From Oscillospiraceae bacterium (GTDB taxonomy: Bacteria; Bacillota; Clostridia; Oscillospirales; Oscillospiraceae): a DNA stretch of 64,000 nt. Location: NCBI GenBank assembly GCA_017397835.1, contig JAFQHV010000018.1, positions 19,682 through 83,681 of the forward strand, written 5' to 3'. The notes under the pieces were generated by a model. That model ran no database searches and was not told the DNA's origin. It saw nothing but the letters and a program-made list of their open reading frames with translations. Position numbers and translations under genes: made by a program. Below, piece by piece: positions 1 to 64,000 of the stretch (position 1 is the stretch's first letter; each line of letters starts with the position of its first letter).

Positions 1-687
1 CATCTCGCCCATCAGGTCAAGCACGGAACGCTGGAAGCCCCACATATTCATGGAAACCACAGTGTCGTTGGGCAGGTCGGTCCAGGTGCTGCCGCCGTCC
101 TCGGTATAGGCGGCGCCGCCGGGGCGCTTTTCGATGGTGGTGCGCTCGGTCACCCCGGTGAGGAAGCCGTGGGCATCCACTTCGCACACGCCGCGGGAAA
201 CGGAACCGTTCTCGGTCAGGGTGTTCTCCAGCGCGTAGCCCACCATGGCCTGCTGACCGGCGGGGCGGTCCTGTTTGAGGAAGTCGGCCATGGCGCGGAA
301 CGCCTCGTAACCGTAGAAGTCATCGGCGTTGATCACGGCGAAGGGGCCGTCGATCACGTCGGCGGCGCACAGCACGGCGTGCGCGGTGCCCCAGGGCTTA
401 ACGCGGCCCTCGGGAATGGAGAAGCCGTCGGGGATGCGGTCCAGACTCTGATAGGCGTAGACCAGCTCGGTCTTGGAGCGCACGCGCTGACCCACCAGCG
501 CCTCGAAATCCTCGCGCATTTCTTCCTTGATGACGCATACGACCTTTCCGAAGCCGGCGCGCAGGGCATCAAAAATGGAGTAGTCCATGATGAAGTGACC
601 CTGGGGGTCAACGGGGGTCATTTGCTTCATACCGCCAAAGCGGCTGCCCATACCGGCGGCCATGATAACAAGAGTAGGAGTCTGCAT
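1..687 (-). CDS. Sugar-phosphate nucleotidyltransferase (partial, C-terminus beyond window)
   Basis: The visible 229 codons form the N-terminal Rossmann-like half of an NTP:sugar-1-phosphate nucleotidyltransferase. Residues about 5-18 carry the nucleotide-binding loop (LVIMAAGMGSRFGG), and INADDFYG near residue 100 supplies the metal-binding aspartates. Such enzymes make NDP-sugars from sugar-1-phosphates in the cytoplasm. The ATG at 687 is chosen because GGAGGG lies just upstream and a promoter is visible at 720-748. The gene is divergent from the N-acetylhexosamine 1-kinase/GalE operon, whose kinase product would be a sugar-1-phosphate. A UTP:hexose-1-phosphate uridylyltransferase role is therefore attractive, but it is an inference. 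The exact sugar cannot be told from this half. Confidence 0.85.
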   Translation of the reverse strand, partial: MQTPTLVIMAAGMGSRFGGMKQMTPVDPQGHFIMDYSIFDALRAGFGKVVCVIKEEMREDFEALVGQRVRSKTELVYAYQSLDRIPDGFSIPEGRVKPWGTAHAVLCAADVIDGPFAVINADDFYGYEAFRAMADFLKQDRPAGQQAMVGYALENTLTENGSVSRGVCEVDAHGFLTGVTERTTIEKRPGGAAYTEDGGSTWTDLPNDTVVSMNMWGFQRSVLDLMGEM

Positions 688-719
688 ATCTATCCCTCCA
701 AATTAGTTTCGTTGCCTCT

Positions 720-748
720 ATACTATCGCGTTTTTGGTCCCGGTGCAA
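720..748 (-). promoter_or_regulatory. Promoter of the nucleotidyltransferase gene
   Basis: Reading the minus strand, TTGCAC (743-748) and TAGTAT (720-725) are separated by 17 bases and lie about 35 bases upstream of the ATG at 687. Both boxes are close to the sigma-70/SigA consensus. Confidence 0.6.
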
Positions 749-784
749 GGGCAAATTGCGAAAAAGGACCACGCAGACCCAAAG

Positions 785-812
785 TTGAACGTTTCCGAGC
801 CAAAGTTATACT
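785..812 (+). promoter_or_regulatory. Candidate promoter of the nahK operon
   Basis: TTGAAC (785-790), a 16-base spacer and TATACT (807-812) lie about 65 bases upstream of the GTG start at 876, in the region shared with the divergent nucleotidyltransferase promoter. A second -10-like TAAAAT near 834 makes the exact start uncertain. Confidence 0.5.
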
Positions 813-875
813 TTCCTTTTCTGTGGCATCGTGATAAAATATTAGAAACAGAAAAAGGAAAGGGGGCTGTTTTCC

Positions 876-1949
876 GTGAAGGAACAGCTCGCACCCATTT
901 TGGCCCACTTTGCGCTGACCGACGAGGTGGTCAGCTGCGAACCCTTTGGCCACGGACATATCAATAAGACCTATCTGGTGGTCACCGAGCCCGGGGACCG
1001 GTTTATCCTCCAGCAGGTGAACAACATGGTGTTCAAGGACATGGACGGTCTGATGAACAACATCGCCGCCGTGACGGAGTATCTGCTGGAACGGGTGGAC
1101 GACCCTCGTGAAGTCATGCAGCTGGTCAGGACCCGGGATGGCAAACCCTACCTGTACTATGAGCAGCGGGAGTTCTGGCGGATGAGCCGCTACGTGGAGG
1201 ACTCCATCTGCCTGCAGCTTCCGGAAACCACGGCGGACTTCTACGAGAGTGCCGTGGCCTTTGGTCGGTTTCAGCAGCTGCTGCAGGATTTCCCGGCTCA
1301 CACCCTGACTGAGACCATCCCGCACTTCCACGACACCCCCGACCGCTACCGTGCATTCCGCCGGTCGGTGGAGTCTGACCCCATGGGGCGTGCGGCCTGC
1401 GTGCAGGCGGAGATCGAGTTCGCCCTGGCCCGGGAGGAAGAGGCGGCCACGCTGGTGGATCTGCTGGCACAGGGCAAGCTGCCCCTGCGTGTGACCCACA
1501 ATGATACCAAGATGAACAACGTCATGCTGGATGCCAAGACCCGCAAGGCGCTGTGTGTCATTGACCTTGATACCGTCATGCCCGGTTTGAGTGTATACGA
1601 CTATGGTGACTCCATCCGATTTGGTGCCTCCACCGCTGCCGAAGATGAAACGGATCTTTCTAAAGTGGAGATGAGCTTGGACCTGTTCCGCACCTATACC
1701 GAGGGATTTCTTACCGCTTGTCCCGGCCTGACCGAACTGGAGCGGCAGATGCTGCCCGTGGGTGCAAAGCTGATGACTTTGGAGTGCGGCGTGCGCTTCC
1801 TGGCCGACTATCTGGATGGCGATATCTACTTCTCCACCCACTATGAAGGGCAGAATTTGGATCGCGCCCGCACCCAGTTCAAGCTGGTGGCCGATATGGA
1901 GGCCAAGTGGCAGCAAATGAATGACATTGTAAAGGAGTTTAGCAAATGA
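876..1949 (+). CDS. nahK: N-acetylhexosamine 1-kinase-like phosphotransferase (APH fold)
   Basis: This 357-residue protein has the aminoglycoside-phosphotransferase/choline-kinase fold. The catalytic Brenner loop HNDTKMNN falls near residue 209 and the metal-binding CVIDLDTVMPG near residue 228. Family knowledge: NahK phosphorylates N-acetylglucosamine or N-acetylgalactosamine at C1, feeding the Leloir-like galacto/lacto-N-biose pathway. The GTG at 876 follows AAAGGGGG by nine bases. The stop overlaps the galE start by four bases (ATGA), so the two are translationally coupled. Pairing with galE, and with a divergent nucleotidyltransferase, supports a GlcNAc/GalNAc salvage role. Specificity within the APH superfamily is inferred from context and overall resemblance. 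Confidence 0.85.
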   Translation: MKEQLAPILAHFALTDEVVSCEPFGHGHINKTYLVVTEPGDRFILQQVNNMVFKDMDGLMNNIAAVTEYLLERVDDPREVMQLVRTRDGKPYLYYEQREFWRMSRYVEDSICLQLPETTADFYESAVAFGRFQQLLQDFPAHTLTETIPHFHDTPDRYRAFRRSVESDPMGRAACVQAEIEFALAREEEAATLVDLLAQGKLPLRVTHNDTKMNNVMLDAKTRKALCVIDLDTVMPGLSVYDYGDSIRFGASTAAEDETDLSKVEMSLDLFRTYTEGFLTACPGLTELERQMLPVGAKLMTLECGVRFLADYLDGDIYFSTHYEGQNLDRARTQFKLVADMEAKWQQMNDIVKEFSK

Positions 1950-2965
1950 ACGTTTTAGTTACCGGCGGCGCCGGCTATATCGGCAGCCATACCTGTGTGG
2001 AACTGATCGAAAAGGGCCACACCCCCATCGTCATCGACAACCTGTGCAACTCCAACCCCGAGAGCCTGAAGCGGGTGGAGAAGATCACCGGCAAGCCCGT
2101 GACCTTCTATGAGGGCGACGTTCGGGATGCGGCGGTACTGGACAGCATTTTCGCCAAGCACGCCATCGACTGCGTCATCCACTTCGCCGGTCTGAAAGCG
2201 GTGGGTGAGTCCGTGGCCATCCCCCTGAAGTACTATGATAACAACCTCAACTCCACCATGACCCTGTGCAGCGTCATGGACAAGTGGAACGTGCGCAGCA
2301 TCGTGTTCTCCTCTTCCGCCACCGTCTATTCCGGGGACAACGAGATGCCCCTGCGGGAGAACAGCAAGACCGGCAATTGCACCAACCCCTACGGCTGGAC
2401 GAAATATATGTGCGAGCAGATTTTGCGTGACATCGCCAAGGCGGACGAGCGCTGGAGCGTGGTTCTGCTGCGCTACTTCAACCCCGTGGGTGCCCACGCT
2501 TCCGGCACTATCGGCGAGCATCCCAACGGCATTCCCAACAACCTGATGCCCTACATCTCCCAGACTGCCGTTGGTAAGCGGGAGCATTTGAACATCTTTG
2601 GCAACGACTATCCCACTCCCGACGGCACCGGCGTGCGCGACTACATCCACGTGGTCGATCTTGCCAAGGGTCACGTGGCCGCCATTGACTATTTGGCCGA
2701 GCACAAGGGCGAGGCGGTGTTCAATTTGGGCACCGGCAACGGCTACAGCGTGCTGGACATGGTACACGCCTTCGAGTCCGCCAGCGGGGTCAAGGTGCCC
2801 TACGTCATCGCCCCCCGCCGTCCCGGCGATTTGGCTACCTGCTACGCCGACCCCGCCAAGAGTGCCGAACAGCTTGGCTGGAAGGCCGGGCTGAGCCTGG
2901 AGGATATGTGCGGCGACACCTGGCGCTGGCAGAAGAACAACCCCAACGGCTACGAGAACGGATGA
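1946..2965 (+). CDS. galE: UDP-glucose 4-epimerase
   Basis: The 339-residue extended SDR begins with the NAD-binding loop GGAGYIGSH (residues 7-15). It has the catalytic serine in SSSATVY (about 122) and the YxxxK dyad in YGWTKYMCEQ (about 148). GalE interconverts UDP-Glc/UDP-Gal and often UDP-GlcNAc/UDP-GalNAc. Length and motifs are full and normal. It overlaps nahK upstream and the pfkB-family kinase downstream by four bases each (ATGA), so all three form one tightly coupled operon. With NahK upstream, interconversion of UDP-GalNAc and UDP-GlcNAc is a plausible second role, although the sequence does not prove it. Confidence 0.95.
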   Translation: MNVLVTGGAGYIGSHTCVELIEKGHTPIVIDNLCNSNPESLKRVEKITGKPVTFYEGDVRDAAVLDSIFAKHAIDCVIHFAGLKAVGESVAIPLKYYDNNLNSTMTLCSVMDKWNVRSIVFSSSATVYSGDNEMPLRENSKTGNCTNPYGWTKYMCEQILRDIAKADERWSVVLLRYFNPVGAHASGTIGEHPNGIPNNLMPYISQTAVGKREHLNIFGNDYPTPDGTGVRDYIHVVDLAKGHVAAIDYLAEHKGEAVFNLGTGNGYSVLDMVHAFESASGVKVPYVIAPRRPGDLATCYADPAKSAEQLGWKAGLSLEDMCGDTWRWQKNNPNGYENG

Positions 2966-3891
2966 ACATCATCACCCTGACCCTGAGTCCCGCCTTCGAT
3001 ATGCACTGCAGCGGCGAACTGGTGCTAAACCATGAAAATCTGGTCCAAATGGATCTGTGTCAGGCCGGGGGCAAGGGCGTGAACATCTCACGGGCCCTAC
3101 TGGCCGATGGTTGTCCCAACACAGCGGGGCTCCTGTTGGGTGAGGAAAATGCAGACAGCTTTCTGCGCAGTTTGTCCGCCGACGGCGTGTGCGCCGAGGT
3201 GGTCACCGTCCCCGGCCGCATTCGCGAGAACATCACCGTCCACACTCCGGATGGAAAGGAAACCCGCATCAGTTTTCCCGGCTTTACTGTGGATAGCGAT
3301 GTGCTGAGCCGGGTGACCAGCCTGTTGGAGAGCAAGCTGGGAGAGGGTACCGCCCTGACCATGACCGGCCGCGTGCCGGAGGGGATGGCGTTGTCCGAGG
3401 TAATAGGATTCCTGCGGCGCGCCGCCCATTGCGGCACCAAAGTGGTGGTGGATTCTCGTTCGTTTGGTTACGACGATTTGCTGGAGGTCAGACCCTGGCT
3501 CATCAAACCCAATCAGGAAGAGATCTCCGCTTATCTGGGTAAGAATGTGGAGTCCATCGAGCAGGCCGCTCAAGGGGCGGAAACTTTGCACCGACAGGGC
3601 ATTGCCAACGTGATGGTCAGCATGGGCGGTCTTGGGGCCGTGCTGGCCTGTGACGCGGGACTGTTCCGGGCGGAGATTCCGCAGGTGCAGGTGCGCTCCA
3701 CCATCGGCGCCGGGGACAGCTCCGTGGCCGGTTTCCTCGCTGCGGCGGGGAGGGGAGGGGATGCTGCCGAATGTCTGCGCCTGGCGGTGGCCTTTGGCTC
3801 GGCAGCGTGCATGACGGAGGGGACGTTACCGCCTCAAAAGGCTGATATTGAGCGGGTGTACAGCAAAACTACTGTACAGAAAATTGAATAA
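2962..3891 (+). CDS. PfkB-family hexose-phosphate kinase (1-phosphofructokinase/tagatose-6-P kinase type)
   Basis: The 309-residue ribokinase-fold enzyme has the N-terminal substrate motif GGKGVNISRAL (about 37) and the C-terminal PfkB signature GAGDSSVAGFLAA (about 250) with its catalytic aspartate. This is the subfamily that phosphorylates fructose-1-phosphate or tagatose-6-phosphate. The ATG at 2962 overlaps the galE stop, which excludes longer starts. Position at the end of a NahK/GalE operon, rather than beside a fructose PTS, argues for tagatose-6-phosphate from galactose or GalNAc catabolism, but 1-phosphofructokinase is equally compatible with the motifs. A strong terminator follows immediately. 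Confidence 0.85.
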   Translation: MNIITLTLSPAFDMHCSGELVLNHENLVQMDLCQAGGKGVNISRALLADGCPNTAGLLLGEENADSFLRSLSADGVCAEVVTVPGRIRENITVHTPDGKETRISFPGFTVDSDVLSRVTSLLESKLGEGTALTMTGRVPEGMALSEVIGFLRRAAHCGTKVVVDSRSFGYDDLLEVRPWLIKPNQEEISAYLGKNVESIEQAAQGAETLHRQGIANVMVSMGGLGAVLACDAGLFRAEIPQVQVRSTIGAGDSSVAGFLAAAGRGGDAAECLRLAVAFGSAACMTEGTLPPQKADIERVYSKTTVQKIE

Positions 3892-3892
3892 G

Positions 3893-3926
3893 AAAAGGAC
3901 CTCTTCCACGCGGAAGAGGTCCTTTT
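3893..3926. terminator. Bidirectional rho-independent terminator between pfkB and ROK kinase
   Basis: A perfect 15-bp stem (AAAAGGACCTCTTCC paired with its complement) around a four-base loop, with a T run on both strands, sits between the convergent pfkB-type kinase and ROK kinase genes. Confidence 0.92.
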
Positions 3927-3935
3927 TGCTTCAAA

Positions 3936-4889
3936 TCAAATGCCCAGCACCATGGCGGCGCAGCCGTAGATACCCGCATCGTTGCCCAACTTGGCGGCTG
4001 CGATGGGGGTGTCCACGCAGGGGTGGTAGGCGTACTTGCGGAAGTAGCGGCGTACGGGGTTCAGCAGGGTGTCGCCGGCGCGGCTGACACCGCCGCCCAC
4101 CATAATGACCTCCGGATCCACGGTGCAGGAGGCGAAACTCATGCCCCGGGCCAGATAGTCGGCGAAACGGTCCAAAATCTCATTTGCAAGGCCGTCGCCG
4201 TTTCGGGCGTGGTCGCACACGTCCTTGGCGGTGATTTTGTCAAGCTCACGCAGGGGAGAGGGCGTGTCGCAGGCGACCAAAGCTTCACGCGCCAGCCGGG
4301 CCATGCCGGTGGCGGAGGCGTACTGCTCCAGACAGCCGCATTTGCCGCAGCCGCAGGGGATGGTTTCGTTGGGGTTGACCAGCATATGTCCCAGCTCACC
4401 GGCAGCGCCGTTGCGGCCGGGGACGATACGTCCGTCGATGATAACGCCGCCGCCCACGCCGGTGCCCAGGGTGAACAGTACGGAGTTGCGGTAGCCCTTG
4501 CCACTGCCCAGCCACGCTTCGCCCAGAGCGGCCACGTTGGCATCGTTGCCCACTACCACGTTGGGAACTTCGGGCAGCAGGGCGTTCATGTCACCCTTCA
4601 CCGGCACGCGGCCCCAACCCAGGTTGTCACAGCCGTGGATGGCCACGCAGTTTTCGTCCACCGGGCCGGGAATACCGATACCGATGCCCGACACCTGCTC
4701 GGGGGCAATGGCCTCACGGGTCATTTTCTCACGGATGGAAGCGGCGACGTCGGGCAGAATATATTTGCCGTCCTGTTCGGTGCGGGTGGGGATCTCCCAC
4801 TTGTCCAGCAGAGCGCCGTCGGCACGGAACAGGCCCAGCTTTACAGTGGTGCCGCCAATGTCCGCGGCAAATACTAGTTTGTCATTCAT
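3936..4889 (-). CDS. ROK-family glucokinase
   Basis: The 317-residue protein opens with the phosphate-binding loop ADIGGTTVKLGLF (about 8-20). It carries the ROK zinc-binding motif CGCGKCGCLEQ (about 177-187), which marks ROK sugar kinases rather than the HTH-containing NagC/Mlc repressors; no N-terminal HTH is present. Likely substrate is glucose, forming glucose-6-phosphate in the cytoplasm, though N-acetylmannosamine or fructose kinases share these motifs. The start at 4889 has GTGAGGAT upstream. A longer in-frame ORF to 5021 runs through the promoter at 4924-4952 and is rejected. It is monocistronic, closed by a shared terminator. Confidence 0.9.
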   Translation of the reverse strand: MNDKLVFAADIGGTTVKLGLFRADGALLDKWEIPTRTEQDGKYILPDVAASIREKMTREAIAPEQVSGIGIGIPGPVDENCVAIHGCDNLGWGRVPVKGDMNALLPEVPNVVVGNDANVAALGEAWLGSGKGYRNSVLFTLGTGVGGGVIIDGRIVPGRNGAAGELGHMLVNPNETIPCGCGKCGCLEQYASATGMARLAREALVACDTPSPLRELDKITAKDVCDHARNGDGLANEILDRFADYLARGMSFASCTVDPEVIMVGGGVSRAGDTLLNPVRRYFRKYAYHPCVDTPIAAAKLGNDAGIYGCAAMVLGI

Positions 4890-4923
4890 AGTCGTATCCT
4901 CACTTTCAAACGAGGTTTGTGTT

Positions 4924-4952
4924 ATTTTACACCAACCGTCCTGACCGGTCAA
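4924..4952 (-). promoter_or_regulatory. Promoter of the ROK glucokinase
   Basis: On the minus strand TTGACC (4947-4952), a 17-base spacer and TAAAAT (4924-4929) lie about 35 bases before the ATG at 4889. Confidence 0.65.
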
Positions 4953-5047
4953 TGGGCTGGAAAACTTTTGGCGGGGGACCGGACCGCGCCGGGGAGATTT
5001 TGTGCAAAAAAACGGAAGCAACCGGGTGGAGAATGTCGATTTTTTTC

Positions 5048-5076
5048 TTGCGTCATGCGATGGACAGTTGTATAAT
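5048..5076 (+). promoter_or_regulatory. Promoter of the short guaA gene
   Basis: TTGCGT (5048-5053), a 17-base spacer and a perfect TATAAT (5071-5076) place the transcript start near 5083. That leaves no leader for an ATG at 5083 and supports the ATG at 5113. No purine-riboswitch fold fits in the roughly 30-base leader. Confidence 0.75.
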
Positions 5077-5112
5077 GACTACATGAAATTTTTGAATAGG
5101 GGGTACTCTATT

Positions 5113-6114
5113 ATGTCCAATAATGTTCGTCCCGACTCCATGCAGCGTATCACCACCCGCGCGCTGGCCGATGCCTTCATCGCCGAGCAGGTGGCCGCTG
5201 TCCGTGCCCAGGTGGGCGATAAGAAGGTCCTGCTGGCCCTGTCCGGCGGTGTGGACTCTTCCGTGGTCGCCGCGCTGCTTATTAAGGCCATTGGCAAGCA
5301 GCTGGTCTGTGTCCACGTCAACCACGGCCTGATGCGTAAGGGCGAGAGCGAAGACGTCATCAAGGTCTTTGGCGAGCAGCTGGATGCCAACCTCATCTAT
5401 GTTGACGCCACCGACCGCTTCCTGAACCTGCTGGCCGGCGTTTCCGATCCGGAAAAGAAACGCAAGATCATCGGCGGCGAGTTCATCAAGGTCTTTGACG
5501 AGGAGGCCGCCAAGCTGGAGGGGATCGACTTCCTGGCCCAGGGTACCATTTACCCCGATATTCTGGAGAGCATCAAGGCCGCCGAAAGCGGCAAGCCCGT
5601 CAAGTCCCACCACAACGTGGGCGGTCTGCCCGACGAGATGGAGATGGAACTGGTGGAGCCGGTGAAGCTGCTGTTCAAGGATGAGGTTCGTGTGGTTGGC
5701 GAGGCGCTGGGCCTGCCCCACGCTATGGTCTACCGTCAGCCGTTCCCCGGTCCCGGTCTGGGTGTGCGCTGCCTTGGCGCTATTACCCGGGACCGCCTGC
5801 ACGCCCTGCGTGAGGCGGATGCCATCCTCCGGGAGGAGTTTGACAAGTGCGGCCTGGCCGAGTCCGTGTGGCAGTACTTCATCTCCGTGCCCGACATGAA
5901 GAGTGTGGGCGTGCGCAACGAGATGCGCTACGAGGGTTGGCCCGCCATCATCCGCGCCGTCAACACCAAGGACGCCATGACCGCCACCATCGAGGAGATC
6001 CCCTATGAGGTTCTGCACCGCATCACCGCCCGCATCACCGCCGAGGTGGAGGGCATCAACCGCGTGCTGTATGACCTGACGCCCAAGCCCACCGGGACCA
6101 TAGAGTGGGAATAA
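5113..6114 (+). CDS. guaA: GMP synthetase ATP-pyrophosphatase subunit lacking the glutaminase domain
   Basis: The 333-residue protein contains the PP-loop ATP pyrophosphatase motif LALSGGVDSSVVAALL (about 42) and the full GuaA dimerisation domain, ending TPKPTGTIEWE. It amidates XMP to GMP. Ordinary bacterial GuaA is roughly 510-525 residues with an N-terminal class I glutamine amidotransferase. Here that half is absent and there is no room for it upstream, because promoter and SD (AGGGGG) sit immediately before 5113. This resembles the split archaeal GuaAa/GuaAb arrangement. A separate glutaminase must be encoded elsewhere, or ammonia is used directly. A terminator follows at 6126. Confidence 0.93.
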   Translation: MSNNVRPDSMQRITTRALADAFIAEQVAAVRAQVGDKKVLLALSGGVDSSVVAALLIKAIGKQLVCVHVNHGLMRKGESEDVIKVFGEQLDANLIYVDATDRFLNLLAGVSDPEKKRKIIGGEFIKVFDEEAAKLEGIDFLAQGTIYPDILESIKAAESGKPVKSHHNVGGLPDEMEMELVEPVKLLFKDEVRVVGEALGLPHAMVYRQPFPGPGLGVRCLGAITRDRLHALREADAILREEFDKCGLAESVWQYFISVPDMKSVGVRNEMRYEGWPAIIRAVNTKDAMTATIEEIPYEVLHRITARITAEVEGINRVLYDLTPKPTGTIEWE

Positions 6115-6125
6115 TATCGTACTGT

Positions 6126-6166
6126 AAAAAAGCAGCTTGAAACCCTTGGTTTTAAGCTGCTTTTTT
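6126..6166 (+). terminator. Rho-independent terminator after guaA
   Basis: AAAAAAGCAGCTT pairs with AAGCTGCTTTTTT around a 15-base loop, eleven bases after the guaA stop. Confidence 0.88.
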
Positions 6167-6234
6167 CAAAAGAACCCTTGGGCTGCGTCGCAAAAACGTA
6201 GCAACACGCAAAAATTTTGCAAAGGAGAAAAACT

Positions 6235-7494
6235 ATGCCAAGCGTATTCATCCAGGACGATGCGGTTCGCCGCGCCAAGCAGGGGATCCTGTACGATTTC
6301 GTCGCCCCGGACGGAAGCGAGAGCCGGGATGCCGCCGATGTCATCTACGCTCGCTTTAAGGAGTTCAATAAGGGGATTCGGTCTTCGGACGATTATCTGG
6401 ACTTCAAGCTGTCGGTGGAGGCCCTGTCCGGCGGCACTAACACGGTGATTTTGGACGACCGCGGGCTGCCGTCGGTGATGGTACTGCTGCCCAAGATGGA
6501 CTCCGCCAATCTGTCCAACGGCCTGGAGAGCCGTATCCATCCAGGCTTTATCGTGGACGGAAAAGTACACGACACCGTGGCCATCGGCAAGTACGTAAGC
6601 TATGTGAGGGACGGCCGGGCCTACAGTATGCCCTACAGGGATCCGGCGAATATGTACACCTTTGACGAAAGTGTGTCCTTCTGCCGGGACAAGGGCAGAG
6701 GCTGGGGCATCGTGCCGCTGTCCCTGTGGAGTGCCATCGCCCTGTGGTGCAAGAAAAACGGCACCATGCCCGAGGGGAACACCAACTACGGTCAGTTTAA
6801 TGACGACGCGACCAGCTGCGCGCCGGCCGCCGAAGTGGACAAAGACGGACGAACCATGCGCACGCTGACGGGTGCCGGTCCGCTGTCCTGGTTTCACAAC
6901 TACCGCCGGGACGGCATTGCGGATATGGTTGGCAACGTGCATGAGTGGGTTTCCGGCTTCCGGTTCTGCAACGGTGAGCTGCAAATTATCCCCGATGCCG
7001 ATGCCATGAACCCGGATTGTGACCTGTCCTTTACCTCCGATCGCTGGCGCGCCATCCTGCCCGATGGCAGCCTGACCAACCCGGGCAACAAGGAAAGCCT
7101 GAAGTTCGACTATGTGAAGTTCCCGGACCGAAACGAGGACGCTTTCTACGGCGACGTCAACGGCAGATGGGTGGTCAGCCAGACCGTTACCTCCGACCAG
7201 GAGAAAAAGAAGGGCGGCTGTATCCGTGAGATCGGACTGGCGGACGGCCTGAAGGAGGCACCGCAGATTTTGATCGAGCTGGGCCTGTTCCCGGAGCGGC
7301 TGCCCACCGGCGCGCCCTACGGAAACGATATTTTCTCCGGCCCCAACTGGGGTGAGGAGTTCATCCCGGCCATGGGCGGTCAGTGGTATGACTACACCTA
7401 CTGGTGCGGCGGCATTTTCCGCCACAGCAGTTGGTACGAGCGGTCCCTGCAGGGCAATACCTACGGCATGCGTTTGGCGTATTACAATTTGTAA
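6235..7494 (+). CDS. FGE/SUMF1-like C-type-lectin-fold protein
   Basis: The 419-residue protein shows hallmarks of the formylglycine-generating-enzyme/SUMF1 superfamily: DMVGNVHEWVSGF near residue 230 (the GNVxEW motif) and the C-terminal signature SSWYERSL...YGMRLAYYNL (compare GGSW...GFRLA). The fold is used by sulfatase-activating enzymes, by EgtB/PvdO-type oxygenases and by non-catalytic phage or adhesion proteins. No signal peptide or membrane segment is seen. No sulfatase gene is nearby, and I could not identify catalytic cysteines with confidence, so a binding role is as likely as catalysis. The ATG at 6235 follows AAAGGAGAAA by four bases. The gene is monocistronic. Confidence 0.75.
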   Translation: MPSVFIQDDAVRRAKQGILYDFVAPDGSESRDAADVIYARFKEFNKGIRSSDDYLDFKLSVEALSGGTNTVILDDRGLPSVMVLLPKMDSANLSNGLESRIHPGFIVDGKVHDTVAIGKYVSYVRDGRAYSMPYRDPANMYTFDESVSFCRDKGRGWGIVPLSLWSAIALWCKKNGTMPEGNTNYGQFNDDATSCAPAAEVDKDGRTMRTLTGAGPLSWFHNYRRDGIADMVGNVHEWVSGFRFCNGELQIIPDADAMNPDCDLSFTSDRWRAILPDGSLTNPGNKESLKFDYVKFPDRNEDAFYGDVNGRWVVSQTVTSDQEKKKGGCIREIGLADGLKEAPQILIELGLFPERLPTGAPYGNDIFSGPNWGEEFIPAMGGQWYDYTYWCGGIFRHSSWYERSLQGNTYGMRLAYYNL

Positions 7495-7523
7495 CAAGCA
7501 GTAACGTCAACAAACGCCACGTT

Positions 7524-7552
7524 GGGAAAAAACGTTTAGGGCGTTTTTGCCC
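7524..7552 (+). terminator. Possible terminator after the FGE-like gene
   Basis: GGGAAAAAACG (7524-7534) can pair with CGTTTTTGCCC (7542-7552), an 11-bp stem with one mismatch around a seven-base loop. The T tract lies inside the stem rather than after it, so the call is weak. Confidence 0.4.
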
Positions 7553-7574
7553 TTGAGCGAAAGCACAAAAACAG

Positions 7575-7603
7575 TTGAAAAATAAAACTTGTTCGGGTAA
7601 AAT
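7575..7603 (+). promoter_or_regulatory. Promoter of ycaO
   Basis: TTGAAA (7575-7580), a 17-base spacer and TAAAAT (7598-7603) give a transcript starting near 7610 and a leader of about 100 bases before the ATG at 7708. The leader has no gene I can support. Confidence 0.65.
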
Positions 7604-7707
7604 AATGAGTATAGTGAGAAGGTCAATGATGGGTGTGGACCGGAATCTGTCGGAGACGAAGTGACCACCCGTTTTGCACAGTATGTTTTTTAGGAGTGAC
7701 TTTGAAG

Positions 7708-9516
7708 ATGGAAGCATTTGTTGACATGGAATTTAAGGATGATTCCCCATGCAATACGGTTGAGAAGATAAGAAACATCTTAAAGAACAACGGATTGGAA
7801 GCCGAAGAGCTTTGGGTTGAAACCAAAGTGCCGTATTGTTATGCGCTGCGGCTGAGAATCAAGGAATTAAACTACTCGACTGCAGGCAAGGGGTTGTCTC
7901 GTGAACTGGCGCTTGCAAGTGCATACGGCGAGATGATGGAGCGACTCCAGTTGGGATTTTTGGGAAAACTGTCTTCGCAGAAGGATGGCTCGTTCTCGCT
8001 AAATGATGCTCAAGACATTTCTGTTTCGCTGGAACAGCTGCTTGAGGAAAGTGGATATTTGCAAAAAGTTTCTGACCGGCTGTTGGGATGGAATGGAAAA
8101 AAGATTTCCGGAAAGGAAATCTTGTGCCAATATGCTGACGAAGAAGGTCAGATTCGTGTTACACCGTTTGTTAACCTGACTGATGGAAAGGTAGTTTATT
8201 TTCCGTCGGAACTGCGAAAGGCGATGTATTCTGCAAATGGATGTGCGGCAGGAAATTCCGTTTCCGAAGCTATTGTCCAGGGTTTGAGCGAAATTGTAGA
8301 GCGCTTTTATCGCCTGCGCATCATCAGAGAGAGTATTTGCGTGCCCGATGTTCCGGAAGAGGTGCTGAAGCAGTATGAAACTCCATATCGGATTGTAACG
8401 TACATACGCGATCACGGATACAAAGTTTGGGTGAAAGATTGCTCGCTGGGAGATAGATTCCCGGTTCTTTGTGTTGTTTATGTTGACCGGGCGACGGGAA
8501 AATATCATACTCATTTTGGTGCTGCCCCTATTTTTGAGATTGCGCTTACGAGAGCACTGACAGAAACGTTCCAAGGCAGGAATATAGATTCTTTTGCGAA
8601 TTACAGCGATTTCTTTTACAGTAAGGACGAAAAAGAATTTGCAAGCAATTTGAATTCTGAATTAATCTACGGTACGTCGAAGCGTTTGCCGGATTTCTTC
8701 GTTGGAAGTACGAAAGTCCCATACAATCCTTGCATGGGTCTGAAAGGAAGCGGCAACCGCGAATTGCTGAAGGAGTGCGTGCGGTTTTTCAAGGAACAGG
8801 GGTACGACATCTTTGTGCGGAATTCTTCGGGACTGGGCTTTCCTACGGTCCAGATTATTATTCCTGGTTACAGTGAAACACATATTTACAGACTGTCAAA
8901 GAGTGCGGATGAAAACCGGTATTTGCCGTACGCTGTGAAAACGTTGCGAGATCCGTCCAAGGCCAGTCGAGATGAAATTATGGGCTTTTTGCTGCACAAT
9001 TCGGAGATGAAAGCGTTTGCGGGGCATCGTAATAGAAGTAGTTTTCTTGCCAACATAAAGCTGATGATGGAGCTTTCTTTGGAACAGGAAACATTCTTTT
9101 TTTCCGCTTCTCTGGCACACGTTCAGTTTGCGCTGGGGAATTATGAAAATGCTGCAAAATATGTGGGCAGTATGCTCAATTGTAGAATTGGGTTCAAAGA
9201 TGACCTGTTGGTATGTCTAAAACGGTATTTGGATTTGACGCTGAACGGGCATGAATGCGATAAGGTCAATGAGTTGCTAAGTCTATTTCACAGCGATGAA
9301 ACACTGAAAATCTTTTATAGTTATATCGATAACAAAAAGAATCCGTTGGATGAGTTTGTACTGCACTGTGATTTGGAATGTCGGGATAGTTGTGTTCTAA
9401 AGCAGTTCTGTTTCCAACGAAAAACACAGGAACTGATTGATTTAGTCAACAGAAAAACGGCTCAATTGAACTTTGATACATTTTGCGGCGATATTCGAAA
9501 TTTGATAGCGCAATAA
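7708..9516 (+). CDS. ycaO: YcaO-family ATP-dependent cyclodehydratase-like protein (standalone, E. coli YcaO type)
   Basis: This 602-residue protein has the YcaO ATP-binding motifs in order: GKGLSRELALASAYGEMMER (about 61-80), NGCAAGNSVSEAIVQGLSEI (about 177-196) and ALTETFQGR (about 284). These are followed by an alpha-helical, TPR-like C-terminal region, the architecture of standalone E. coli YcaO. Family knowledge: YcaO proteins activate amide carbonyls with ATP to form azol(in)es, thioamides or related groups. E. coli YcaO has been linked to RimO-dependent methylthiolation of ribosomal protein S12. I see no RiPP precursor, E1-like or TfuA partner, so the substrate is unknown. The gene is clearly AT-richer than its neighbours and has its own promoter and terminator, suggesting acquisition. 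SD TAGGAGTGAC lies upstream; a TTG at 7702 is an alternative start. Confidence 0.9.
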   Translation: MEAFVDMEFKDDSPCNTVEKIRNILKNNGLEAEELWVETKVPYCYALRLRIKELNYSTAGKGLSRELALASAYGEMMERLQLGFLGKLSSQKDGSFSLNDAQDISVSLEQLLEESGYLQKVSDRLLGWNGKKISGKEILCQYADEEGQIRVTPFVNLTDGKVVYFPSELRKAMYSANGCAAGNSVSEAIVQGLSEIVERFYRLRIIRESICVPDVPEEVLKQYETPYRIVTYIRDHGYKVWVKDCSLGDRFPVLCVVYVDRATGKYHTHFGAAPIFEIALTRALTETFQGRNIDSFANYSDFFYSKDEKEFASNLNSELIYGTSKRLPDFFVGSTKVPYNPCMGLKGSGNRELLKECVRFFKEQGYDIFVRNSSGLGFPTVQIIIPGYSETHIYRLSKSADENRYLPYAVKTLRDPSKASRDEIMGFLLHNSEMKAFAGHRNRSSFLANIKLMMELSLEQETFFFSASLAHVQFALGNYENAAKYVGSMLNCRIGFKDDLLVCLKRYLDLTLNGHECDKVNELLSLFHSDETLKIFYSYIDNKKNPLDEFVLHCDLECRDSCVLKQFCFQRKTQELIDLVNRKTAQLNFDTFCGDIRNLIAQ

Positions 9517-9587
9517 GTTACTTTGCCTTTCCTGTGGACGGGCATATATCCTCTGCGGCAGAGGCGTTTGATCGGAAAGTATGACAG

Positions 9588-9625
9588 AAAGCTGCTCTGC
9601 CCATAGGGGGAGCAGCTTTTCTTTT
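9588..9625 (+). terminator. Terminator after ycaO
   Basis: AAAGCTGCTC (9588-9597) pairs with GAGCAGCTTT (9610-9619), followed by a TTTTCTTTT tract. It spans the upstream in-frame ATG at 9581, which is one reason that start is rejected for the next gene. Confidence 0.8.
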
Positions 9626-9655
9626 GAGTGCATGTATGATAAGAGGGGTGTTTTT

Positions 9656-10759
9656 GTGGTTGATAAAATAGGGAAAAAGCTTGGCTTTGGCTGTATGCGT
9701 CTTAAAATGACGGACGACAACAAAGTGGACTACGGCGAATTCAGCCGCATGATCGATGCCTTCATCGCTGCCGGATTCAACTATTTTGATACCGCCCACG
9801 GCTACATTGACGGCCAGAGCGAAACCGCCATCCGGGACTGCCTGGTGGCGCGGTACGACCGGGAGGACTTTGTACTGGCGGACAAGCTGTCCTGCTGGTA
9901 TTTTGAAAAGGAAGAGGACATCCTGCCCCTGTTTGAACACCAGCTGTCCCAATGCGGGGTGGAATACTTCGACTTTTATCTGTTTCACTCCGTGACGAGG
10001 GATTACTACGAAAAATTCAAACGCTGCAACGCCTTTGCGATCATCAAAAAGCAGAAAGAGCAGGGAAGGATCCGGCACATTGCCATGTCCTTCCACGACA
10101 CGGCGGAGGTTCTGGACAGGATCCTTACCGAGCAGCCGTTTATCGAGGCGGTGCAGCTGCAGTTCAACTACCTGGACTATGATGACCTAAACGTACAGAG
10201 CAAAGCCTGCTACGACGTGGCGGTGAAACACGGAAAAAAGGTGCTGGTGATGGAGCCGGTGCGGGGCGGGTATCTTGCCAATCTGCCCGACCGCGCGGCG
10301 GCGGTGTTCGACCGATTTGGCACCGGAAAGAGCCACGCTTCCTACGCGCTGCGGTTTGCCGCAAGCTTCCCGGAGGTATTTATGGTGCTTTCGGGAATGG
10401 GAAGCACGGATATGATGCAGGATAATATCAATACCTTTTCGGCTTTCGTGCCGCTGAACGAGGATGAGTTCCATGCGGTGGAGCGTGCCCGCGCGATCAT
10501 CCGTGAAGTGCGGCAGATCCCGTGTACGGGCTGCGGCTACTGCACCGAGGTTTGCCCCCAAAATATTCCCATTCCCCAACTGTTTTCCGTTTATAATCAG
10601 GTCCTTGCGGCCAAAATAACACGTGGCGAGGCGAAAGACCGGTTCCCAAAAGATGCCGGCTTTGCTTCCGACTGCGTGAAATGCGGGGCCTGTGAAAAGG
10701 TTTGTCCGCAGAATATTGAGATAAGAAAGCAGCTTGAAACGATAGCAAAAATCCGGTAA
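9656..10759 (+). CDS. Aldo/keto reductase with C-terminal 4Fe-4S ferredoxin domain
   Basis: Of 367 residues, about 1-270 form the AKR TIM barrel, with NYFDTAHGYIDG (tetrad Asp and Tyr), a Lys in LADKLSCW and a His in YLFHS. The C-terminus carries two Cys clusters typical of 2[4Fe-4S] ferredoxin, CTGCGYCTEVCP and CVKCGACEKVCP. This subfamily is widespread in anaerobes and probably couples ferredoxin-type electron transfer to reduction of unidentified carbonyl substrates. The GTG at 9656 is preferred: AGAGGGG lies seven bases upstream, whereas the in-frame ATG at 9581 falls inside the ycaO terminator. The AGCS transporter follows 18 bases later, so the two are probably co-transcribed. Confidence 0.88.
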   Translation: MVDKIGKKLGFGCMRLKMTDDNKVDYGEFSRMIDAFIAAGFNYFDTAHGYIDGQSETAIRDCLVARYDREDFVLADKLSCWYFEKEEDILPLFEHQLSQCGVEYFDFYLFHSVTRDYYEKFKRCNAFAIIKKQKEQGRIRHIAMSFHDTAEVLDRILTEQPFIEAVQLQFNYLDYDDLNVQSKACYDVAVKHGKKVLVMEPVRGGYLANLPDRAAAVFDRFGTGKSHASYALRFAASFPEVFMVLSGMGSTDMMQDNINTFSAFVPLNEDEFHAVERARAIIREVRQIPCTGCGYCTEVCPQNIPIPQLFSVYNQVLAAKITRGEAKDRFPKDAGFASDCVKCGACEKVCPQNIEIRKQLETIAKIR

Positions 10760-10777
10760 TGGAGCAGGAGGTCCAAT

Positions 10778-12178
10778 ATGTTCGAAACGATTGTAAACGA
10801 GCTGAACAACGTGCTGTACAGCTATGTGCTGATCATTCTTTTGGTGCTGGGCGGTCTTTACTTTACCGTTCGCACCCGGTTCGCCCAGTTCCGCCTGCTG
10901 GGTCAGCAGTTCAGAGCGGTGACCGAAAAGACCGAGAACAACGGGGTCTCGTCCTTCCAGGCGCTGATGGTGTCCACCGCGTCCCGCGTGGGCACCGGCA
11001 ACATCATCGGCGTTGCCACGGCGCTTTGTATGGGCGGCTTCGGCAGTGTGTTCTGGATGTGGATCATTGCGATCATCGGTGCGGCCTCCGCCTTTGTGGA
11101 GAGTACTCTGGCGCAGATCTACAAACGACGGGGAAAGGATGGCTGCTACGGCGGCCCGGCCTGCTATATCGAAGCGGCCACCAAGCGCAAAGGGCTTGCC
11201 ATCGTGTTCTCTGTATTCCTGATCCTGACCTATGGTTTCGGCTTTAATATGCTGGCCTCCTTCAATCTGCAGTCCACCTTCTCGTCCTACAGCTTTTATA
11301 ACGAAAGCTATACCCCGTGGATCATCGGACTTGTGGTGGCGGTGCTGGTGGGTTACTGCCTGATCGGCGGCGGCAAGCGAATTATCTCGGTTACCAGTTT
11401 CCTGGTTCCCATTATGGGTGCGATTTATATTCTCGTGGCCATTGCGATCACCGCCATCAACTTCAGAATGCTGCCCGACATTTTCAAGCAGATTTTTGCA
11501 GGTGCCTTTGATTTGAAGGCCATTTTTGGCGGCTTCAGCGGTTCCTGTGTGATGTACGGCATCAAGCGCGGTCTGTTCTCCAACGAGGCCGGCGTGGGCT
11601 CCGCACCCAATGCATCGGCCTCTGCCGACGTGTCCCACCCGGCCAAGCAGGGCCTGGTGCAGACACTGTCCGTGTTTATCGATACCCTGCTGGTGTGCAG
11701 TGCCACCGCGTTTATGTGCATGACCTCGGGCGTTACGCCGCCGACAAGCAGTGATTTCGCCGCGGCTTACGTCCAGGAAGCGCTGAGCAGGACCCTTGGT
11801 CAGGTGGGACCGGTGTTCATCACGGTGGCGATGATCCTGTTTGCCTTTACCACGCTGCTGGGCAACCTGTTTTATGTGGACAAGGCCATCAGCTATCTGC
11901 TTGGCAAGGAACCTGCCAAGGCGGTGCGGAACGTTTACTACGTGATCGCCTCGCTGGTCATCTTTGTGGGCGCGGGACTCAGCGCCGACCTGCTTTGGGG
12001 GGTCGCGGACGTTCTGATGGGCGGTATGACTATCATCAATATGCCGGTCATCCTCTATCTGGGCAAATATGCGATCCGTGCACTGGGTGATTACGAGAAA
12101 CAGTTGAAAAGCGGGTTGGGCATCGTCTTCCGCAAAAAGGATATTGGCCTGCCCCACGAGACGGATTACTGGAACTGA
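10778..12178 (+). CDS. Sodium:alanine/glycine symporter (AGCS family)
   Basis: The 466-residue integral membrane protein has about ten or more hydrophobic segments and the AGCS signatures VSTASRVGTGNIIGVATAL (about 68) and FSNEAGVGSAPNASA (about 267). It imports alanine, glycine or a similar small amino acid with Na+ across the cytoplasmic membrane. SD is AGCAGGAGG before the ATG. It is the second gene after the aldo/keto reductase. A paralogue lies at 56387-57730. Substrate specificity is not readable from sequence. Confidence 0.93.
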   Translation: MFETIVNELNNVLYSYVLIILLVLGGLYFTVRTRFAQFRLLGQQFRAVTEKTENNGVSSFQALMVSTASRVGTGNIIGVATALCMGGFGSVFWMWIIAIIGAASAFVESTLAQIYKRRGKDGCYGGPACYIEAATKRKGLAIVFSVFLILTYGFGFNMLASFNLQSTFSSYSFYNESYTPWIIGLVVAVLVGYCLIGGGKRIISVTSFLVPIMGAIYILVAIAITAINFRMLPDIFKQIFAGAFDLKAIFGGFSGSCVMYGIKRGLFSNEAGVGSAPNASASADVSHPAKQGLVQTLSVFIDTLLVCSATAFMCMTSGVTPPTSSDFAAAYVQEALSRTLGQVGPVFITVAMILFAFTTLLGNLFYVDKAISYLLGKEPAKAVRNVYYVIASLVIFVGAGLSADLLWGVADVLMGGMTIINMPVILYLGKYAIRALGDYEKQLKSGLGIVFRKKDIGLPHETDYWN

Positions 12179-12191
12179 ACGATCAAAACGA

Positions 12192-12226
12192 AACGAAGCC
12201 GCTGTGAATTTCACAGCGGCTTCGTT
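12192..12226. terminator. Bidirectional terminator between AGCS symporter and pfp
   Basis: AACGAAGCCGCTGTGA pairs perfectly with its complement around a three-base loop. The T-rich tail is better on the minus strand (TTCGTTTTG), serving pfp. Confidence 0.8.
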
Positions 12227-12241
12227 GTCTATACGATTTTA

Positions 12242-13900
12242 TCAGGCCTTTTCCAGAGCCAGAGTGCGGGTGGTCACGTCGCAGACCTCGGCAGGGCCAA
12301 AGTACTGGATGGCGCCGGGGTAGACGTAGCAGGTCTCCTCGGCCCACTGGGCGCGATGCTCGGCGAAGAAGCGGAAGGGGGCACCGTCCAGCTCCACCAA
12401 AGCCTTGCGGATAACGGGCTTATCCTTGCCGTTGCGGCGCTCGATGTTCATCATCTTGGTGATGGGCATACCGCCGGCCACCCACTCCTCAGCGGGCTTG
12501 GACAGGTTGGACACCTTGGACAGATAGCCGTTATAGCCGTACTGGATCAGCATGCAGGCGTTGTAGCCCAGGCTGTAGCAGTAGTCGGCGTCGAAGTTGG
12601 AGGGGACGGCGCAGCGGCCCTCGTATCCCAGGAAGTGGTGGATGGGGGAGAATTTGCCGGTGTAGGTGCCGGCGGCCTTGCGGGCGGCCAGATTGGTCTT
12701 GACCATCTCGGAGAACAGCTTTTCGGACTCGATCAGGGACACCTGCACGTTGCCGTGGGGGTCGCGCTCCAGGAACAACTGCTGCTGGATGCTCTCGGGC
12801 ACGATGGCGAAGACGGCCATAGCCTCCTTGGACAGGCCGGCCTCGATGAAGGCGTACTTGTCGGCCCAGGAGGGCAGGGCGTTGAACTTGGCGGTGTTCT
12901 CACCGGCCAGCAGCTCGTTGATCTCGGCGATCAGCATGGAGAACTCGGGAACGAACTCCACGATACCCTCGGGGATGATGGCCACGCCGAAGTTCCAACC
13001 CTTGGCGGCGCGGTTGGCCACGGAGTCGGCGATATAGTCGGTGATCTCGGCCAGAGACATCTTCTTCTCGGCCACTTCCTCACCAATCAGGCAGATATTG
13101 GGCTGGGTCTGCAGGGCGGTCTCCTAAGCCACGTGAGAGGCGGAGCGGCCCATGACCTTGACAAAGTGCCAGTACTTCTTGGCGGAGTTGGCATCGCGCT
13201 CAATGTTGCCCACGATCTCGGCGTAGGTCTTGGTGGCGGTGTCGAAGCCGAAGGAGCACTCGATGTCCTCGTTCTTCAGGTCGCCGTCGATGGTCTTGGG
13301 GCAGCCGATGACCTGCACGCCGGTGTTGTGGGCGGCGAAGTACTCGGCCAGTACGGCGGCGTTGGTGTTGGAGTCGTCGCCGCCGATGATGACGATGGCG
13401 TTGATACCGTGCTTCTTGCACACGTCGGCCACGATGGCGAACTGCTCCTCGGTCTCCAGCTTGGTGCGGCCGGAGCCGATGATGTCAAAGCCGCCGGTGT
13501 TGCGGAACTGGTCGATATAGGCATCGTCAAAGATGATGTAGTCATCCTCGATCAGGCCGCTGGGGCCGCCCTTAAAGCCGTACAGCACGTTGTCGGGGTT
13601 GGTGGCCTTCAGACCGTCGTACAGGCCGCACAGCACGTTGTGGCCACCGGGAGCCTGACCGCCGGACAGGATGACGCCCACGACCTGCTTCTTGGCCTGG
13701 GCAGTGTTCTGACCCTTCTGGAAGGTGATCTCGTTCTTGCCGTAGGTGTTGGGGAACAGGGCGGCGATCTTCTCCTGATCGGCCACGCTTTGGGTGGCGC
13801 CGCCGTTCTTTACGCAAATCTCGGAAATGCCGTTGCGCAGGATGCCGGGCAGCTTGGGGGAGTACTGATATCTTGCCATCTGCAGGGGGGAAATCTTCAT
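12242..13900 (-). CDS. pfp: PPi-dependent phosphofructokinase (long form), interrupted by one in-frame TAG
   Basis: Read through, this is a 552-residue diphosphate:fructose-6-phosphate 1-phosphotransferase of the long clade. Motifs in order: [14 protein letters not shown] (substrate/PPi loop), [25 protein letters not shown] and KVMGRSASH (about 250), then [10 protein letters not shown] and the C-terminal [16 protein letters not shown] single TAG at 13124-13126 splits it after SASHVA. The same frame then continues with [14 protein letters not shown] and another 290 or so clean codons, with no frameshift. Family members have leucine there (SHIALECALQ), so TTG to TAG is one substitution. It could be a nonsense mutation, an assembly error or amber decoding. 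Start 13900 has AAGGAG upstream. A GTG near 13075 is a poor restart site. Confidence 0.85.
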
Positions 13901-13990
13901 GTTAAAAACACTCCTTACAGTTGTTTTGACAAATGGAAGTATGCGGAAATTGTCCTGTTTTATTTCAAATATTGGCCGCATACAAGTGGC

Positions 13991-14019
13991 ATTATAATCC
14001 TTTTTCATTCAAAGGTAAA
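13991..14019 (-). promoter_or_regulatory. Promoter of pfp
   Basis: On the minus strand TTTACC (14014-14019), a 17-base spacer and a perfect TATAAT (13991-13996) lie about 90 bases upstream of the ATG at 13900. Confidence 0.55.
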
Positions 14020-14089
14020 TAGGAAATGTGATAATTTCAGGCTCTCATGTTAACTTTGTCGAAACAGGCAAGAGAATGGCGAAAAAGCA

Positions 14090-14118
14090 TTGAAATTATC
14101 TGCAAAACGATGTATAAT
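14090..14118 (+). promoter_or_regulatory. Promoter of the GNAT-VIT operon
   Basis: TTGAAA (14090-14095), a 17-base spacer and TATAAT (14113-14118) give a leader of about 45 bases before the ATG at 14169. Confidence 0.7.
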
Positions 14119-14168
14119 TCACACATTATTAACATTTGCAAAACAGCATTATAAAGTGGGTGGAGATG

Positions 14169-15341
14169 ATGACAGATCAAACCTGTGTGCAGGCCGCAAG
14201 CGCCGCAGGCACGATTGTAATTCAGGAAGTAACGACCAAAGAGATGCTGCGCCGTTTCGTGGACTTTCCCAACGTCCTGTACCGGGACGTGGAGCAGTTT
14301 GTCCCCGCGTTTTACGGTGACGATCTTGAGGACTGGAACCGGGATAAAAACCCCGCCTTCCAGTACTGTGAGGCTAAGAATTTTATTGCCCTGCGTGACG
14401 GGGAAATGGTGGGTCGCATCGGCGCTATCTTGAGCCACAAGGCAAATAAGACCTGGGAGACGAAGCGTATGCGCTTTTCTCAGGTGGACTTTATCGACGA
14501 TGCGGAGGTTTCCGCCGCGCTGTTTGGCGCGGTGGAGCGCTGGGCAAAAGAGAAAGGGTGCGATCAGGTCCACGGTCCCCTTGGTTTCTGCGACATGGAC
14601 CGGGAGGGTATGCTGGTTGAAGGCTTTGATCGGAACAGTATGTTCATCACCTATTACAATCATTCCTATTACAACGACCATCTGGCCGCGCTGGGATATG
14701 AAAAGGACACCGACTGGGTGGAGAACCTGATCGAGCTGCCCGCAGTTGACAGCCAGGCCGGGATTCGGATCCAAAAGCTTGCACAGCGGGTGCTGAAAAG
14801 CGGCGCCTATCACAAGGCACCCATTACGAAAAAAAGCCAAATTACCGCCAAACACATTGAGCAGGTGTTCCATTTGGTGAACAAGGCCTACGCGCCTTTG
14901 TACGGCGTGGTGGAGCTGAACGAGGACCAGATCAAAAAGTATGCCAAAAAATTCCTGCCCCTGATCAGTCCCGACCTTCTGTGTCTGCTGATGGACGAAA
15001 AGGAGGAACTGGTCGCCTTCGGCGTGTGCGCGCCTTCCATGGCAAAGGCACTCAAACGCAGCCGGGGCCGCCTGTTCCCCTTTGGCTGGATCGGGGTTTT
15101 GAAGGCGCTGAAGAAAAATGATACGCTGGACCTGCTGCTGATCGCCGTTGACCCGCAGCTGCAGGGCAAAGGCCTGAATGCCGTGGTCATGGACCATATT
15201 CTGCAGGGGGCCAACAAGCTGGGCGTGAAAAAGGTGGAGACCGGCCCCACCCTTGAGACCAACATCAAGGTGCAGAGCCAGTGGAAGTTCTTTGAGCATG
15301 AACAGCACAAGCGGCGCCGCTGCTACATCAAAAATCTGTAA
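14169..15341 (+). CDS. GNAT-fold N-acetyltransferase-like protein
   Basis: The 390-residue protein resembles the large GNAT-superfamily proteins common in Clostridia. The second half contains the acetyl-CoA pyrophosphate-binding pattern DPQLQGKGLNAVVMDHIL (about 335-352; the Q/RxxGxG/A motif) preceded by the hydrophobic strand LDLLLIAV. The substrate is unknown. The N-terminal half (MLRRFVDFPNVLYRDVEQFVP) is characteristic of this family. ATGs at 14166 and 14169 compete. GGTGGAG abuts the first, so 14169 is slightly preferred. The ferritin/VIT gene follows after 15 bases, so a shared transcript is likely. Confidence 0.75.
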   Translation: MTDQTCVQAASAAGTIVIQEVTTKEMLRRFVDFPNVLYRDVEQFVPAFYGDDLEDWNRDKNPAFQYCEAKNFIALRDGEMVGRIGAILSHKANKTWETKRMRFSQVDFIDDAEVSAALFGAVERWAKEKGCDQVHGPLGFCDMDREGMLVEGFDRNSMFITYYNHSYYNDHLAALGYEKDTDWVENLIELPAVDSQAGIRIQKLAQRVLKSGAYHKAPITKKSQITAKHIEQVFHLVNKAYAPLYGVVELNEDQIKKYAKKFLPLISPDLLCLLMDEKEELVAFGVCAPSMAKALKRSRGRLFPFGWIGVLKALKKNDTLDLLLIAVDPQLQGKGLNAVVMDHILQGANKLGVKKVETGPTLETNIKVQSQWKFFEHEQHKRRRCYIKNL

Positions 15342-15356
15342 TTTCGGGAGGTTATT

Positions 15357-16232
15357 ATGAATCAGCACGTTTCCGAAACGGCACTGGCTGTCATCAAAAA
15401 GATGCAGCAAAACGAGAGCAATGAAAGTGTTATTTATGAAAAGATTGCCGGGTTTGTCAAGGATGAGAAGAACAAGCAGACCCTGCTGCGCCTTGCCGAG
15501 GAAGAGGCTGCCCACTGCCAGGTGTGGGAGGGGTACACCGGAATTAAAATGAAGCCCCGGCGCGGCAAGGTGTTTTGGTATACCCTGCTGGCCCGTGTGC
15601 TTGGCTTCACCTTTGCGGTGAAGCTGATGGAGCGGGGAGAGGGCAACGCCCAGTCCGAGTACGAGATGCTGGCAGAGGAAGTGGAGGAGAGTGTCCGCAT
15701 CCGTCAGCAGGAGGAGGAGCACGAGCAGGCTCTGCTTGCCATGCTGGACGAGGAGAGCCTGCAGTATGTGGGCAGCATGGTGCTGGGTCTGAACGATGCG
15801 CTGGTGGAGCTGACGGGCAGTTTGGCGGGCTTCGCGTTTGCCCTGCAGAACACTCGGCTGATCGCGCTGTCCGGCCTGATCGTGGGCATTTCCGCCACTT
15901 TCTCTATGGCCTCCAGCGAGTTCTTGTCCGCCCGCAGCGAGGGACGTACCGACGCGCTGAAGTCCTGCTCCTATACCGGTGTGGCCTATCTGATCACGGT
16001 TATTCTGCTGGTGCTGCCCTATCTGCTGCTGACAAGCTATATGACCGCCCTGGCCAGCATGCTGCTGATCGTGGTGGCAATCATTGCCGGCTTTACCTAT
16101 TACACCTCGGTGGCGCAGGATCAGCCGTTTGGCTCCCGGTTTGGCGAGATGGCGCTGATCAGTATCAGCGTGGCCGTGCTGTCCTTTGTGGTGGGCATTC
16201 TGGCCAAAAAGTTCCTTGGTGTTGATCTGTAA
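15357..16232 (+). CDS. Ferritin-like/VIT1 (CCC1) family metal transporter
   Basis: Of 291 residues, the first 130 or so are a soluble helical, glutamate-rich ferritin/rubrerythrin-like domain (LAEEEAAHCQVWE near 42-54, plus the EEVEESVRIRQQEEEHEQ helix). The rest is a VIT1/CCC1 membrane domain with about five segments and the family pattern GLNDALVELTGSLAG (about 144-158). VIT1/CCC1 proteins move Fe2+ or Mn2+ out of the cytoplasm, and the fused domain probably binds metal before export. SD GGGAGG precedes the ATG. It is the second gene of a probable GNAT-VIT operon and is closed by a strong terminator. Confidence 0.9.
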   Translation: MNQHVSETALAVIKKMQQNESNESVIYEKIAGFVKDEKNKQTLLRLAEEEAAHCQVWEGYTGIKMKPRRGKVFWYTLLARVLGFTFAVKLMERGEGNAQSEYEMLAEEVEESVRIRQQEEEHEQALLAMLDEESLQYVGSMVLGLNDALVELTGSLAGFAFALQNTRLIALSGLIVGISATFSMASSEFLSARSEGRTDALKSCSYTGVAYLITVILLVLPYLLLTSYMTALASMLLIVVAIIAGFTYYTSVAQDQPFGSRFGEMALISISVAVLSFVVGILAKKFLGVDL

Positions 16233-16236
16233 CCGA

Positions 16237-16270
16237 AAAACACGGCTGCCGACAAGGCAGCCGTGTTTTA
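16237..16270 (+). terminator. Terminator after the VIT1-family gene
   Basis: AAAACACGGCTGCC pairs with GGCAGCCGTGTTTT around a five-base loop, four bases after the stop. Confidence 0.9.
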
Positions 16271-16318
16271 TATTTGTATTTAGCACAATAAATGCAATCC
16301 GGGGGGCAATAGGTGTAA

Positions 16319-16347
16319 TTGAATTTACGCATTTTGCATGATATACT
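16319..16347 (+). promoter_or_regulatory. Promoter of the tandem DUF4838 genes
   Basis: TTGAAT (16319-16324), a 17-base spacer and TATACT (16342-16347) give a leader of roughly 60 bases that carries the mini-ORF at 16413. Confidence 0.65.
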
Positions 16348-16412
16348 GACATCAACAGGCACAATATTTGTAAACTTACATCACCAACCTGAAACGAAAA
16401 GGGGGAGGGTGC

Positions 16413-16442
16413 ATGTCTGTGCCCATGCACCAACAAAGATGA
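16413..16442 (+). other. Nine-codon leader mini-ORF coupled to the first DUF4838 gene
   Basis: ATG at 16413 follows the strongest SD in the region (GGGGGAGGG) and encodes MSVPMHQQR before TGA at 16440. That stop overlaps the ATG of the downstream gene (ATGA at 16439-16442). The main gene has no SD of its own at the right spacing, so it would be translated by coupling. That it is translated is inferred from sequence layout alone. Confidence 0.5.
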
Positions 16443-18334
16443 AACTTTACAAGAATATGCCCACAGCTATCGTGCTGCCCGAACATCCCATGCCCACCGA
16501 GCAGTTTGCTGCGGAGGAACTGGCCAAGTATTTGACACAGAGCCTCGCTATCAGCGCCGACATTACCGACAAGGTGATGGAAGGGGTCTACTCCTTCGTC
16601 ATCGGCTGTCCTGTTCGCAATGCTGCCGCCACCGCGTTCATTGGCGCGGAGGAGTTTGCCGCCGCTTGCCCCGGTCCCGAGGGCATTTATATCAGTATCG
16701 GGGAAACCGGCACCCTGATCGCCGGCAGCGAGGATGCCGATAACATCAACCGCGGCACCCTGTACGGCGTGTACGAGTACTGCGAGCGGTATCTGAACTG
16801 CTGCTTCGGTGCCTATATTAAAGAGGGTGTCCCGGGCGGTGAAGTGGTTCCCGCCTACGACGAGCTGACCCTGCCCAACGAGGTCTATTGCAAGGCCAAG
16901 TGTGACCTGACTGCCCGAGGCGCCATCCTGCAGTACAACAACTGGGTGTGGGACGCCGAGCATGAGCTGAACGCCGCTTTCTTTGACTATCTGGTCAAGA
17001 ACCGCTATAACTCCATCAGCACCTGGGTGGGCATCTACGAGCAGTGGCAGGATATGGGCCTGCTGCCCGAGCTGGAAAAGCGCGGCCTGACCGTTGGTGC
17101 CGGTCACCACCACGCCTTCACCACCTGGCTGCCCCCCTACGGAAACAAGCATTTCTCCACCCGCTACGTGGAGGAGTATCCCGAGTACTTCCGCCTGCAG
17201 GAGGACGGCACCCGCTGGAAGCCCGACGAGGGCGACATCTTCGGCGGTCAAATCGCCTGGTGCTGCCACAATATGGAGATGATCGACACGCTGGCCGACA
17301 ACATCAGCATCTGGCTGGACAAGAACCCCATGGTCCGTTCCTTTGGCTTCCCGCCCAACGACGGCAAGGCCCCCGTGTGCTGCTGTGACGGCTGTAAGGA
17401 CCACACCAAGATGGAGAACTATCTGTTCTTCGCCAACAACCTCATCGAGCGGGTGCAGAAGCGGCATCCTCTGGTCCTTATGGGCATCGGCGCTTACAGC
17501 GACCTGCACGCCTGTCCCGAGGATATGGACGTGCACCCGGGCTTGAGTGTGGACCAGTCGGTCTGGGGCGGCAACGGCCTGCGCTACGTGGGCAACCCCG
17601 ACGGCAGCGGCTTCATCGGCACCGAGTTTGACGAGAATATGGAGGCCTTCCGCAAGAAGTGCGAGCGGATCACCTGCTCCGAGTACCACATGGGCATTTA
17701 CGGCAACCGCCACCGGGTCATGCCCTGCGCCGACGAGATGCAGACCATGCGCAAGTATTTCATCCAAAAGGGCTACAGCGGCGGCAGCACCCAGATCGAG
17801 TGTTTCAACGTGTGGAACAACCTGCTGAACTTCTACTGCTACGCCCGGGTGGGCTACGATGTGGAGCAGTCCTTGGATATGCAGATCAAGGCTATGTGCC
17901 GCCTGTTTGGCAAGGGTGCGCCCTACGTGGAGGAGATCCTCCGAATTTACGAGGACACTGTCAACGGCGAGGAGCGCATCAATAAGGCCGCCATCTGGTT
18001 CCGTGAGCACGTGGATGCGGAGAAGGTCTATGACCTGTACGAGAAGGCTTTGGCTGCCACCGGAGACGACAAGGTAGCCGCCAACAACGTGCGCATGATG
18101 CGTATGGCCTTCCGCTACTCCATGATCGACCCGGAGCTGTCTGTGCCTGGCGATCCCATTAGCGATGAGATCATCTACATGGCTCGCAACTTCAACAGCT
18201 ACATGACCAAGACCGGTTACGGCATCACCATTGCCGTGAACTATTATCTGAAGGACAACAAGTTCAATATTCGCATGCCTGAGGGCGAGGTGCCCGATCT
18301 GTCCAAGACGGACAAGTGGTATCAGTTTGCGTAA
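16439..18334 (+). CDS. DUF4838 family cytoplasmic glycosidase-like protein, copy 1
   Basis: The 631-residue protein belongs to the DUF4838 family. An N-terminal alpha-glucuronidase/hexosaminidase-type domain (MPTEQFAAEELAKYL near 16-30; RGTLYGVYEYCERYL near 105) precedes a TIM-barrel-like core. The core has conserved NNWVWDAEHELNAAF, GHHHAFTTWLPPYG and a Cys cluster VCCCDGCKDHTKMENY. No signal peptide is present, so it is cytoplasmic. A hydrolytic role on a glycoside is plausible, but no activity can be named from sequence. It begins at the ATG overlapping a leader mini-ORF; a GTG at 16409 is in frame but sits on the SD. It is followed 30 bases later by a close paralogue. Confidence 0.8.
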   Translation: MKLYKNMPTAIVLPEHPMPTEQFAAEELAKYLTQSLAISADITDKVMEGVYSFVIGCPVRNAAATAFIGAEEFAAACPGPEGIYISIGETGTLIAGSEDADNINRGTLYGVYEYCERYLNCCFGAYIKEGVPGGEVVPAYDELTLPNEVYCKAKCDLTARGAILQYNNWVWDAEHELNAAFFDYLVKNRYNSISTWVGIYEQWQDMGLLPELEKRGLTVGAGHHHAFTTWLPPYGNKHFSTRYVEEYPEYFRLQEDGTRWKPDEGDIFGGQIAWCCHNMEMIDTLADNISIWLDKNPMVRSFGFPPNDGKAPVCCCDGCKDHTKMENYLFFANNLIERVQKRHPLVLMGIGAYSDLHACPEDMDVHPGLSVDQSVWGGNGLRYVGNPDGSGFIGTEFDENMEAFRKKCERITCSEYHMGIYGNRHRVMPCADEMQTMRKYFIQKGYSGGSTQIECFNVWNNLLNFYCYARVGYDVEQSLDMQIKAMCRLFGKGAPYVEEILRIYEDTVNGEERINKAAIWFREHVDAEKVYDLYEKALAATGDDKVAANNVRMMRMAFRYSMIDPELSVPGDPISDEIIYMARNFNSYMTKTGYGITIAVNYYLKDNKFNIRMPEGEVPDLSKTDKWYQFA

Positions 18335-18364
18335 ACGGTGTCCCAAAGAGGAGATGTATTAACT

Positions 18365-20263
18365 ATGAAACTGAATAAGAGTTTGCCTGTGGTAATTGTA
18401 CTGCCCGCCAACCCCATGCCTACCGAACAGTTTGCCGCCGAGGAGTTGGCTAAGTACCTCAAAAAGTGCATCGGCATTGATGCCCCCATCGCCGACAAGG
18501 CGGGGGAGGGGGACTATGCGTTCGTGATTGGTGGTCCCGCCCGCAATGCCGCCGCCAGCGCCTTCATCAGCGCAGAGGAATTTGCCGTAGCTTGCCCCGG
18601 CCCCGAGGGTATCTACATCCACATTGGGGAGAACGGCACCCTGATCACCGGCAGCGACGATGGGGATAACCGCAACCGCGGTGCGCTGTATGCGGTTTAT
18701 GAGTACTGCGAGCGGTATCTCGATTGCTGCTTCGGTGCCTACACCAAGCCCGGTACCCTGGGCGGTGAGATCGTCCCCGCCTATGACGAGCTGACCCTGC
18801 CCAATGAGATTATCTGCAAGGCCAAGGCTGACCTGCCTTACCGTGCGGCTGTGGTGCAGTACAACAACTGGGTTTGGGACGCCGAGCACGGCCTGAACCA
18901 TTCCTTCTTCGACTTTTTGGCCAAGAACCGCTACAACACCATCCTAACCTGGACCGGCGTGTACGAGCAGTGGAAGGAACTGGGCGAGCTGCCTGAGCTG
19001 ACCAAGCGCGGCTTCTCGTTGAATGTGGGTCACCACCACGCGGTGGATACCTGGCTGCCCCCTTACGGCAACAAAGATATCCCCATTCACTACGCCGACG
19101 AGCACCCCGAGTACTACCGCCTGAACGAGGACGGAAGCCGCTGGCACCCCGATGAGTCCGCCAAGTACACCGGCCAGATTGTCTGGTGCTGCAGCAACGA
19201 CGAGATGATCGAAGAGGTGGCCAAAAACGTCAACCGCTGGGTCGAGAAGAACCCGCTGGTGGACACCATTGGCTTCTGGCCCAACGACTTTAAGGACGAG
19301 CAGTGCTGCTGTGAGAAGTGTGCCGGCAAGACCAAGATGGAGAACTATCTGTCCTTCGGCAACAAGCTGGCCCGCCGGGTGCGTGCGGCCCATCCCGGCG
19401 TGAAGGTGGATATCATTTCCTACTCCGATATGTGGGAGTGCCCCGAGAACATGGAGGTGGACGACGCCCTGCAGCTGAACCACTCCGTGTGGGCCACCCG
19501 CGTGCTGCGCAAGATCGGCAACCCCGACGGCAGTGGCATCATCGATACCGTCTACTCCGAGAATATTCTGAGATTCCGCAAGCTGATGAAGCACGTGGTA
19601 TTCTACGAGTACTACATGGGCATCTACGGCAACCGCCACTACCTGATGCCCGCCGCCGATGAGATGCAGGCCATGTATAAGTACTACGTGGAAAACGGCA
19701 TCGACGGCAGCGGTACCCAGTTTGAGTGCTTCAACCTGTGGAACAACCTGCTCAGCTTCTACTGCTTTGCCCGTACCGCTTACGATACCGAGCTGTCCCT
19801 GGAGGATAATATCCGTGCCATTGGCCGTCTGTTCGGCAAGGCCGCCGATACGGTGGCGGAAATCTTCCGCATCTGGGAAGATACCCTCAACGGCGAAGAG
19901 GTCATCAACAAGGCGGCTATCTTCTTCAAGGAGCACGTGGACGCGGAGAAGATTTACAGCCTGTTTGACAAAGCCCTGGATGAGGCACAGGACGATGGAG
20001 TCGCCGCCAACAACGTGCGTCTGCTGCGTATGGCCTTCCGCTTCACCATGCTGGACGAGGACGGCCTGGACGCCACCACCGAGAAGGGCCGCGAGATGAT
20101 TTACATGTGCCGCAACTTCAACAGCTACCGCACCAAGGGCGGCTACGGCATTGCGATTCCGTTCAACTACTTCCTGTCCAAGGAAATGCATTTTGGCTTT
20201 GCCTTGCCCGATGACGAGGTGCCCGACCTGTCCAAGACCGATCGCTGGTACGCGTTTGCCTGA
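18365..20263 (+). CDS. DUF4838 family cytoplasmic glycosidase-like protein, copy 2
   Basis: This 632-residue protein is collinear with the preceding gene over its whole length. Shared blocks include MPTEQFAAEELAKYLKK, NRGALYAVYEYCERYL, VQYNNWVWDAEHGLNHSF and GHHHAVDTWLPPYGNK. The Cys motif is CCCEKCAGKTKMENY, and both end PDLSKTD(R/K)WY(A/Q)FA. The pair clearly arose by tandem duplication and is now diverged at many positions, so two related substrates or a heteromer are possible. There is no signal peptide. SD AAAGAGGAG lies 11 bases before the ATG, with a three-codon ATG-TAT-TAA in between, echoing the mini-ORF of copy 1. A terminator follows. Confidence 0.8.
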   Translation: MKLNKSLPVVIVLPANPMPTEQFAAEELAKYLKKCIGIDAPIADKAGEGDYAFVIGGPARNAAASAFISAEEFAVACPGPEGIYIHIGENGTLITGSDDGDNRNRGALYAVYEYCERYLDCCFGAYTKPGTLGGEIVPAYDELTLPNEIICKAKADLPYRAAVVQYNNWVWDAEHGLNHSFFDFLAKNRYNTILTWTGVYEQWKELGELPELTKRGFSLNVGHHHAVDTWLPPYGNKDIPIHYADEHPEYYRLNEDGSRWHPDESAKYTGQIVWCCSNDEMIEEVAKNVNRWVEKNPLVDTIGFWPNDFKDEQCCCEKCAGKTKMENYLSFGNKLARRVRAAHPGVKVDIISYSDMWECPENMEVDDALQLNHSVWATRVLRKIGNPDGSGIIDTVYSENILRFRKLMKHVVFYEYYMGIYGNRHYLMPAADEMQAMYKYYVENGIDGSGTQFECFNLWNNLLSFYCFARTAYDTELSLEDNIRAIGRLFGKAADTVAEIFRIWEDTLNGEEVINKAAIFFKEHVDAEKIYSLFDKALDEAQDDGVAANNVRLLRMAFRFTMLDEDGLDATTEKGREMIYMCRNFNSYRTKGGYGIAIPFNYFLSKEMHFGFALPDDEVPDLSKTDRWYAFA

Positions 20264-20276
20264 CCGATGCCAAAAT

Positions 20277-20317
20277 AAAAAGCACCGTGGGAGCACAGAT
20301 TCCCGCGGTGCTTTTTT
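20277..20317 (+). terminator. Terminator after the DUF4838 pair
   Basis: AAAAGCACCG(T)GGGA pairs with TCCCGCGGTGCTTTTTT around an eight-base loop. Confidence 0.88.
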
Positions 20318-20399
20318 GCATTTGCAAAACGGAAAACGGTTGTAGAAAACCGCCACCCGACACCGGTTCGGTTCGGATTTATTTTGTGTGAATTGTGGC

Positions 20400-20429
20400 T
20401 TGTTCTGTTGCAGAAGGGAATGATATAAT
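20400..20429 (+). promoter_or_regulatory. Promoter of the Na/Pi cotransporter
   Basis: TTGTTC (20400-20405), an 18-base spacer and TATAAT (20424-20429). SD AAAAGGAGAA precedes the ATG at 20478. Confidence 0.55.
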
Positions 20430-20477
20430 CGTACCGGTTAAGAAGAATGAAAGAAAAGAAAGAAAAGGAGAATACGT

Positions 20478-22124
20478 ATGGATATTCTGCAAAGCCTGAT
20501 ATGGCTGCTTGCCGGCGTTGGTGTGTTTATTGTCGGCATGAATTTTTTGAGCGACGCCCTTGAAAAGTCTGCCGGTGAGGGAATGAAGCGGCTGCTTGGC
20601 CGCATCAGCAACAACCGCCTTTCCGGCGTAGGCATTGGCGCGGGTGTTACCGCGATCATTCAAAGCTCTTCCGCTACCTCGGTCATGGTCATCGGTCTGG
20701 TCAATGCCGGCGTTATGACGCTGATGCAGGCCACACCCATTATTATGGGTGCCAACATCGGTACCACCATTACCGGTGTTTTGGTGGCATTGAAAAATGA
20801 TTATTTTGATATGCTGATGTATCTGTTCGCCTTTGCGGGCGTGATGCTCGGCTTCTTCAAAAAGGAAAAAATCAAGCTGGCGGGTCTGCTGTGCAGCGGT
20901 TTGGGTCTGATTTTTGTGGGTCTGAACATCATGAGCAGCGAGCAGGCCTTTGGAAATCCGCTGATCGAAACCATGTTTGAAGGCATTTTCGCGGCGATCG
21001 GCTCTCCGCTGCTTTTGATTCTGATCGGTGCGCTGTTTACCGCCCTGATCCAGAGTTCCTCTGCGGCCACCGGTGTTGTCATCACTATGGTGGGCACCGG
21101 GGTTTTGTCTTTGGACCTTGCTCTGTTTATTGTGCTTGGTGCCAACATTGGTACCTGTGTGACCGCGCTGTTGGCCTCGGTGGGTGCAAACGCAAACTCC
21201 AAGCGCGTGGCGCTGATCCACTTTATGTTTAACGTGATCGGCACGGCAGTTTTTGCGGTGATCATTTGGATTTTCAACGAGCCGATAGTGAACCTGTTGG
21301 TTTCCTTCTTCCCCGGAACTGATCCCATGTCGCTGCAGATGCGGGTTTCCGCCTTCCACGTAATTTTTAATGTAACGACCACGGTCGTCCTGCTGGCATT
21401 TGTACCTCAGCTGGTCAAACTCTCCCAGCAGATCATTAAGGATAAGAAAACCGAACACACGGTGCGCACACTCAAATATGTGGACGACCGTCTGCTGTCC
21501 GCGCCCCCGGTGGCACTGATGCAGGTGAAGAAAGAAATGGACTATATGTTCACTCTGGTAGAGGAGAACATCGCCCTTTCTTTTGCGGATGACCTTGCAA
21601 ACGGTGAGAAGATCGCGGAAAATGAGGCGACCATTGACTTTACCAACGGTGCGCTGACACGATTCCTGATCAAGCTTTCGGCAGTTGTGGAGCAAAGCGA
21701 CGAGCGTGTGATCGGTGCCTACTTCCACGTGCTGAATGATTTGGAACGCATCGGTGACCACGCCGAGAATTTCTATGAGATCACGGCGGAAATGGCGCAG
21801 AAGAAGTTTGCGTTCTCCGAAACCGGGCGCAACGGCGTGGAAAAAATGCGCGGCCTGGTCACCCAGATGCTGGCTGTGGCCCGAGACGTGTTTGATAACC
21901 TGAACCGGGACCGGCTGGCGGAGCTGTCTGCGCTGGAAGATACCATTGACGGAATGAAAAAGGAACTTACCGCCCACCACTTTGCACGCCTTGCCGACGG
22001 CAACTGCAATATGGAGGTCAGTCCCTATTTCTCCTCCACCGTGGCCGGGTTGGAGCGTGTGGCAGACCACCTTGTCAACGTGGGTTACAGTATCGTCAGC
22101 CCCATCGGCTCGCAAAAGGGTTAA
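20478..22124 (+). CDS. Na/Pi cotransporter family protein with PhoU-like tail
   Basis: The 548-residue protein has two inverted NptA-type membrane repeats. Each carries the family QSSSA motif: IIQSSSATSVMVIGL (about 61) and LIQSSSAATGVVITM (about 193), with GANIGTTITG and GANIGTCVTA after them. The C-terminal 200 or so residues are helical and PhoU-like (HVLNDLERIGDHAENF). It imports phosphate with sodium at the cytoplasmic membrane, and the PhoU-like tail may gate it. It is monocistronic with its own promoter and terminator; no other Pho genes are adjacent. Confidence 0.93.
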   Translation: MDILQSLIWLLAGVGVFIVGMNFLSDALEKSAGEGMKRLLGRISNNRLSGVGIGAGVTAIIQSSSATSVMVIGLVNAGVMTLMQATPIIMGANIGTTITGVLVALKNDYFDMLMYLFAFAGVMLGFFKKEKIKLAGLLCSGLGLIFVGLNIMSSEQAFGNPLIETMFEGIFAAIGSPLLLILIGALFTALIQSSSAATGVVITMVGTGVLSLDLALFIVLGANIGTCVTALLASVGANANSKRVALIHFMFNVIGTAVFAVIIWIFNEPIVNLLVSFFPGTDPMSLQMRVSAFHVIFNVTTTVVLLAFVPQLVKLSQQIIKDKKTEHTVRTLKYVDDRLLSAPPVALMQVKKEMDYMFTLVEENIALSFADDLANGEKIAENEATIDFTNGALTRFLIKLSAVVEQSDERVIGAYFHVLNDLERIGDHAENFYEITAEMAQKKFAFSETGRNGVEKMRGLVTQMLAVARDVFDNLNRDRLAELSALEDTIDGMKKELTAHHFARLADGNCNMEVSPYFSSTVAGLERVADHLVNVGYSIVSPIGSQKG

Positions 22125-22129
22125 ATGCT

Positions 22130-22170
22130 AAAAAGGCGGCAGAGAGGATATCCTCTCTGCCGCCTTTTTG
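22130..22170. terminator. Bidirectional terminator between Na/Pi transporter and nagB
   Basis: AAAAAGGCGGCAGAGAGGA pairs perfectly with its complement with almost no loop, and there are T runs on both strands. Confidence 0.92.
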
Positions 22171-22180
22171 GATGCGTGGC

Positions 22181-22966
22181 TTACTTCTCGTCCTTGTAGA
22201 TCTCCTTGAAATACTTGTAGGTGTCTACCTTCAGCTCGCCGCAGGCGGCCTCGTCGCAAGCCACGATGCCGTCGGGATGCATCTGCAGAGCGCTGATGGT
22301 CCAGGCGTGATCCACGCCGCCTTCCACGCAGTGCTTCAGGGCGCGGGCCTTGTTGTGGCCGTTGATGAGCAGCAGCACCTGCTTGGAGTCGCACACGGTA
22401 CCGACACCCACGGACAGGGCGGTCTTGGGCACCTTGTTGGGGTCGTTGTCGAAGAAGCGGGAGTTGACGATCAGAGTGTCCTCGGTCAGGGCGCGCACGC
22501 CGGTGCGGGAGACCAGGGAGGTGAAGGGTTCGTTAAAGGCGATGTGACCGTCCACGCCGCTGCCGCCCAGGAACAGGTCGATGCCGCCGTAAGAGGCGAT
22601 CTTGTCCTCGTAGCGCTGGCACTCGGCCTCCAGATCGGCGGCCATGCCGTTGAGGATGTTGATGTTCTCGGCAGGGATATCGATGTGGTTGAAGAAGTTA
22701 TCGTGCATGAAGTACCAGTAGCTCTGGTCATGCTCGCGGGGCAGACCCACGTACTCGTCCATATTGAAGGTGACCACGTTCTTGAAGGTGACCTTGCCGG
22801 CCTTGTTCATCTCAATCAGGCGCTTATACACGCCGAGAGGGGAGGAGCCGGTGGGCAGGCCAAGGATGAAGGGGCGGGACTCCTTGTGGTTGTTGATGGC
22901 GTCGGCAATATGCTGGGCGGCCCAGGCGCACATCTGGTCGTAATCGTTTTTGATGATAAGTTTCAT
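22181..22966 (-). CDS. nagB: Glucosamine-6-phosphate deaminase
   Basis: The 261-residue enzyme has the family signatures [16 protein letters not shown] (about 37), [12 protein letters not shown] (about 65-76, catalytic Asp/Glu region) and [15 protein letters not shown] (about 131). NagB typically reads [14 protein letters not shown], so the Ser is a mild variant. It converts glucosamine-6-phosphate to fructose-6-phosphate plus ammonia, completing amino-sugar catabolism and consistent with the nahK operon at the left of the window. The ATG at 22966 has GGAGAG eight bases upstream. A GTG nine bases earlier overlaps that SD and is rejected. No nagA is visible nearby. Confidence 0.95.
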
Positions 22967-23025
22967 TCTATCCACTCTCCTATTTTAATGTTTTGGTTCT
23001 CCCATTTTTTCCCATTCCGGGGGCT

Positions 23026-23054
23026 ATTATACACCTTTTTATTTCTTTTGTCCA
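23026..23054 (-). promoter_or_regulatory. Promoter of nagB
   Basis: On the minus strand TGGACA (23049-23054), a 17-base spacer and TATAAT (23026-23031), about 60 bases upstream of the ATG. Confidence 0.6.
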
Positions 23055-23099
23055 CTATTTTTTTAGGAAAGGAAAAGGATGAATTCCTTGAAAAGAGGG

Positions 23100-23128
23100 T
23101 TGATTTTATGAGAAAAACCAAGTATATT
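23100..23128 (+). promoter_or_regulatory. Promoter of the rhaB-SDR-PHP operon
   Basis: TTGATT (23100-23105), a 17-base spacer and TATATT (23123-23128), followed by SD AGGAGGG before the ATG at 23154. Confidence 0.55.
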
Positions 23129-23153
23129 TTATGTATGATAGGAGGGTTGCGCC

Positions 23154-24629
23154 ATGAAAAAGCAACGTAATCTGTTGGCCTTTGACCTGGGCGGCAGCAA
23201 CGGCCGCGCCATTTTGGGCCGTTTTGACGGCGAAAAGCTGGAGATGACTGAGCTGCACCGCTTCGAAAACCACTATATCGAGATGAACGGCGTGTTCTAC
23301 TGGGACGTCGCCTACCTTTACGACCAGCTCAAGCAGGGGCTGCTTGCGTTTAAGCAGGGCGGCTACGGTGAGCTGGACAGCTTTGGCATCGACACCTGGG
23401 GCGTGGACTACGGTCTGCTGGACAAAAACGGACACCTGATCGGCCTGCCCCGGTCCTATCGCCTGGGTGTGCAGGCGGATATCGACGCCGTGAAGGAAAA
23501 GGTCCCCGCTGATGCGCTGTACGCCCGCAGCGGCATCGATACCACCCTGACCTTCAACACCCTGTATCAGCTCTACCGCCGCAAGCGGGAGGGGGACGTG
23601 GCGTTGCTGGCGGCGGACAAGCTGCTGCTCATGCCCGACCTGCTGGGTTACTTCCTGACTGGTGCCATCGGCGCGGAGTACTCCATCGCCACCACCACCC
23701 AGCTGTACAATCCGACCACCAAGGACTGGGACTGGCAGACCATCGACGAGCTGGGTCTTCCCAAGCATATCTTCCCCCAAATCGATGCCACCGGCACCAT
23801 CCGGGGCTATCTGCGGCCGGAACTGTGTGAAGAGCTGGGCGTGAACCCCGCAGCCTTCGTGGCTGTTGGCAGCCACGATACCGCCTCCGCTGTGGCGGCC
23901 ATTCCCGGCAAGGGCAGCTTTGCTTTCTGCTCCTCCGGTACCTTCTCGCTAGTTGGTACGGAGACCGAGCGGGCGGTTCTGTCCGATATCGCCCGGGATG
24001 AGGGCATCTCCAACGAGGGTACCATTCAGGGCGGCTTCCGCCCCCTGCGTACCATCATCGGGCTGTGGGTCATTCAGGAGTGCCGCCGCAACTGGCAGCA
24101 GGCCGGAAAGAATTACAGCTGGGACGAGATCGTGGAGCTGGCCAAGGGAGCGGAGCCCCTGCGCTCTGTTATCGACATGGATGCCCCGGAGTTCTACGCC
24201 GGAGGCGACATGGTGCAGGCCATCAAGGATTTCTGCAAGCGCACCGAACAGCCCATTCCCGAAACCGACGGACAGGTGGCCCGCTGCGTGTACGAGTCCC
24301 TGGCCCTGAAGTACCGTCTGGCGCTGGAGGGTCTGGAGCGCATGACCGGCAAGCGCATCGACTCCATGAACATCGTGGGCGGCGGTTCCCGGAACAAGCT
24401 GCTCAATCAGATGGCCGCCGATGCCACTGGTCGTCCCGTGACCACCGGCCCCGTGGAGGGCGCTGCCATGGGCAACCTGCTGGCACAGGCCAAGGCTCTT
24501 GGCGACATCGCCGACATGGATGCCCTGCGTGAGGTGGTCCGTCGGAGCGAAGCGGTGGAGACCTATCAGCCCAATCCCACCCCTGCGTGGGAGGCGGCCT
24601 ATCAGAAGCTGATTACATTTTTGAAATAA
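23154..24629 (+). CDS. rhaB: Rhamnulokinase (FGGY sugar kinase family)
   Basis: The 491-residue FGGY-family kinase starts with LLAFDLGGSNGRAILGRF (phosphate 1 loop) and contains FGIDTWGVDYGLLD near residue 80 and IVGGGSRNKLLNQMAADATG near residue 405. These are the patterns that separate rhamnulokinase from xylulose and glycerol kinases. It phosphorylates L-rhamnulose to L-rhamnulose-1-phosphate. No isomerase (rhaA) or aldolase (rhaD) is present in the window; instead an SDR and a PHP protein follow in the same operon. The true substrate may therefore be another ketose. Confidence 0.88.
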   Translation: MKKQRNLLAFDLGGSNGRAILGRFDGEKLEMTELHRFENHYIEMNGVFYWDVAYLYDQLKQGLLAFKQGGYGELDSFGIDTWGVDYGLLDKNGHLIGLPRSYRLGVQADIDAVKEKVPADALYARSGIDTTLTFNTLYQLYRRKREGDVALLAADKLLLMPDLLGYFLTGAIGAEYSIATTTQLYNPTTKDWDWQTIDELGLPKHIFPQIDATGTIRGYLRPELCEELGVNPAAFVAVGSHDTASAVAAIPGKGSFAFCSSGTFSLVGTETERAVLSDIARDEGISNEGTIQGGFRPLRTIIGLWVIQECRRNWQQAGKNYSWDEIVELAKGAEPLRSVIDMDAPEFYAGGDMVQAIKDFCKRTEQPIPETDGQVARCVYESLALKYRLALEGLERMTGKRIDSMNIVGGGSRNKLLNQMAADATGRPVTTGPVEGAAMGNLLAQAKALGDIADMDALREVVRRSEAVETYQPNPTPAWEAAYQKLITFLK

Positions 24630-24649
24630 GGAAAGAGGAGAGAGAAGAA

Positions 24650-25528
24650 ATGAGCATTGACATGACCAAATGGTGTGACCTGGCCAAGCAGAACATCCAC
24701 AACCGTCCCGCCGGCGAGGGCCGCATGGCGGGCAAGATCGTCGTCGTTACCGGCGCCGCTCAGGGCTTTGGCAAGGGTATTGCCGAGGAGCTGTACAAGG
24801 AGGGCGCCAGCATCGTCATCGCCGACATGAACCTGCCCCTGGCCGAGCAGGTGGCCAAGGAGATGGGGGAGCGGGCCGTTGCCATCGCCGTCAACGTCTC
24901 CGACGAGGAGAGCGTGGCCCAGATGGTGGGCAAGACGGTGGAAGTGTTCGGCGGCATCGACCTGATGCTGGCCAACGCCGGTGTGGTTCGCTCCGGCCCC
25001 CTGGCTACCTTCGAGAAGAAGGACTTTGACTTCGTCACCAACATCAACTACACCGGTCTGTTCCTGTGCTGCAAGTACGCCGCCATCATCATGCAGGCCC
25101 AGCACGAGGCTGACCCCGACGCCATGTTTGACATCGTGGCCGTGTCCTCCAAGTCCGGTCTGGAAGGTTCCAACAAGAACTTTGCCTACGCCGGCTCCAA
25201 GTTCGGCAGCATCGGCCTGGTGCAGAGCTTTGCTTTGGAGATGTGTGAGTACGGTGTGAAGGTCAACGCCGTGTGCCCCGGCAACTATTTGGACGGTCCC
25301 CTGTGGAGCGACCCCGAGCGCGGCCTGTTCGTGCAGTATCTGAACGCCGGCAAGGTGCCCGGTGCCAAGACGGTGGAGGATGTGCGCCGCTTCTACGAGG
25401 CCAAGGTGCCCCTGAACCGCGGCTGCCTGCCCATCGATGTGGCCCGCGCTGTCATGTACTGCGTGGAGCAGAAGTACGAGACCGGTCAGGCCATCCCCGT
25501 CACCGGCGGTCAGGTCATGCTGAACTGA
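24650..25528 (+). CDS. Short-chain dehydrogenase/reductase (sugar/polyol type)
   Basis: The 292-residue classical SDR has the cofactor loop VTGAAQGFGKGIAEEL (about 34), the NAG motif LANAGVV (about 107), catalytic Ser in VAVSSKSGLEGS and YxxxK in YAGSKFGSIG (about 179-188). The C-terminus is PVTGGQVML. It resembles sorbitol-6-phosphate 2-dehydrogenase-type enzymes, and an Asp/Asn at the end of the second strand (IADMNLPL) suggests NAD rather than NADP. It sits 20 bases after rhaB and 12 bases before the PHP gene. Start 24650 has GGAGAGAGAAG upstream. An oxidoreductase step on a phosphorylated or free sugar is inferred. Confidence 0.85.
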   Translation: MSIDMTKWCDLAKQNIHNRPAGEGRMAGKIVVVTGAAQGFGKGIAEELYKEGASIVIADMNLPLAEQVAKEMGERAVAIAVNVSDEESVAQMVGKTVEVFGGIDLMLANAGVVRSGPLATFEKKDFDFVTNINYTGLFLCCKYAAIIMQAQHEADPDAMFDIVAVSSKSGLEGSNKNFAYAGSKFGSIGLVQSFALEMCEYGVKVNAVCPGNYLDGPLWSDPERGLFVQYLNAGKVPGAKTVEDVRRFYEAKVPLNRGCLPIDVARAVMYCVEQKYETGQAIPVTGGQVMLN

Positions 25529-25540
25529 TAGGGTGCCGGC

Positions 25541-26716
25541 ATGATCGATATTCAGATTTTAGAGAAGCTGAACGCCCCCACGGCGCAGGAGCGGCTTGAT
25601 AACCTGAAGGCAATTCTGCCTACCACCCAGTTCCCGCCTGAGGTGCCGCAGTACATCAATAACCACATCCATACGACGTATTCCTTCTCGCCCTATTCTC
25701 CTACCGCGGCGGTCTATGCCGCCCGGATGGAGGGCCTGTGCACCGCCGGTATCATTGACCACGATTCCATCGCCGGTGCCCGGGAGTTTTTGGCGGCGGC
25801 CGAGATCATCGGCATGCCCGTCACCATCGGTATGGAGTGCCGTATTTCCATGGACGGAACCCGTTTGGAGGGCCGCCGCACCAACAACCCCGATCAAGTG
25901 GGTGTCAGCTACATGACCATTCAAGGTGTGCCACACCACCAGATCGACCGGCTGGATGCGTTCTTCCGCCCCTATCGTGAGGCCCGCAACCGCCGCAACC
26001 GGCTGATGATCGAGCGTATCAACGCCATGCTGCCCGAACTGGCGCTGGATTTTGACCAGGACGTGCTGCCCCTGTCCCTGGGACATGAGGGCGGCGGCGT
26101 GACCGAGCGGCACCTGATGTACGCCCTGGCCATCAAGCTGACCCGGCAGGTGGGCAGAGGTCAGGCTATGGTGGATAAGCTTGCTGATATGGGGCTTACC
26201 CTGTCTGATAAACAGAAGGCCCAAATGGTGGATATGGAGTACCCCTTCTATGAGTACGACCTGTTGGGTATTCTGAAGGGCGCCTTTGTTCCCGCTATCT
26301 ATATTGATGCCACCGATGAGTGCCCCAAGCTGTCTGACGTGGTGGCGCTGTGCGAGGAAGTGGACGCCACCCTCTGCTACGCCTATTTGGGTGACGTGGG
26401 CAACAGCGTGACCGGTGACAAGAAGGCCCAGAAGTTTGAGGACGACTATTTGGAGGACGTATTCCTGTGTCTGCAGGAGGAGGGGGTCAGGGCGGTGACC
26501 TATATGCCCACCCGAAACACCCCCGAGCAGCTGGAACGCCTGCGCGGCCTGTGCGACGAGTACGGTATGTTCCAGATCTCCGGTGAGGATATCAATTCTC
26601 CCCGTCAGGGTTTCATCATCCGTGCGATGGAAAATCCGTTGTTTGCAAACCTCATTGATGCCACGTGGAAGCTCATTGAACATGAGCGCAGCTGGCTGAA
26701 GAAGTGTCCCTGCTAA
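25541..26716 (+). CDS. PHP-domain metal-dependent phosphoesterase
   Basis: The 391-residue PHP protein has the metal-ligand motifs NNHIHTTYSFSPYSP (about 40-54), IIDHDSIAGAREF (about 72-84) and GMECRISMDG (about 97), the order expected for the N-terminal PHP fold. A late SGEDINSPRQGF region supplies the distal ligands. PHP enzymes hydrolyse phosphoesters in small metabolites, nucleotides or polymerase proofreading; this free-standing form is a small-molecule type. It is the last gene of the rhaB-SDR operon, so a sugar-phosphate substrate is possible but not demonstrated. Confidence 0.82.
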   Translation: MIDIQILEKLNAPTAQERLDNLKAILPTTQFPPEVPQYINNHIHTTYSFSPYSPTAAVYAARMEGLCTAGIIDHDSIAGAREFLAAAEIIGMPVTIGMECRISMDGTRLEGRRTNNPDQVGVSYMTIQGVPHHQIDRLDAFFRPYREARNRRNRLMIERINAMLPELALDFDQDVLPLSLGHEGGGVTERHLMYALAIKLTRQVGRGQAMVDKLADMGLTLSDKQKAQMVDMEYPFYEYDLLGILKGAFVPAIYIDATDECPKLSDVVALCEEVDATLCYAYLGDVGNSVTGDKKAQKFEDDYLEDVFLCLQEEGVRAVTYMPTRNTPEQLERLRGLCDEYGMFQISGEDINSPRQGFIIRAMENPLFANLIDATWKLIEHERSWLKKCPC

Positions 26717-26727
26717 TCGAAGAATTG

Positions 26728-26768
26728 AAAAGAGGACGGATACGGGTTCGTATCCGTCCTCTTTTTTT
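26728..26768. terminator. Bidirectional terminator between PHP gene and phosphodiesterase gene
   Basis: AAAAGAGGACGGATAC pairs perfectly with its complement around a six-base loop and is followed by seven Ts on the plus strand. Confidence 0.93.
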
Positions 26769-26770
26769 GT

Positions 26771-27229
26771 TCAAACGTGGGCAAGGCGGCACAGGGGTAT
26801 TTGGCCGGGGGTCAGGACCGCGTAGGTTCCGCTGTCCCGGATGCTGCCGGGGTTGACCACCCACAGACCGTCCTCTTCCTGCTGACAGCAGGGAGTATGA
26901 GTGTGACCGAAGAGCACCACATCGGCCTGACACTGCCGGGCGGCGTGGATGGCGGCATGATAGCCGCTTTTGACGTTCCAAATGTGTCCGTGGGACATGA
27001 GGACTTTGACGGTTTCGTAGGTCGCCAACCGCTGCAGCGGCGCGGTGGGGAAACCGTCGCAATTGCCGGGGACTCCGGCCACGGGCAGGTTGGGGTACTC
27101 TTGCCCAAGCAGCTGTGCGTCACGCTCCAAATCACCCAAATGGATGACGTAGTCGGGGCACTCTAGTTCGACAGCCTGGCGCATACCGCTCAGTGCGCGG
27201 TGGGAATCGGAAAAAACCAATACTTTCAT
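26771..27229 (-). CDS. YfcE/MJ0936-type metallophosphoesterase
   Basis: The 152-residue calcineurin-like phosphoesterase has the five standard metal motifs: FSDSHRA (D8, H10), HLGDLERD, GVPGNCD, MSHGHIW and VLFGHTHTP. Small proteins of this type hydrolyse phosphodiesters in the cytoplasm in vitro; the physiological substrate is generally unknown. It is monocistronic, transcribed towards the shared terminator. The divergent neighbour is a small-gene operon of unknown role. Confidence 0.93.
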   Translation of the reverse strand: MKVLVFSDSHRALSGMRQAVELECPDYVIHLGDLERDAQLLGQEYPNLPVAGVPGNCDGFPTAPLQRLATYETVKVLMSHGHIWNVKSGYHAAIHAARQCQADVVLFGHTHTPCCQQEEDGLWVVNPGSIRDSGTYAVLTPGQIPLCRLAHV

Positions 27230-27282
27230 CAGGTAACCTCCGGGTCAAATGGGCATATACTGTGGTGAGCAGGAATGGGGGG

Positions 27283-27552
27283 ATGAAAATGAAGAATATG
27301 CCGCAGGATATGGGACAGATGGCAAAGCTGCTGGGCAGCAGCGGTGCGGTCAGGCAGCTGCTGCAGAGTGAGGACACCAAACGCATGATGCAGCTGCTGC
27401 AGAGCCGTGGCAGCGTGCAGAACGCGGCGCAGGCCGCCGCGAAAGGGGACAGCGCCCAGCTTATGAGCATGATGCAGCAGTTGATGAGCACCCCCGAGGG
27501 GGCACAGCTGGTGGAACGCATCACAAAGAAGGCGCAGGAAAACGGACTGTAA
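27283..27552 (+). CDS. Small helical protein of unknown function (operon gene 1)
   Basis: I do not recognise the family. The 89 residues are predicted helical and strikingly Met/Gln-rich (MMQLLQS, LMSMMQQLMSTPEG), with no signal peptide or membrane segment. The start is ambiguous: ATG 27283 pairs with AGGA eight bases upstream, while ATG 27289 pairs with the GGGGGG run. Gene 2 begins 15 bases downstream and gene 3 overlaps gene 2, so the three form one transcript. Short GS-containing repeats at LLGSSGAVRQLLQSED resemble the pattern in gene 2 (AILGDKNAMGQIMALARS), hinting at related helical hairpins. Confidence 0.7.
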   Translation: MKMKNMPQDMGQMAKLLGSSGAVRQLLQSEDTKRMMQLLQSRGSVQNAAQAAAKGDSAQLMSMMQQLMSTPEGAQLVERITKKAQENGL

Positions 27553-27567
27553 CGGGAGGTGAGCCCC

Positions 27568-27987
27568 ATGAGCGAAGGGTTTGAGGAAAAACTCAATGCG
27601 ATCCTTGGTGACAAGAACGCCATGGGGCAGATCATGGCCTTGGCCCGGTCTCTGTCCGGGTCGGAGCAGCCGGGGGAAAAAGCGGAGGGGGAGCAGGCGG
27701 AGTTTGTTCCAGTGGAGGAGTGCACGACCTGCGAAGAGCCGACGATCGATTTCGGAACGGTGCTGAACTCGGTCGACCCCGCCATGCTGCAGCTTGGTAT
27801 GCGCCTGATGCAGGAGTATAACCGCAGCGATGACGATGCCGCAGCACTGCTGACCGCTCTGCGCCCGTTTGTCAGGCCGGAACGATATGCAAGGCTCGAT
27901 AAAGCGACCCGCGCCGCACGGCTTTCCCGTGTGGTGCGGGTGCTGCTGGATATGTTCAGACAAAGTCGAGGTGCGGACGATGTATAA
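27568..27987 (+). CDS. Small acidic protein of unknown function (operon gene 2)
   Basis: The 139-residue protein is not recognised. Visible parts are an N-terminal amphipathic helix (EEKLNAILGDKNAMGQIMAL), an acidic linker with a CTTCEE pair of cysteines (about 52-57) and a basic C-terminal helical bundle (LRPFVRPERYARLDKATRAA). There are no membrane segments. SD GGGAGG is eight bases before the ATG. Its end overlaps the start of gene 3 by eight bases, indicating coupled translation. Confidence 0.7.
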   Translation: MSEGFEEKLNAILGDKNAMGQIMALARSLSGSEQPGEKAEGEQAEFVPVEECTTCEEPTIDFGTVLNSVDPAMLQLGMRLMQEYNRSDDDAAALLTALRPFVRPERYARLDKATRAARLSRVVRVLLDMFRQSRGADDV

Positions 27988-28309
27988 TCGTTACATACCG
28001 GCAAGTCAGCAGCCGCAGCCGGACGGGACCCGGACAAAACAGTCGTATAGCGAGTCGGGATGGAAGTCCCGGCTTGGACAACCGTGGTTCCAGCAGTTGA
28101 GCCAGTCGCTGCATCTGTTTGGTGGTGCGTCAAAAAATGCCGGCATTGCCGGCATTTTGAAAGGATTTGGACTGGACGATCTGGACAGCGGTGATGTACT
28201 GTTGCTGCTGATCCTTTTGTTGGTTTTTCTGGAAGGGGATAACACAGAGCTGGTCATCACGTTGGGATTGATGCTGCTGCTTGAGGGCACAGAAGATCAG
28301 AACGAGTGA
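27980..28309 (+). CDS. Small membrane protein of unknown function (operon gene 3)
   Basis: Of 109 residues, the first 60 are polar and Gly/Ser/Gln-rich. The last 45 contain a leucine-rich segment that probably enters the membrane twice, DVLLLLILLLVFLEG and VITLGLMLLLEG, separated by an acidic turn. The family is not recognised. It overlaps gene 2 by eight bases, and its 3' end overlaps the convergent gene at 28297 by 13 bases, leaving no room for a terminator. Co-location of a membrane protein with two small helical proteins suggests a membrane-associated complex, purely by inference. Confidence 0.68.
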   Translation: MYNRYIPASQQPQPDGTRTKQSYSESGWKSRLGQPWFQQLSQSLHLFGGASKNAGIAGILKGFGLDDLDSGDVLLLLILLLVFLEGDNTELVITLGLMLLLEGTEDQNE

Positions 28310-29043
28310 AGCACCGTGCCGTCCGGAAGAGCGAACTTGACATTGGGGGGGCAAGGGGTGGTGATAGGGTAGGTGGCGTTGACGGACAGCACCACCTGCT
28401 CATCCTTGACCGTTTCGGCGGCGACCAGCAGACCGCTGGAAACGCTGACCCAATATCGCTCCAAATAACCGAGTTCATCCACGCCGGTTTCTGCGTAGAT
28501 GCAGGGGTGTTCACCATAGCTGCCATAACCTGCGTTTTGGATGCGATCAGCCGGCAGAGCCAAAATATCTTCGTAAGTTGGAATACGTTGGGCCAGATCG
28601 GCATTCAACGAGTTGTCCGGCGCCGTGAGGTAGGTGGAGCTGCCGGCGTACCAGTAATAAAGCGTGGAACCGTCGGACAGACTGTACCGCACTGAACCGG
28701 AGGGCAGGATCGCGCGGGTGTAGGTATACCCACTGTCCACCCAGGTTTGGGCAGAGGAAACCGAGGAACCGCCGTCCCAGTTCGTCTGGACGGTCAGTGT
28801 GCGATAATAGCTCTCCTCGCGATGTAAAGAGGCGATAACCGCCTGGACGGTATCTGCCGTGACTTCAACACGCTGAGAGTGTGAGTTCTCTGGCGGATCG
28901 ACACTTGTGTCTGCTTCAAGGGAAGGCAAGGAGACCCCGGCAGTTCGGGCAGAATAGATGCTGTAAGAAAAGCTGCCGAATATGGCCAGCAATACGATCA
29001 ACGCGATCAGTATCGCCACACGGGTGCGTTTATTCTGTTCCAA
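28297..29043 (-). CDS. Membrane-anchored extracytoplasmic protein of unknown function
   Basis: The 248-residue protein has one N-terminal membrane anchor (VAILIALIVLLAIFGSFSY, about 9-27) followed by an exported beta-rich domain. It contains repeated Ser/Thr/Tyr-rich strands (SGYTYTRAILPSGSVRYSL) and ends with VKFALPDGTVLHSF. The general look is that of small LolA/outer-leaflet-like sensor or sporulation proteins, but I cannot assign a family. Start: TTG at 29043 has GGAGG at an eight-base spacing, whereas the upstream in-frame GTG lies within that SD. It is the last gene of the trpS-wecA-wecB run. Confidence 0.7.
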   Translation of the reverse strand: MEQNKRTRVAILIALIVLLAIFGSFSYSIYSARTAGVSLPSLEADTSVDPPENSHSQRVEVTADTVQAVIASLHREESYYRTLTVQTNWDGGSSVSSAQTWVDSGYTYTRAILPSGSVRYSLSDGSTLYYWYAGSSTYLTAPDNSLNADLAQRIPTYEDILALPADRIQNAGYGSYGEHPCIYAETGVDELGYLERYWVSVSSGLLVAAETVKDEQVVLSVNATYPITTPCPPNVKFALPDGTVLHSF

Positions 29044-29076
29044 GAGGGTCACCTCCTTGATGGCAAGCGAAGTTGA

Positions 29077-30225
29077 TCAGGGGTTGAACGGATCAGGAGC
29101 GTTATCACGCAGACCGAAGTGCCACAGAATGGCATCCACCGTACGGCGGCAGGCCTGTCCGTCGCCGTAGGGGTTGACCGCATGCGCCATGCGGTTGTAG
29201 GCATCGGAGTCGGACAGCAGGGTGGAGGCCATGGAGAAGATATCCTCTTCCTCCACACCGGCCAGCTGGACCGTGCCGGCAGCAACCGCTTCGGGCCGCT
29301 CGGTCTCGCGGCGCAGGACAAGCACAGGCTTGCCCAAAGCGGGCGCCTCCTCCTGCAGGCCGCCGGAGTCGGTCATGACCAAATGGCAGCGAGCCATCAG
29401 GTTGTGCATCTCGTCCACACCAATGGGGTCAATCAGGTGAATGCGTTCGTGACCGCCAAGGTATTGCTTGGCGGCCTGCTGGACCACAGGGGACAGGTGG
29501 ACGGGATAGACAAGCTCCACCTGGGGGAAGGCATCGGCAATGCGGCGCAGGGCGGTCATGATGTTGGTCATGGGCTGACCGTAGTTTTCGCGGCGGTGGC
29601 AGGTGACCAAAATGACCTTTTGATTGACATAGTCCAACTCGTTCAGCACTTTAGTTGTAAAGGTGTAGTCCTTGCGTACCGTTGTCTGCAAAGCGTCGAT
29701 AACGGTATTGCCGGTTAGGAACACACCGTTTGTGATATTCTCCCGGGCCAAATTGTCGCGGTTGGCCACGGTGGGGCAGAAGTGCAGGTCGGCAATGCAG
29801 CCAACCATCTTGCGATTCATTTCCTCGGGGAAGGGAGACCACTTGTCGTAGGTGCGCAGACCGGCCTCTACGTGGCCCACGGGGATTTGGTGGTAAAAGG
29901 CGGCCAGGGCGCCGGCAAAGGTGGTGGAGGTGTCGCCGTGGACGAGAATGAGGTCCGGCTTGACCTGCTGCAACACTTCGTCCATACCCAGCAGGGTTTT
30001 GGACGTAATGGTGGACAGCGTTTGCTTGGGCTGCATGATGTTCAGATCATAGTCCGGCTTCCGGCCGAAAATATCAAGAACGGAGTCCAGCATTTCGCGG
30101 TGCTGGGCGGTGACACAGCACAGGCTGTTGATTTCGGGACGACGGTCCAGCTCCTGAACCAGGGGACACATTTTGATCGCTTCGGGTCGGGTGCCGAAGA
30201 TAGTCATAACAGTGATTTGCTTCAT
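29077..30225 (-). CDS. wecB: UDP-N-acetylglucosamine 2-epimerase (non-hydrolysing)
   Basis: The 382-residue GT-B-fold enzyme carries TIFGTRPEAIKMCPLV (about 8-23), HGDTSTTFAGALAAFY (about 95), GHVEAGLRT (about 115) and TDSGGLQEEAPALGKPVLVL (about 285). All are hallmarks of WecB/MnaA. It makes UDP-ManNAc from UDP-GlcNAc for teichoic-acid linkage units or surface polysaccharide. Its ATG overlaps the wecA stop (ATGA), coupling the two enzymes that start cell-surface glycopolymer synthesis. Confidence 0.96.
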   Translation of the reverse strand: MKQITVMTIFGTRPEAIKMCPLVQELDRRPEINSLCCVTAQHREMLDSVLDIFGRKPDYDLNIMQPKQTLSTITSKTLLGMDEVLQQVKPDLILVHGDTSTTFAGALAAFYHQIPVGHVEAGLRTYDKWSPFPEEMNRKMVGCIADLHFCPTVANRDNLARENITNGVFLTGNTVIDALQTTVRKDYTFTTKVLNELDYVNQKVILVTCHRRENYGQPMTNIMTALRRIADAFPQVELVYPVHLSPVVQQAAKQYLGGHERIHLIDPIGVDEMHNLMARCHLVMTDSGGLQEEAPALGKPVLVLRRETERPEAVAAGTVQLAGVEEEDIFSMASTLLSDSDAYNRMAHAVNPYGDGQACRRTVDAILWHFGLRDNAPDPFNP

Positions 30226-31322
30226 TTGTCAGATCGATCCTCCTCGCCAAAGAATGGTTCGTTGCCGTGACTTGCGGAAGCATTTTTGCGGTGAGTGAAC
30301 AAGCGCCAGCCCACGGCGCCGGCTACACAGAGAGCCAGCAGGAACATCATGGCGCGCAGTTCGCCGCTGGTGGTCAGCACCACGGCGGACAGGCCTAAAA
30401 TGGCGCTGATGACGTACAGGACGGCCACCGCCTGCTTCTGAGAGAAGCCCATGTCGATCAGCTTGTGATGGACGTGGCTGCGGTCGGGGGCCATGGGGGA
30501 CTGACCGTGGGACACCCGGCGTACGATGGCGGAACAGGTGTCGAACAGGGGCAGGCCCAACATCAGGAAAGGAACGGCAAAGGAAATGATGTTGTACAGC
30601 TTGAACAGGCCGTTGATAGAGGTGACCGCCATGACGAAGCCGAGGAAAGTGGAGCCGGTGTCACCCATGAAGATTTTGGCCGGGTTGGTATTGTAGGGCA
30701 GAAAGCCAAGGCAGGCGCCGGCTAGAGCGGCCATGATGATGGCCACGTCGGGTTCGGCCACGCACAGAGCAATGACCAACATGGTCAGAGCGCTGATGGA
30801 GGAAACGCCGCAGGCAAGACCGTCCAGTCCGTCGATGAGGTTGACGGCGTTGGTGATGGCGACGATCCAAATCACGGTGACGGGAATGGACCAAGCGCCA
30901 AGCTCCCAAATGGGGTCGGAACTGAATACGTTTGGGTTGGACAGAATGGTGATGCGGTTACCGGCGGCAACCACGACCAGTGCGGCAAGGATCTGCACGG
31001 CAAATTTCAACTTGGCGCTCAGGGCGTAAATATCGTCAAAGATACCCAGCACGACGATGATGACGCTGCCCAGCAGCAGACCGCGCATTTGAGTTTCGGC
31101 GGGGATACAGATGATAACGCTGAGCAGGAACCCGAAAAAAATGGCCAAACCGCCCATACGGGGGATGGGGTGCTTGTGCATACGGCGGTTATCCTTTGGC
31201 ACGTCTACTGCGCCGACCTTAAACGCAAGGTCCTTGACCACCGGTGTGGTCACGTATGCGATCAAAAGTGCAATGACCAGTGCGGCGAGCACCCATTTGA
31301 TCGTTTGCATATCAACTTGCAT
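30222..31322 (-). CDS. wecA: Undecaprenyl-phosphate GlcNAc-1-phosphate transferase (TagO/WecA, MraY family)
   Basis: This 366-residue polytopic protein has about ten to eleven membrane segments and the polyprenyl-phosphate sugar-1-P transferase motifs: RMHKHPIPRMGGLAIFFG (about 48), FDDIYALSAKLKF (about 96), NAVNLIDGLDGLACG (about 160), FMGDTGSTFLGF (about 220) and DRSHVHHKLIDMG (about 290). It transfers GlcNAc-1-P to undecaprenyl phosphate at the inner leaflet. The C-terminal tail is cytoplasmic and charged. It follows trpS by 35 bases with no terminator between. Confidence 0.95.
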   Translation of the reverse strand: MQVDMQTIKWVLAALVIALLIAYVTTPVVKDLAFKVGAVDVPKDNRRMHKHPIPRMGGLAIFFGFLLSVIICIPAETQMRGLLLGSVIIVVLGIFDDIYALSAKLKFAVQILAALVVVAAGNRITILSNPNVFSSDPIWELGAWSIPVTVIWIVAITNAVNLIDGLDGLACGVSSISALTMLVIALCVAEPDVAIIMAALAGACLGFLPYNTNPAKIFMGDTGSTFLGFVMAVTSINGLFKLYNIISFAVPFLMLGLPLFDTCSAIVRRVSHGQSPMAPDRSHVHHKLIDMGFSQKQAVAVLYVISAILGLSAVVLTTSGELRAMMFLLALCVAGAVGWRLFTHRKNASASHGNEPFFGEEDRSDK

Positions 31323-31357
31323 GGCAACTATCTCCTTTTGTACCGCTTACCAGTGGA

Positions 31358-32356
31358 TCAGCGGGCAACGAAGCCAATCTTTTTGTATACCTTGCGCAGG
31401 GTCTTGGTGGCAACGTAGGATGCCTTTTCCGCGCCGGTTTTATACACGCTTTCCAAATAAGCCTTGTCGGCCAAGATGCGGGTGGCCTCTTCCCGGATGG
31501 GGCGCAGGCACTCCACGACCGCGTCGCCCACGGCAGGCTTGAACTTACCGTAACCGCAGCCGGCGAACTCGGATTCGATCTCGGCATAGCTCTTGCCGGT
31601 GATGGCGGAGTAGATGCTCATCAGATTGGCCACGCCGGGTTTGTTGGCGGGGTCAAAGCGCACGCAGTTCTCGGTATCGCTGTCGGTAATGGCGCGCTTG
31701 AACTTGCGCTGGATATCCTCCGGCTTTTCCATCATGAAGATGCAGCCCTCGGGAATGGATTTGCTCATCTTGCTGTCCGGGGCGTTCAGGCTCATGACAC
31801 GGGCGCCGGTCTTGGGGATATAGGGCTCGGGGATCTTGAACACGTCGCCGTACACGTGGTTGAAGCGCTGAGCGATGTCGCGGGTCAGCTCACAGTGCTG
31901 CTTCTGATCCTCGCCCACGGGGATGAAATCCGGCTGGTAGAGCAGGATATCGGCGGCCATGAGGGAGGGGTAGGCGAACAGACCGGCGTTGATGTTGTCC
32001 TGATGCTTGGCGGACTTGTCCTTGAACTGGGTCATGCGGGACAGCTCACCGAACATGGTGTAGCACTGCAGCACCCAGCCCAGCTCGGCATGCTGAGGCA
32101 CGTGGGACTGGATGAACAGGGTGTTCTTCTCCGGGTCCAGACCGCAGGCGATATACAGAGCAAGCTGCTCCAGAGAGCGGCGGCGCAGGTCGGCGGGAGT
32201 CTGACGCACGGTGATGGTGTGCATATCGGCCATGAAGTAGTAATTATCAAATTCTTCCGTCCGCTCCACCCAGTTCTTGATGGCACCGAGGTAGTTGCCA
32301 AGGTGCAGGTCGCCGCTGGGCTGGATGCCGGACAGCATGACTTTCTTTTCGTCCAT
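31358..32356 (-). CDS. trpS: Tryptophanyl-tRNA synthetase
   Basis: The 332-residue class I synthetase shows the HIGH-type sequence PSGDLHLGNYLGAI (about 12-25) and the KMSKS-type SKMSKSIPEG (about 200). Length is typical of bacterial TrpS. It charges tRNA-Trp. The ATG at 32356 follows AAAGGAG; the longer in-frame extension to 32401 lacks support. The leader is too short for a T-box. It is the promoter-proximal gene of trpS-wecA-wecB-28297. Confidence 0.96.
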   Translation of the reverse strand: MDEKKVMLSGIQPSGDLHLGNYLGAIKNWVERTEEFDNYYFMADMHTITVRQTPADLRRRSLEQLALYIACGLDPEKNTLFIQSHVPQHAELGWVLQCYTMFGELSRMTQFKDKSAKHQDNINAGLFAYPSLMAADILLYQPDFIPVGEDQKQHCELTRDIAQRFNHVYGDVFKIPEPYIPKTGARVMSLNAPDSKMSKSIPEGCIFMMEKPEDIQRKFKRAITDSDTENCVRFDPANKPGVANLMSIYSAITGKSYAEIESEFAGCGYGKFKPAVGDAVVECLRPIREEATRILADKAYLESVYKTGAEKASYVATKTLRKVYKKIGFVAR

Positions 32357-32475
32357 TGTGATGGCTCCTTTACAAGTGCGCAAGGGCACATATAATATCA
32401 AGATATTTTACCACGCAATGGATGCAAAGGCAACAGATTTATGATATAATACCTATAAATAAAAGGGGTGAGGAC

Positions 32476-32718
32476 TTGGAGTGGTACGTATATATCCTGC
32501 GCTGCGGGGACGGGACGCTGTACACCGGCAGTACGGATGACGTGGAAAAGCGGCTTGCGGCCCACCGGGCGGGTAAGGGGGCCAAATATACACGGGGCCG
32601 CGGCCCGCTGGAATTGGCCTATTTTGAGCAGTTGCCCGACAAGTCCGCCGCCCTGCGCAGGGAGTATGAGATCAAGCAGATGACCCGGCAGGAAAAATTG
32701 CGGCTGTGTCAGGGATGA
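32476..32718 (+). CDS. GIY-YIG domain protein (YhbQ/UPF0213 type)
   Basis: The 80-residue protein consists of a single GIY-YIG domain: WYVYILRCGDGTLYTGSTDD (about 3-22), with the catalytic Arg in VEKRLAAHRAGKGAKYTRGR and the metal-binding Glu in LRREYEIKQM. This is the small bacterial UPF0213/YhbQ type, with suspected structure-specific nuclease activity in DNA repair. Start: TTG at 32476 with SD GGGGTGAGGA; no ATG lies at a usable distance. A TATAAT at 32445-32450 may be its -10 element, but the -35 is poor. Confidence 0.88.
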   Translation: MEWYVYILRCGDGTLYTGSTDDVEKRLAAHRAGKGAKYTRGRGPLELAYFEQLPDKSAALRREYEIKQMTRQEKLRLCQG

Positions 32719-32801
32719 ATCCCGCAGCCGCGTCTGCTCTGTGCGGCCTGGCGGAGAATGGTAAACGAGCAAAACCAGCACAAGAAAGGGGAACGGAAAC
32801 G

Positions 32802-33401
32802 ATGAAAAAATATTTGTGCGGCCTTGTGGCCGCGGTGCTGTTGGCGAATACGGTATTTGCTGCCGGCCATAGCTGTCCTGCGGCGGCGATGCGCGACGTG
32901 GACGGCGACGCCTGGTACCACACGGCGGTGGACTGGGTGCTGTCCAATGGCGTGATGAGCGGTTTCAGCGCTGACAGCTTTGGCCCGGATGCCACGCTTA
33001 CCCGGGCGCAGGTGGTCCAGGTGCTTTACAACAAAGAGGGACAGCCTGCACTCAATGGTGCGGTGCACAGCTTTTCCGACGTGCCTGTCGATCAGTGGTA
33101 CAACAACGCTGTGACCTGGGCCAGTAGCCGTGGCATCGTCAGCGGCTACGGCGGCGGGGTATTCAAGCCCGACGATCCGGTGACACTGGAGCAGGTATTT
33201 GTTATCCTGTGGAACTATGAGGGCAATCCTCCGCTCACCGGAGATGCCGATGCCGTGGGGCCCCACTCGGAATGGGCGGGCAACGCCATCGGTTGGGCGC
33301 AGGCCATTGGATTGATGGACAATATGCCTTTTGATCGTGTTACCGACCCTGCCAGCCGCGCTCAGACGGCGCAAATGCTGATGAATTCCGCACGAAACTG
33401 A
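32802..33401 (+). CDS. Secreted protein made of S-layer homology (SLH) domains
   Basis: The 199-residue protein has a signal peptide (MKKYLCGLVAAVLLANTVFA), then three SLH-type repeats: DVDGDAWYHTAVDWVLSNG, DVPVDQWYNNAVTWASSRG and a weaker SEWAGNAIGWAQAIG. Each is followed by a MSGF/VSGY/MDN turn and TRAQ/TLEQ/SRAQ helix. SLH domains bind pyruvylated secondary cell-wall polymers. Nothing else is attached, so it may be a small wall-bound accessory protein. SD is GAAAGGGGAA. It is monocistronic, with a terminator. Confidence 0.9.
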   Translation: MKKYLCGLVAAVLLANTVFAAGHSCPAAAMRDVDGDAWYHTAVDWVLSNGVMSGFSADSFGPDATLTRAQVVQVLYNKEGQPALNGAVHSFSDVPVDQWYNNAVTWASSRGIVSGYGGGVFKPDDPVTLEQVFVILWNYEGNPPLTGDADAVGPHSEWAGNAIGWAQAIGLMDNMPFDRVTDPASRAQTAQMLMNSARN

Positions 33402-33411
33402 ATAAAACAAA

Positions 33412-33445
33412 GAGCCGCCGCAGGAAGTTTGTCCCGTGGCGGCTC
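33412..33445. terminator. Terminator between SLH gene and membrane protein gene
   Basis: GAGCCGCC pairs with GGCGGCTC around an 18-base partly structured loop, followed by CGTTTT. It lies between convergent genes. Confidence 0.65.
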
Positions 33446-33463
33446 CGTTTTCGTAATGCGGGG

Positions 33464-35248
33464 TCAGTTCATCGGCAGTCCGGTACCGGACCAGACCGGC
33501 GGATAAGGCAGGACATCGTAAGACTCCTGCAGAGGGGAGACGGGGAGTGCTTCCGGGTCCACCGGCTTGGGTGTGCCGAGGGTAAGGGAGAAACCGTCCA
33601 AAATGGCGGTGGTTTCGCCTTCGACGGGCGTTTCATGGTCGATGGTGACGATGTCCCCCGGATTTACGGTCACCACCTCCCGGCTTTGGGCGGCGGAAAT
33701 AGCGTAGAACACGTGGCTGCCGTCCAGACGCAGGAAGTAGACGGAGTTGCCCTCCAGCACGGCGGTGCGGATCTCGGCCACGGTGCCGGTCACGCTGGTC
33801 CGGGGCAGGTCCTCCTGCTGGGTGATGCCCTTGTCGGCGAGCATATTGATATAGTTGCGCTCGCAGGCGGACACGGTGGTGCCGGTGGCTACGATCTGGT
33901 ACTGAGCCACGTTGACCATTGCGTACATCTTGACCAGGTTGGTGGCATCCTTCAGGGGAATGAAATAGGTGGGCTCACCCGCCACGTTCAGCAGCAGGGG
34001 GAAGGTGGCATCATACCCCAGATCCTGCACCTCACCCTCGGCAGACCGCTCGGCGGCGTATTCCGTCGCGCCGGGTGCCACGTAGTACTTGGTTTCCTTG
34101 GTGCGCATATTGCACAGCAGGAAGCCCAGGTTGGACTGGTCGGCGTTGGCGGAGGTGACGCCGGTGTAGGCGTACACGTCGTCGTTCATGGCAATGTAGT
34201 TGTAGCCTTCCGTGGTCAGGGTCACGTCACGCTGGCCGAAAATGGAGTTCCAAAAGCCGTGAACGTAGGTGCCGTAGTAGTTGTACTGCTCCATGATGAG
34301 GGCGGGGGTGTACAGAGTGTCAACCCAGGTGGGGACCTCCTCCATATATTCGCTCTCGCCGGTGACGGCATCTACCAGAACGGCACCCCGGATATCGGTG
34401 CCGCCGAACAGGCCGATGGTCTTGACCACCCGGGGAGCGATCCACCAGGGATGGCCGTTCTCGTCGATCTCAAACTCCGGGGTGGAGAACATCATGGTGG
34501 GGTACTGAAAGCGCAGGTGGCGCTGGATGTTGCGGTTCAAAGGCTCGGAGAAGGAGTACTTGATGCCTTCGTCCAAACGGACCACGCTGGCCTCCTGAGT
34601 TACCATGTCCACCAGCACGTAGGCGGGCAGACCATTGCTGCGGTTGGTCAGCCATTTGACCAGATCGGCGTAGTCAATGGGGGATACCCGGACGGGACGG
34701 CCTTTGTAGTTGATCTGGGTGGAGTCGTTGGAGTACTCAAACTGGCTGACCATGTCACTGAGGGTGCCCATTTGGCGGTCACCCAGATACTCAGCGGAGG
34801 TGCGGTCCAGGGTGGGGATCTTGTCAAAAGAGATCTGGGTCACCTCGGCGGCGAAGTCGCCGGTCTGCACGTCCAGCAGCTGGCGGTAGTCCCCGGCCCG
34901 GAAGATGGGCATGGAAATAAGGTTGCCTACAACGGCCACCAGCACCAGGGCTACGAACAGCAGACCCACGGGCAGGCAGCGGCTTTTGATAAAGCTAAGC
35001 CACAGCAGGAATTTCTCCTTGCCGGTGCGGACCACGTTGTCGTTCGTGTGTGCACCGCCGGACAGCAGGAATACGCAGCCGCAGAACACGATGCACAAAA
35101 GGCCCACAAAGCGGTAAAATTCGTTGGCCTGCAGGTTCAGGGCGGGCAGGCTGACGTAGAACGCCACGAAGCCCACCACGGCGGTGACCAGCAGGCTGAA
35201 CAGGGTCACACCAACGCGACCTTTGGGAAGCAGACGAAGCAGTTTCAT
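33464..35248 (-). CDS. Large membrane-anchored protein of unknown function
   Basis: Of 594 residues, the first 150 contain about three hydrophobic segments (VTLFSLLVTAVVGFVAFYV near 14; FVGLLCIVFCGCVFLL near 47; LPVGLLFVALVLVAVVGNLI near 91). The remaining 440 form an extracytoplasmic region with no recognised domain, rich in Tyr, Thr and Asp and ending PVWSGTGLPMN. The exported part repeatedly discusses like-sized beta strands around GLFGGTDIRGAVLVDAVTGE, a PepSY/YkyA-like look that I cannot confirm. The ATG at 35248 has AAAGGAG upstream; a longer ORF to 35383 has no SD. It is monocistronic and divergent from gltX. Confidence 0.75.
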   Translation of the reverse strand: MKLLRLLPKGRVGVTLFSLLVTAVVGFVAFYVSLPALNLQANEFYRFVGLLCIVFCGCVFLLSGGAHTNDNVVRTGKEKFLLWLSFIKSRCLPVGLLFVALVLVAVVGNLISMPIFRAGDYRQLLDVQTGDFAAEVTQISFDKIPTLDRTSAEYLGDRQMGTLSDMVSQFEYSNDSTQINYKGRPVRVSPIDYADLVKWLTNRSNGLPAYVLVDMVTQEASVVRLDEGIKYSFSEPLNRNIQRHLRFQYPTMMFSTPEFEIDENGHPWWIAPRVVKTIGLFGGTDIRGAVLVDAVTGESEYMEEVPTWVDTLYTPALIMEQYNYYGTYVHGFWNSIFGQRDVTLTTEGYNYIAMNDDVYAYTGVTSANADQSNLGFLLCNMRTKETKYYVAPGATEYAAERSAEGEVQDLGYDATFPLLLNVAGEPTYFIPLKDATNLVKMYAMVNVAQYQIVATGTTVSACERNYINMLADKGITQQEDLPRTSVTGTVAEIRTAVLEGNSVYFLRLDGSHVFYAISAAQSREVVTVNPGDIVTIDHETPVEGETTAILDGFSLTLGTPKPVDPEALPVSPLQESYDVLPYPPVWSGTGLPMN

Positions 35249-35360
35249 AAACAGGCTCCTTTCAGAGAACATTTCTACACAGATAGCATAGCCGAATTTC
35301 CGTAAAAAAGCAACCAAACCGTGGAAAATTAATCCATTGTTAATAGTTCGCCAAAGTATC

Positions 35361-35389
35361 TTGCAAAACGCGGAAAAATCCAATATAAT
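35361..35389 (+). promoter_or_regulatory. Promoter of gltX
   Basis: TTGCAA (35361-35366), a 17-base spacer and TATAAT (35384-35389). The short leader contains a small CGGCG/CGCCG hairpin before SD GGAGGG; there is no T-box. Confidence 0.72.
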
Positions 35390-35436
35390 ACTATGTTGAA
35401 AATGTGCGGCGCCTGCGCCGTTACGGAGGGATAAAT

Positions 35437-36924
35437 ATGGCAGTTGATAAGACGTTTTTTGAGGAACTGGAGGCCCGCATTCCCAAGGGGAAGGTGCGAA
35501 CCCGCTTTGCGCCCAGTCCCACGGGTTATATGCACGTGGGCAATCTGCGTACCGCCCTGTACACCTGGCTCATCGCCCGGAACGCCGGCGGCACCTTTAT
35601 CCTGCGTATTGAGGACACCGACCAGGGCCGTTTGGTGGAGGGTGCCACCGAGGTCATTTACCGCACCATGGCCGAATGTGGCCTGACCCATGATGAGGGT
35701 CCCGACGTGGGCGGCCCCGTGGGTCCCTACATTCAGACCGAGCGCCGTCCTCTGTACAAGAAGTTTGCCGAGCTGCTGGTGGAGAAAGGCGCGGCTTACT
35801 ACTGCTTCTGTGAGAAGACCGAGAGCGAGGAGGACTCCGGCGAGTTCAACCGCGGGGATGACCCCTGCCGTGACCTGAGTTCGGAGGAAGTGGCCGCCAA
35901 TCTGGCCGCCGGCAAGCCCTATGTCATCCGCCAGCGCATCCCTCACGAGGGTTCCACCACCTTCCACGACATCTCCTTCGGCGACATCACCGTGGAAAAC
36001 AAGGAACTGGACGATCAGGTGCTGCTCAAGCGGGACGGCCTGCCCACCTACAACTTTGCCAACGTCATTGACGACCACCTGATGGGCATTACCCACGTGG
36101 TCCGCGGCAGCGAGTATCTGTCCTCCGCTCCCAAGTACAACCTGCTGTACCAGGGATTTGGCTGGGACATCCCCACCTACGTCCACTGCTCACCCGTGAT
36201 GCGCGACGCCCAGAACAAGATGTCCAAGCGCCACGGCGACCCCTCTTACGAGGATTTGAAGGCCCTGGGCTACATCACCCCCGCCATTTTGAACTACGTG
36301 GCGCTGCTGGGCTGGTCCCCCCGGGGCGACATCGCCGAGCAGGAGATCTTCTCTTTGGAGGAGCTGGCCAAGGCATTCGACATCGCCGGCATTTCCAAGT
36401 CTCCCGCTATTTTCGACATTGAGAAGCTGACCTACTTCAACGCCAACTACCTGCGGGCGATGGAGCCTGCCGAGTTCGCCAAGCTGGCCGAGCCTTACAT
36501 CCGTCAGGCGGTGAAGGGGGAGCAGTATGACACGGCGCAGATCGCCGCGCTGCTGCAGGCCCGGTGCGAGAAGCTGACCGAGATACCCGAGAAGGTGGAC
36601 TTCTTCGACACCCTGCCCGAGTATGACAAGGAGCTGTTCACCAACAAGAAGTCCAAGACCAACGACGAGGTCTCTCTGTCCATGCTGGAGGCCACCCTGC
36701 CCATGCTGGAGGGCCTTGCCAACTGGGAGCAGGAGCCCATCCACGATGCGCTCATCGCTTTGGCCGAGAAGCTGGAGGTCAAGAACGCCACCCTTATGTG
36801 GCCTCTGCGCATCGCCATTGCCGGCAAGGCGGTCACCCCCGGCGGCGCGGTGGAGCTGTGCCACATTTTGGGCCGTGACGAGGTCATCCGCCGCATGAAG
36901 CTCGGCATGGATAAGCTGAAGTAA
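35437..36924 (+). CDS. gltX: Glutamyl-tRNA synthetase
   Basis: The 495-residue class I synthetase begins with RFAPSPTGYMHVGNLRTALY (HIGH region, about 24-43) and has the KMSKS-type NKMSKRHGDPS near residue 263. A C-terminal helical anticodon-binding domain follows. It charges tRNA-Glu, and in many Firmicutes also tRNA-Gln for GatCAB transamidation. No CxCxC zinc-type insert characteristic of some GluRS is obvious. SD GGAGGG precedes the ATG. It is monocistronic with promoter and terminator. Confidence 0.97.
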   Translation: MAVDKTFFEELEARIPKGKVRTRFAPSPTGYMHVGNLRTALYTWLIARNAGGTFILRIEDTDQGRLVEGATEVIYRTMAECGLTHDEGPDVGGPVGPYIQTERRPLYKKFAELLVEKGAAYYCFCEKTESEEDSGEFNRGDDPCRDLSSEEVAANLAAGKPYVIRQRIPHEGSTTFHDISFGDITVENKELDDQVLLKRDGLPTYNFANVIDDHLMGITHVVRGSEYLSSAPKYNLLYQGFGWDIPTYVHCSPVMRDAQNKMSKRHGDPSYEDLKALGYITPAILNYVALLGWSPRGDIAEQEIFSLEELAKAFDIAGISKSPAIFDIEKLTYFNANYLRAMEPAEFAKLAEPYIRQAVKGEQYDTAQIAALLQARCEKLTEIPEKVDFFDTLPEYDKELFTNKKSKTNDEVSLSMLEATLPMLEGLANWEQEPIHDALIALAEKLEVKNATLMWPLRIAIAGKAVTPGGAVELCHILGRDEVIRRMKLGMDKLK

Positions 36925-36936
36925 TCAGGTACAAAT

Positions 36937-36980
36937 GATAAAAGAACGCCCGTCCTGCAAAGGACGGGCGTTCTTTTATC
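36937..36980. terminator. Bidirectional terminator between gltX and the ior operon
   Basis: GATAAAAGAACGCCCGTCCT pairs with its complement around a four-base loop; there are T runs on both strands. Confidence 0.93.
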
Positions 36981-37007
36981 ATTGTCTTGGCGTAAAGGGG
37001 AAAGACA

Positions 37008-37439
37008 TTACAGACTTTCCAGTTCGCCCTCTTCCACCACCTGAATGCCCTTGGCGCGCAGGGCGGCGGTGGCGGCGGCATTGTCGGCCACACGGAAAAC
37101 CATGTAGGCGCTGTCCTTACGGCCGCCCAGGAAGGCGTAGCCGTACTCCAGATTGATTTTGGCATCGGACAGGATGTTCAGCACCTGATTCAAACCGCCG
37201 GGCACGTGGGGGATGTCCACGGCCAGCACGGTGGTGACGGTGCAGACGTAGCCGGCATCCTTCAGCAGGGTGGCGGTGTCCAGGGGGCGGTCCACGATGA
37301 TGCGGGCGATGCCGAATTCGTTGGTCTCGGACAGGGACATGGCACGCATATCGATGTTGTGGTCGGCCAGCACGCCGGTCAGGGCGTTGAGCTCACCGGG
37401 CTTATTCTCCAAAAAGACGGAAATCTGTTTGACACTCAT
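37008..37439 (-). CDS. Tandem ACT-domain protein
   Basis: The 143-residue protein is two ACT domains: the first starts VKQISVFLENKPGELNALTG, the second around YVCTVTTVLAVDIPHVPGGL. ACT domains bind amino acids as allosteric sensors. This two-ACT form is common next to ior/paaK genes in anaerobes. It is the last gene of the yerC-iorA-iorB-paaK run, so sensing of an aromatic or branched amino acid is likely by context, but the ligand is unproven. Confidence 0.88.
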   Translation of the reverse strand: MSVKQISVFLENKPGELNALTGVLADHNIDMRAMSLSETNEFGIARIIVDRPLDTATLLKDAGYVCTVTTVLAVDIPHVPGGLNQVLNILSDAKINLEYGYAFLGGRKDSAYMVFRVADNAAATAALRAKGIQVVEEGELESL

Positions 37440-37453
37440 AACGGCACCTCCTG

Positions 37454-38755
37454 TTAAATCTTACGCTTGTCGATGACACGCACGGCCTTGCCTTCGCTGC
37501 GGACAATGGACTTGGGCGCTACCAAAGTGACCTTGGCGGACAGACCCAGCATGGAGCGCAGACCGGCCACCAGTTCCTTCTGGCGCTTGTCGATCTCGCC
37601 CAGGTTGTCGGTGAACATCTCGGGGGTCATTTCCACCCGGACCTCCAGCGTGTCGGTGTGGTTGACGCGATCCACGATGATCTGATAGTTGGCGGCGTAG
37701 CCGTTGTTCAGCAGGACGGTCTCGATTTGAGAGGGGAAGACGTTGACACCGCGGATGATGAGCATATCGTCGCTGCGGCCCATTGGCTTGGCCATGCGCA
37801 CGTGGGTACGGCCGCAGGAGCAGGGCTCGTAGTTCAGCTGGCAGATGTCGCGGGTGCGGTAGCGCAGCAGGGGGAAGGCTTCCTTGGTCAGGGAGGTGAA
37901 CACCAGCTCGCCCTTGGAACCCTCGGGCAGCACCTCGCCGGTGTCGGGGTCAATGATCTCGGCAATGAAGTGGTCCTCGTTAACGTGCATACCGGCTTGA
38001 GCAGAACACTCGAAGGACACGCCGGGGCCGGACAGCTCGGTCAGACCGTAGATGTCATAGGCCTTGATACCCAGGGTATTCTGGATGTCCTGACGCATCT
38101 CCTCGGACCAGGCCTCGGCACCGAAGATACCGGCCTTCAGGGGGATGTCGTCGGGACCCAGGCCCATCTCTTTCATGCTCTCGCCCAAATAGGCGGCGTA
38201 GGAGGGGGTGCAGCACAGAATGGTGGAGGACAGGTCCTGCATAAAGCCGATCTGACGCTCGGTATTACCGGAGGAGATGGGAATGGTCAGGCAGCCGACC
38301 TTGTGGGAGCCGCCGTGGAGACCGGCGCCGCCGGTGAACAGGCCGTAGCCGTAGGCCACCTGACACACATCCTCCTCGGTGGCACCGGCGGCGACCAGAG
38401 CGCGGGCGCAGCAATCCTCCCACAGGTCTACGTCGTGCTGGGTGTAGAACGCCATGACACGCTTGCCGGTGGTGCCGGAGGTGGAGTGGATGCGGACGCA
38501 GTCCTTCTTGGGCTTGCCCATCAGGCCGTAGGGATAGGCGTCCCGCAGGTCGGCCTTGGTGACGAAGGGCAACTTGTGGAGGTCGGCGACACCCTTGATG
38601 TCATCGGGGGTAACGCCCTTTGCCTCCATCTTGGTACGGTAGTAGGGGACGTTGTCCCAAACGTGCCTGACCTGCTTGACCAGCCGCTCGTCCTGCAGGG
38701 CGCGCAGCTGGTCCCGGGGCATGGTTTCGATTTCGGGTTGATAGTATCTCTCCAT
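37454..38755 (-). CDS. paaK: Phenylacetate-CoA ligase
   Basis: The 433-residue adenylate-forming enzyme has the P-loop-like HSTSGTTGKRVMAFYT (about 93), YGLTELSGPGVSFEC (about 238), the YRTRDIC motif near 303 and the C-terminal Lys in APKSIVRSEGKAVRV. It converts aryl acetates to CoA thioesters. Beside IorAB, which makes arylacetyl-CoA from aryl-pyruvates, it can run in reverse to save the thioester as ATP, as proposed for anaerobes. The ATG at 38755 gives the usual length; an in-frame TTG at 38764 is the alternative, since AAAGG lies nearer to it. Confidence 0.93.
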   Translation of the reverse strand: MERYYQPEIETMPRDQLRALQDERLVKQVRHVWDNVPYYRTKMEAKGVTPDDIKGVADLHKLPFVTKADLRDAYPYGLMGKPKKDCVRIHSTSGTTGKRVMAFYTQHDVDLWEDCCARALVAAGATEEDVCQVAYGYGLFTGGAGLHGGSHKVGCLTIPISSGNTERQIGFMQDLSSTILCCTPSYAAYLGESMKEMGLGPDDIPLKAGIFGAEAWSEEMRQDIQNTLGIKAYDIYGLTELSGPGVSFECSAQAGMHVNEDHFIAEIIDPDTGEVLPEGSKGELVFTSLTKEAFPLLRYRTRDICQLNYEPCSCGRTHVRMAKPMGRSDDMLIIRGVNVFPSQIETVLLNNGYAANYQIIVDRVNHTDTLEVRVEMTPEMFTDNLGEIDKRQKELVAGLRSMLGLSAKVTLVAPKSIVRSEGKAVRVIDKRKI

Positions 38756-38791
38756 GGGGATCAAGACCTTTCTATGTAAAATGCGGAAAAA

Positions 38792-39364
38792 TCAGGCGTT
38801 TTTGCCCAATTCAAAGGCTTTCTTATTCAGTTCGAGGAATTTTGCAGGAACACAGGCCTCAATGGACTTCTGCCAGGCCTCCTCGGGCAGGTCAAAGTAG
38901 TGGGACAGGCGGCCCAGCAGCACCAGATTGACCGCCTTGGCGCTGCCGGCCTGCTCGGCTAGAGCCAGACAATCCAGCGCATCCACCTTGGCACCGGTAG
39001 CCTGCATCTTGCTGACCAGATCGGTGGGGTATTCCGCCGCACCGGTGATGACGGGCATAGGGTCCACCTGCTGGGTGGAGGTAACGATCTGTCCGTCGGG
39101 CTTGAGGTAGCCCAGCCAACGGGCGGCCTCCAGCAGCTCGAAGGAAACGATGTAGTCAGCCTCGCCCTTGTCGATGACGGGGGAGTAGACCTTATCGCCA
39201 TACCGCACATAGGTGACCACGCTGCCGCCGCGCTGGCTCATGCCGTGGACCTCGGAAACCTTAACATCATAGCCCTGACCCATCAGCAGATGGCCCAACA
39301 GCTTGGAGGCAAGCAGGGAACCCTGACCGCCAACGCCGACGATCATAACATTTTTCGTTTTCAT
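38792..39364 (-). CDS. iorB: Indolepyruvate:ferredoxin oxidoreductase, beta subunit
   Basis: The 190-residue gamma-type POR-family subunit contains VGVGGQGSLLASKLLGHLL (about 9-27), VSEVHGMSQRGGSVVTYVRYG (split around residue 45) and SFELLEAARWL. It forms the small subunit of IorAB, which oxidatively decarboxylates indolepyruvate and other aryl-pyruvates, reducing ferredoxin and yielding arylacetyl-CoA. A longer upstream reading frame overlaps iorA and is not used. The ATG at 39364 has AAGGAGGAA upstream. It lies 15 bases after iorA. Confidence 0.95.
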   Translation of the reverse strand: MKTKNVMIVGVGGQGSLLASKLLGHLLMGQGYDVKVSEVHGMSQRGGSVVTYVRYGDKVYSPVIDKGEADYIVSFELLEAARWLGYLKPDGQIVTSTQQVDPMPVITGAAEYPTDLVSKMQATGAKVDALDCLALAEQAGSAKAVNLVLLGRLSHYFDLPEEAWQKSIEACVPAKFLELNKKAFELGKNA

Positions 39365-39378
39365 CTCTGCGTTCCTCC

Positions 39379-41109
39379 TTACTTGGTGCTCTTGAATGCG
39401 CCGAAGGCGCACAACTGTTCGCACACACCGCAGCCAACACACAGGGTGTTGTCCACGTGGGCCTTGCCGCCCTTCATGGAGATGGCGGGGCAGCCGATCT
39501 TCATACAGGCCTTGCAGCTGCGGCACTTTTCGGTGTCCACGGCCAAAGGCGCGTTGTGTTTGACAGTCTTGAGCAGGGCGCAGGGACGGCGGGAGATGAT
39601 GACGGAGGGGGCATCGGCGGCCAGTTCCTCCTTCAAAACGGTGTCGCAGGCCTTCAGGTCGTAGGGGTCCACCACACGCACGCGCTCAAAACCCATGGCG
39701 CGGCACAGCGCCTCCAGATCGATCTTGCCGGCGGGGTCGCCCTTGATGTTGTAGCCGGTGGTGGGGTTCTGCTGGTGGCCGGTCATGCCGGTGATGGAGT
39801 TGTCTACGATGATGACGGTGGAGTTGGAGCCGTTGTAGGCGATGTTGGCAAGGCCGGTCATGCCGGAGTGCATGAAGGTGGAGTCGCCGATGACGGCCAC
39901 CACGTTGCCGGCCTTGTTGTCCAGCGCCTTGTTGAAGCCGTGGACGGCGGACACGGAGGCACCCATGCACAGGGTCATGTCCATGGCGGCCAAAGGAGCC
40001 ACGGCACCCAAAGTGTAGCAGCCGATGTCACCCAGCACCGTGCATTTGTTCTTGTTCAGGGTGTAGAACAGGCCGCGGTGGGGGCAGCCGGCGCACATGA
40101 CAGGGGGACGGGGAGGAATGACGTCTTCCAGCGCCTTGCCTGTGTGGACCTCACCGCCCAGCTTTTCCGCCACGAGATTCTGGCAGAACTCGCCGGTGAT
40201 GGGGAGCACGTCCTTGCCGGACACCTCAATGCCAAGCTGACGGCAGTGGGTTTCGATGATGGGGTCCAGCTCCTCCACGACCACGACCTTCTTCACCTTG
40301 GCGGCGAAGTCGCGGATGAGCTTGACGGGCAGGGGATTGGCCATGCCCAGCTTCAGCACGCTGACGGTATCGCCGAACACTTCCTTCACGTACTGATAGC
40401 TGGTGGAGGAGGTGATGATGCCCAACTCGGTGCCGCCCATCTCCACGCGGTTGATGGGGGCGGTCTCGGCCCATTCGGTCAGGTCGGCGGTGCGCTGCTC
40501 CACAATGGGATGACGGCGGATGGCGTTGCCGGGCATCATGACGAACTTGCCGATGTTCTTTTCGTAGGGCTTGACGGGCTGCTCTACCCGGTCGGACAGC
40601 TCCACAAGGGACTGGGAGTGAGCCACGCGGGTGCACATCTTCAGCAGCACGGGGGTGTCGAATTGCTCGGACAGCTCGAAGGCCAGCTTGGCAAAGACCA
40701 GAGATTCGGCGGAGTCGGAGGGCTCCAGCATGGGCACCTTGGCGGCGATGGCGTGGTGGCGGGAGTCCTGCTCGTTCTGAGAGGAGTGCATGCCCGCATC
40801 GTCGGCCACGCCGATGACCATGCCGGCGTTGACACCGGTGTAAGACATGGTGTACAGGGGGTCGGCCGCCACGTTCAGGCCCACGTGCTTCATGGCGCAG
40901 AAGGAGCGCTTACCGGCAAGGCAGGCGCCGAAGGCGGCCTCCATGGCGACCTTCTCGTTGGGGGCCCACTCGCAGTAGATCTCGGGGAACTTGACGGCTT
41001 CCTCGGTGATCTCGGTGCTGGGGGTGCCGGGATAGCTGGAGATCACACAGCAGCCGGCTTCATACAGTCCACGGGCAACGGCGGCGTTGCCCAGTACAAG
41101 CTGTTTCAT
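39379..41109 (-). CDS. iorA: Indolepyruvate:ferredoxin oxidoreductase, alpha subunit
   Basis: The 576-residue thiamine-diphosphate enzyme has an N-terminal pyrimidine-binding domain (SSYPGTPSTEITEEAVKFPE), the central region PVMCAGCPHRGLFYTL, and the ThDP GDG-like motif VIGDSTFMHSGMTGLANIAY. It ends with a 2[4Fe-4S] ferredoxin domain (CRSCKACMKIGCP and CVGCGVCEQLCAFGAF). Together with IorB it oxidises aryl-2-oxoacids from aromatic amino-acid transamination. It starts 24 bases after yerC. Confidence 0.96.
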   Translation of the reverse strand: MKQLVLGNAAVARGLYEAGCCVISSYPGTPSTEITEEAVKFPEIYCEWAPNEKVAMEAAFGACLAGKRSFCAMKHVGLNVAADPLYTMSYTGVNAGMVIGVADDAGMHSSQNEQDSRHHAIAAKVPMLEPSDSAESLVFAKLAFELSEQFDTPVLLKMCTRVAHSQSLVELSDRVEQPVKPYEKNIGKFVMMPGNAIRRHPIVEQRTADLTEWAETAPINRVEMGGTELGIITSSTSYQYVKEVFGDTVSVLKLGMANPLPVKLIRDFAAKVKKVVVVEELDPIIETHCRQLGIEVSGKDVLPITGEFCQNLVAEKLGGEVHTGKALEDVIPPRPPVMCAGCPHRGLFYTLNKNKCTVLGDIGCYTLGAVAPLAAMDMTLCMGASVSAVHGFNKALDNKAGNVVAVIGDSTFMHSGMTGLANIAYNGSNSTVIIVDNSITGMTGHQQNPTTGYNIKGDPAGKIDLEALCRAMGFERVRVVDPYDLKACDTVLKEELAADAPSVIISRRPCALLKTVKHNAPLAVDTEKCRSCKACMKIGCPAISMKGGKAHVDNTLCVGCGVCEQLCAFGAFKSTK

Positions 41110-41132
41110 GTTTGGTATTTCCTCTTTTCAAA

Positions 41133-41438
41133 TTAGCGTTCTTTTTCTTCGTTCACACGGTCAATGACGTGGCCTACCACACCACCGGCACCGCCGTCCA
41201 GCATAGAGCGGCGCACACGGCTGATGGTGGCGCTGCTGGCACCGGTTTTCTCCAGAATGTCCAGATAGACAAGACCCTGCTTCAAATAAACAGCGACGTC
41301 AAAACGCTGTTCCATGGAGCGCAGCTCCGTAGGGGTGCACAGGTCGTCAAAAAACCGGCAGCATTCGTCCAGGTCCTTCAGTTTCAGGATGGTTTCGTAC
41401 AACGCGATGCTGCGCTCTTTACGATCTACCTTTGCCAT
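41133..41438 (-). CDS. YerC/YecD family TrpR-like regulator heading the ior operon
   Basis: The 101-residue helical DNA-binding protein matches the YerC/YecD-TrpR family: LKDLDECCRFFDDLCTPTEL (about 14-33), ERFDVA-type core RSMEQRFDVAVYLKQGLVYL and the recognition helix TGASSATISRVRRSML (about 68-83). Being the first gene of a run with iorA, iorB, paaK and ACT, it probably regulates aromatic amino-acid catabolism in response to an amino acid, as TrpR does. A 26-base imperfect palindrome overlaps its -10 box (41480-41505), suggesting autoregulation. The ATG at 41438 has AGGAGAAG upstream. A second paralogue is at 55248-55550. Confidence 0.88.
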   Translation of the reverse strand: MAKVDRKERSIALYETILKLKDLDECCRFFDDLCTPTELRSMEQRFDVAVYLKQGLVYLDILEKTGASSATISRVRRSMLDGGAGGVVGHVIDRVNEEKER

Positions 41439-41479
41439 GATACTTCTCCTCCCGGGCGGCATAGTTCAGCCGCGTAATA

Positions 41480-41505
41480 GCTTAAACATATTAACACATT
41501 AAAGC
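41480..41505. promoter_or_regulatory. Imperfect palindrome over the yerC -10 box (candidate operator)
   Basis: The 26-base segment centred on TTAA reads GCTT..AA......TTAA......TT..AAGC in mirrored form and covers the -10 element of the yerC promoter. A TrpR-like dimer could bind here and autoregulate. This is inferred from position only. Confidence 0.4.
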
Positions 41506-41516
41506 GTAATAGTAAA
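41488..41516 (-). promoter_or_regulatory. Promoter of the yerC-ior operon
   Basis: On the minus strand TTTACT (41511-41516), a 17-base spacer and TAATAT (41488-41493) lie about 50 bases upstream of the ATG at 41438. Confidence 0.55.
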
Positions 41517-41549
41517 GAGGAAAAACGACATTTCCCGGCAAAGCCGAAA

Positions 41550-41584
41550 AAAATCTCCGGCCCAAAAATTTGGCCGGAGATTTT
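41550..41584 (-). terminator. Terminator after the large SLH gene
   Basis: AAAATCTCCGGCC pairs with GGCCGGAGATTTT around a nine-base loop; the minus-strand product continues into TTTTTTT, fitting the gene ending at 41591. Confidence 0.88.
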
Positions 41585-41590
41585 AATGGG

Positions 41591-43915
41591 TCATTCGGCA
41601 GTCAGAACCCGAACTTGACCGCCTGATGCGGGATCACGGTCATAGTATACACGCAGTGCCAAACCGGAGGAAAGGACGGCACGGACGCCGTCTTCGCCGG
41701 ACAGCCAGCTGTCGGACGGGGTAATGCAGACCTGAACCAGGTCGCTGACCGGCAGGAGCAGATTGCCGCAATCGACAAACCATCGATCTCCTTGCAGGAA
41801 GAAATCCTGCGTCGTTACAGGCAGGGAAGCGAGGGAGAGGATCCCGGCAGCCTGCTGATTGTCTCCGCTGCTGTTGCTGCCGAGTGCTACACCTTGGATG
41901 GTGGCGTACCGGGCGGTTGCGTAAGCGGAGAGAAACTTGCGGCTTTCGCCATCTGCGTTGGTCAGGGTGGCGGCATCGTTATAAAACTGTTTGCCGCCGC
42001 TGCTGGAGGCGATACCGTCTTCGTTGCGGTAGGGGGTGTATTCGCCATACTGCCAACTGTTGCCGGTCACATCATGCAGCAGAAGCACGTCTATCTGGCC
42101 TGCGGAATTCTGATGGACAGCGCGGATGCTGGAAGAGGAAATCGTATCGGTCCAGTCGATGACGGAAAAATCCGTCGAGGCCTGACCCTGTTCGCCGGAC
42201 AGGCTGTAAACATAGCTGTAATCGCCCTTGCTGCCGGCATATTCGTAGATTTGGCAACCGGGTGCAAGTTTGTAGTCGCCCAAGGTTCCGGTGGTCAGAT
42301 CCAGCTGGCCGGACCGGGAGGAAGTATACGCATAGGCACTGATGCCTTCTTTGTCCACCCGACAGCGGACCAGGGTGCCGGCTAGACGTGCGTCGGCAGT
42401 CAGCTCTTTGTCAGTGATGGTAAGGCCGCTGCCACAGAGGGTGACAGCCGTACCGTCCGTGCTGAGTATGCCAAGCATCTCGGTGGAGCGGGGGTCGGTG
42501 GCAGCGGCAACTTTGCCGTTATCAGTCAGCAACAGGGTGACCTTATCGCCCAGCTTATATTGTCCCAGGGTGTCCCAGGCGGATTCCAGCACCGGGATGG
42601 TGCAGCCGGTAACGGTGACTGTTTCCGCGCCGTCAAGGGCGGGGGAGGCTGCTTGCAGATAGCCGGTCAGGAAATGGTCGCTGACACGCAGTGTCCGGCT
42701 GGCAGCATCAAAATAGGCCGTATCGTACTGAGCCAGGTCGTCTGCATCTGCCGGCGCCCCGTTTTTGGTGACGGTATAGCTGCCGGTAATGTTCAGCTTG
42801 CGGGTGAACTCGGTTAGGGGAGTGGAGGAGGTTGCGAAGACAGCTTGGGTGGTGGCTGAGGCGGCCCCTGCCCCGATGTAGACATAGTCCACACTGCCGT
42901 CGTCGTTGTAGAACAGACGGGCAGTCTGATCTTTGTGGGTGTTGGCCTGCAGATAACCGGTGGTGTTCCAGCTGTACAGATCTTCGCCAATAATGGTGGC
43001 GGCGCTGCCGGTGATTTTGTGGAGCGTTCCCGTTGGATCGGTGATGCCGGAGGCCTTGGCCTGGGCGATCACTACGTCATGATAGCGAATGCCGGTGGGC
43101 ATGAACCCCACCACCTTGCCGGCACTTGATACCATCAGATCACCGATGCAGCCTAACAGCGCGTCGGACAGACTGTATTTCTGTGGGAAATACTCGATAC
43201 TGGTGCTGTTGCTGCCCAAGGCGCATACCATGGCAAGGCCGTTTTGAGTACCGTTTTCCGCATCGGTGGACAGCAGAATGGCAGATTTTGTGGAGGTGGT
43301 ATCGGCAAAAGAACGATAGAACTCGGCCGAGGTGCCCTTGGGATGCGTGTTCAGAGTATTATAAAGCAGCATGGCGGCCTGACCGCGGTTAACGTGATCG
43401 TTGGCCGAAAGGGAAAGGCCTTTGTCCAGGTCAAGTGTGTCGGCGTAGTTCACGTAGTCAGCAGGCCAGACCTTGCCGATCTCGGCAGAGGTGTAATTCA
43501 GGATACGCAGCAGCAGGGTCGCCGCCTGACCATAAGTGACAGGGTCATCGGGACCGAATTTGCCGTTGCCGTAGCCGGACAGCAGGTTCAGGGAATAGGC
43601 AAGATTGACGTAACCGGTATACCAACTGCCGGGTTTTACGTCGGTGAACAATGCTTTTTGTGCGTAGGTGTTCACGAGATCTTTTTTTCCCATGGTGTGG
43701 ATGATCAGCACACAGAACTGGGCACGGGTCAGTGTGGTATTGGGGGAGTAAACGCCCTCGCTTACACCGCTGACGATGCCCATGCCCTCCAGCACACCGG
43801 CAGCCAAGGCGGTGTCCGGGTCGGCGATGTCTGTGAAGGTGGCGCCGGCAGGCGTACTGACCATGGAACAGAGCAGGCAGCCTGCCAGGATAAGGCTGAA
43901 AAGTTTCTTTTTCAC
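41591..43915 (-). CDS. Large secreted S-layer homology protein
   Basis: The 774-residue protein has a signal peptide (KKKLFSLILAGCLLCSMVS), then three N-terminal SLH repeats over about residues 25-210 (DPDTALAAGVLEGMGIVSG, VKPGSWYTGYVNLAYSLNLL and a third ending VNRGQAAMLLYNTL). The remaining 560 residues are a Ser/Thr/Asp-rich extracellular region of unknown fold. SLH domains anchor it to the cell wall. The GTG at 43915 with GGAGG seven bases upstream is preferred to the ATG further up. It lies 13 bases after the ABC permease, so it is probably co-transcribed with the MFP-ABC-permease exporter. Confidence 0.88.
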   Translation of the reverse strand: MKKKLFSLILAGCLLCSMVSTPAGATFTDIADPDTALAAGVLEGMGIVSGVSEGVYSPNTTLTRAQFCVLIIHTMGKKDLVNTYAQKALFTDVKPGSWYTGYVNLAYSLNLLSGYGNGKFGPDDPVTYGQAATLLLRILNYTSAEIGKVWPADYVNYADTLDLDKGLSLSANDHVNRGQAAMLLYNTLNTHPKGTSAEFYRSFADTTSTKSAILLSTDAENGTQNGLAMVCALGSNSTSIEYFPQKYSLSDALLGCIGDLMVSSAGKVVGFMPTGIRYHDVVIAQAKASGITDPTGTLHKITGSAATIIGEDLYSWNTTGYLQANTHKDQTARLFYNDDGSVDYVYIGAGAASATTQAVFATSSTPLTEFTRKLNITGSYTVTKNGAPADADDLAQYDTAYFDAASRTLRVSDHFLTGYLQAASPALDGAETVTVTGCTIPVLESAWDTLGQYKLGDKVTLLLTDNGKVAAATDPRSTEMLGILSTDGTAVTLCGSGLTITDKELTADARLAGTLVRCRVDKEGISAYAYTSSRSGQLDLTTGTLGDYKLAPGCQIYEYAGSKGDYSYVYSLSGEQGQASTDFSVIDWTDTISSSSIRAVHQNSAGQIDVLLLHDVTGNSWQYGEYTPYRNEDGIASSSGGKQFYNDAATLTNADGESRKFLSAYATARYATIQGVALGSNSSGDNQQAAGILSLASLPVTTQDFFLQGDRWFVDCGNLLLPVSDLVQVCITPSDSWLSGEDGVRAVLSSGLALRVYYDRDPASGGQVRVLTAE

Positions 43916-43928
43916 AGTGATACCTCCA

Positions 43929-45125
43929 TTAATCGTAACGCAGGGCGTCAATGGGATTGAGCAGGGCGGCCTTTCGTGCAGGCAGATAGCCGAACACGAT
44001 GCCGATGGCGGCGGAGCCGCCGAATGCGATCAAAATGGATTGAATGGTCGGGGTAACGGCCATTTCAACTTCAAGCAGGGTGGAGATGGCTACTGTGGCC
44101 ACGGAAGATAGACCGAACCCCATAACAATGCCGATGATGCCGCCCAAAGCACTGATAACGGCAGCTTCAATGACAAATTGGGAAAGAATATAGCGCTCCT
44201 TGGCACCCAAAGCCTTGCGTATGCCGATTTCACGGGTGCGCTCGGTCACGGACACGAGCATGATGTTCATGATACCCACACCGCCGACCACAAGGGAGAT
44301 ACCGGCGATGACGGCCAGAACCGTGATGACCACGCCGATCATTTCGGTCATGGTATCCAGTACGGCGGACATACTGCTTACACGGTAGGCGTTCTCGGAA
44401 CGAAGCAGCTCGTACAGCTCCTGTTCCAGCAGGTCGGAGGCGAAGTCGGTCTGGTCTTCGTCTGCCAGCATTACGGTATAGGAGGACGGTTTTCCCTGAC
44501 CGCTTAGCCGGGCGGCGGTGGAATAGGGAATGAGCAGCATATCGTCGCTGCCGCCCTCGTCCATTTCGTCTTCCTGCTGATCGAGAACGCCGACAATAGT
44601 AAACTTGTCGCCGGCAATGCGAAGGGTCTGTCCGACGGAACGACCGGAGAACCAAATGTCATCAATGTAGTTGCCAACAACACAAACTCGATTGCGGGCA
44701 ACGATGTCGACGTAGTTGATGTTGCGGCCCTGCTCCAAATCGTAACCCTTGATGGTGGTGTATTGCTCGCCTACGCCGGTGGTGGAAGTGGAGGAGAGGG
44801 ACTCGCTGCCCACTTTGACGGTACCGCGCATGGAAACGGTGGGGGAGAGGGCGGTGAACAGGCTGCTGTTTTTGTCCACGATGGCCTGAATATCATCCAC
44901 GGAAAGTTCACGGGAAGAGCCGGAACCGGTCATGGTGATGGTAAGCGTGTTGGTGCCAAGGCCCTGGAACATGGAACGCATATAGCCCTCCATACCGTTG
45001 CCGATACCCACGATGACCATCACGGCGGTGATGCCGATAATGATACCCAACATGGTCAGAAAGGCGCGGGCTTTGGAGGCGCGGATGTTTTGCAGGGCCA
45101 AAACGAAGCTTTCGCTTATCTTCAT
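43929..45125 (-). CDS. MacB/FtsX-type ABC transporter permease
   Basis: The 398-residue permease has an N-terminal membrane helix after ALQNIRASKARAFLTMLGII, a large extracytoplasmic MacB_PCD domain (about 45-260) and three C-terminal membrane segments of the FtsX domain. Within the latter is VTERTREIGIRKALGAKERY (about 290-309), a standard signature. MacB-type machines use mechanotransmission to move peptides, lipoproteins or drugs. Its ATG overlaps the ATPase stop (ATGA). Likely partners are the ATPase and membrane-fusion protein upstream. Confidence 0.93.
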   Translation of the reverse strand: MKISESFVLALQNIRASKARAFLTMLGIIIGITAVMVIVGIGNGMEGYMRSMFQGLGTNTLTITMTGSGSSRELSVDDIQAIVDKNSSLFTALSPTVSMRGTVKVGSESLSSTSTTGVGEQYTTIKGYDLEQGRNINYVDIVARNRVCVVGNYIDDIWFSGRSVGQTLRIAGDKFTIVGVLDQQEDEMDEGGSDDMLLIPYSTAARLSGQGKPSSYTVMLADEDQTDFASDLLEQELYELLRSENAYRVSSMSAVLDTMTEMIGVVITVLAVIAGISLVVGGVGIMNIMLVSVTERTREIGIRKALGAKERYILSQFVIEAAVISALGGIIGIVMGFGLSSVATVAISTLLEVEMAVTPTIQSILIAFGGSAAIGIVFGYLPARKAALLNPIDALRYD

Positions 45126-45865
45126 TGGCCGACCACCTCCTCTTTGTGCACTCCGGAGGCAGGGGAGTCGGCCGGGCCATCGAAGGTCACGCGGCCATCT
45201 TCCAGGCGGATGACCCGTTCTGCGGTGGCGGCGATGGAGTTGTCATGTGTGATCAGGACAACGGTGTTGCCTGCGGCGTGAAGGGAACGAAGAAGGTCCA
45301 GCACCTCACGGCCGGTTCGGGAATCCAGCGCGCCGGTGGGTTCGTCCGCCAGGATGACGCTGGGATTGTTGGCAAGGGCCCGGGCAATGGACACCCGCTG
45401 CTGCTGGCCGCCGGACAGCTGACTGGGCAGGTTGCGGGTTTTATCCGCAAGACCTACACTGTCCAAAGCGTGCAGGGCGATCTCCCGCCGTTCTCTGCGG
45501 TTTTTGCCCGCGTACATCAAAGGGACGGCTACGTTATCCAAAACGGAAAGCTTGGGCAGCAGGTTGTACTGCTGGAAAATGAAACCGAGCTTTTCGTTGC
45601 GAAATTCCGCCAGCTCGTTCTTGTTCATTTCACCTACATTTCGACCGGCCAGCAGATAGTCGCCGCTGGTGGGTACGTCCAAACAGCCGATGATGTTCAT
45701 ACAGGTGGATTTTCCGGAACCGGACTTGCCGACGATGGCGACGAACTCGCCCTCATAAATGGAAAGGTCGATATGGTCGGCGGCACGCACCACGGTATCG
45801 CCCATATGATAGGTCTTGCAGACCTTGCGAAATTCAATCAAAGGGGGGGCTTTCTGTTGATCCAA
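45122..45865 (-). CDS. MacB/LolD-type ABC transporter ATPase
   Basis: The 247-residue ATPase has Walker [13 protein letters not shown] (about 45), Q-loop [12 protein letters not shown], signature [15 protein letters not shown] (about 142) and Walker [14 protein letters not shown], the standard LolD/MacB/YknY order. Start: TTG at 45865 has GGGAGG eight bases upstream, while a GTG nine bases earlier lies on the SD. It couples with the permease by a four-base overlap and follows the membrane-fusion protein gene closely. Confidence 0.94.
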
Positions 45866-45880
45866 CGGTGCCACCTCCCA

Positions 45881-47572
45881 TTAACGGCCGCCGGTCATGC
45901 CGCCGGCGGGACGGTTGGTCATGCCGCCCATCTGACCACCGGCGGGACGGTTGGGCATGCCACCCGTGGGCATGCCCATACCCATGCCCATACCCATACC
46001 CATTCCGGGCATCATGCCGGACATATAGTTGGAGTCGGTAACAGCCTGCCAGGTGATCTCGTCCCCTTCGGACAGACCGGACAGGATCTGCACATAAGTT
46101 CCGTCGGAAATGCCTACTTCCACCGTTACGTACTGATAACCATCGGGGGCGCCTTCGCCGGTGGAGCCGTCAGAGGTTTTGACCAAAACGCGGCCGCCGG
46201 TCTGCACGGCGTCTACCGGGATGGTCAACACACCGGGATTGTCGCTCACGAGAATGGAAACGTCCACGTTCATGCCGGGCAGAAGGCCGTCGGTTTCGTC
46301 GATCTGCACCTTGACCGGGTAGGTGGTCACGCCGCCGGAAGCGGTGCCGTTGATGCTGACTTCGGTGACCACGCCTTCGTACACAGTGCCTTCGATGGAG
46401 TCACAGGTCACCTGTGCGCGCTGTCCAACGGAAACGTCGCCGATGTCCAGCTCATCGATGTACAGGGTAACGGTTAAAGAAGACAGGTCGAAAATGGTGC
46501 ACAGGGTCTTTCCAGTTTCGGCGTTTTCACCGGCCTTGTAGTACTTATCCACGATGGTGCCTTCAATGGGGGCCTTGATGGTGTAATTATCCAGGGCATC
46601 GTACCGGTCCTCGAGCGAAAGTTCGGCATCCCGCAGATTGTCGTGGGCATTGGTGATTTCGTCGTCGATGGTATCGCTGGATAGCTCCACCAAAACCTGA
46701 CCGGCCTGCACGATCTCACCGTTGCGAACGTAGGTGGTTTCGGCTGTGCCGGACACCTCTGCACTGACGGTTTTGCGTGCGTAAGCCTCGAAACCGTCCT
46801 CGTCGGCGATGGTGGGATAGATCTCGCCGGAGGAACCGTGGAGCCAGCAGGTCGCGTCGGATTCCAAAGAGAGGGAACCGGGATTATCGACCTGAACTGT
46901 TACGGCAAAACAGGCTACACCGGTGGGGGAAAGACGGCGCAGGCTGTGTACCTGACTGACACGACCGGTCAGGGTAAGCATTTGGTCGGGGACGGAAACC
47001 GTAGCGGCCATGCCCGGATAGACATCGGAAGCATATTCTTCGCTGTAATACTCGGTCAAAAGCAGGGTGGAGGTGTCTTCAATGGTGGCAATGAGCGTAC
47101 CGTTGTTGACACGAGTGCCTGATTGAATGGAAAAACCGGAAATCGTGCCGCCGATGGGGGCTGTGACAGTCAGATCCTGCTTGGACTGCAAAACTTCATT
47201 ATAACTTTTCCGACGCTGCTCCAGGGTATTTTCCGCACGCTCAATGTTGCTGGCGGCATCGGAGGAATCGACCAGATACAGCACGTCATCCTTGGCGACC
47301 ACATCGCCGGTTTCGAAGCCGGAGGACAGAATTTCACCGGATACCAGACTGATCACGGTGTAGGAGTTTGCGGGTTCCAAGGGACCGCTGTCGGTCAGGG
47401 CAGAGGTCAAATCACGTAATTGGGCCGTGGACTGCCGGTACTGGGACTGGACAGCTTGTTTGGGCAAATTCCGGCCCTTGGGGAGGAACAGAGCGGCGGC
47501 AACGCCGATGGCTGCCAAAACGGCAACCAAAATGATAATGAGTTTTTTGGAGGGCCCCTTGGAAGATTTCAT
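45881..47572 (-). CDS. HlyD/MacA-type membrane-fusion protein with Met/Gly/Pro-rich tail
   Basis: The 563-residue periplasmic-adaptor-like protein has an N-terminal anchor (LIIILVAVLAAIGVAAALFL, about 10-29), two biotinyl-lipoyl-like/beta-barrel sections and a helical hairpin (ERAENTLEQRRKSYNEVL). The barrel region ends with LSEGDEITWQAV. The last 45 or so residues are low complexity: repeats of GM (GMGMGMGMGMGM) and then PNRPAGGQMGGMTNRPAGG. Other domains are standard for YknX/MacA. In Gram-positives these adaptors pair with YknYZ-type ABC proteins for peptide export or self-protection. SD is AAAAGGAG. The tail is unusual; see findings. Confidence 0.9.
   Translation of the reverse strand: MKSSKGPSKKLIIILVAVLAAIGVAAALFLPKGRNLPKQAVQSQYRQSTAQLRDLTSALTDSGPLEPANSYTVISLVSGEILSSGFETGDVVAKDDVLYLVDSSDAASNIERAENTLEQRRKSYNEVLQSKQDLTVTAPIGGTISGFSIQSGTRVNNGTLIATIEDTSTLLLTEYYSEEYASDVYPGMAATVSVPDQMLTLTGRVSQVHSLRRLSPTGVACFAVTVQVDNPGSLSLESDATCWLHGSSGEIYPTIADEDGFEAYARKTVSAEVSGTAETTYVRNGEIVQAGQVLVELSSDTIDDEITNAHDNLRDAELSLEDRYDALDNYTIKAPIEGTIVDKYYKAGENAETGKTLCTIFDLSSLTVTLYIDELDIGDVSVGQRAQVTCDSIEGTVYEGVVTEVSINGTASGGVTTYPVKVQIDETDGLLPGMNVDVSILVSDNPGVLTIPVDAVQTGGRVLVKTSDGSTGEGAPDGYQYVTVEVGISDGTYVQILSGLSEGDEITWQAVTDSNYMSGMMPGMGMGMGMGMGMPTGGMPNRPAGGQMGGMTNRPAGGMTGGR
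45972..46005 (-). repeat. Hexanucleotide repeat coding the Gly-Met tail
   Basis: CCCATA/CCCATG-type hexamers repeat about five or six times in tandem and encode consecutive Gly-Met pairs in the membrane-fusion protein. Such repeats are prone to length change by slippage in units that keep the frame. Confidence 0.6.
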
Positions 47573-47685
47573 GGCGGAAGAACTCCTTTTTATGAAAGTG
47601 AAATATTACCGACTAAATGTAACGCTAAAATATGAACAGATAAAGAACGAACTGTAAAGGAAATAATAACCTTTTTTGGTTAAAA

Positions 47686-47716
47686 AAAGAGTCGGGACAG
47701 GGTCCCGACTCTTTTC
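47686..47716 (-). terminator. Terminator after the antiporter gene
   Basis: AAAAGAGTCGGGAC pairs with TCCCGACTCTTTT around a short loop; the T run is strongest on the minus strand (TTTTTTT). Confidence 0.9.
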
Positions 47717-47719
47717 GAC

Positions 47720-49009
47720 TTACTTCTTGGCGTTTTCCAGCTTCATTTTGCGGCGGTTCTTGACTTCCTCGGACATGGGCTGGATATCGCCGGCCTTCGT
47801 CAGGGCCCACTTGGTCATCATGGGACCGACCAGCTCGTAGACCAACACGGCGAACAGGGTGATGTTGCGGACCAGGTTGCCCGCGGCACCCAGTTCCTTG
47901 GCTGCAAGAGCGCACATGCCCAGAGCCACGCCGGCCTGAGGCAGCAGGGTAATGCCCAGGTATTTGCAGGTGGCGGGGGGACAGTGGGTCCACTTGGTAC
48001 TGATGAAGGAACCGAAGATCTTACCGGCGGAACGGAACAGGATGTAAACCAAACCCACGCCCACGATAGCCACGTTGGCAAACACGTTCAGCTCCAGTTC
48101 GGCACCGCTGATGACAAAAAACAGAGCAAACAGGGGGGCGGTCCAGCGGTCGGCCTTCTCCATCAGGTCTTCGGACAGGGGGCAGGTGTTGCAGAACACA
48201 GTGCCAAGCATCATACACACCAGCAGGGAAGAGAAGCCGATATGAACAGGACCGATATCAAACTTCAGCATGGACAGAGAAACGGTCAAAAACACGAATG
48301 CGATGGTCATGCTCAGACGGTTGGTGTTGGAGTGGAACAGCTTTTCCAGTTGAGTCAGCAGCCAGCCCATCACAGCACCCAACAACAGGGAGGCAAAGAT
48401 CTCAATCAGGGGATTGATGAAAATGGACACGAAATCAATGGTGCCGCTGATGAGGGTGCGGGCAATACCGAAGGAGACGGCGAAGACGATCAGACCCACC
48501 GCATCGTCCAAAGCGACCACAGGCAGCAGCAGATCGGTGACGGGACCCTTGGCCTTGTACTGACGGACCACCATCAGGGTAGCGGCGGGGGCGGTGGCAG
48601 TGGCGATGGCGCCGAGGATGATGGCCTGAGGCTGGGAGATCAGGCTGGGGAAAGCAAAATGCAGGCCCAGCAGAGCCAGGTCAACAAACAGGGTGGCAAC
48701 CAGCGCCTGAAAAACACCGACCACTACGGCCTGACGGCCGATGTGCTTGAGTTCCTCCATACGGAACTCGTTGCCGATGGAGAAGGCGATAAAGCCGAGG
48801 GCAACGCTGGAAGCGAGGGACAAAGCCTCTACCGCTTCCATACTGGTAAAGCCGAGACCCTCGATGCCGAGCAGGCCCACACAGAAAGGACCAACCAGCA
48901 CGCCTGCCAGCAGATAGGCGGTAACGTCAGGCATTTTGAACGGTTTCAGTACGCGGGTCATCAGCAGACCCGCCAGCAGGGCGATAGAAACGGAAAGCAG
49001 TGTAGACAT
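47720..49009 (-). CDS. CPA2/Kef-type Na+(K+)/H+ antiporter membrane domain
   Basis: The 429-residue integral membrane protein has about 12 hydrophobic segments and CPA2 signatures: PDVTAYLLAGVLVGPFCVG (about 26-44), SIGNEFRM, ATATAPAATLMVV and LPVVALDDAVGLIVFAV (about 155-171). The Asp pair in DDAV is characteristic of the ion-binding site. No C-terminal TrkA-N domain is present. It likely exchanges monovalent cations for protons across the membrane. It is monocistronic, with SD GAGGAAT before the ATG and its own terminator. Confidence 0.9.
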   Translation of the reverse strand: MSTLLSVSIALLAGLLMTRVLKPFKMPDVTAYLLAGVLVGPFCVGLLGIEGLGFTSMEAVEALSLASSVALGFIAFSIGNEFRMEELKHIGRQAVVVGVFQALVATLFVDLALLGLHFAFPSLISQPQAIILGAIATATAPAATLMVVRQYKAKGPVTDLLLPVVALDDAVGLIVFAVSFGIARTLISGTIDFVSIFINPLIEIFASLLLGAVMGWLLTQLEKLFHSNTNRLSMTIAFVFLTVSLSMLKFDIGPVHIGFSSLLVCMMLGTVFCNTCPLSEDLMEKADRWTAPLFALFFVISGAELELNVFANVAIVGVGLVYILFRSAGKIFGSFISTKWTHCPPATCKYLGITLLPQAGVALGMCALAAKELGAAGNLVRNITLFAVLVYELVGPMMTKWALTKAGDIQPMSEEVKNRRKMKLENAKK

Positions 49010-49178
49010 GATAATTCCTCCTGATACATATGCGATGGAGTGAAAAGCCGAAACTAACCTATTATAAATAACAAGCTAGACAAGTATATACTATTCTGCC
49101 GAAAAAGCAAGCGGAGGGATAGGAAAAGACAGCGCAAAAAACGGCAAAAGTTTTGTTGATTTCGACTGAAAGTTTTTG

Positions 49179-49207
49179 TTGACAAGTAGCAGGAAGTCTG
49201 TTATGAT
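49179..49207 (+). promoter_or_regulatory. Promoter of tRNA-Ala
   Basis: TTGACA (49179-49184), a 17-base spacer and TATGAT (49202-49207), about 45 bases upstream of the tRNA. Confidence 0.8.
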
Positions 49208-49252
49208 ATGCCTTGCGTTGAGGCGTATGCCGATGAAACGCCAACAGAAAAT

Positions 49253-49327
<75 letters not shown>

Positions 49328-49328
<1 letters not shown>

Positions 49329-49360
49329 ACGGACATCCGAAAGGATGTCCGTTTTTCTTT
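49328..49360 (+). terminator. Terminator after tRNA-Ala
   Basis: AACGGACATCC pairs with GGATGTCCGTT around GAAA and is followed by a T tract. Confidence 0.9.
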
Positions 49361-49462
49361 TTGTGCGGGAAAAATCCATAATTTCATTCCAAACTTCCAT
49401 TGCGGGTATTGGTCGGTGGTGGTAGCATATCAAAAAGATGGAAAAAATGAAAAAAACCAGCA

Positions 49463-49491
49463 TTGCCACAGCCGAAATGCAGTGCTATAAT
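49463..49491 (+). promoter_or_regulatory. Promoter of the GH20-like/amidohydrolase operon
   Basis: TTGCCA (49463-49468), a 17-base spacer and TATAAT (49486-49491), about 37 bases before the ATG at 49528. Confidence 0.7.
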
Positions 49492-49527
49492 CTACCCAAA
49501 GAACGGCTGCAGAGAGGAGCTTTTTTT

Positions 49528-52020
49528 ATGGCGATCAATCCCGTGCCCACGCCGGGCAAAACCCTTACGGTGCCGCATTTTCCGACCGCGCATCAGACCG
49601 TTATCTTTCGTCTTTGGGAGTGCGTTCCCTGTGCCAAACTGGCCGAGGTTCTGCGCACCACCGAGGAAAATGTGAAAAAGACTGCCGCCGACATGGGGTT
49701 GGGGGAGCAGGTTTATTTGGATAAGTGGCATTCCCGCGGATACATCACCATTCTGCGCGCTATCTGGAATGTGCTGCCCTATGAGCAGATTTTGCAGCTG
49801 CTGGACTACACCGAAGAGCGGTTGAAGTTCATCCTGAAAGAAGACGACTTCCTTGACTATAAGTTGGGTGAGAAGTGTGATTGCGCCCCGGTGTATTATC
49901 GGGAGTTGACCGGGGAAGAGATGACACGCACCCGCCAAATCAAGGCCGCCATGGACAAATACGTGGCGCCGCTGATGGCGCGCGGGTTCGAGGAGCCGTT
50001 TGACTTTTTCAACGCCCATCGTTATGAACCCCTGTGTGCCGGCAAAGTGGGCGAAGTAAAGGTGGACGGCAGCTGGTATTTGCGCTATCCCACCGGGGAT
50101 GCGCTGCTGCTGGAAATGGTTGAAGACTTCCGCGCCTTTGCTGCCGGGTACGGTGTGGAATTTGCCGAAAACGGCGCGCGTGGGATCACCATTACCCTGG
50201 ACAAGTCCATTGAGGACGAGGAGTATCACGAGGTCACGGTCACGAAGGAGGCCATCACCATCCGTGCCGGCACCGCTACCGGCGCGCTGCGCGGCCTGTA
50301 CGTGCTGGAAAATCAGGCGGAGCGGACGGGCGTATTTGCCTTTGACCGCATGGATATCAAACGCAGAACCAAGGTCAAGATCCGCTACATCAATTCCTTC
50401 TGCAGCCTTTACACCGACGTGTTGGAGTGCGACACCCGCATTTCCTTCCCGGATGAGCTGCTGGCCGCCTATGGCCGAGCCGGAGTCAACGGCGTGTGGA
50501 TCCAGGGCTTGCTGTCTCAGCTGACTCCCAATCCCTTTATGCCCGAGCAGAGCGAGGGCTGGGAAAAACGGTTGGAAACCCTGGCCGCCCTGTGTAACCG
50601 CTGCGCCCGCTACGGCGTGAAAGTCTATATGTACATCAATGAACCCCGTCAGCTGCCTGTGGAGTTCTTTGACGATCACCCCGACATGAAGGGCACCATG
50701 CGCTACGATACCCCCCACGCCGCGACCTTGTGTTCCTCTCATCCCCGGGTGCATCAGTATTTGCGAGATTCCATGCGCGCCCTGTGTTCCGCCGCACCCA
50801 ACCTTGGCGGTTTCATTGTGCTGACCCAGTCGGAGAACAACACCACCTGCTATGCCAACGGCTACCACAAGAGCCACAATGCCCCCAAGGTGGTCAAGAT
50901 GTGTCCTGTCTGCGCAAAGCGGGAGATGTCGGACACGCTGTATGACGTGCTCAGTGCCATCCGGCAGGGTGTGCGGGACGTCAACGATAAAATCAGCATA
51001 ATTCTTTATGCCTGGTGCTTCTCCAAGGACTTTAAGGAGGGGGATCTGGAGCGGCTGATCGGTATGCTGCCCAACGACATGATCTACCTGCAGGTCAGCG
51101 AGGCGGCCAAACCCATTTGCATCGGCGGTGTGGAGAGTCAAGTGGGCGATTACAGCCTGTCCGTCGTCGGCCCCAGTGACGAGACCAAGCGCCAGTGGGG
51201 CATGGCCCAGGCGGGTGGATTGAAGACCATGGCCAAGGTGCAGATCAACACCTCCTGGGAGTGCGCCGCCGCGCCTTTCCTGCCCGTATTCGGCAATGTA
51301 GATCGCCACATCTCCAATTTGGTGAATGCCGGAGTGGAGAACCTGATGCTGTCCTGGACCCACGGCGGCTATGTCGGTGAAAACCTGCGCATTGCCGCGG
51401 CCTATTTCTTCGAGGATGTGAACGCCGATGAGGGCGACCTCTTTGACAAGACCCTGAAAGAGGACTTCGGCCCCTGGGCGGACAAGGTGAAGGCGGCCAG
51501 CGACTGCTTCTGTGAGGCCTTTGCCGAATTCCCCTTCAGCGTTCAGAGCATGTACTTTGGCCCGTCCAACACAGGTGCAGGCAATCTGTTCTATCCGGAA
51601 CCCTCCGGTATGCGGGCCACGATGACTTGCTATCCCTACGACGACGTCGAGCGCTGGCGGCATATCTACCCGCTGGAGGTCTATCAGGATCAGTACCACA
51701 AGCTGCGCTGCAAGTGGGAAGAGGGACTGAAACTCATTGAGGATATGCCCGATTGTGAGTTTAAGGATATGGCCTATTATGGCCACACGCTGTTTGCCTG
51801 CTCCGCCAACCAAATTGACTATGTGCTGCAGCGCGACGGTGCTGCCGATGCCGTGATCATGAAAGAATCGGTTGCCGACGAACTGGAAAAAACCCGATTG
51901 GCCCTTGAAATTGCTTTGCGCAACAGTGCAGTTGGTTATGAGGCGGCTAACCACTACTATGTGCCTCGCACCGGACTGATGGAGAAGCTTATCCAGTGCG
52001 ACTATCTGCTGAACCGCTGA
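49528..52020 (+). CDS. GH20-like large cytoplasmic protein with N-terminal repeat domain
   Basis: Three regions are visible in 830 residues. The N-terminal 130 contain two similar helical units, LAEVLRTTEENVKKTAADMGL and LPYEQILQLLDYTEERLKFIL, the second ending EDDFLDYKLG. Residues about 190-290 resemble the non-catalytic domain of GH20 hexosaminidases (YHEVTVTKEAITIRAGTATG, then ALRGLYVLENQAE). The rest is a TIM-barrel-like core with Cys motif MCPVCAKREM. No signal peptide, so cytoplasmic. Overall layout parallels the two DUF4838 proteins. An intracellular glycosidase acting on imported oligosaccharides is plausible, but no activity is assigned. SD AGAGAGGAGC precedes ATG 49528; an ORF extension to 49438 crosses the promoter. 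Confidence 0.72.
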   Translation: MAINPVPTPGKTLTVPHFPTAHQTVIFRLWECVPCAKLAEVLRTTEENVKKTAADMGLGEQVYLDKWHSRGYITILRAIWNVLPYEQILQLLDYTEERLKFILKEDDFLDYKLGEKCDCAPVYYRELTGEEMTRTRQIKAAMDKYVAPLMARGFEEPFDFFNAHRYEPLCAGKVGEVKVDGSWYLRYPTGDALLLEMVEDFRAFAAGYGVEFAENGARGITITLDKSIEDEEYHEVTVTKEAITIRAGTATGALRGLYVLENQAERTGVFAFDRMDIKRRTKVKIRYINSFCSLYTDVLECDTRISFPDELLAAYGRAGVNGVWIQGLLSQLTPNPFMPEQSEGWEKRLETLAALCNRCARYGVKVYMYINEPRQLPVEFFDDHPDMKGTMRYDTPHAATLCSSHPRVHQYLRDSMRALCSAAPNLGGFIVLTQSENNTTCYANGYHKSHNAPKVVKMCPVCAKREMSDTLYDVLSAIRQGVRDVNDKISIILYAWCFSKDFKEGDLERLIGMLPNDMIYLQVSEAAKPICIGGVESQVGDYSLSVVGPSDETKRQWGMAQAGGLKTMAKVQINTSWECAAAPFLPVFGNVDRHISNLVNAGVENLMLSWTHGGYVGENLRIAAAYFFEDVNADEGDLFDKTLKEDFGPWADKVKAASDCFCEAFAEFPFSVQSMYFGPSNTGAGNLFYPEPSGMRATMTCYPYDDVERWRHIYPLEVYQDQYHKLRCKWEEGLKLIEDMPDCEFKDMAYYGHTLFACSANQIDYVLQRDGAADAVIMKESVADELEKTRLALEIALRNSAVGYEAANHYYVPRTGLMEKLIQCDYLLNR

Positions 52021-52039
52021 AGTGAGGAGGAAAAACGCT

Positions 52040-53050
52040 GTGAATCCGAACGATTATAAACAGACCAAACTGGAGCTGACCGAGGGTGACTACCGCGTGC
52101 TGGAGGTCATCGGTGACTTCGTGCCCGATAACGTGTTCGACGCTCACGCCCATCTCAATCCCCCGGGCGGCCTGTCCAACGAGCAGCAGACCTACGAAAC
52201 CTACCGTGAGTGGATGGGGCCCCTGCTGGGCAACCCCTCCAACATCCGGCTCAACGCCCTTGCCGAGGTGACCGGGCCCCGCGCCACCAGCATCGAAGGC
52301 CGCCGGGAAATCAACGAGTACCTCTGCGACCAGCTGGTCAAGGCGCCCAACTGCGTGGGTTCCGCCTTCTTTGGCCCGGAAGAAACCGAGGAGCAGATCG
52401 CCGAGATGCTGTCCCGCCCCCGAATGGTGGGCATCAAGTGCTACGCCACCACGACGACCAACCCTAACCGCAATGCGGTTGCCATTGGGGATTTCCTGTC
52501 CGAGGCGCAGTGGACGGTGGCCAACCAGCTCAAGCGGCCCATCTGCCTGCACATGATGCGACCCAAGGCCCTGTCCGACCCCGATAACCTGGCCTACATT
52601 CAGAAGATGACCGCCCGCTATCCCGACGCCAAGCTGGTGCTGGCCCACTGCGCCCGCGGCTTTGCCGGCTGGAACACCATTGAGGCCATTGACAAAATCG
52701 CCCATATCGACAACGTGTGGTACGACATCTCCGCCATCTGCGAGGTGGGCACCATCGCCTCCACCATCATGCGCACCGCGGGCAAAAAGGTCATGTGGGG
52801 CAGCGATTTCCCTGTGTGCAAGTACCGCGGCTGCTCCCTGTCCATGGGCGACAGCTTCCTGTGGATCACCGGCGCCACTTACGCCACGCTGGAGCCGACT
52901 TTGGAAGAGAAGGGGCTGAAACCTTGCCTGTACACTCTGCAGACCATGCTGGCCTTTAAGCAGACGGCCACCCTGCTGAACCTGGATCGCACCCAGGTGG
53001 AGGATATTTTCTACAACAACGCCATGAACCTGTACGGTCTGAAGGACTGA
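52040..53050 (+). CDS. Amidohydrolase-family (amidohydro-rel) metalloenzyme
   Basis: The 336-residue TIM-barrel amidohydrolase has the early FDAHAHLNPPGG (HxH, about 34-45), CLHMMRPK in the middle (about 170), LVLAHCARGFAGWNT (about 200) and WGSDFPVCKYRG (about 253-264, catalytic Asp). These metal-ligand positions fit the amidohydrolase-related type. The substrate is unknown. It starts at GTG 52040 with SD GTGAGGAGG at nine bases and is co-transcribed with the GH20-like gene (19-base gap). Hydrolysis or decarboxylation of a product of that enzyme is an inference. Confidence 0.85.
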   Translation: MNPNDYKQTKLELTEGDYRVLEVIGDFVPDNVFDAHAHLNPPGGLSNEQQTYETYREWMGPLLGNPSNIRLNALAEVTGPRATSIEGRREINEYLCDQLVKAPNCVGSAFFGPEETEEQIAEMLSRPRMVGIKCYATTTTNPNRNAVAIGDFLSEAQWTVANQLKRPICLHMMRPKALSDPDNLAYIQKMTARYPDAKLVLAHCARGFAGWNTIEAIDKIAHIDNVWYDISAICEVGTIASTIMRTAGKKVMWGSDFPVCKYRGCSLSMGDSFLWITGATYATLEPTLEEKGLKPCLYTLQTMLAFKQTATLLNLDRTQVEDIFYNNAMNLYGLKD

Positions 53051-53058
53051 TACATAAT

Positions 53059-53091
53059 AAAACCCCCGTGCCGCATGGCACGGGGGTTTTT
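53059..53091. terminator. Bidirectional terminator between amidohydrolase and nitroreductase
   Basis: AAAACCCCCGTGCC pairs with GGCACGGGGGTTTT around GCAT; T runs occur on both strands. Confidence 0.93.
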
Positions 53092-53099
53092 CTGTTTGC

Positions 53100-53618
53100 T
53101 TAAAATGTTTCGTAGAGGACAGTTTCTTCCACAGGGCGGAAGGCGAAGTGCATATCGATGGGTTTTGCTTTGTCGGAGGGGTAACCCAGTACCAGCAAAG
53201 CCACCGGCTCGATCTGTTCGGGAATATTGAACTGTTCCCGCATGGCGGTGGGATTAAAATGCATGACCCAGCAGGAGCCGACGCCCTCATTTTGCGCCGC
53301 CAGCATCATATAGGTGGTGACGATGGTGGCATCCACCGGGGAGGAAAGGGCGCCGTCGTAGACCCGCTTCCAGCTTTCGGTCTTGTTGTGGCAGACAAGC
53401 AGGGCAGTGGGCGCGTTAAAGTGGCACTTGGTACATTGGCGCAGCTTGGCAATCGCTTCATCTGTGTTCAGGACAAGGATGCGCTGGGGCTGATAGTTGC
53501 AGCCGGTGGGCGCTTTGTGACCGGCGGCAAGGATCTTGTCGATCACCGTCCGGGGCAGATGTTCGGGCTTGAAATCCCGCACGGAATAACGTGCGTCGAT
53601 CAGTTGTTCAAAATCCAT
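53100..53618 (-). CDS. Nitroreductase-family FMN oxidoreductase
   Basis: The 172-residue protein has the family start DARYSVRDFKPEHLPRTVID (about 8-27), followed by KAPTGCNYQPQRILVL, and the later AAQNEGVGSCWVMHF segment binding FMN. Such enzymes are homodimers that reduce nitro groups, quinones or related substrates with NAD(P)H in the cytoplasm. It sits nine bases after hslO, last in the yerC2-methyltransferase-hslO-nitroreductase run, consistent with redox-stress function. SD is GAGGTG. Confidence 0.9.
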   Translation of the reverse strand: MDFEQLIDARYSVRDFKPEHLPRTVIDKILAAGHKAPTGCNYQPQRILVLNTDEAIAKLRQCTKCHFNAPTALLVCHNKTESWKRVYDGALSSPVDATIVTTYMMLAAQNEGVGSCWVMHFNPTAMREQFNIPEQIEPVALLVLGYPSDKAKPIDMHFAFRPVEETVLYETF

Positions 53619-53627
53619 ATTTGCACC

Positions 53628-54506
53628 TCACATATTAGCCAAAAGGGACTCCAGTTCATCGCGTGTAAAGTTATAAAGCTTGTCACAAAACTGGCAGGAG
53701 AGCTCCGCCTGACCCTGCTCTTCAATCATCTGGGACAGCTCCTGACGGCCCATGCTGATCAGGGCCCGCTCCACCCGGTCACGGCTGCAGTAGCAGCGGT
53801 ACTCCACCGGGTGCCGTTCCAGCACCTCCAGCTCGAAGTCGGACAGTACGGCACGCAGCAGACCCTCCGCATCCAGGCCGCCAAGCAGGGCCTTGCTTAC
53901 CGAGCCAAGGCCGCGCACGCCCTTTTCGATCTTTTCGATCATGCTCTCGTCGGCGCCGGGCAGCAGCTGAATCAGGTAGCCGCCGGCTGCGATGACAGAC
54001 TGGTCGGTGTCCACGCGCACGCCCAAAGCGCAGGCGGTTGGGATCTGTTCGCTTTCCACAAAGTACATGGCGATGTCGTCGGCGATCTCGCCGGTGAACA
54101 TACCGATGCTGCCCACATAGGGTTCCTTCATGCCCAGATCCTTGATGACGGTCAGGGTACCGGTCTCGCCCACGGCAGTGCCCACGTCCAGCTTGCCCGG
54201 CTCAATCTCCATCAGGGCCACGTCGGGGTGCTGCACGTAGCCGCGGACGTTGCCGTGGTTATCGGAAACGGCCAAAATGGTGCCAAGAGGGCCGCCGCCC
54301 TTGATTTGCAGGGTGAGAGAGCCGTTCTCGGCCTTCAAAGCATCACCCATGAGTCCGGCGGCCAGCAGGGCGCGGCCCAGTGCCGCGGTAGCCACAGGCA
54401 GGGTGGTGTGGATGTTGCGGGCCCGCTCCACAAGGTCGCGGCCCGTGATGGCGGCGGCCTGGATCAGTCCGTCGCCGGTGATCGCTCTTACAATTTCATC
54501 TGCCAT
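53628..54506 (-). CDS. hslO: Hsp33 redox-regulated chaperone
   Basis: The 292-residue protein starts DEIVRAITGDGLIQAAAITG and has the conserved middle block TLTVIKDLGMKEPYVGSIGM. The zinc-binding Cys motifs CYCSRDR (about 235) and CQFCDKLYNF (about 270) define Hsp33; they sense oxidants by disulfide formation. All four cysteines are present. It acts in the cytoplasm as a holdase under oxidative stress. ATG 54506 is chosen because residues upstream are not Hsp33-like and the methyltransferase stop is at 54509. Confidence 0.95.
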   Translation of the reverse strand: MADEIVRAITGDGLIQAAAITGRDLVERARNIHTTLPVATAALGRALLAAGLMGDALKAENGSLTLQIKGGGPLGTILAVSDNHGNVRGYVQHPDVALMEIEPGKLDVGTAVGETGTLTVIKDLGMKEPYVGSIGMFTGEIADDIAMYFVESEQIPTACALGVRVDTDQSVIAAGGYLIQLLPGADESMIEKIEKGVRGLGSVSKALLGGLDAEGLLRAVLSDFELEVLERHPVEYRCYCSRDRVERALISMGRQELSQMIEEQGQAELSCQFCDKLYNFTRDELESLLANM

Positions 54507-54508
54507 AA

Positions 54509-55261
54509 TTAAGTATCCTTTCTCGCTACGAAGAAAATGCGCTGTTCGTCCGTGCCGGGTCGGCGCATGGACAGCTCGCCGTATTGCCGCACATCCCGGA
54601 AGCCGGCCTCGTGCAGGTATTGGGACAGCTCCTCGGGGGTATAGGCGTACTCCTCGTGCAGTTCCTCGCCCCGGTCCCAAAGACCGGTTTCCTCGTCCAG
54701 GGCGAAGATGTCCATAAAGTAGGAGCAAATGCGCCGCCGGGGGGAGTATTCGCCCCGCCACACGCAGTAGGCATCCTCGGTTTCGTCCAAAAAGACCTGT
54801 CCGTCCATGGCCTGCAGCTTGGCAGGGGTGTTGAAGTCAAAGATAAACAGGCCGCCTGGCATCAAAAACAAATGCACCCGCTCAAAGGCCTTTTTCAGCT
54901 TTTTGGGGCTGGTGACGTAATTCACGCTGTCCAGACAGCACACGCAGGCATCGATGGTGCCGTACAGGTCCAGCTTGTCCATGCTCTGGCACAGGAAGAT
55001 GGGTGGGATATCCACGTCGTCGTCCGCCTTGTTTGCGGCCTGCGCCAGCATATCCGAAGACAGGTCCGCGCCGATCATCTCATAACCCCGGCGGGCCAGC
55101 TCCCACGTCAGCGAGCCGGTGCCGCAGGCCAGATCCAGCACCGTCTTTCCGGGCAGCCCCCGGCGATCAAAATGCCGCTGAAGATAGTCGGCCCAGCGAT
55201 TGTAATCCACGTCACGGGTAAACCGGTCGTAGCAGCCGGCCAAAAAATCATAGCTTGCCAT
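54509..55261 (-). CDS. Class I SAM-dependent methyltransferase
   Basis: The 250-residue Rossmann-fold methyltransferase has motif I VLDLACGTGSLTWELARRGY (about 41-60), motif II GADLSSDMLAQA (about 63) and the post-motif CVCCLDSVNYVT (about 104). It resembles the small-molecule methyltransferases common in Firmicutes. The start overlaps the yerC2 stop by 14 bases, showing translational coupling. Its substrate is unknown. Confidence 0.9.
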   Translation of the reverse strand: MASYDFLAGCYDRFTRDVDYNRWADYLQRHFDRRGLPGKTVLDLACGTGSLTWELARRGYEMIGADLSSDMLAQAANKADDDVDIPPIFLCQSMDKLDLYGTIDACVCCLDSVNYVTSPKKLKKAFERVHLFLMPGGLFIFDFNTPAKLQAMDGQVFLDETEDAYCVWRGEYSPRRRICSYFMDIFALDEETGLWDRGEELHEEYAYTPEELSQYLHEAGFRDVRQYGELSMRRPGTDEQRIFFVARKDT

Positions 55262-55550
55262 CGGAGTCCTCCTGCAGGCGGGGGATTACGGTTTGATAGC
55301 CGTCCTCACCGTACATCAGAGCGCGGTTGACCCGGCTGATGGTGGCGCTGGAGGCACCGGTCCGCTCCAGAATATCGCTGTAGATCAGGCCCTCGTTCAG
55401 CAGCAGAGCCACCTCCATACGCTGCTCCATGGCGCGCAGTTCGGACACAGTACAAAGGTCCTGAAAAAAGCGGCGGCACTCGTCCATGTCCTTCAGCGTG
55501 AGGATGGCCTGATATAAGATGTCGTTTGGCTCGCGGGGAGGAAGTTTCAT
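55248..55550 (-). CDS. YerC/YecD family TrpR-like regulator, second copy
   Basis: The 100-residue protein aligns with the copy at 41133-41438: LKDMDECRRFFQDLCTVSEL, RAMEQRMEVALLLNEGLIYS and recognition helix TGASSATISRVNRALM. The operator-reading helix is almost identical in both, so they may bind related sequences. It heads a run with the methyltransferase, hslO and the nitroreductase. SD AAAGGATGG precedes ATG 55550. Confidence 0.88.
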   Translation of the reverse strand: MKLPPREPNDILYQAILTLKDMDECRRFFQDLCTVSELRAMEQRMEVALLLNEGLIYSDILERTGASSATISRVNRALMYGEDGYQTVIPRLQEDSDGKL

Positions 55551-55685
55551 AACATACCATCCTTTCTTACCCATAGGCCGATATAGTACCAAATATTTTA
55601 TCAAATCAGTTTGTGAAAGTAAAGGGGGAATTACGCAAACCAAACCCGGTCCGTGCGCATAAACTGTCCCAAAGGAGGCGGTTTT

Positions 55686-56345
55686 GTGAAACAGGTGCAG
55701 CAACCGCAGATGGAAATGCTGCGGGAAGAATGGAAGCTGACCCTGCAGGGAGAGTCGGTACTGATCGGTCGGTTGTCCTATCCGCGATTCACCGGGGATG
55801 GGCGAGGGGTACGGGCCATCAACCGCTACTATCGACGGGTGGCGGAAACGTGGAAGCGAAGATGGAACCGGGAATTGTATTGTCGTGCCTGTCTGGACCT
55901 TGCTGATCGCGGGGCGGCGGGCAAACGGTTTCAACCGTGGCAGGCCGAGTTGACGACCTGCGTGACGTTGACCAGCGGTGACCGGTTCAGCCTGTGGCAG
56001 GAAACGAAAGAACAGCAGGGGAACCAACCGCCATTCGTTGTGCGCAGGGGGGATAGTTGGAACGTGAGGACCGGCGCGCCGATAACGCTGGCATCTGCGC
56101 TTTGCGGGGGAAAGCGTTGGCGCAGGAAGCTGCTTGAACAACTGGTACAGCAGGTGGAGCGGCGGCTGAACCAAGGGGAAAGCCTGTTGTTCCAGGCCTG
56201 TCCACAACTTGTGAAAGCGGAGTTTGACCCTGCAAACTTTTGGCTGGAAGAGGATGGCCTGCGGATCTTTTACCCGCCGGAGGTGTTGGGCAGCCGGGTG
56301 GAGGGTACGGTCGTGTTCGCGGTTTCGGTCCCCGGGCAGGAATGA
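55686..56345 (+). CDS. RsiV-like (DUF3298) domain protein
   Basis: The 219-residue protein has the DUF3298/RsiV C-terminal pattern: ITLASALCGGKRWRRKLLEQ, then DPANFWLEEDGLRIFYPPEV ending GTVVFAVSVP. RsiV-type domains sit outside the membrane in anti-sigma factors or lysozyme-binding proteins. This protein has no obvious signal peptide or membrane segment, so it is either soluble or exported by an unseen route. The GTG at 55686 has AAAGGAGG upstream. The AGCS symporter gene begins 41 bases later. Confidence 0.82.
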   Translation: MKQVQQPQMEMLREEWKLTLQGESVLIGRLSYPRFTGDGRGVRAINRYYRRVAETWKRRWNRELYCRACLDLADRGAAGKRFQPWQAELTTCVTLTSGDRFSLWQETKEQQGNQPPFVVRRGDSWNVRTGAPITLASALCGGKRWRRKLLEQLVQQVERRLNQGESLLFQACPQLVKAEFDPANFWLEEDGLRIFYPPEVLGSRVEGTVVFAVSVPGQE

Positions 56346-56386
56346 GCTTGCAAATGTCCACATACCTGTAGACGGGAGGCGGTGGC

Positions 56387-57730
56387 ATGGCGTTTGTAGC
56401 TCGGCTGGCAGATTTTATGTGGTTTCCGTGGCTGCTGGGGCTGTTTTTGCTGGTGGGCGTGTACTATTCCGTCCGAACCGGGTTCTTTCAATTCTTTGGG
56501 ATACGGCACTGGTTTGGCGCGACGATGGGCGGCTTGCTGCGGGCAGGACAGCGGCAGGGGACGGGGATCACTCGATTGCAGGCACTGACCACGGCCCTTG
56601 CCTCTACCATCGGTACCGGCAGTGTGACCGGGGTAGCGACGGCTATTTGGTTCGGCGGGCCGGGAGCGGTGCTTTGGATGTGGGTCAGCGCCGCGCTTGG
56701 AATGATGACCGGCTGTGCGGAGAAGATTTTGACACTGCACTGGCGGCAGTTGGGACCGGACGGCAGCTGGCGGGGCGGACCCATGTACTACATTGCCAAA
56801 GGAATGGGGAGCCGCTTTTTGGCTGTGTGGTTCTCGGCGGCCTGTGTAGGTGGCGCACTGGCGGGAGGGGGGATGGTGCAAAGCAGCGCCATCGCCCAAA
56901 GCCTTGATCGCGCGGCAGGGGTAGATCGACTTTGGGTCGGTATCGCGGTGGCGGTGCTGGCGGGCGTGATACTGGTCGGCGGTATCGGTCGTATCGCCCG
57001 GGTCAGTCAGCTGTTGATGCCCGCTATGGCACTGTTGTTTCTTGGAAGTGCCGGGGCGGTGCTGTGGCTGTGCCGTGAACGATTGCCCGAAACCCTTTGG
57101 CTGATCGTTAAAAGCGCGTTGACACCACAGGCGACGGTGGGCGGCGTGGGAGCTGCGGCGGCAGTCCGATACGGCGTGGCGCGGGGCGTATTTACCAACG
57201 AGGCGGGGATGGGATCCACCGCCATGGCCCACGCAAATGCGGACACCAAGTGCCCCGGAGAACAGGGAATGTGGGGTATGTTCGAAGTGTTTTTCGCTAC
57301 GGTGGTAGTCTGCACCGCAACGGCGCTGGTCATCCTCTGCGCCGGGGTGTATGACCCGGCTGCGGCGGGAGCGGGCGGGGACATAGGGGTTTCTCTTGCG
57401 GCAGACTCCTTTGGCCGGGTACTGGGACCTGCGGGAGCAAGGATCGTGGAGGTCAGTGTGGCGCTGTTTGCCTTTTCCTCGGTACTTGGGTGGAGCTTTT
57501 ACGGGCAGACGGCTATGGAGTGGTTGTTTGGCGGGCGGTGGGCAAAACCGGCGTGGCTGTGTGTGTTTCTTTCGGCCTGTATTTCGGGAAGTGTGGCCCC
57601 GGCGGAACTGGTGTGGCAATTGGTGGACCTGTTCAGCGCATTGATGGCGCTGCCAAATCTGACGGCGCTGCTTTTCCTGTCGCCCCAAGGGTTAAAACTG
57701 CTTTGGGAATATCTTGACAACAAGAGATAG
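56387..57730 (+). CDS. Sodium:alanine/glycine symporter (AGCS family), second copy; ends in TAG
   Basis: The 447-residue symporter has family blocks ITRLQALTTALASTIGTGSV (about 63) and FTNEAGMGSTAMAHANAD (about 268), and about ten membrane segments. It is clearly diverged from the copy at 10778-12178. Na+-coupled uptake of a small amino acid is expected. It ends LLWEYLDNKR followed by TAG (57728-57730), the only TAG among the annotated stops. In frame, GAA-TGT-GTG-TAA follows, so reading through would add just three residues. SD is GGGAGGCGG. Confidence 0.92.
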   Translation: MAFVARLADFMWFPWLLGLFLLVGVYYSVRTGFFQFFGIRHWFGATMGGLLRAGQRQGTGITRLQALTTALASTIGTGSVTGVATAIWFGGPGAVLWMWVSAALGMMTGCAEKILTLHWRQLGPDGSWRGGPMYYIAKGMGSRFLAVWFSAACVGGALAGGGMVQSSAIAQSLDRAAGVDRLWVGIAVAVLAGVILVGGIGRIARVSQLLMPAMALLFLGSAGAVLWLCRERLPETLWLIVKSALTPQATVGGVGAAAAVRYGVARGVFTNEAGMGSTAMAHANADTKCPGEQGMWGMFEVFFATVVVCTATALVILCAGVYDPAAAGAGGDIGVSLAADSFGRVLGPAGARIVEVSVALFAFSSVLGWSFYGQTAMEWLFGGRWAKPAWLCVFLSACISGSVAPAELVWQLVDLFSALMALPNLTALLFLSPQGLKLLWEYLDNKR

Positions 57731-57781
57731 GAATGTGTGTAAAGTCAAAACACTGTTCAGAAGTTCGGGAATGAAATGTAC

Positions 57782-57810
57782 TTGCATACCATGCGCTTTT
57801 CTGTTACAAT
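57782..57810 (+). promoter_or_regulatory. Promoter of the EamA transporter
   Basis: TTGCAT (57782-57787), a 17-base spacer and TACAAT (57805-57810), upstream of the ATG at 57847. Confidence 0.55.
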
Positions 57811-57846
57811 ACCCAGCAGACCAGTGAGACGGAGCGTGTAGCAGAT

Positions 57847-58731
57847 ATGAGTCCGAATGTGATGCGAAGGTTAGCGAAACCCATGCTGTTTGCGGCGGCG
57901 ATCATATGGGGTACGTCTTTTTTTATTATGAAAAATGCGTTGGATGTAATGCCGGTGTTTACGCTGCTGGCCATCCGGTTTACAGTGGGTGCCTGCCTGC
58001 TGGCGGCGGTGTGCGCCAAGAAATGGAAGACCTTTACGTGGGACTACCTGTGGCGCGGGGCCGTGATCGGCGCGTTTCTGTTTTTGGCGTATTTAATTCA
58101 AACTTTTGGCCTGGAACGGACCACGCCCTCGAAAAACGCTTTCTTAACGGCGGTTTACTGCGTGCTGGTGCCCTTTTTCTACTGGGCGGTGATGAAGCGC
58201 CGTCCCGACCGCTACAACATCATAGCGGCGGTGCTGTGCGTGACCGGTGTAGGTCTGGTGTCACTGAACGGTGATCTGACCGTTGCCACGGGCGACTGGC
58301 TGACTCTGATCGCCGCCGGATTCTATGCCGCCCACATTATCGCGGTGGAAAAGACCTCCGCGGGTAAGGATATCTACCTGTTAACGGTGCTTCAGTTTGC
58401 TTTCGCGGGCGCGTATGCGTGGGTCGGAAGCGCTGCCCTTGAGACCATCCCGGTACAGGCGCTGCAGGACCCCGGGGTGTTCCTGCCGCTGGCCTATCTG
58501 TGCGTGATGCCCACCACCGTGGCCCTGCTGTTCCAAAACGTGGGACAGATCTGGTCCGACCCGGCTTCCGCCTCCGTTATCCTGTCGTTGGAGTCGGTGT
58601 TTGGTGTGCTGTTCTCCGTGGTGTTCTATCACGACGTGGTCACGGCCATGATGCTGGCCGGGTTTGCGGTCATCTTCGTGGCGGTGCTGTGTTCGGAGAC
58701 GAAGTTCGTCTTCCTGCGAAAAGCAAATTAA
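57847..58731 (+). CDS. EamA/DMT-family transporter
   Basis: The 294-residue protein has ten hydrophobic segments in two EamA repeats. The first begins KPMLFAAAIIWGTSFFIMKN, and the second ends SVFGVLFSVVFYHDVVTAMM. Drug/metabolite transporters of this type usually export small metabolites or amino acids; no substrate can be named. Its SD is weak (GGAG 14 bases upstream), and an in-frame ATG 15 bases later is an alternative start. Monocistronic, with a strong terminator. Confidence 0.9.
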   Translation: MSPNVMRRLAKPMLFAAAIIWGTSFFIMKNALDVMPVFTLLAIRFTVGACLLAAVCAKKWKTFTWDYLWRGAVIGAFLFLAYLIQTFGLERTTPSKNAFLTAVYCVLVPFFYWAVMKRRPDRYNIIAAVLCVTGVGLVSLNGDLTVATGDWLTLIAAGFYAAHIIAVEKTSAGKDIYLLTVLQFAFAGAYAWVGSAALETIPVQALQDPGVFLPLAYLCVMPTTVALLFQNVGQIWSDPASASVILSLESVFGVLFSVVFYHDVVTAMMLAGFAVIFVAVLCSETKFVFLRKAN

Positions 58732-58738
58732 CAAAACC

Positions 58739-58770
58739 AAGAGCGCGGTCTATTTGACCGCGCTCTTTTT
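58739..58770 (+). terminator. Terminator after the EamA transporter
   Basis: AAGAGCGCGGTC pairs with GACCGCGCTCTT around a five-base loop, followed by a T tract. Confidence 0.92.
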
Positions 58771-58838
58771 GCACCTGTCTGCCTTGATCTTCATAGCATG
58801 GGGAAACGGGCGGCGTTTGCCGCAAAAGGAGGCAGACT

Positions 58839-59231
58839 ATGGCACAATCGGGCACGTTGCACGTGCGGGTCTATACGTCACAGGCGGAGATACCGGTGCC
58901 GGGTGCGGCGGTCATCGTGGCCAGCCGGGGCCGGGACGGGAAATATCAGCTGATCTCCCTGCAGGAAACGGACGACAGCGGCAATATCAAACCGGTCCGG
59001 GTGGATGCGCCGCCCGCGGCGGAGAGTACCGCCCCCGAACAGATGGAGCAGCCCTTTGCGGTGGTGGACGTGTGGGTGGAGCATCCGGGCTATGAGGTCA
59101 TGTGGCTGGAACAGGTGCAGATCTTTGCCGGTCAGCAGACCGTGCAGCAGGTGGAGCTGAACCCGCTGGTGGTGGGGGAGAGCTGGACCGAACGCACCGA
59201 CGTGCGGCCCATTCCGCCCCAGGAACTGTGA
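58839..59231 (+). CDS. Small beta-sandwich protein (carboxypeptidase regulatory-like), spore-type cluster gene 1
   Basis: The 130-residue protein resembles a carboxypeptidase-regulatory/CnaB-type fold: GTLHVRVYTSQAEIPVPGAA, then VDVWVEHPGYEVMWLEQVQIFAG. No signal peptide is seen. Such proteins head clusters with SpoIID/peptidoglycan-binding proteins in spore formers. It starts 10 bases upstream of the SpoIID-like gene. SD AAAAGGAGG is strong. Confidence 0.75.
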   Translation: MAQSGTLHVRVYTSQAEIPVPGAAVIVASRGRDGKYQLISLQETDDSGNIKPVRVDAPPAAESTAPEQMEQPFAVVDVWVEHPGYEVMWLEQVQIFAGQQTVQQVELNPLVVGESWTERTDVRPIPPQEL

Positions 59232-59240
59232 GGTGGCGGC

Positions 59241-60464
59241 ATGGCAGTCGTAACACCTTATATTCCAACAACCATCACCGTCCATTTGGGTGCGCCCAAC
59301 CAAAATGCCGAGAACGTGACGGTGTCCTTTTCGGACTATATCAAGAACGTAGCCAGCAGCGAGATTTACCCCACATGGGAGCCGGCGGCCATCCGGGCCA
59401 ACGTGCTGGCCCAGATCTCTTTTGCGCTGAACCGGGTCTACACCCAGTTTTACCGCAGCCGCGGGTATGACTTCGACATTACTTCATCCACGGCCTACGA
59501 CCAAAAGTTTATCCGGGGACGCAACATTTTTCAAAGCGTATCGGACATCGTGGACGACGTGTTTGACAGTTATATCCGCCGCCGTGGGTTTGTGGAGCCG
59601 CTGGCAGCCAAGTTCTGCAACGGTACCACCGTCACCTGCGCCGGTATGTCCCAGTGGGGCAGTCAGGAGCTTGCCAAACAGGGGTATGATTCCATTGCCA
59701 TCCTGCGCAACTACTATGGTGACGATATCGAGCTGGTCACCGACGTGCCCCTGCAGCAGCCACAGGACAGCTTCCCGGGCCGCAATATGCGCCGGGGCGA
59801 CAGTGGGGAGGATGTGCTGATCGTGCAGGTGATGCTCAACCGCATCTCTCAGGATTACCCGGCTATTCCGAAAATTTGGCCCACCGCCGCGGTGTTTGAT
59901 GCCAACACCGAGCGTTCGGTGCAGAAGTTTCAGCAGATTTTCGGCCTGACCCCGGACGGCATCGTGGGCCGGGCCACGTGGTACAAGATGGTGTCCCTCT
60001 ATAACGCCATCAACCGCCTGTCGGAACTGGTCAGTAAAGGTCAGCGCTTTACAGCAGTCAACTTCCGTTACCCCGGCGTCACCGGCCCCGGAAGCACGGG
60101 CCAGTCGGTCAGTGCCCTGCAGTATATGCTCAGCGCCATCAGCGAGTTTTACGACGTCATACCCGACGTGGCGGTGGACGGCACCTACGGGCCGGCGACC
60201 CAGGATGCCGTGCGGGCCTTTCAGCGGGCGGCGGGACTTGTACAGGACGGCATCGCCGGGGAACAGACGTGGATTATGGTCTATCGGGTCTTCGCCAGTC
60301 TGGAAAACCGCTATCTGCAAAGCCAGATCCGCTTTCCGGTCACGGCGCAGGCCGCCGCCGCGGGGGAGCAGGCGGACTACGGTTTAACGAGCCGAATGCG
60401 GCAGGATCCGGGGCGGGAGCTCGGCTTTGGGCAATCGGATGAGAGGGGAGAGGCGTTGGTATGA
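59241..60464 (+). CDS. SpoIID-like protein with peptidoglycan-binding domains
   Basis: Of 407 residues, the first 180 resemble the SpoIID/LytB type (AAKFCNGTTVTCAGMSQWGS, then YDSIAILRNYYGDDIELVTD). Two PG_binding_1 domains follow (MRRGDSGEDVLIVQVMLNRI to FGLTPDGIVGRATWYKM, and a second ending GIAGEQTWIMVYRVF). No signal peptide is visible, as is common for proteins acting within the developing spore. A role in spore cortex processing is the natural reading. Its ATG follows SD GAGGTGG; its stop overlaps the next gene. Confidence 0.85.
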   Translation: MAVVTPYIPTTITVHLGAPNQNAENVTVSFSDYIKNVASSEIYPTWEPAAIRANVLAQISFALNRVYTQFYRSRGYDFDITSSTAYDQKFIRGRNIFQSVSDIVDDVFDSYIRRRGFVEPLAAKFCNGTTVTCAGMSQWGSQELAKQGYDSIAILRNYYGDDIELVTDVPLQQPQDSFPGRNMRRGDSGEDVLIVQVMLNRISQDYPAIPKIWPTAAVFDANTERSVQKFQQIFGLTPDGIVGRATWYKMVSLYNAINRLSELVSKGQRFTAVNFRYPGVTGPGSTGQSVSALQYMLSAISEFYDVIPDVAVDGTYGPATQDAVRAFQRAAGLVQDGIAGEQTWIMVYRVFASLENRYLQSQIRFPVTAQAAAAGEQADYGLTSRMRQDPGRELGFGQSDERGEALV

Positions 60465-61027
60465 GAGAGGACGTATTTTTGTTGGGCAGACCCATAGAGA
60501 GCCTGCAGACTATGCTGCAGCAGCTTTCCTACGGCCATAAGGCGCTGCCCTTTTTGGTGCCGGACGGCCGCTTTGGGGAGGAAACCCTGGAGGCGGTGAT
60601 GGTGTTCCAGCGGGAGTTCGGCCTGCCGGTGACGGGGCGGGTAGACCCGGACACCTGGGCCGAGGTGGTGCGCCGCTACGACGGTTGGATGCGGGAACGG
60701 GCCAAACCGGATCCGCTGCGAGCCTTCCCGGTGCGGCCCTTCCAACTGGAGATCGGGGACCGGGACGACGTGGCGGTGGTGGTGCAGACTCTGTTCGGCA
60801 TCCTGTCCGGCGTGGTGGACGGTATCGGGGACGGCACACGGGACGGTTGGCACAGCGGCATGTCGGTGGATAACGTGATGTGGCTGCAGAAGGTGTCCGG
60901 GCTGCCCGTCACCGGGGTGATGGATAAGGAGACGTGGAACCGGCTGGCGCGGCTGTATGACCTGCTGATCGTGCGCCGCCGGGAGCTGGAACGGGAGGCG
61001 CCCCAGACGGCGCTTGAAAAAAAGTAA
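60461..61027 (+). CDS. Peptidoglycan-binding protein, spore-type cluster gene 3
   Basis: The 188-residue protein consists mainly of two PG_binding_1 domains: residues about 15-65 ending REFGLPVTGRVDPDTWAEVV, and residues about 95-165 ending SGLPVTGVMDKETWNRLARL. There is no signal peptide. Its start overlaps the SpoIID-like stop (ATGA), so the three genes 58839-61027 are one unit. Confidence 0.85.
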   Translation: MREDVFLLGRPIESLQTMLQQLSYGHKALPFLVPDGRFGEETLEAVMVFQREFGLPVTGRVDPDTWAEVVRRYDGWMRERAKPDPLRAFPVRPFQLEIGDRDDVAVVVQTLFGILSGVVDGIGDGTRDGWHSGMSVDNVMWLQKVSGLPVTGVMDKETWNRLARLYDLLIVRRRELEREAPQTALEKK

Positions 61028-61046
61028 AATTTTCTTCAAAAAAGGC

Positions 61047-61075
61047 TTGCAAAAGGGGAAAGTGTGTGGTATCAT
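61047..61075 (+). promoter_or_regulatory. Promoter of tRNA-Pro
   Basis: TTGCAA (61047-61052), a 17-base spacer and TATCAT (61070-61075), 33 bases before the tRNA. Confidence 0.65.
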
Positions 61076-61107
61076 AACGAAGCTGTCCGGGTAAGCCGGT
61101 CGCATTT

Positions 61108-61184
61108 CCGGGTGTGGCGAAGTTTGGTATCGCGCTTGAATGGGGTTCAAGAGGCCCTGAGTTCGAATCTCAGCACTCGGACCA
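61108..61184 (+). tRNA. tRNA-Pro (anticodon GGG)
   Basis: The 77-base cloverleaf has acceptor CCGGGTG pairing with CACTCGG, anticodon stem CTTGA/TCAAG with loop ATGGGGT (anticodon GGG, G37), T loop TTCGAAT and encoded CCA. An integrase gene begins 100 bases downstream, so its 3' end is a likely attachment site. Confidence 0.96.
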
Positions 61185-61219
61185 AAACCGTTGGAATTCT
61201 ATGAATTCCAACGGTTTTT
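61185..61219 (+). terminator. Terminator after tRNA-Pro
   Basis: AAACCGTTGGAATTC pairs with GAATTCCAACGGTTT around TAT and is followed by a T tract. Confidence 0.92.
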
Positions 61220-61240
61220 CTTTGTTTTCGACCGGATTTT

Positions 61241-61286
61241 CATCACGCTTGATTTTCGCGAGATTTAGGAGGAATCAAGCGCGATG
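61241..61286. repeat. Inverted repeat spanning the integrase SD and start codon
   Basis: CATCACGCTTGATT (61241-61254) and AATCAAGCGCGATG (61273-61286) are inverted with one mismatch. The loop holds the SD GGAGG, and the right arm includes the ATG of the integrase. In RNA this hairpin could hide the start; in DNA it could be an integrase or excisionase site. Confidence 0.55.
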
Positions 61287-62222
61287 AAAAAAGGAAAGAT
61301 TTTGATGCAGATCAGCACCACCACGGCAGAAGTTTTCGAGGATTTTCTGTTGTCGCGGAAAGCAAAGGGGTTAAGCGAGAAAACACTGATCTCCTACAAG
61401 CAGCACTTTGCGGCGATCAGCAAGCATCTGTGTACGGATATTCCAATAGAGGAATTGAACAAGGGTGATCTGGAACGGATGATTGCCGCAATGCGGGACG
61501 CGGGCCTTGCCGCAAACTCCATCAAAAGCTACACGCGCACGCTGAAATCCTTTTTCTCTTGGTGCAACCGCGAGGGAATCACCCGGCTGAACATCCCGCT
61601 TTACAGAGCGGAGGAAACGATCAAGGAAACATACACCGATGAAGAATTGATCGTCCTGCTGAAAAAGCCAAATGTGAGAAAGTGCAGCTTCGCGGAATAT
61701 CGCAACTGGGTCACGATCAATTTGCTGTTGAATAATGGATGCCGCGCCGCCACCATACGCAATATCAAGACAAGGGATGTTGATCTGGAATGCCACGTGA
61801 TTTATCTGCGCCATACCAAAAACAAACGAGCGCAGACAATACCCCTTTGCGAAGCCCTCTGTGGCACGCTCAGAGAGTACATGAGGATTCGGGGCGGGGA
61901 ACTGGATGATTATCTATTCCCCAACGAAAACGGCACACAGCTGACGGAAAACGGTCTGCGGTGCAGCATTGCCAACTACAACAAAAAGCGCGGTGTCCAA
62001 AAGACAAGCATACATCTGTTCCGACACACGTTTGCGAAAAAGTATCTTGTGGACTGCGGCGGCAACGCATTTACACTTCAAAGGCTGTTGGGTCATTCCA
62101 CCTTGGACATGACAAAGCATTACTGTGCGATCTTCGATGCGGACATAGTGCGGAACTATGACAACTTTTCTCCGTTGGCACAGATAAAATCCAGTAGCCA
62201 GAAAATCAAAATGAGGCCGTGA
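61284..62222 (+). CDS. Tyrosine recombinase/integrase of a mobile element
   Basis: The 312-residue protein has an N-terminal SAM-like core-binding domain (FLLSRKAKGLSEKTLISYKQ) and a C-terminal catalytic domain. Its Arg lies in NNGCRAATIRNIK (about 154), the HxxR box in HLFRHTFAKK (about 250), and the late His/Tyr in LLGHSTLDMTKHYCAI (nucleophile Tyr about 280). All catalytic residues are visible, so it may be active. It lies 100 bases after tRNA-Pro. An ATG seven codons downstream with GGAAAG upstream is an alternative start. Confidence 0.93.
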   Translation: MKKGKILMQISTTTAEVFEDFLLSRKAKGLSEKTLISYKQHFAAISKHLCTDIPIEELNKGDLERMIAAMRDAGLAANSIKSYTRTLKSFFSWCNREGITRLNIPLYRAEETIKETYTDEELIVLLKKPNVRKCSFAEYRNWVTINLLLNNGCRAATIRNIKTRDVDLECHVIYLRHTKNKRAQTIPLCEALCGTLREYMRIRGGELDDYLFPNENGTQLTENGLRCSIANYNKKRGVQKTSIHLFRHTFAKKYLVDCGGNAFTLQRLLGHSTLDMTKHYCAIFDADIVRNYDNFSPLAQIKSSSQKIKMRP

Positions 62223-62247
62223 CGAGAACAACGGAGGGCACGAAAAA

Positions 62248-62273
62248 GAGCGGGAGGTTTGCGCCTCCCGCTC
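62248..62273. terminator. Bidirectional terminator between integrase and GIY-YIG gene
   Basis: GAGCGGGAGG pairs with CCTCCCGCTC around six bases. The minus-strand product ends TTTTTCG, fitting the end of the minus-strand gene cluster. Confidence 0.75.
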
Positions 62274-62279
62274 CGAATT

Positions 62280-62699
62280 TTATAGTATTGAGTTGAGTAT
62301 TTCCCTTGCATCAAGGGTGTTTATATCGAACTTGTGCCAGTTGTTCTCTTTTGGAATCTGCGTGTTTAGGAGCGGGCGTATTTGCCGAATATACTCCCCC
62401 TCCTTTGCACCAATCTCCGCGAGCCTGTCCGGGTATCGGCTGCTTTCGGCATAGTATAGCACATCAAAATTGATTGCGTGGCCTTTGCGCTGCGCCTCTG
62501 CCAGAATGCGGTATTTCTTTTCTGATTGTTGTTGTATGGCAACGTAGTGCTACGCCACGCGTTTGAGCATATTACTGCTTTTCCCGATATAAACAATGGT
62601 ATCGTCAATCTTGATGCAGTAGATTCCTGCGTGTTCGTACTTATCGGCATGACCTTTGCGCTTTAACCATTTATAGACATTTTCTTCGTACCGTGTCAT
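62280..62699 (-). CDS. GIY-YIG protein of the mobile element, interrupted by one in-frame TAG
   Basis: Read through, the frame has 139 codons. It opens with a start overlapping the stop of the winged-helix gene (TAATG), then residues 26-45 read GIYCIKIDDTIVYIGKSSNM, the GIY-YIG core. TAG occurs at codon 50 (62550-62552) after LKRVA. The same frame resumes with HYVAIQQQSEKKYRILAEAQ and 90 clean codons to TAA. In the fold the residue after this Arg helix is usually Glu, Gln or Lys, so GAG or CAG to TAG is one change. It is either a pseudogene with a single recent lesion or an amber-decoded gene. Nuclease activity is expected from the domain. Confidence 0.75.
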
Positions 62700-63295
62700 T
62701 AGAATACGAAATCTCCCTTTTTCGGCATAGGGGTAATTTCTTTTTTCGGATCTAACTTAGGTACGGGTATTCTGATTTCTTTCTCTTCTGGAACTTTGAT
62801 TTCCTCCGTGGTTTCTAATCCACTAATATTTGTCCGGGGGTTATCTGGTATTTCCCTATTATTTATTTCTGTATTCTCTGGCAATACAGGCTGTTCGGGT
62901 CGCTCAATGCGTATGTCGGCACTCGTACATTCTTCAAAATTCAGTCCGACAGCCGACACCGGCTTTTGAATGTTGCCGTGGCGCGGCTGTGGTACTTCAA
63001 AAAAATCAAAGCCGTTTCCACCAGTCTGGACAAGATACCCCTTGTCTACCAGTTTTTCAAATTGATCGTGATAGGTGGAGCGGGCCATCCCAACCGCCGA
63101 ACGAACGGCGGCGGGAGAAAGGGCCAGAGAATAGCCATTGGCATTGGAAGCCAGATAGAGGTATAACAGCGTGGAGTATGCGCCAAGATCACGCGCGGCA
63201 CTCATCCAGTTCTCGTTCTTGATGCCAAGAAAATCGGACTTTGCTGGTTCGCGGTGTATGGTAACCACCCGCTGATTCGGGACTGTGTACGGCAT
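62699..63295 (-). CDS. Winged-helix DNA-binding protein of the mobile element
   Basis: The 198-residue protein has a winged-helix-like region: WMSAARDLGAYSTLLYLYLA, then SPAAVRSAVGMARSTYHDQF and EKLVDKGYLVQTG (about 30-95). A charged, proline-rich tail without domains follows (PEEKEIRIPVPKLDPKKE). The wHTH type is common in plasmid or ICE replication and regulatory proteins; a replication role is possible but not shown. SD AAGGAGG precedes ATG 63295, which overlaps the stop region of the small gene upstream. Confidence 0.75.
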   Translation of the reverse strand: MPYTVPNQRVVTIHREPAKSDFLGIKNENWMSAARDLGAYSTLLYLYLASNANGYSLALSPAAVRSAVGMARSTYHDQFEKLVDKGYLVQTGGNGFDFFEVPQPRHGNIQKPVSAVGLNFEECTSADIRIERPEQPVLPENTEINNREIPDNPRTNISGLETTEEIKVPEEKEIRIPVPKLDPKKEITPMPKKGDFVF

Positions 63296-63308
63296 AGCGT
63301 GTCCCTCC

Positions 63309-63542
63309 TTATCGTCCAAAGTCATCAAGCGTGTTGCGAAGTTGGCGCAACGCTTCATCTTCCAGACGGATACTGATGCGGGACATCACATCCGCAATGA
63401 TTTCACTTTTCACCTTTTCCAGTTCGGAACGATGAATAAAATCCTGTTTCATCTGCTCGCGGGTGAAATAGTAGTTTAGGTAAGCCTAACCCTTGGCATC
63501 AAGGCCATCAACAAATTGAGAAATAAAATCGGTTTTTTTCAT
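63309..63542 (-). CDS. Small mobile-element protein interrupted by one in-frame TAG
   Basis: Too short for routine ORF calling because TAG interrupts it at codon 19 (63486-63488). Read through, the 77-residue protein begins MKKTDFISQFVDGLDAKG, then after TAG continues AYLNYYFTREQMKQDFIHRS and another 39 codons of charged helix to TAA at 63309. It has a strong SD (AAGGAGG) 10 bases before the ATG and a clear promoter at 63603-63631. The stop overlaps the SD of the next gene. The family is not recognised; it is a small, charged, helical protein. The clean frame after TAG argues that it still is, or was until recently, a full gene. Confidence 0.6.
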
Positions 63543-63569
63543 AGAAAAACCTCCTTATAAAATTTACTC

Positions 63570-63595
63570 GAAAGTGATATTTCTCTTTCACTTTC
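63570..63595. promoter_or_regulatory. Inverted repeat next to the mobile-element transcription start (candidate operator)
   Basis: GAAAGTGA (63570-63577) and TCACTTTC (63588-63595) are perfect inverted repeats 10 bases apart, lying just downstream of the predicted minus-strand start near 63596. A repressor binding here would block the cluster promoter. Confidence 0.5.
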
Positions 63596-63602
63596 TATAT
63601 AA

Positions 63603-63631
63603 ATTATAACAAATTTTTTGAAAAAAGTCAA
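63603..63631 (-). promoter_or_regulatory. Promoter of the mobile-element minus-strand cluster
   Basis: On the minus strand TTGACT (63626-63631), a 17-base spacer and a perfect TATAAT (63603-63608), upstream of the small gene at 63542. Confidence 0.78.
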
Positions 63632-63833
63632 AAAAGACCGGCTGGCGGACACCTTTGGAAACCTTGTCCGAGAGCCGGAGGGGGGTATATATCGGGAAAA
63701 TAAAAACGGTGGAGCGGGACTGTAAAAATGTGTGGGCTGCGCCCGGACGAAACACGCTGAAAATTCACCGTCACCGTTCCAGTGTGGGGTGATTCTGTAC
63801 AAAACACACGCGAAACAAGGTGAATTCCAAGAG

Positions 63834-63898
63834 AAACGATGCAAACACAGGCAGAAACGGAGCGGAACGCGGCAGATTACAGCAGAAACGCATCGTTT
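63834..63898. repeat. Inverted repeat with internal GCAGAAAC-like repeats
   Basis: AAACGATGC (63834-63842) and GCATCGTTT (63890-63898) are perfect inverted repeats 47 bases apart. Two copies of GCAGAAACG lie around 63851 and 63883. The layout could be an origin or transfer site of the element, but no nick site can be recognised. Confidence 0.4.
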
Positions 63899-64000
63899 GA
63901 CCAAGGCACGCAGAAAAACGGCGCGTGTTCAGCCTGTTTTCGTCGGATTTCTACTGGAAACGACAAAAATTTTCAAAAAAGTTCAAAAAACACTTGCATA

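What the first reader, a model, noticed from the sequence alone, without database searches (positions are those of the whole stretch)
12242..63542. Possible amber (TAG) decoding in this genome
By hand count of about 57 annotated genes, stops are split between TAA and TGA, and TAG ends only one (57728-57730), where TAA follows three codons later. At the same time three clean frames contain internal TAG. Rarity as a stop plus presence inside genes is what would be expected if TAG is read as an amino acid, as in pyrrolysine users or TAG-reassigned phages and bacteria. The aligned residues do not obviously agree (Leu in pfp; probably Glu/Gln in the GIY-YIG gene), which argues against one simple code change, and GC-rich genomes also use TAG sparingly.
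Basis: partly seen in the sequence, partly recalled or inferred. Interest (0 to 1): 0.85.

Follow-up and report, generated by a model that had tools for sequence, protein, structure and literature searches.

The report
Amber codons inside integrated element genes
This gut bacterium reads the TAG codon as an ordinary stop, but a piece of foreign mobile DNA inserted in it carries genes in which TAG seems to stand for an amino acid (best fit glutamine), as in some gut phages, so those genes may be readable only when something supplies a special tRNA.

Summary
In detail: TAG rarely ends genes here (5 of 496 predicted genes in a 35% sample of the genome, two of the five being interrupted genes), and three window frames contain in-frame TAG. 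Genome-wide recoding does not hold: RF1 is intact, none of 45 tRNAs found has anticodon CTA, and pylS is not found. The TAGs have two causes. The pfp TAG is isolated: all 80 homologues kept have leucine there, so it is a nonsense mutation or sequence error. The other two (62552 and 63488, minus strand) lie in a mobile element integrated at tRNA-Pro and cut by the contig end. All 12 close chromosomal relatives of its GIY-YIG gene (this one included; 9 genomes, three families) and one on a plasmid carry 1-4 in-frame TAGs. Across 23 element gene families, in-frame stops in homologous matches were TAG 48 (36 without self-matches), TGA 0, TAA 1. TAG sites align mostly with Gln, Glu or Lys; sequence past TAG is under purifying selection; many genes of the same elements lack internal TAG. 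This is code-15-like recoding confined to some genes of integrated elements in standard-code hosts. Decoding by a phage suppressor tRNA is inferred, not shown.

The parts
61108..61184 (+). tRNA-Pro(GGG); probable integration site. Synteny with sister genome G060 stops at its 3' end (61185)
   Evidence: ARAGORN; blastn against stretches of G060 contig C24
61284..62222 (+). tyrosine integrase of the element; no internal TAG (one TAG lies 5' of the ATG)
   Evidence: Pfam PF00589 7.8e-25; PHROG integrase 1.9e-45; relatives without internal stop
62280..62699 (-). GIY-YIG endonuclease-like gene, 139 aa if TAG is read through
   Evidence: PF01541 E 3.9e-4, 21.1 bits, just under the 22.6 cut-off; phrog_1111 endonuclease 2e-10; 13 members incl. 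this one, all with TAG
62550..62552 (-). in-frame TAG of GIY-YIG; in 11 aligned sequences the column is Gln 5, TAG 4 (incl. this one), Ser 1, Glu 1
   Evidence: alignment (column 62)
62699..63295 (-). replication-initiator-like protein, 198 aa; no TAG here, one TAG in two of five family members
   Evidence: phrog_270 1e-7
63309..63542 (-). 77-codon ORF (ORF76) with in-frame TAG; three relatives beside the same initiator gene, all with TAG at differing positions (one of them found by eye)
63486..63488 (-). in-frame TAG of ORF76; aligned with Gln in G604a
13124..13126 (-). in-frame TAG in the pfp (PFK-family) gene 12242-14008; unrelated to the element; Leu in 80 of 80 homologues examined
57728..57730 (+). 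TAG as genuine terminator of the Na:Ala symporter gene 56387-57730; the Pfam match ends one residue before it

Best explanation
The chromosome uses the standard code and merely ends few genes with TAG. At the right end of the window a mobile element is integrated at tRNA-Pro. It belongs to a family of integrase-bearing elements in related gut bacteria in which some genes (GIY-YIG nuclease-like, ORF76, two further gene families, sometimes the replication initiator) use TAG as a sense codon, best read as glutamine, while integrases, regulators and other genes of the same elements do not. In an ordinary host cell these TAGs should end translation. The most likely way they are read is a suppressor tRNA(CUA) brought by something else, probably a code-15 phage that switches TAG to Gln late in infection, so the genes would be made when such a phage is active in the cell. 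Shown here: TAG specificity, alignment with Gln-like residues, purifying selection past TAG, coexistence with TAG-free genes and TAG terminators. Inferred: identity Gln, the tRNA source, the timing and the benefit. The pfp TAG is a separate nonsense mutation or sequence error.
For: 12 chromosomal GIY-YIG loci in 9 genomes (8 of 400 family genomes match, one of them weakly, leaving 10 loci in 7 genomes; 9 of 394 order genomes match, six weakly, adding 2 loci) and plasmid pRGI00117 all carry in-frame TAG. In-frame stops inside tblastn matches of 23 element gene families: TAG 48, of which 12 are self-matches of the queries, TGA 0, TAA 1, the TAA in a 20%-identity match. TAG columns of the GIY-YIG alignment: Gln 22 of 91 residues, 7.3 times its share of the alignment, p 0.00015 against random columns; one column is Gln in 9 sequences and TAG in 2. 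dN/dS 0.02-0.25 over the gene and past the first TAG wherever dS could be computed (7 pairs). 11 other gene families of the same elements: 0 TAG against 305 CAA/CAG codons. TAG ends the SprT-like gene in G727 and DUF-B in G857 where homologues also end. Contexts after TAG vary (+4: C 16, A 11, G 11, T 3 of 41), which fits codon-general decoding rather than a fixed readthrough signal. Code-15 phages read TAG as Gln late in infection (PMC9523058, passages).
Against: No suppressor tRNA and no helper phage was found. The GIY-YIG, gene3, initiator and helicase queries found no relative in viral contigs, nor GIY-YIG in the phage records; TerS has only distant relatives, at 28-36% identity, in 6 of 50,697 phage records, not checked for recoding. 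Residue scoring does not single out Gln: per column Q 17.0, K 16.1, E 15.1, and weighted by TAG count K scores above Q (57.5 against 45.7). Q, K and E codons are also one-step sources of TAG by mutation. Every member having TAG is not surprising given the TAG rate (P 0.30 for 11 GIY-YIG, 0.36 for 4 ORF76), so selection for a gate is not shown. Queries were themselves read through TAG, which favours TAG. In the class-wide profile search six weak matches in other GIY-YIG-like proteins run over TAA (one of them over a TAG too); I take them as unrelated. No proteomics.
Confidence: 0.6

Rival explanations
1. The TAG genes are decaying genes: nonsense mutations in cargo no longer needed.
For: The hosts read TAG as stop. 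High-GC codon usage makes TAG the likeliest single-step nonsense codon, by my rough estimate somewhat over half of such mutations, from the codon table.
Against: TAG 48 (36 without self-matches) against TGA 0 and TAA 1; low dN/dS past TAG; TAG at the same codon in all 4 gene2 and all 3 gene3 members; 13 of 13 GIY-YIG members affected.
Confidence: 0.1
2. The genes were picked up repeatedly from code-15 phages, where they work, and are passengers in the integrated elements.
For: Code-15 phages occur in the gut (PMC9523058, passages); the element family sits at tRNA genes, as prophages often do.
Against: No relative of the GIY-YIG, gene3, initiator, WYL or TerS queries was confirmed in viral contigs and none of GIY-YIG in 50,697 phage records, though TerS has six distant phage relatives; GIY-YIG keeps its element neighbours (initiator, ORF76 or gene2) in several genomes.
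Confidence: 0.2
3. The whole host genome decodes TAG as an amino acid (pyrrolysine or a reassigned code).
For: TAG is very rare as a stop (3 of 494 after removing two interrupted genes) and present inside pfp.
Against: Intact RF1 and RF2, 0 of 45 tRNAs with CTA, PylS model 20.4 bits against 178; pfp position is Leu in 80 of 80; the scan of the sample for a stop with typical coding signal on both sides finds TAG only in pfp.
Confidence: 0.03
4. Low-level natural readthrough of TAG makes small amounts of the proteins, giving dose control without any suppressor tRNA.
For: Single TAGs in several genes; +4 base is C in 16 of 41 sites, T in 3.
Against: Members with 3-4 TAGs would be made at vanishing levels; contexts vary.
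Confidence: 0.07

Closest known systems
Code-15 (TAG to Gln) gut phages, e.g. crAss-like phages (PMC9523058, passages incl. abstract; PMC10879173, abstract and introduction; Borges et al. 2022 recalled, not held)
   Same: TAG read as Gln in part of the genes while hosts use the standard code
   Different: Here in integrase-bearing elements sitting in bacterial chromosomes and in a 7-kb plasmid, with no suppressor tRNA found and no structural genes seen among the shared genes
Phage satellites such as PICIs (recalled)
   Same: Integrase at a tRNA gene, regulators, replication initiator; the related plasmid pRGI00117 has a terminase small subunit (phrog_2538 1e-27) that itself carries TAG
   Different: No helper identified; no TerS recognised in the chromosomal elements; TAG-dependent expression would be a new kind of helper dependence
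Plasmid records pRGI00117 (HG796263.1) and pRGI00100 (HG796260.1), which I recall as part of the rat cecum metamobilome of PMC3913684 (passages seen; the text does not contain the name pRGI00117)
   Same: pRGI00117 carries the GIY-YIG homologue with TAG at the same codon as the window; both have several TAG-interrupted genes and a TAG-free Rep3-type gene
   Different: Circular, GC 34%; the paper's main text has no occurrence of stop codon or genetic code

Membership tests
Code-15 recoded element | TAG inside conserved reading frames, other stops absent | tested here: met
   TAG 48 (36 without self-matches), TGA 0, TAA 1 over 23 families in 12 stretches; only part of each element's genes carry TAG
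Code-15 recoded element | TAG specifies Gln | tested here: inconclusive
   Gln enriched 7.3-fold in TAG columns and one column otherwise all Gln; K and E score nearly as well, K better by another weighting
Code-15 recoded element | own suppressor tRNA(CTA) | tested here: not met
   none in 14 element stretches by ARAGORN or in 7 of them by Rfam gathering scores; the window copy is truncated and element borders were not mapped
Phage satellite | integrase at tRNA, no full set of structural genes | tested here: inconclusive
   tRNA next to an integrase in 7 of 12 chromosomal loci; ends of elements not mapped; no structural gene seen among shared genes
Phage satellite | mobilised by a helper phage | not testable with these tools
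   needs experiment; no helper found
Pyrrolysine user | pylS and tRNA-Pyl (CTA) | tested here: not met
   for the window's genome only
GIY-YIG nuclease | GIY-YIG domain match | tested here: met
   PF01541 27.8 bits, over the cut-off, for the plasmid homologue; 21.1 and 22.4 bits, just under 22.6, for window and G105; phrog_1111 endonuclease 2e-10 for the window; fold not tested

The most novel reading that the evidence does not exclude
The elements carry an amber-gated module: nuclease and partner genes are kept silent by in-frame TAG in normal cells and are translated only when a code-15 phage supplies its suppressor tRNA, so the phage's own code switch triggers a defence or satellite programme against it.
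Probability: 0.3. Interest if true: 0.9.

Novelty: new variant of a known kind. Interest (0 to 1): 0.72.

Why it matters
Stop-codon recoding is known from gut phages; why phages switch code and what hosts or rivals make of it is open. A family of chromosomal elements with TAG-coded genes in standard-code bacteria would show that recoding reaches beyond phages, makes such genes look broken in standard annotation, and gives a direct test of whether a phage's suppressor tRNA switches on genes of its rivals.

Tried and rejected
Rejected: pyrrolysine use and genome-wide reassignment. Rejected: one cause for all three TAGs. The first stop count (TAG 108 of 476) was an artefact of a model trained on antisense frames; I reseeded with eight window genes. 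In one search the finder called no genes in two AT-rich stretches (G038, G048); these, and G044, G058, G039 and G056 of other genera (5 TAG of 52 genes), are not in the genus count. A blind count of conserved in-frame stops in all frames (TAG 143 sites, TGA 772, TAA 114; output cut) is swamped by antisense frames and is not used; restricts it to sense-strand families that I chose by eye. The comparison 33 of 119 against 0 of 305 Gln codons (Fisher 1.6e-20) is circular, since families were sorted by having TAG, and its sequences are related; I use it only descriptively. Coding density under TAG-sense is ambiguous for the plasmids, because TAA-sense raises it about as much. The class search with the GIY-YIG profile matched 69 of 391 genomes, beyond the window's own only weakly (best 1.6e-6) and mostly in frames of about 600 aa, which I take for UvrC; six of those weak matches run over TAA. 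MT836340.1, found through the integrase (154 phage records match it), is not visibly recoded. PADLOC gave only CRISPR-associated-type matches for WYL and one weak hit for GIY-YIG. Literature searches listed, by titles and abstract starts, no paper describing such elements; only open-licence PMC papers are held.
Full report
What was checked. The window is bases 19682-83681 of contig C13 (83,681 long, so the window ends with the contig) of a 1.84-Mb, 96% complete genome in 43 contigs. The closest named pfp relatives are Oscillospiraceae MAGs, among them one from goat cecum (98% identity in the first half of pfp). In-frame TAGs exist as described: 13126-13124 in pfp, 62552-62550 in a GIY-YIG-like gene and 63488-63486 in a 77-codon ORF, all on the minus strand.

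TAG as a stop. With a codon-usage gene finder seeded by eight window genes, 645,856 bases gave 496 genes ending TAA 282, TGA 209, TAG 5. Reading the five: pfp and a Fic-like gene (my naming) continue in frame past TAG; a 132-aa GNAT-like, a 160-aa RlmH-like (names recalled) and a methylase-like gene seem truly to end there. The finder missed the symporter that also ends in TAG. Sister genomes: G060 4 of 171 and G061 4 of 111; 11 same-genus genomes 17 of 232. So low TAG use is a trait of the group that is strongest here (p 1e-6 against the genus, 0.02 against the two sisters).

No genome-wide recoding. RF1 (L002, with the usual PxT and GGQ segments; motif meaning recalled) and RF2 are intact. 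45 tRNAs were found by Rfam and the anticodons of all 45 read with ARAGORN; none is CTA, though some expected tRNAs such as Phe are missing from the assembly. The PylS model scores 20.4 bits against a cut-off of 178. In a scan for stops with typical coding signal on both sides, TAG appears only in pfp; three TAA cases look like adjacent genes.

The pfp TAG. 528 relatives were found and the best 80 kept; in 80 of these 80 the codon is leucine (CTG 41, TTG 18, CTT 8, TTA 7, CTC 6), including the sister G060. Both halves are otherwise open and the genome has a second PFK-like gene with an open frame. I take the TAG as a recent nonsense mutation or a sequence error.

The mobile element. Synteny with sister G060 stops at 61185, the 3' end of tRNA-Pro. 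Beyond it lie a tyrosine integrase, the GIY-YIG gene, an initiator-like gene and the 77-codon ORF76. GIY-YIG relatives were sought in 150 and then 400 family genomes, 394 order genomes and, by profile, 391 class genomes. Close relatives, judged by score and length: 10 loci in 7 genomes of the family (window included), 2 loci in 2 genomes of other families, and plasmid pRGI00117. All 13 carry in-frame TAG. The remaining matches (1 and 6) are weak, to frames of about 600 aa in all but one (209), and contain no stop. In the class search the other matches are weak too; six of them run over TAA.

TAG is specific. Matching 23 element gene families against 12 stretches gave in-frame stops TAG 48, TGA 0, TAA 1; 12 of the 48 are self-matches of queries that I had read through TAG, leaving 36. 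Adding two loci and re-running 18 families gave TAG 37, TAA 1. TAG-bearing: GIY-YIG 13 of 13; ORF76 3 of 3 by tblastn and a fourth seen by eye in G1018; gene2, 71 aa, 4 of 4 at the same codon; gene3, 266 aa, 3 of 3 at the same codon, the same three loci being all that a search of 400 genomes found; initiator 2 of 5. Two further small families have TAG in one member each, and three of the four plasmid families tested (TerS and two small ones, not Rep3) have it in both plasmids. Without internal TAG: integrases, HTH, WYL, three DUF-like families, a second initiator, a second recombinase and others.

What TAG encodes. In the alignment of 11 GIY-YIG sequences (made before G857 and G1018 were found), residues in TAG columns are Gln 22, Glu 19, Lys 18, Thr 9 and others, of 91. 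Column 126 is Gln in 9 and TAG in 2; column 62, the window's site, is Gln in 5 and TAG in 4. Gln is 7.3-fold enriched (p 0.00015 against random columns). BLOSUM scoring prefers Q narrowly per column and K when weighted by TAG count. With code-15 phages as precedent (PMC9523058, passages) Gln is the best reading, not a proven one.

Are the genes alive? dN/dS over seven GIY-YIG pairs is 0.02-0.25 where dS could be computed, also past the first TAG; one pair was saturated overall and two past the TAG, and several dS values exceed 1. Within the same elements TAG ends the SprT-like gene of G727 and DUF-B of G857 at the place where homologues end, so TAG is stop and sense in one element. Host genes beside the elements, outside roughly set borders, end with TAG in 4 of 108.

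Who reads TAG? No CTA tRNA in 14 element stretches, none by Rfam in 7, and a pattern search of 9 genomes gave 10 matches, nine resembling tRNA-Arg(TCT), of which the window genome's is confirmed as such, and one unclassified; the pattern's sensitivity was not tested. The host proper should therefore stop at TAG. Code-15 phages use suppressor tRNAs in standard-code hosts (PMC10879173, abstract and introduction). The simplest supply for these genes is such a phage. A terminase small subunit with TAG in pRGI00117, and its TAG-bearing homologue in pRGI00100, hint at satellites that act when a phage packages; the nuclease-like gene hints at defence. Neither is shown. The GIY-YIG, gene3, initiator, WYL, helicase and TerS queries had no confirmed relative in viral contigs; TerS has six distant relatives among phage records, which I did not examine for recoding beyond fetching part of one.

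Limits. The element in the window is cut by the contig end; element borders elsewhere were not mapped. Gene families were chosen by eye. Sequences within a family are related, so counts are not independent events. That every member has a TAG is expected from the TAG rate alone (P 0.30 and 0.36), so selection for the gate itself is not shown. No expression data exist here.

Noticed in passing
L058 (G000:C12) 648-944, minus strand: A Fic-like gene is cut by an in-frame TAG, with a typical Fic segment (recalled) continuing in frame beyond it; not compared with homologues.
   Followed up: no
L267 (HG796260.1, pRGI00100) 6008 to 118 across the record start: A 563-codon DEAD/ResIII-like helicase gene is open only if five TAGs are read through; the annotated record splits it into short genes.
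   Followed up: partly
window 16439-18334 and 18365-20263: Two neighbouring genes, the second of DUF4838 type, look like a tandem pair: each also matches the other's counterpart in sister G060 at about 70% DNA identity.
   Followed up: no
L343 10452-12360 and L345 12310-17240: Near the element relatives in G857 and G1018 lie further cargo-like genes, by eye methylase- and ATPase-like ones among them, so the family may carry defence genes.
   Followed up: no
L346 (MT836340.1), whole 11-kb record: A human-gut record filed as phage shares the integrase type, a SprT-like gene and a serine-recombinase-like match with these elements but is not visibly TAG-recoded.
   Followed up: partly
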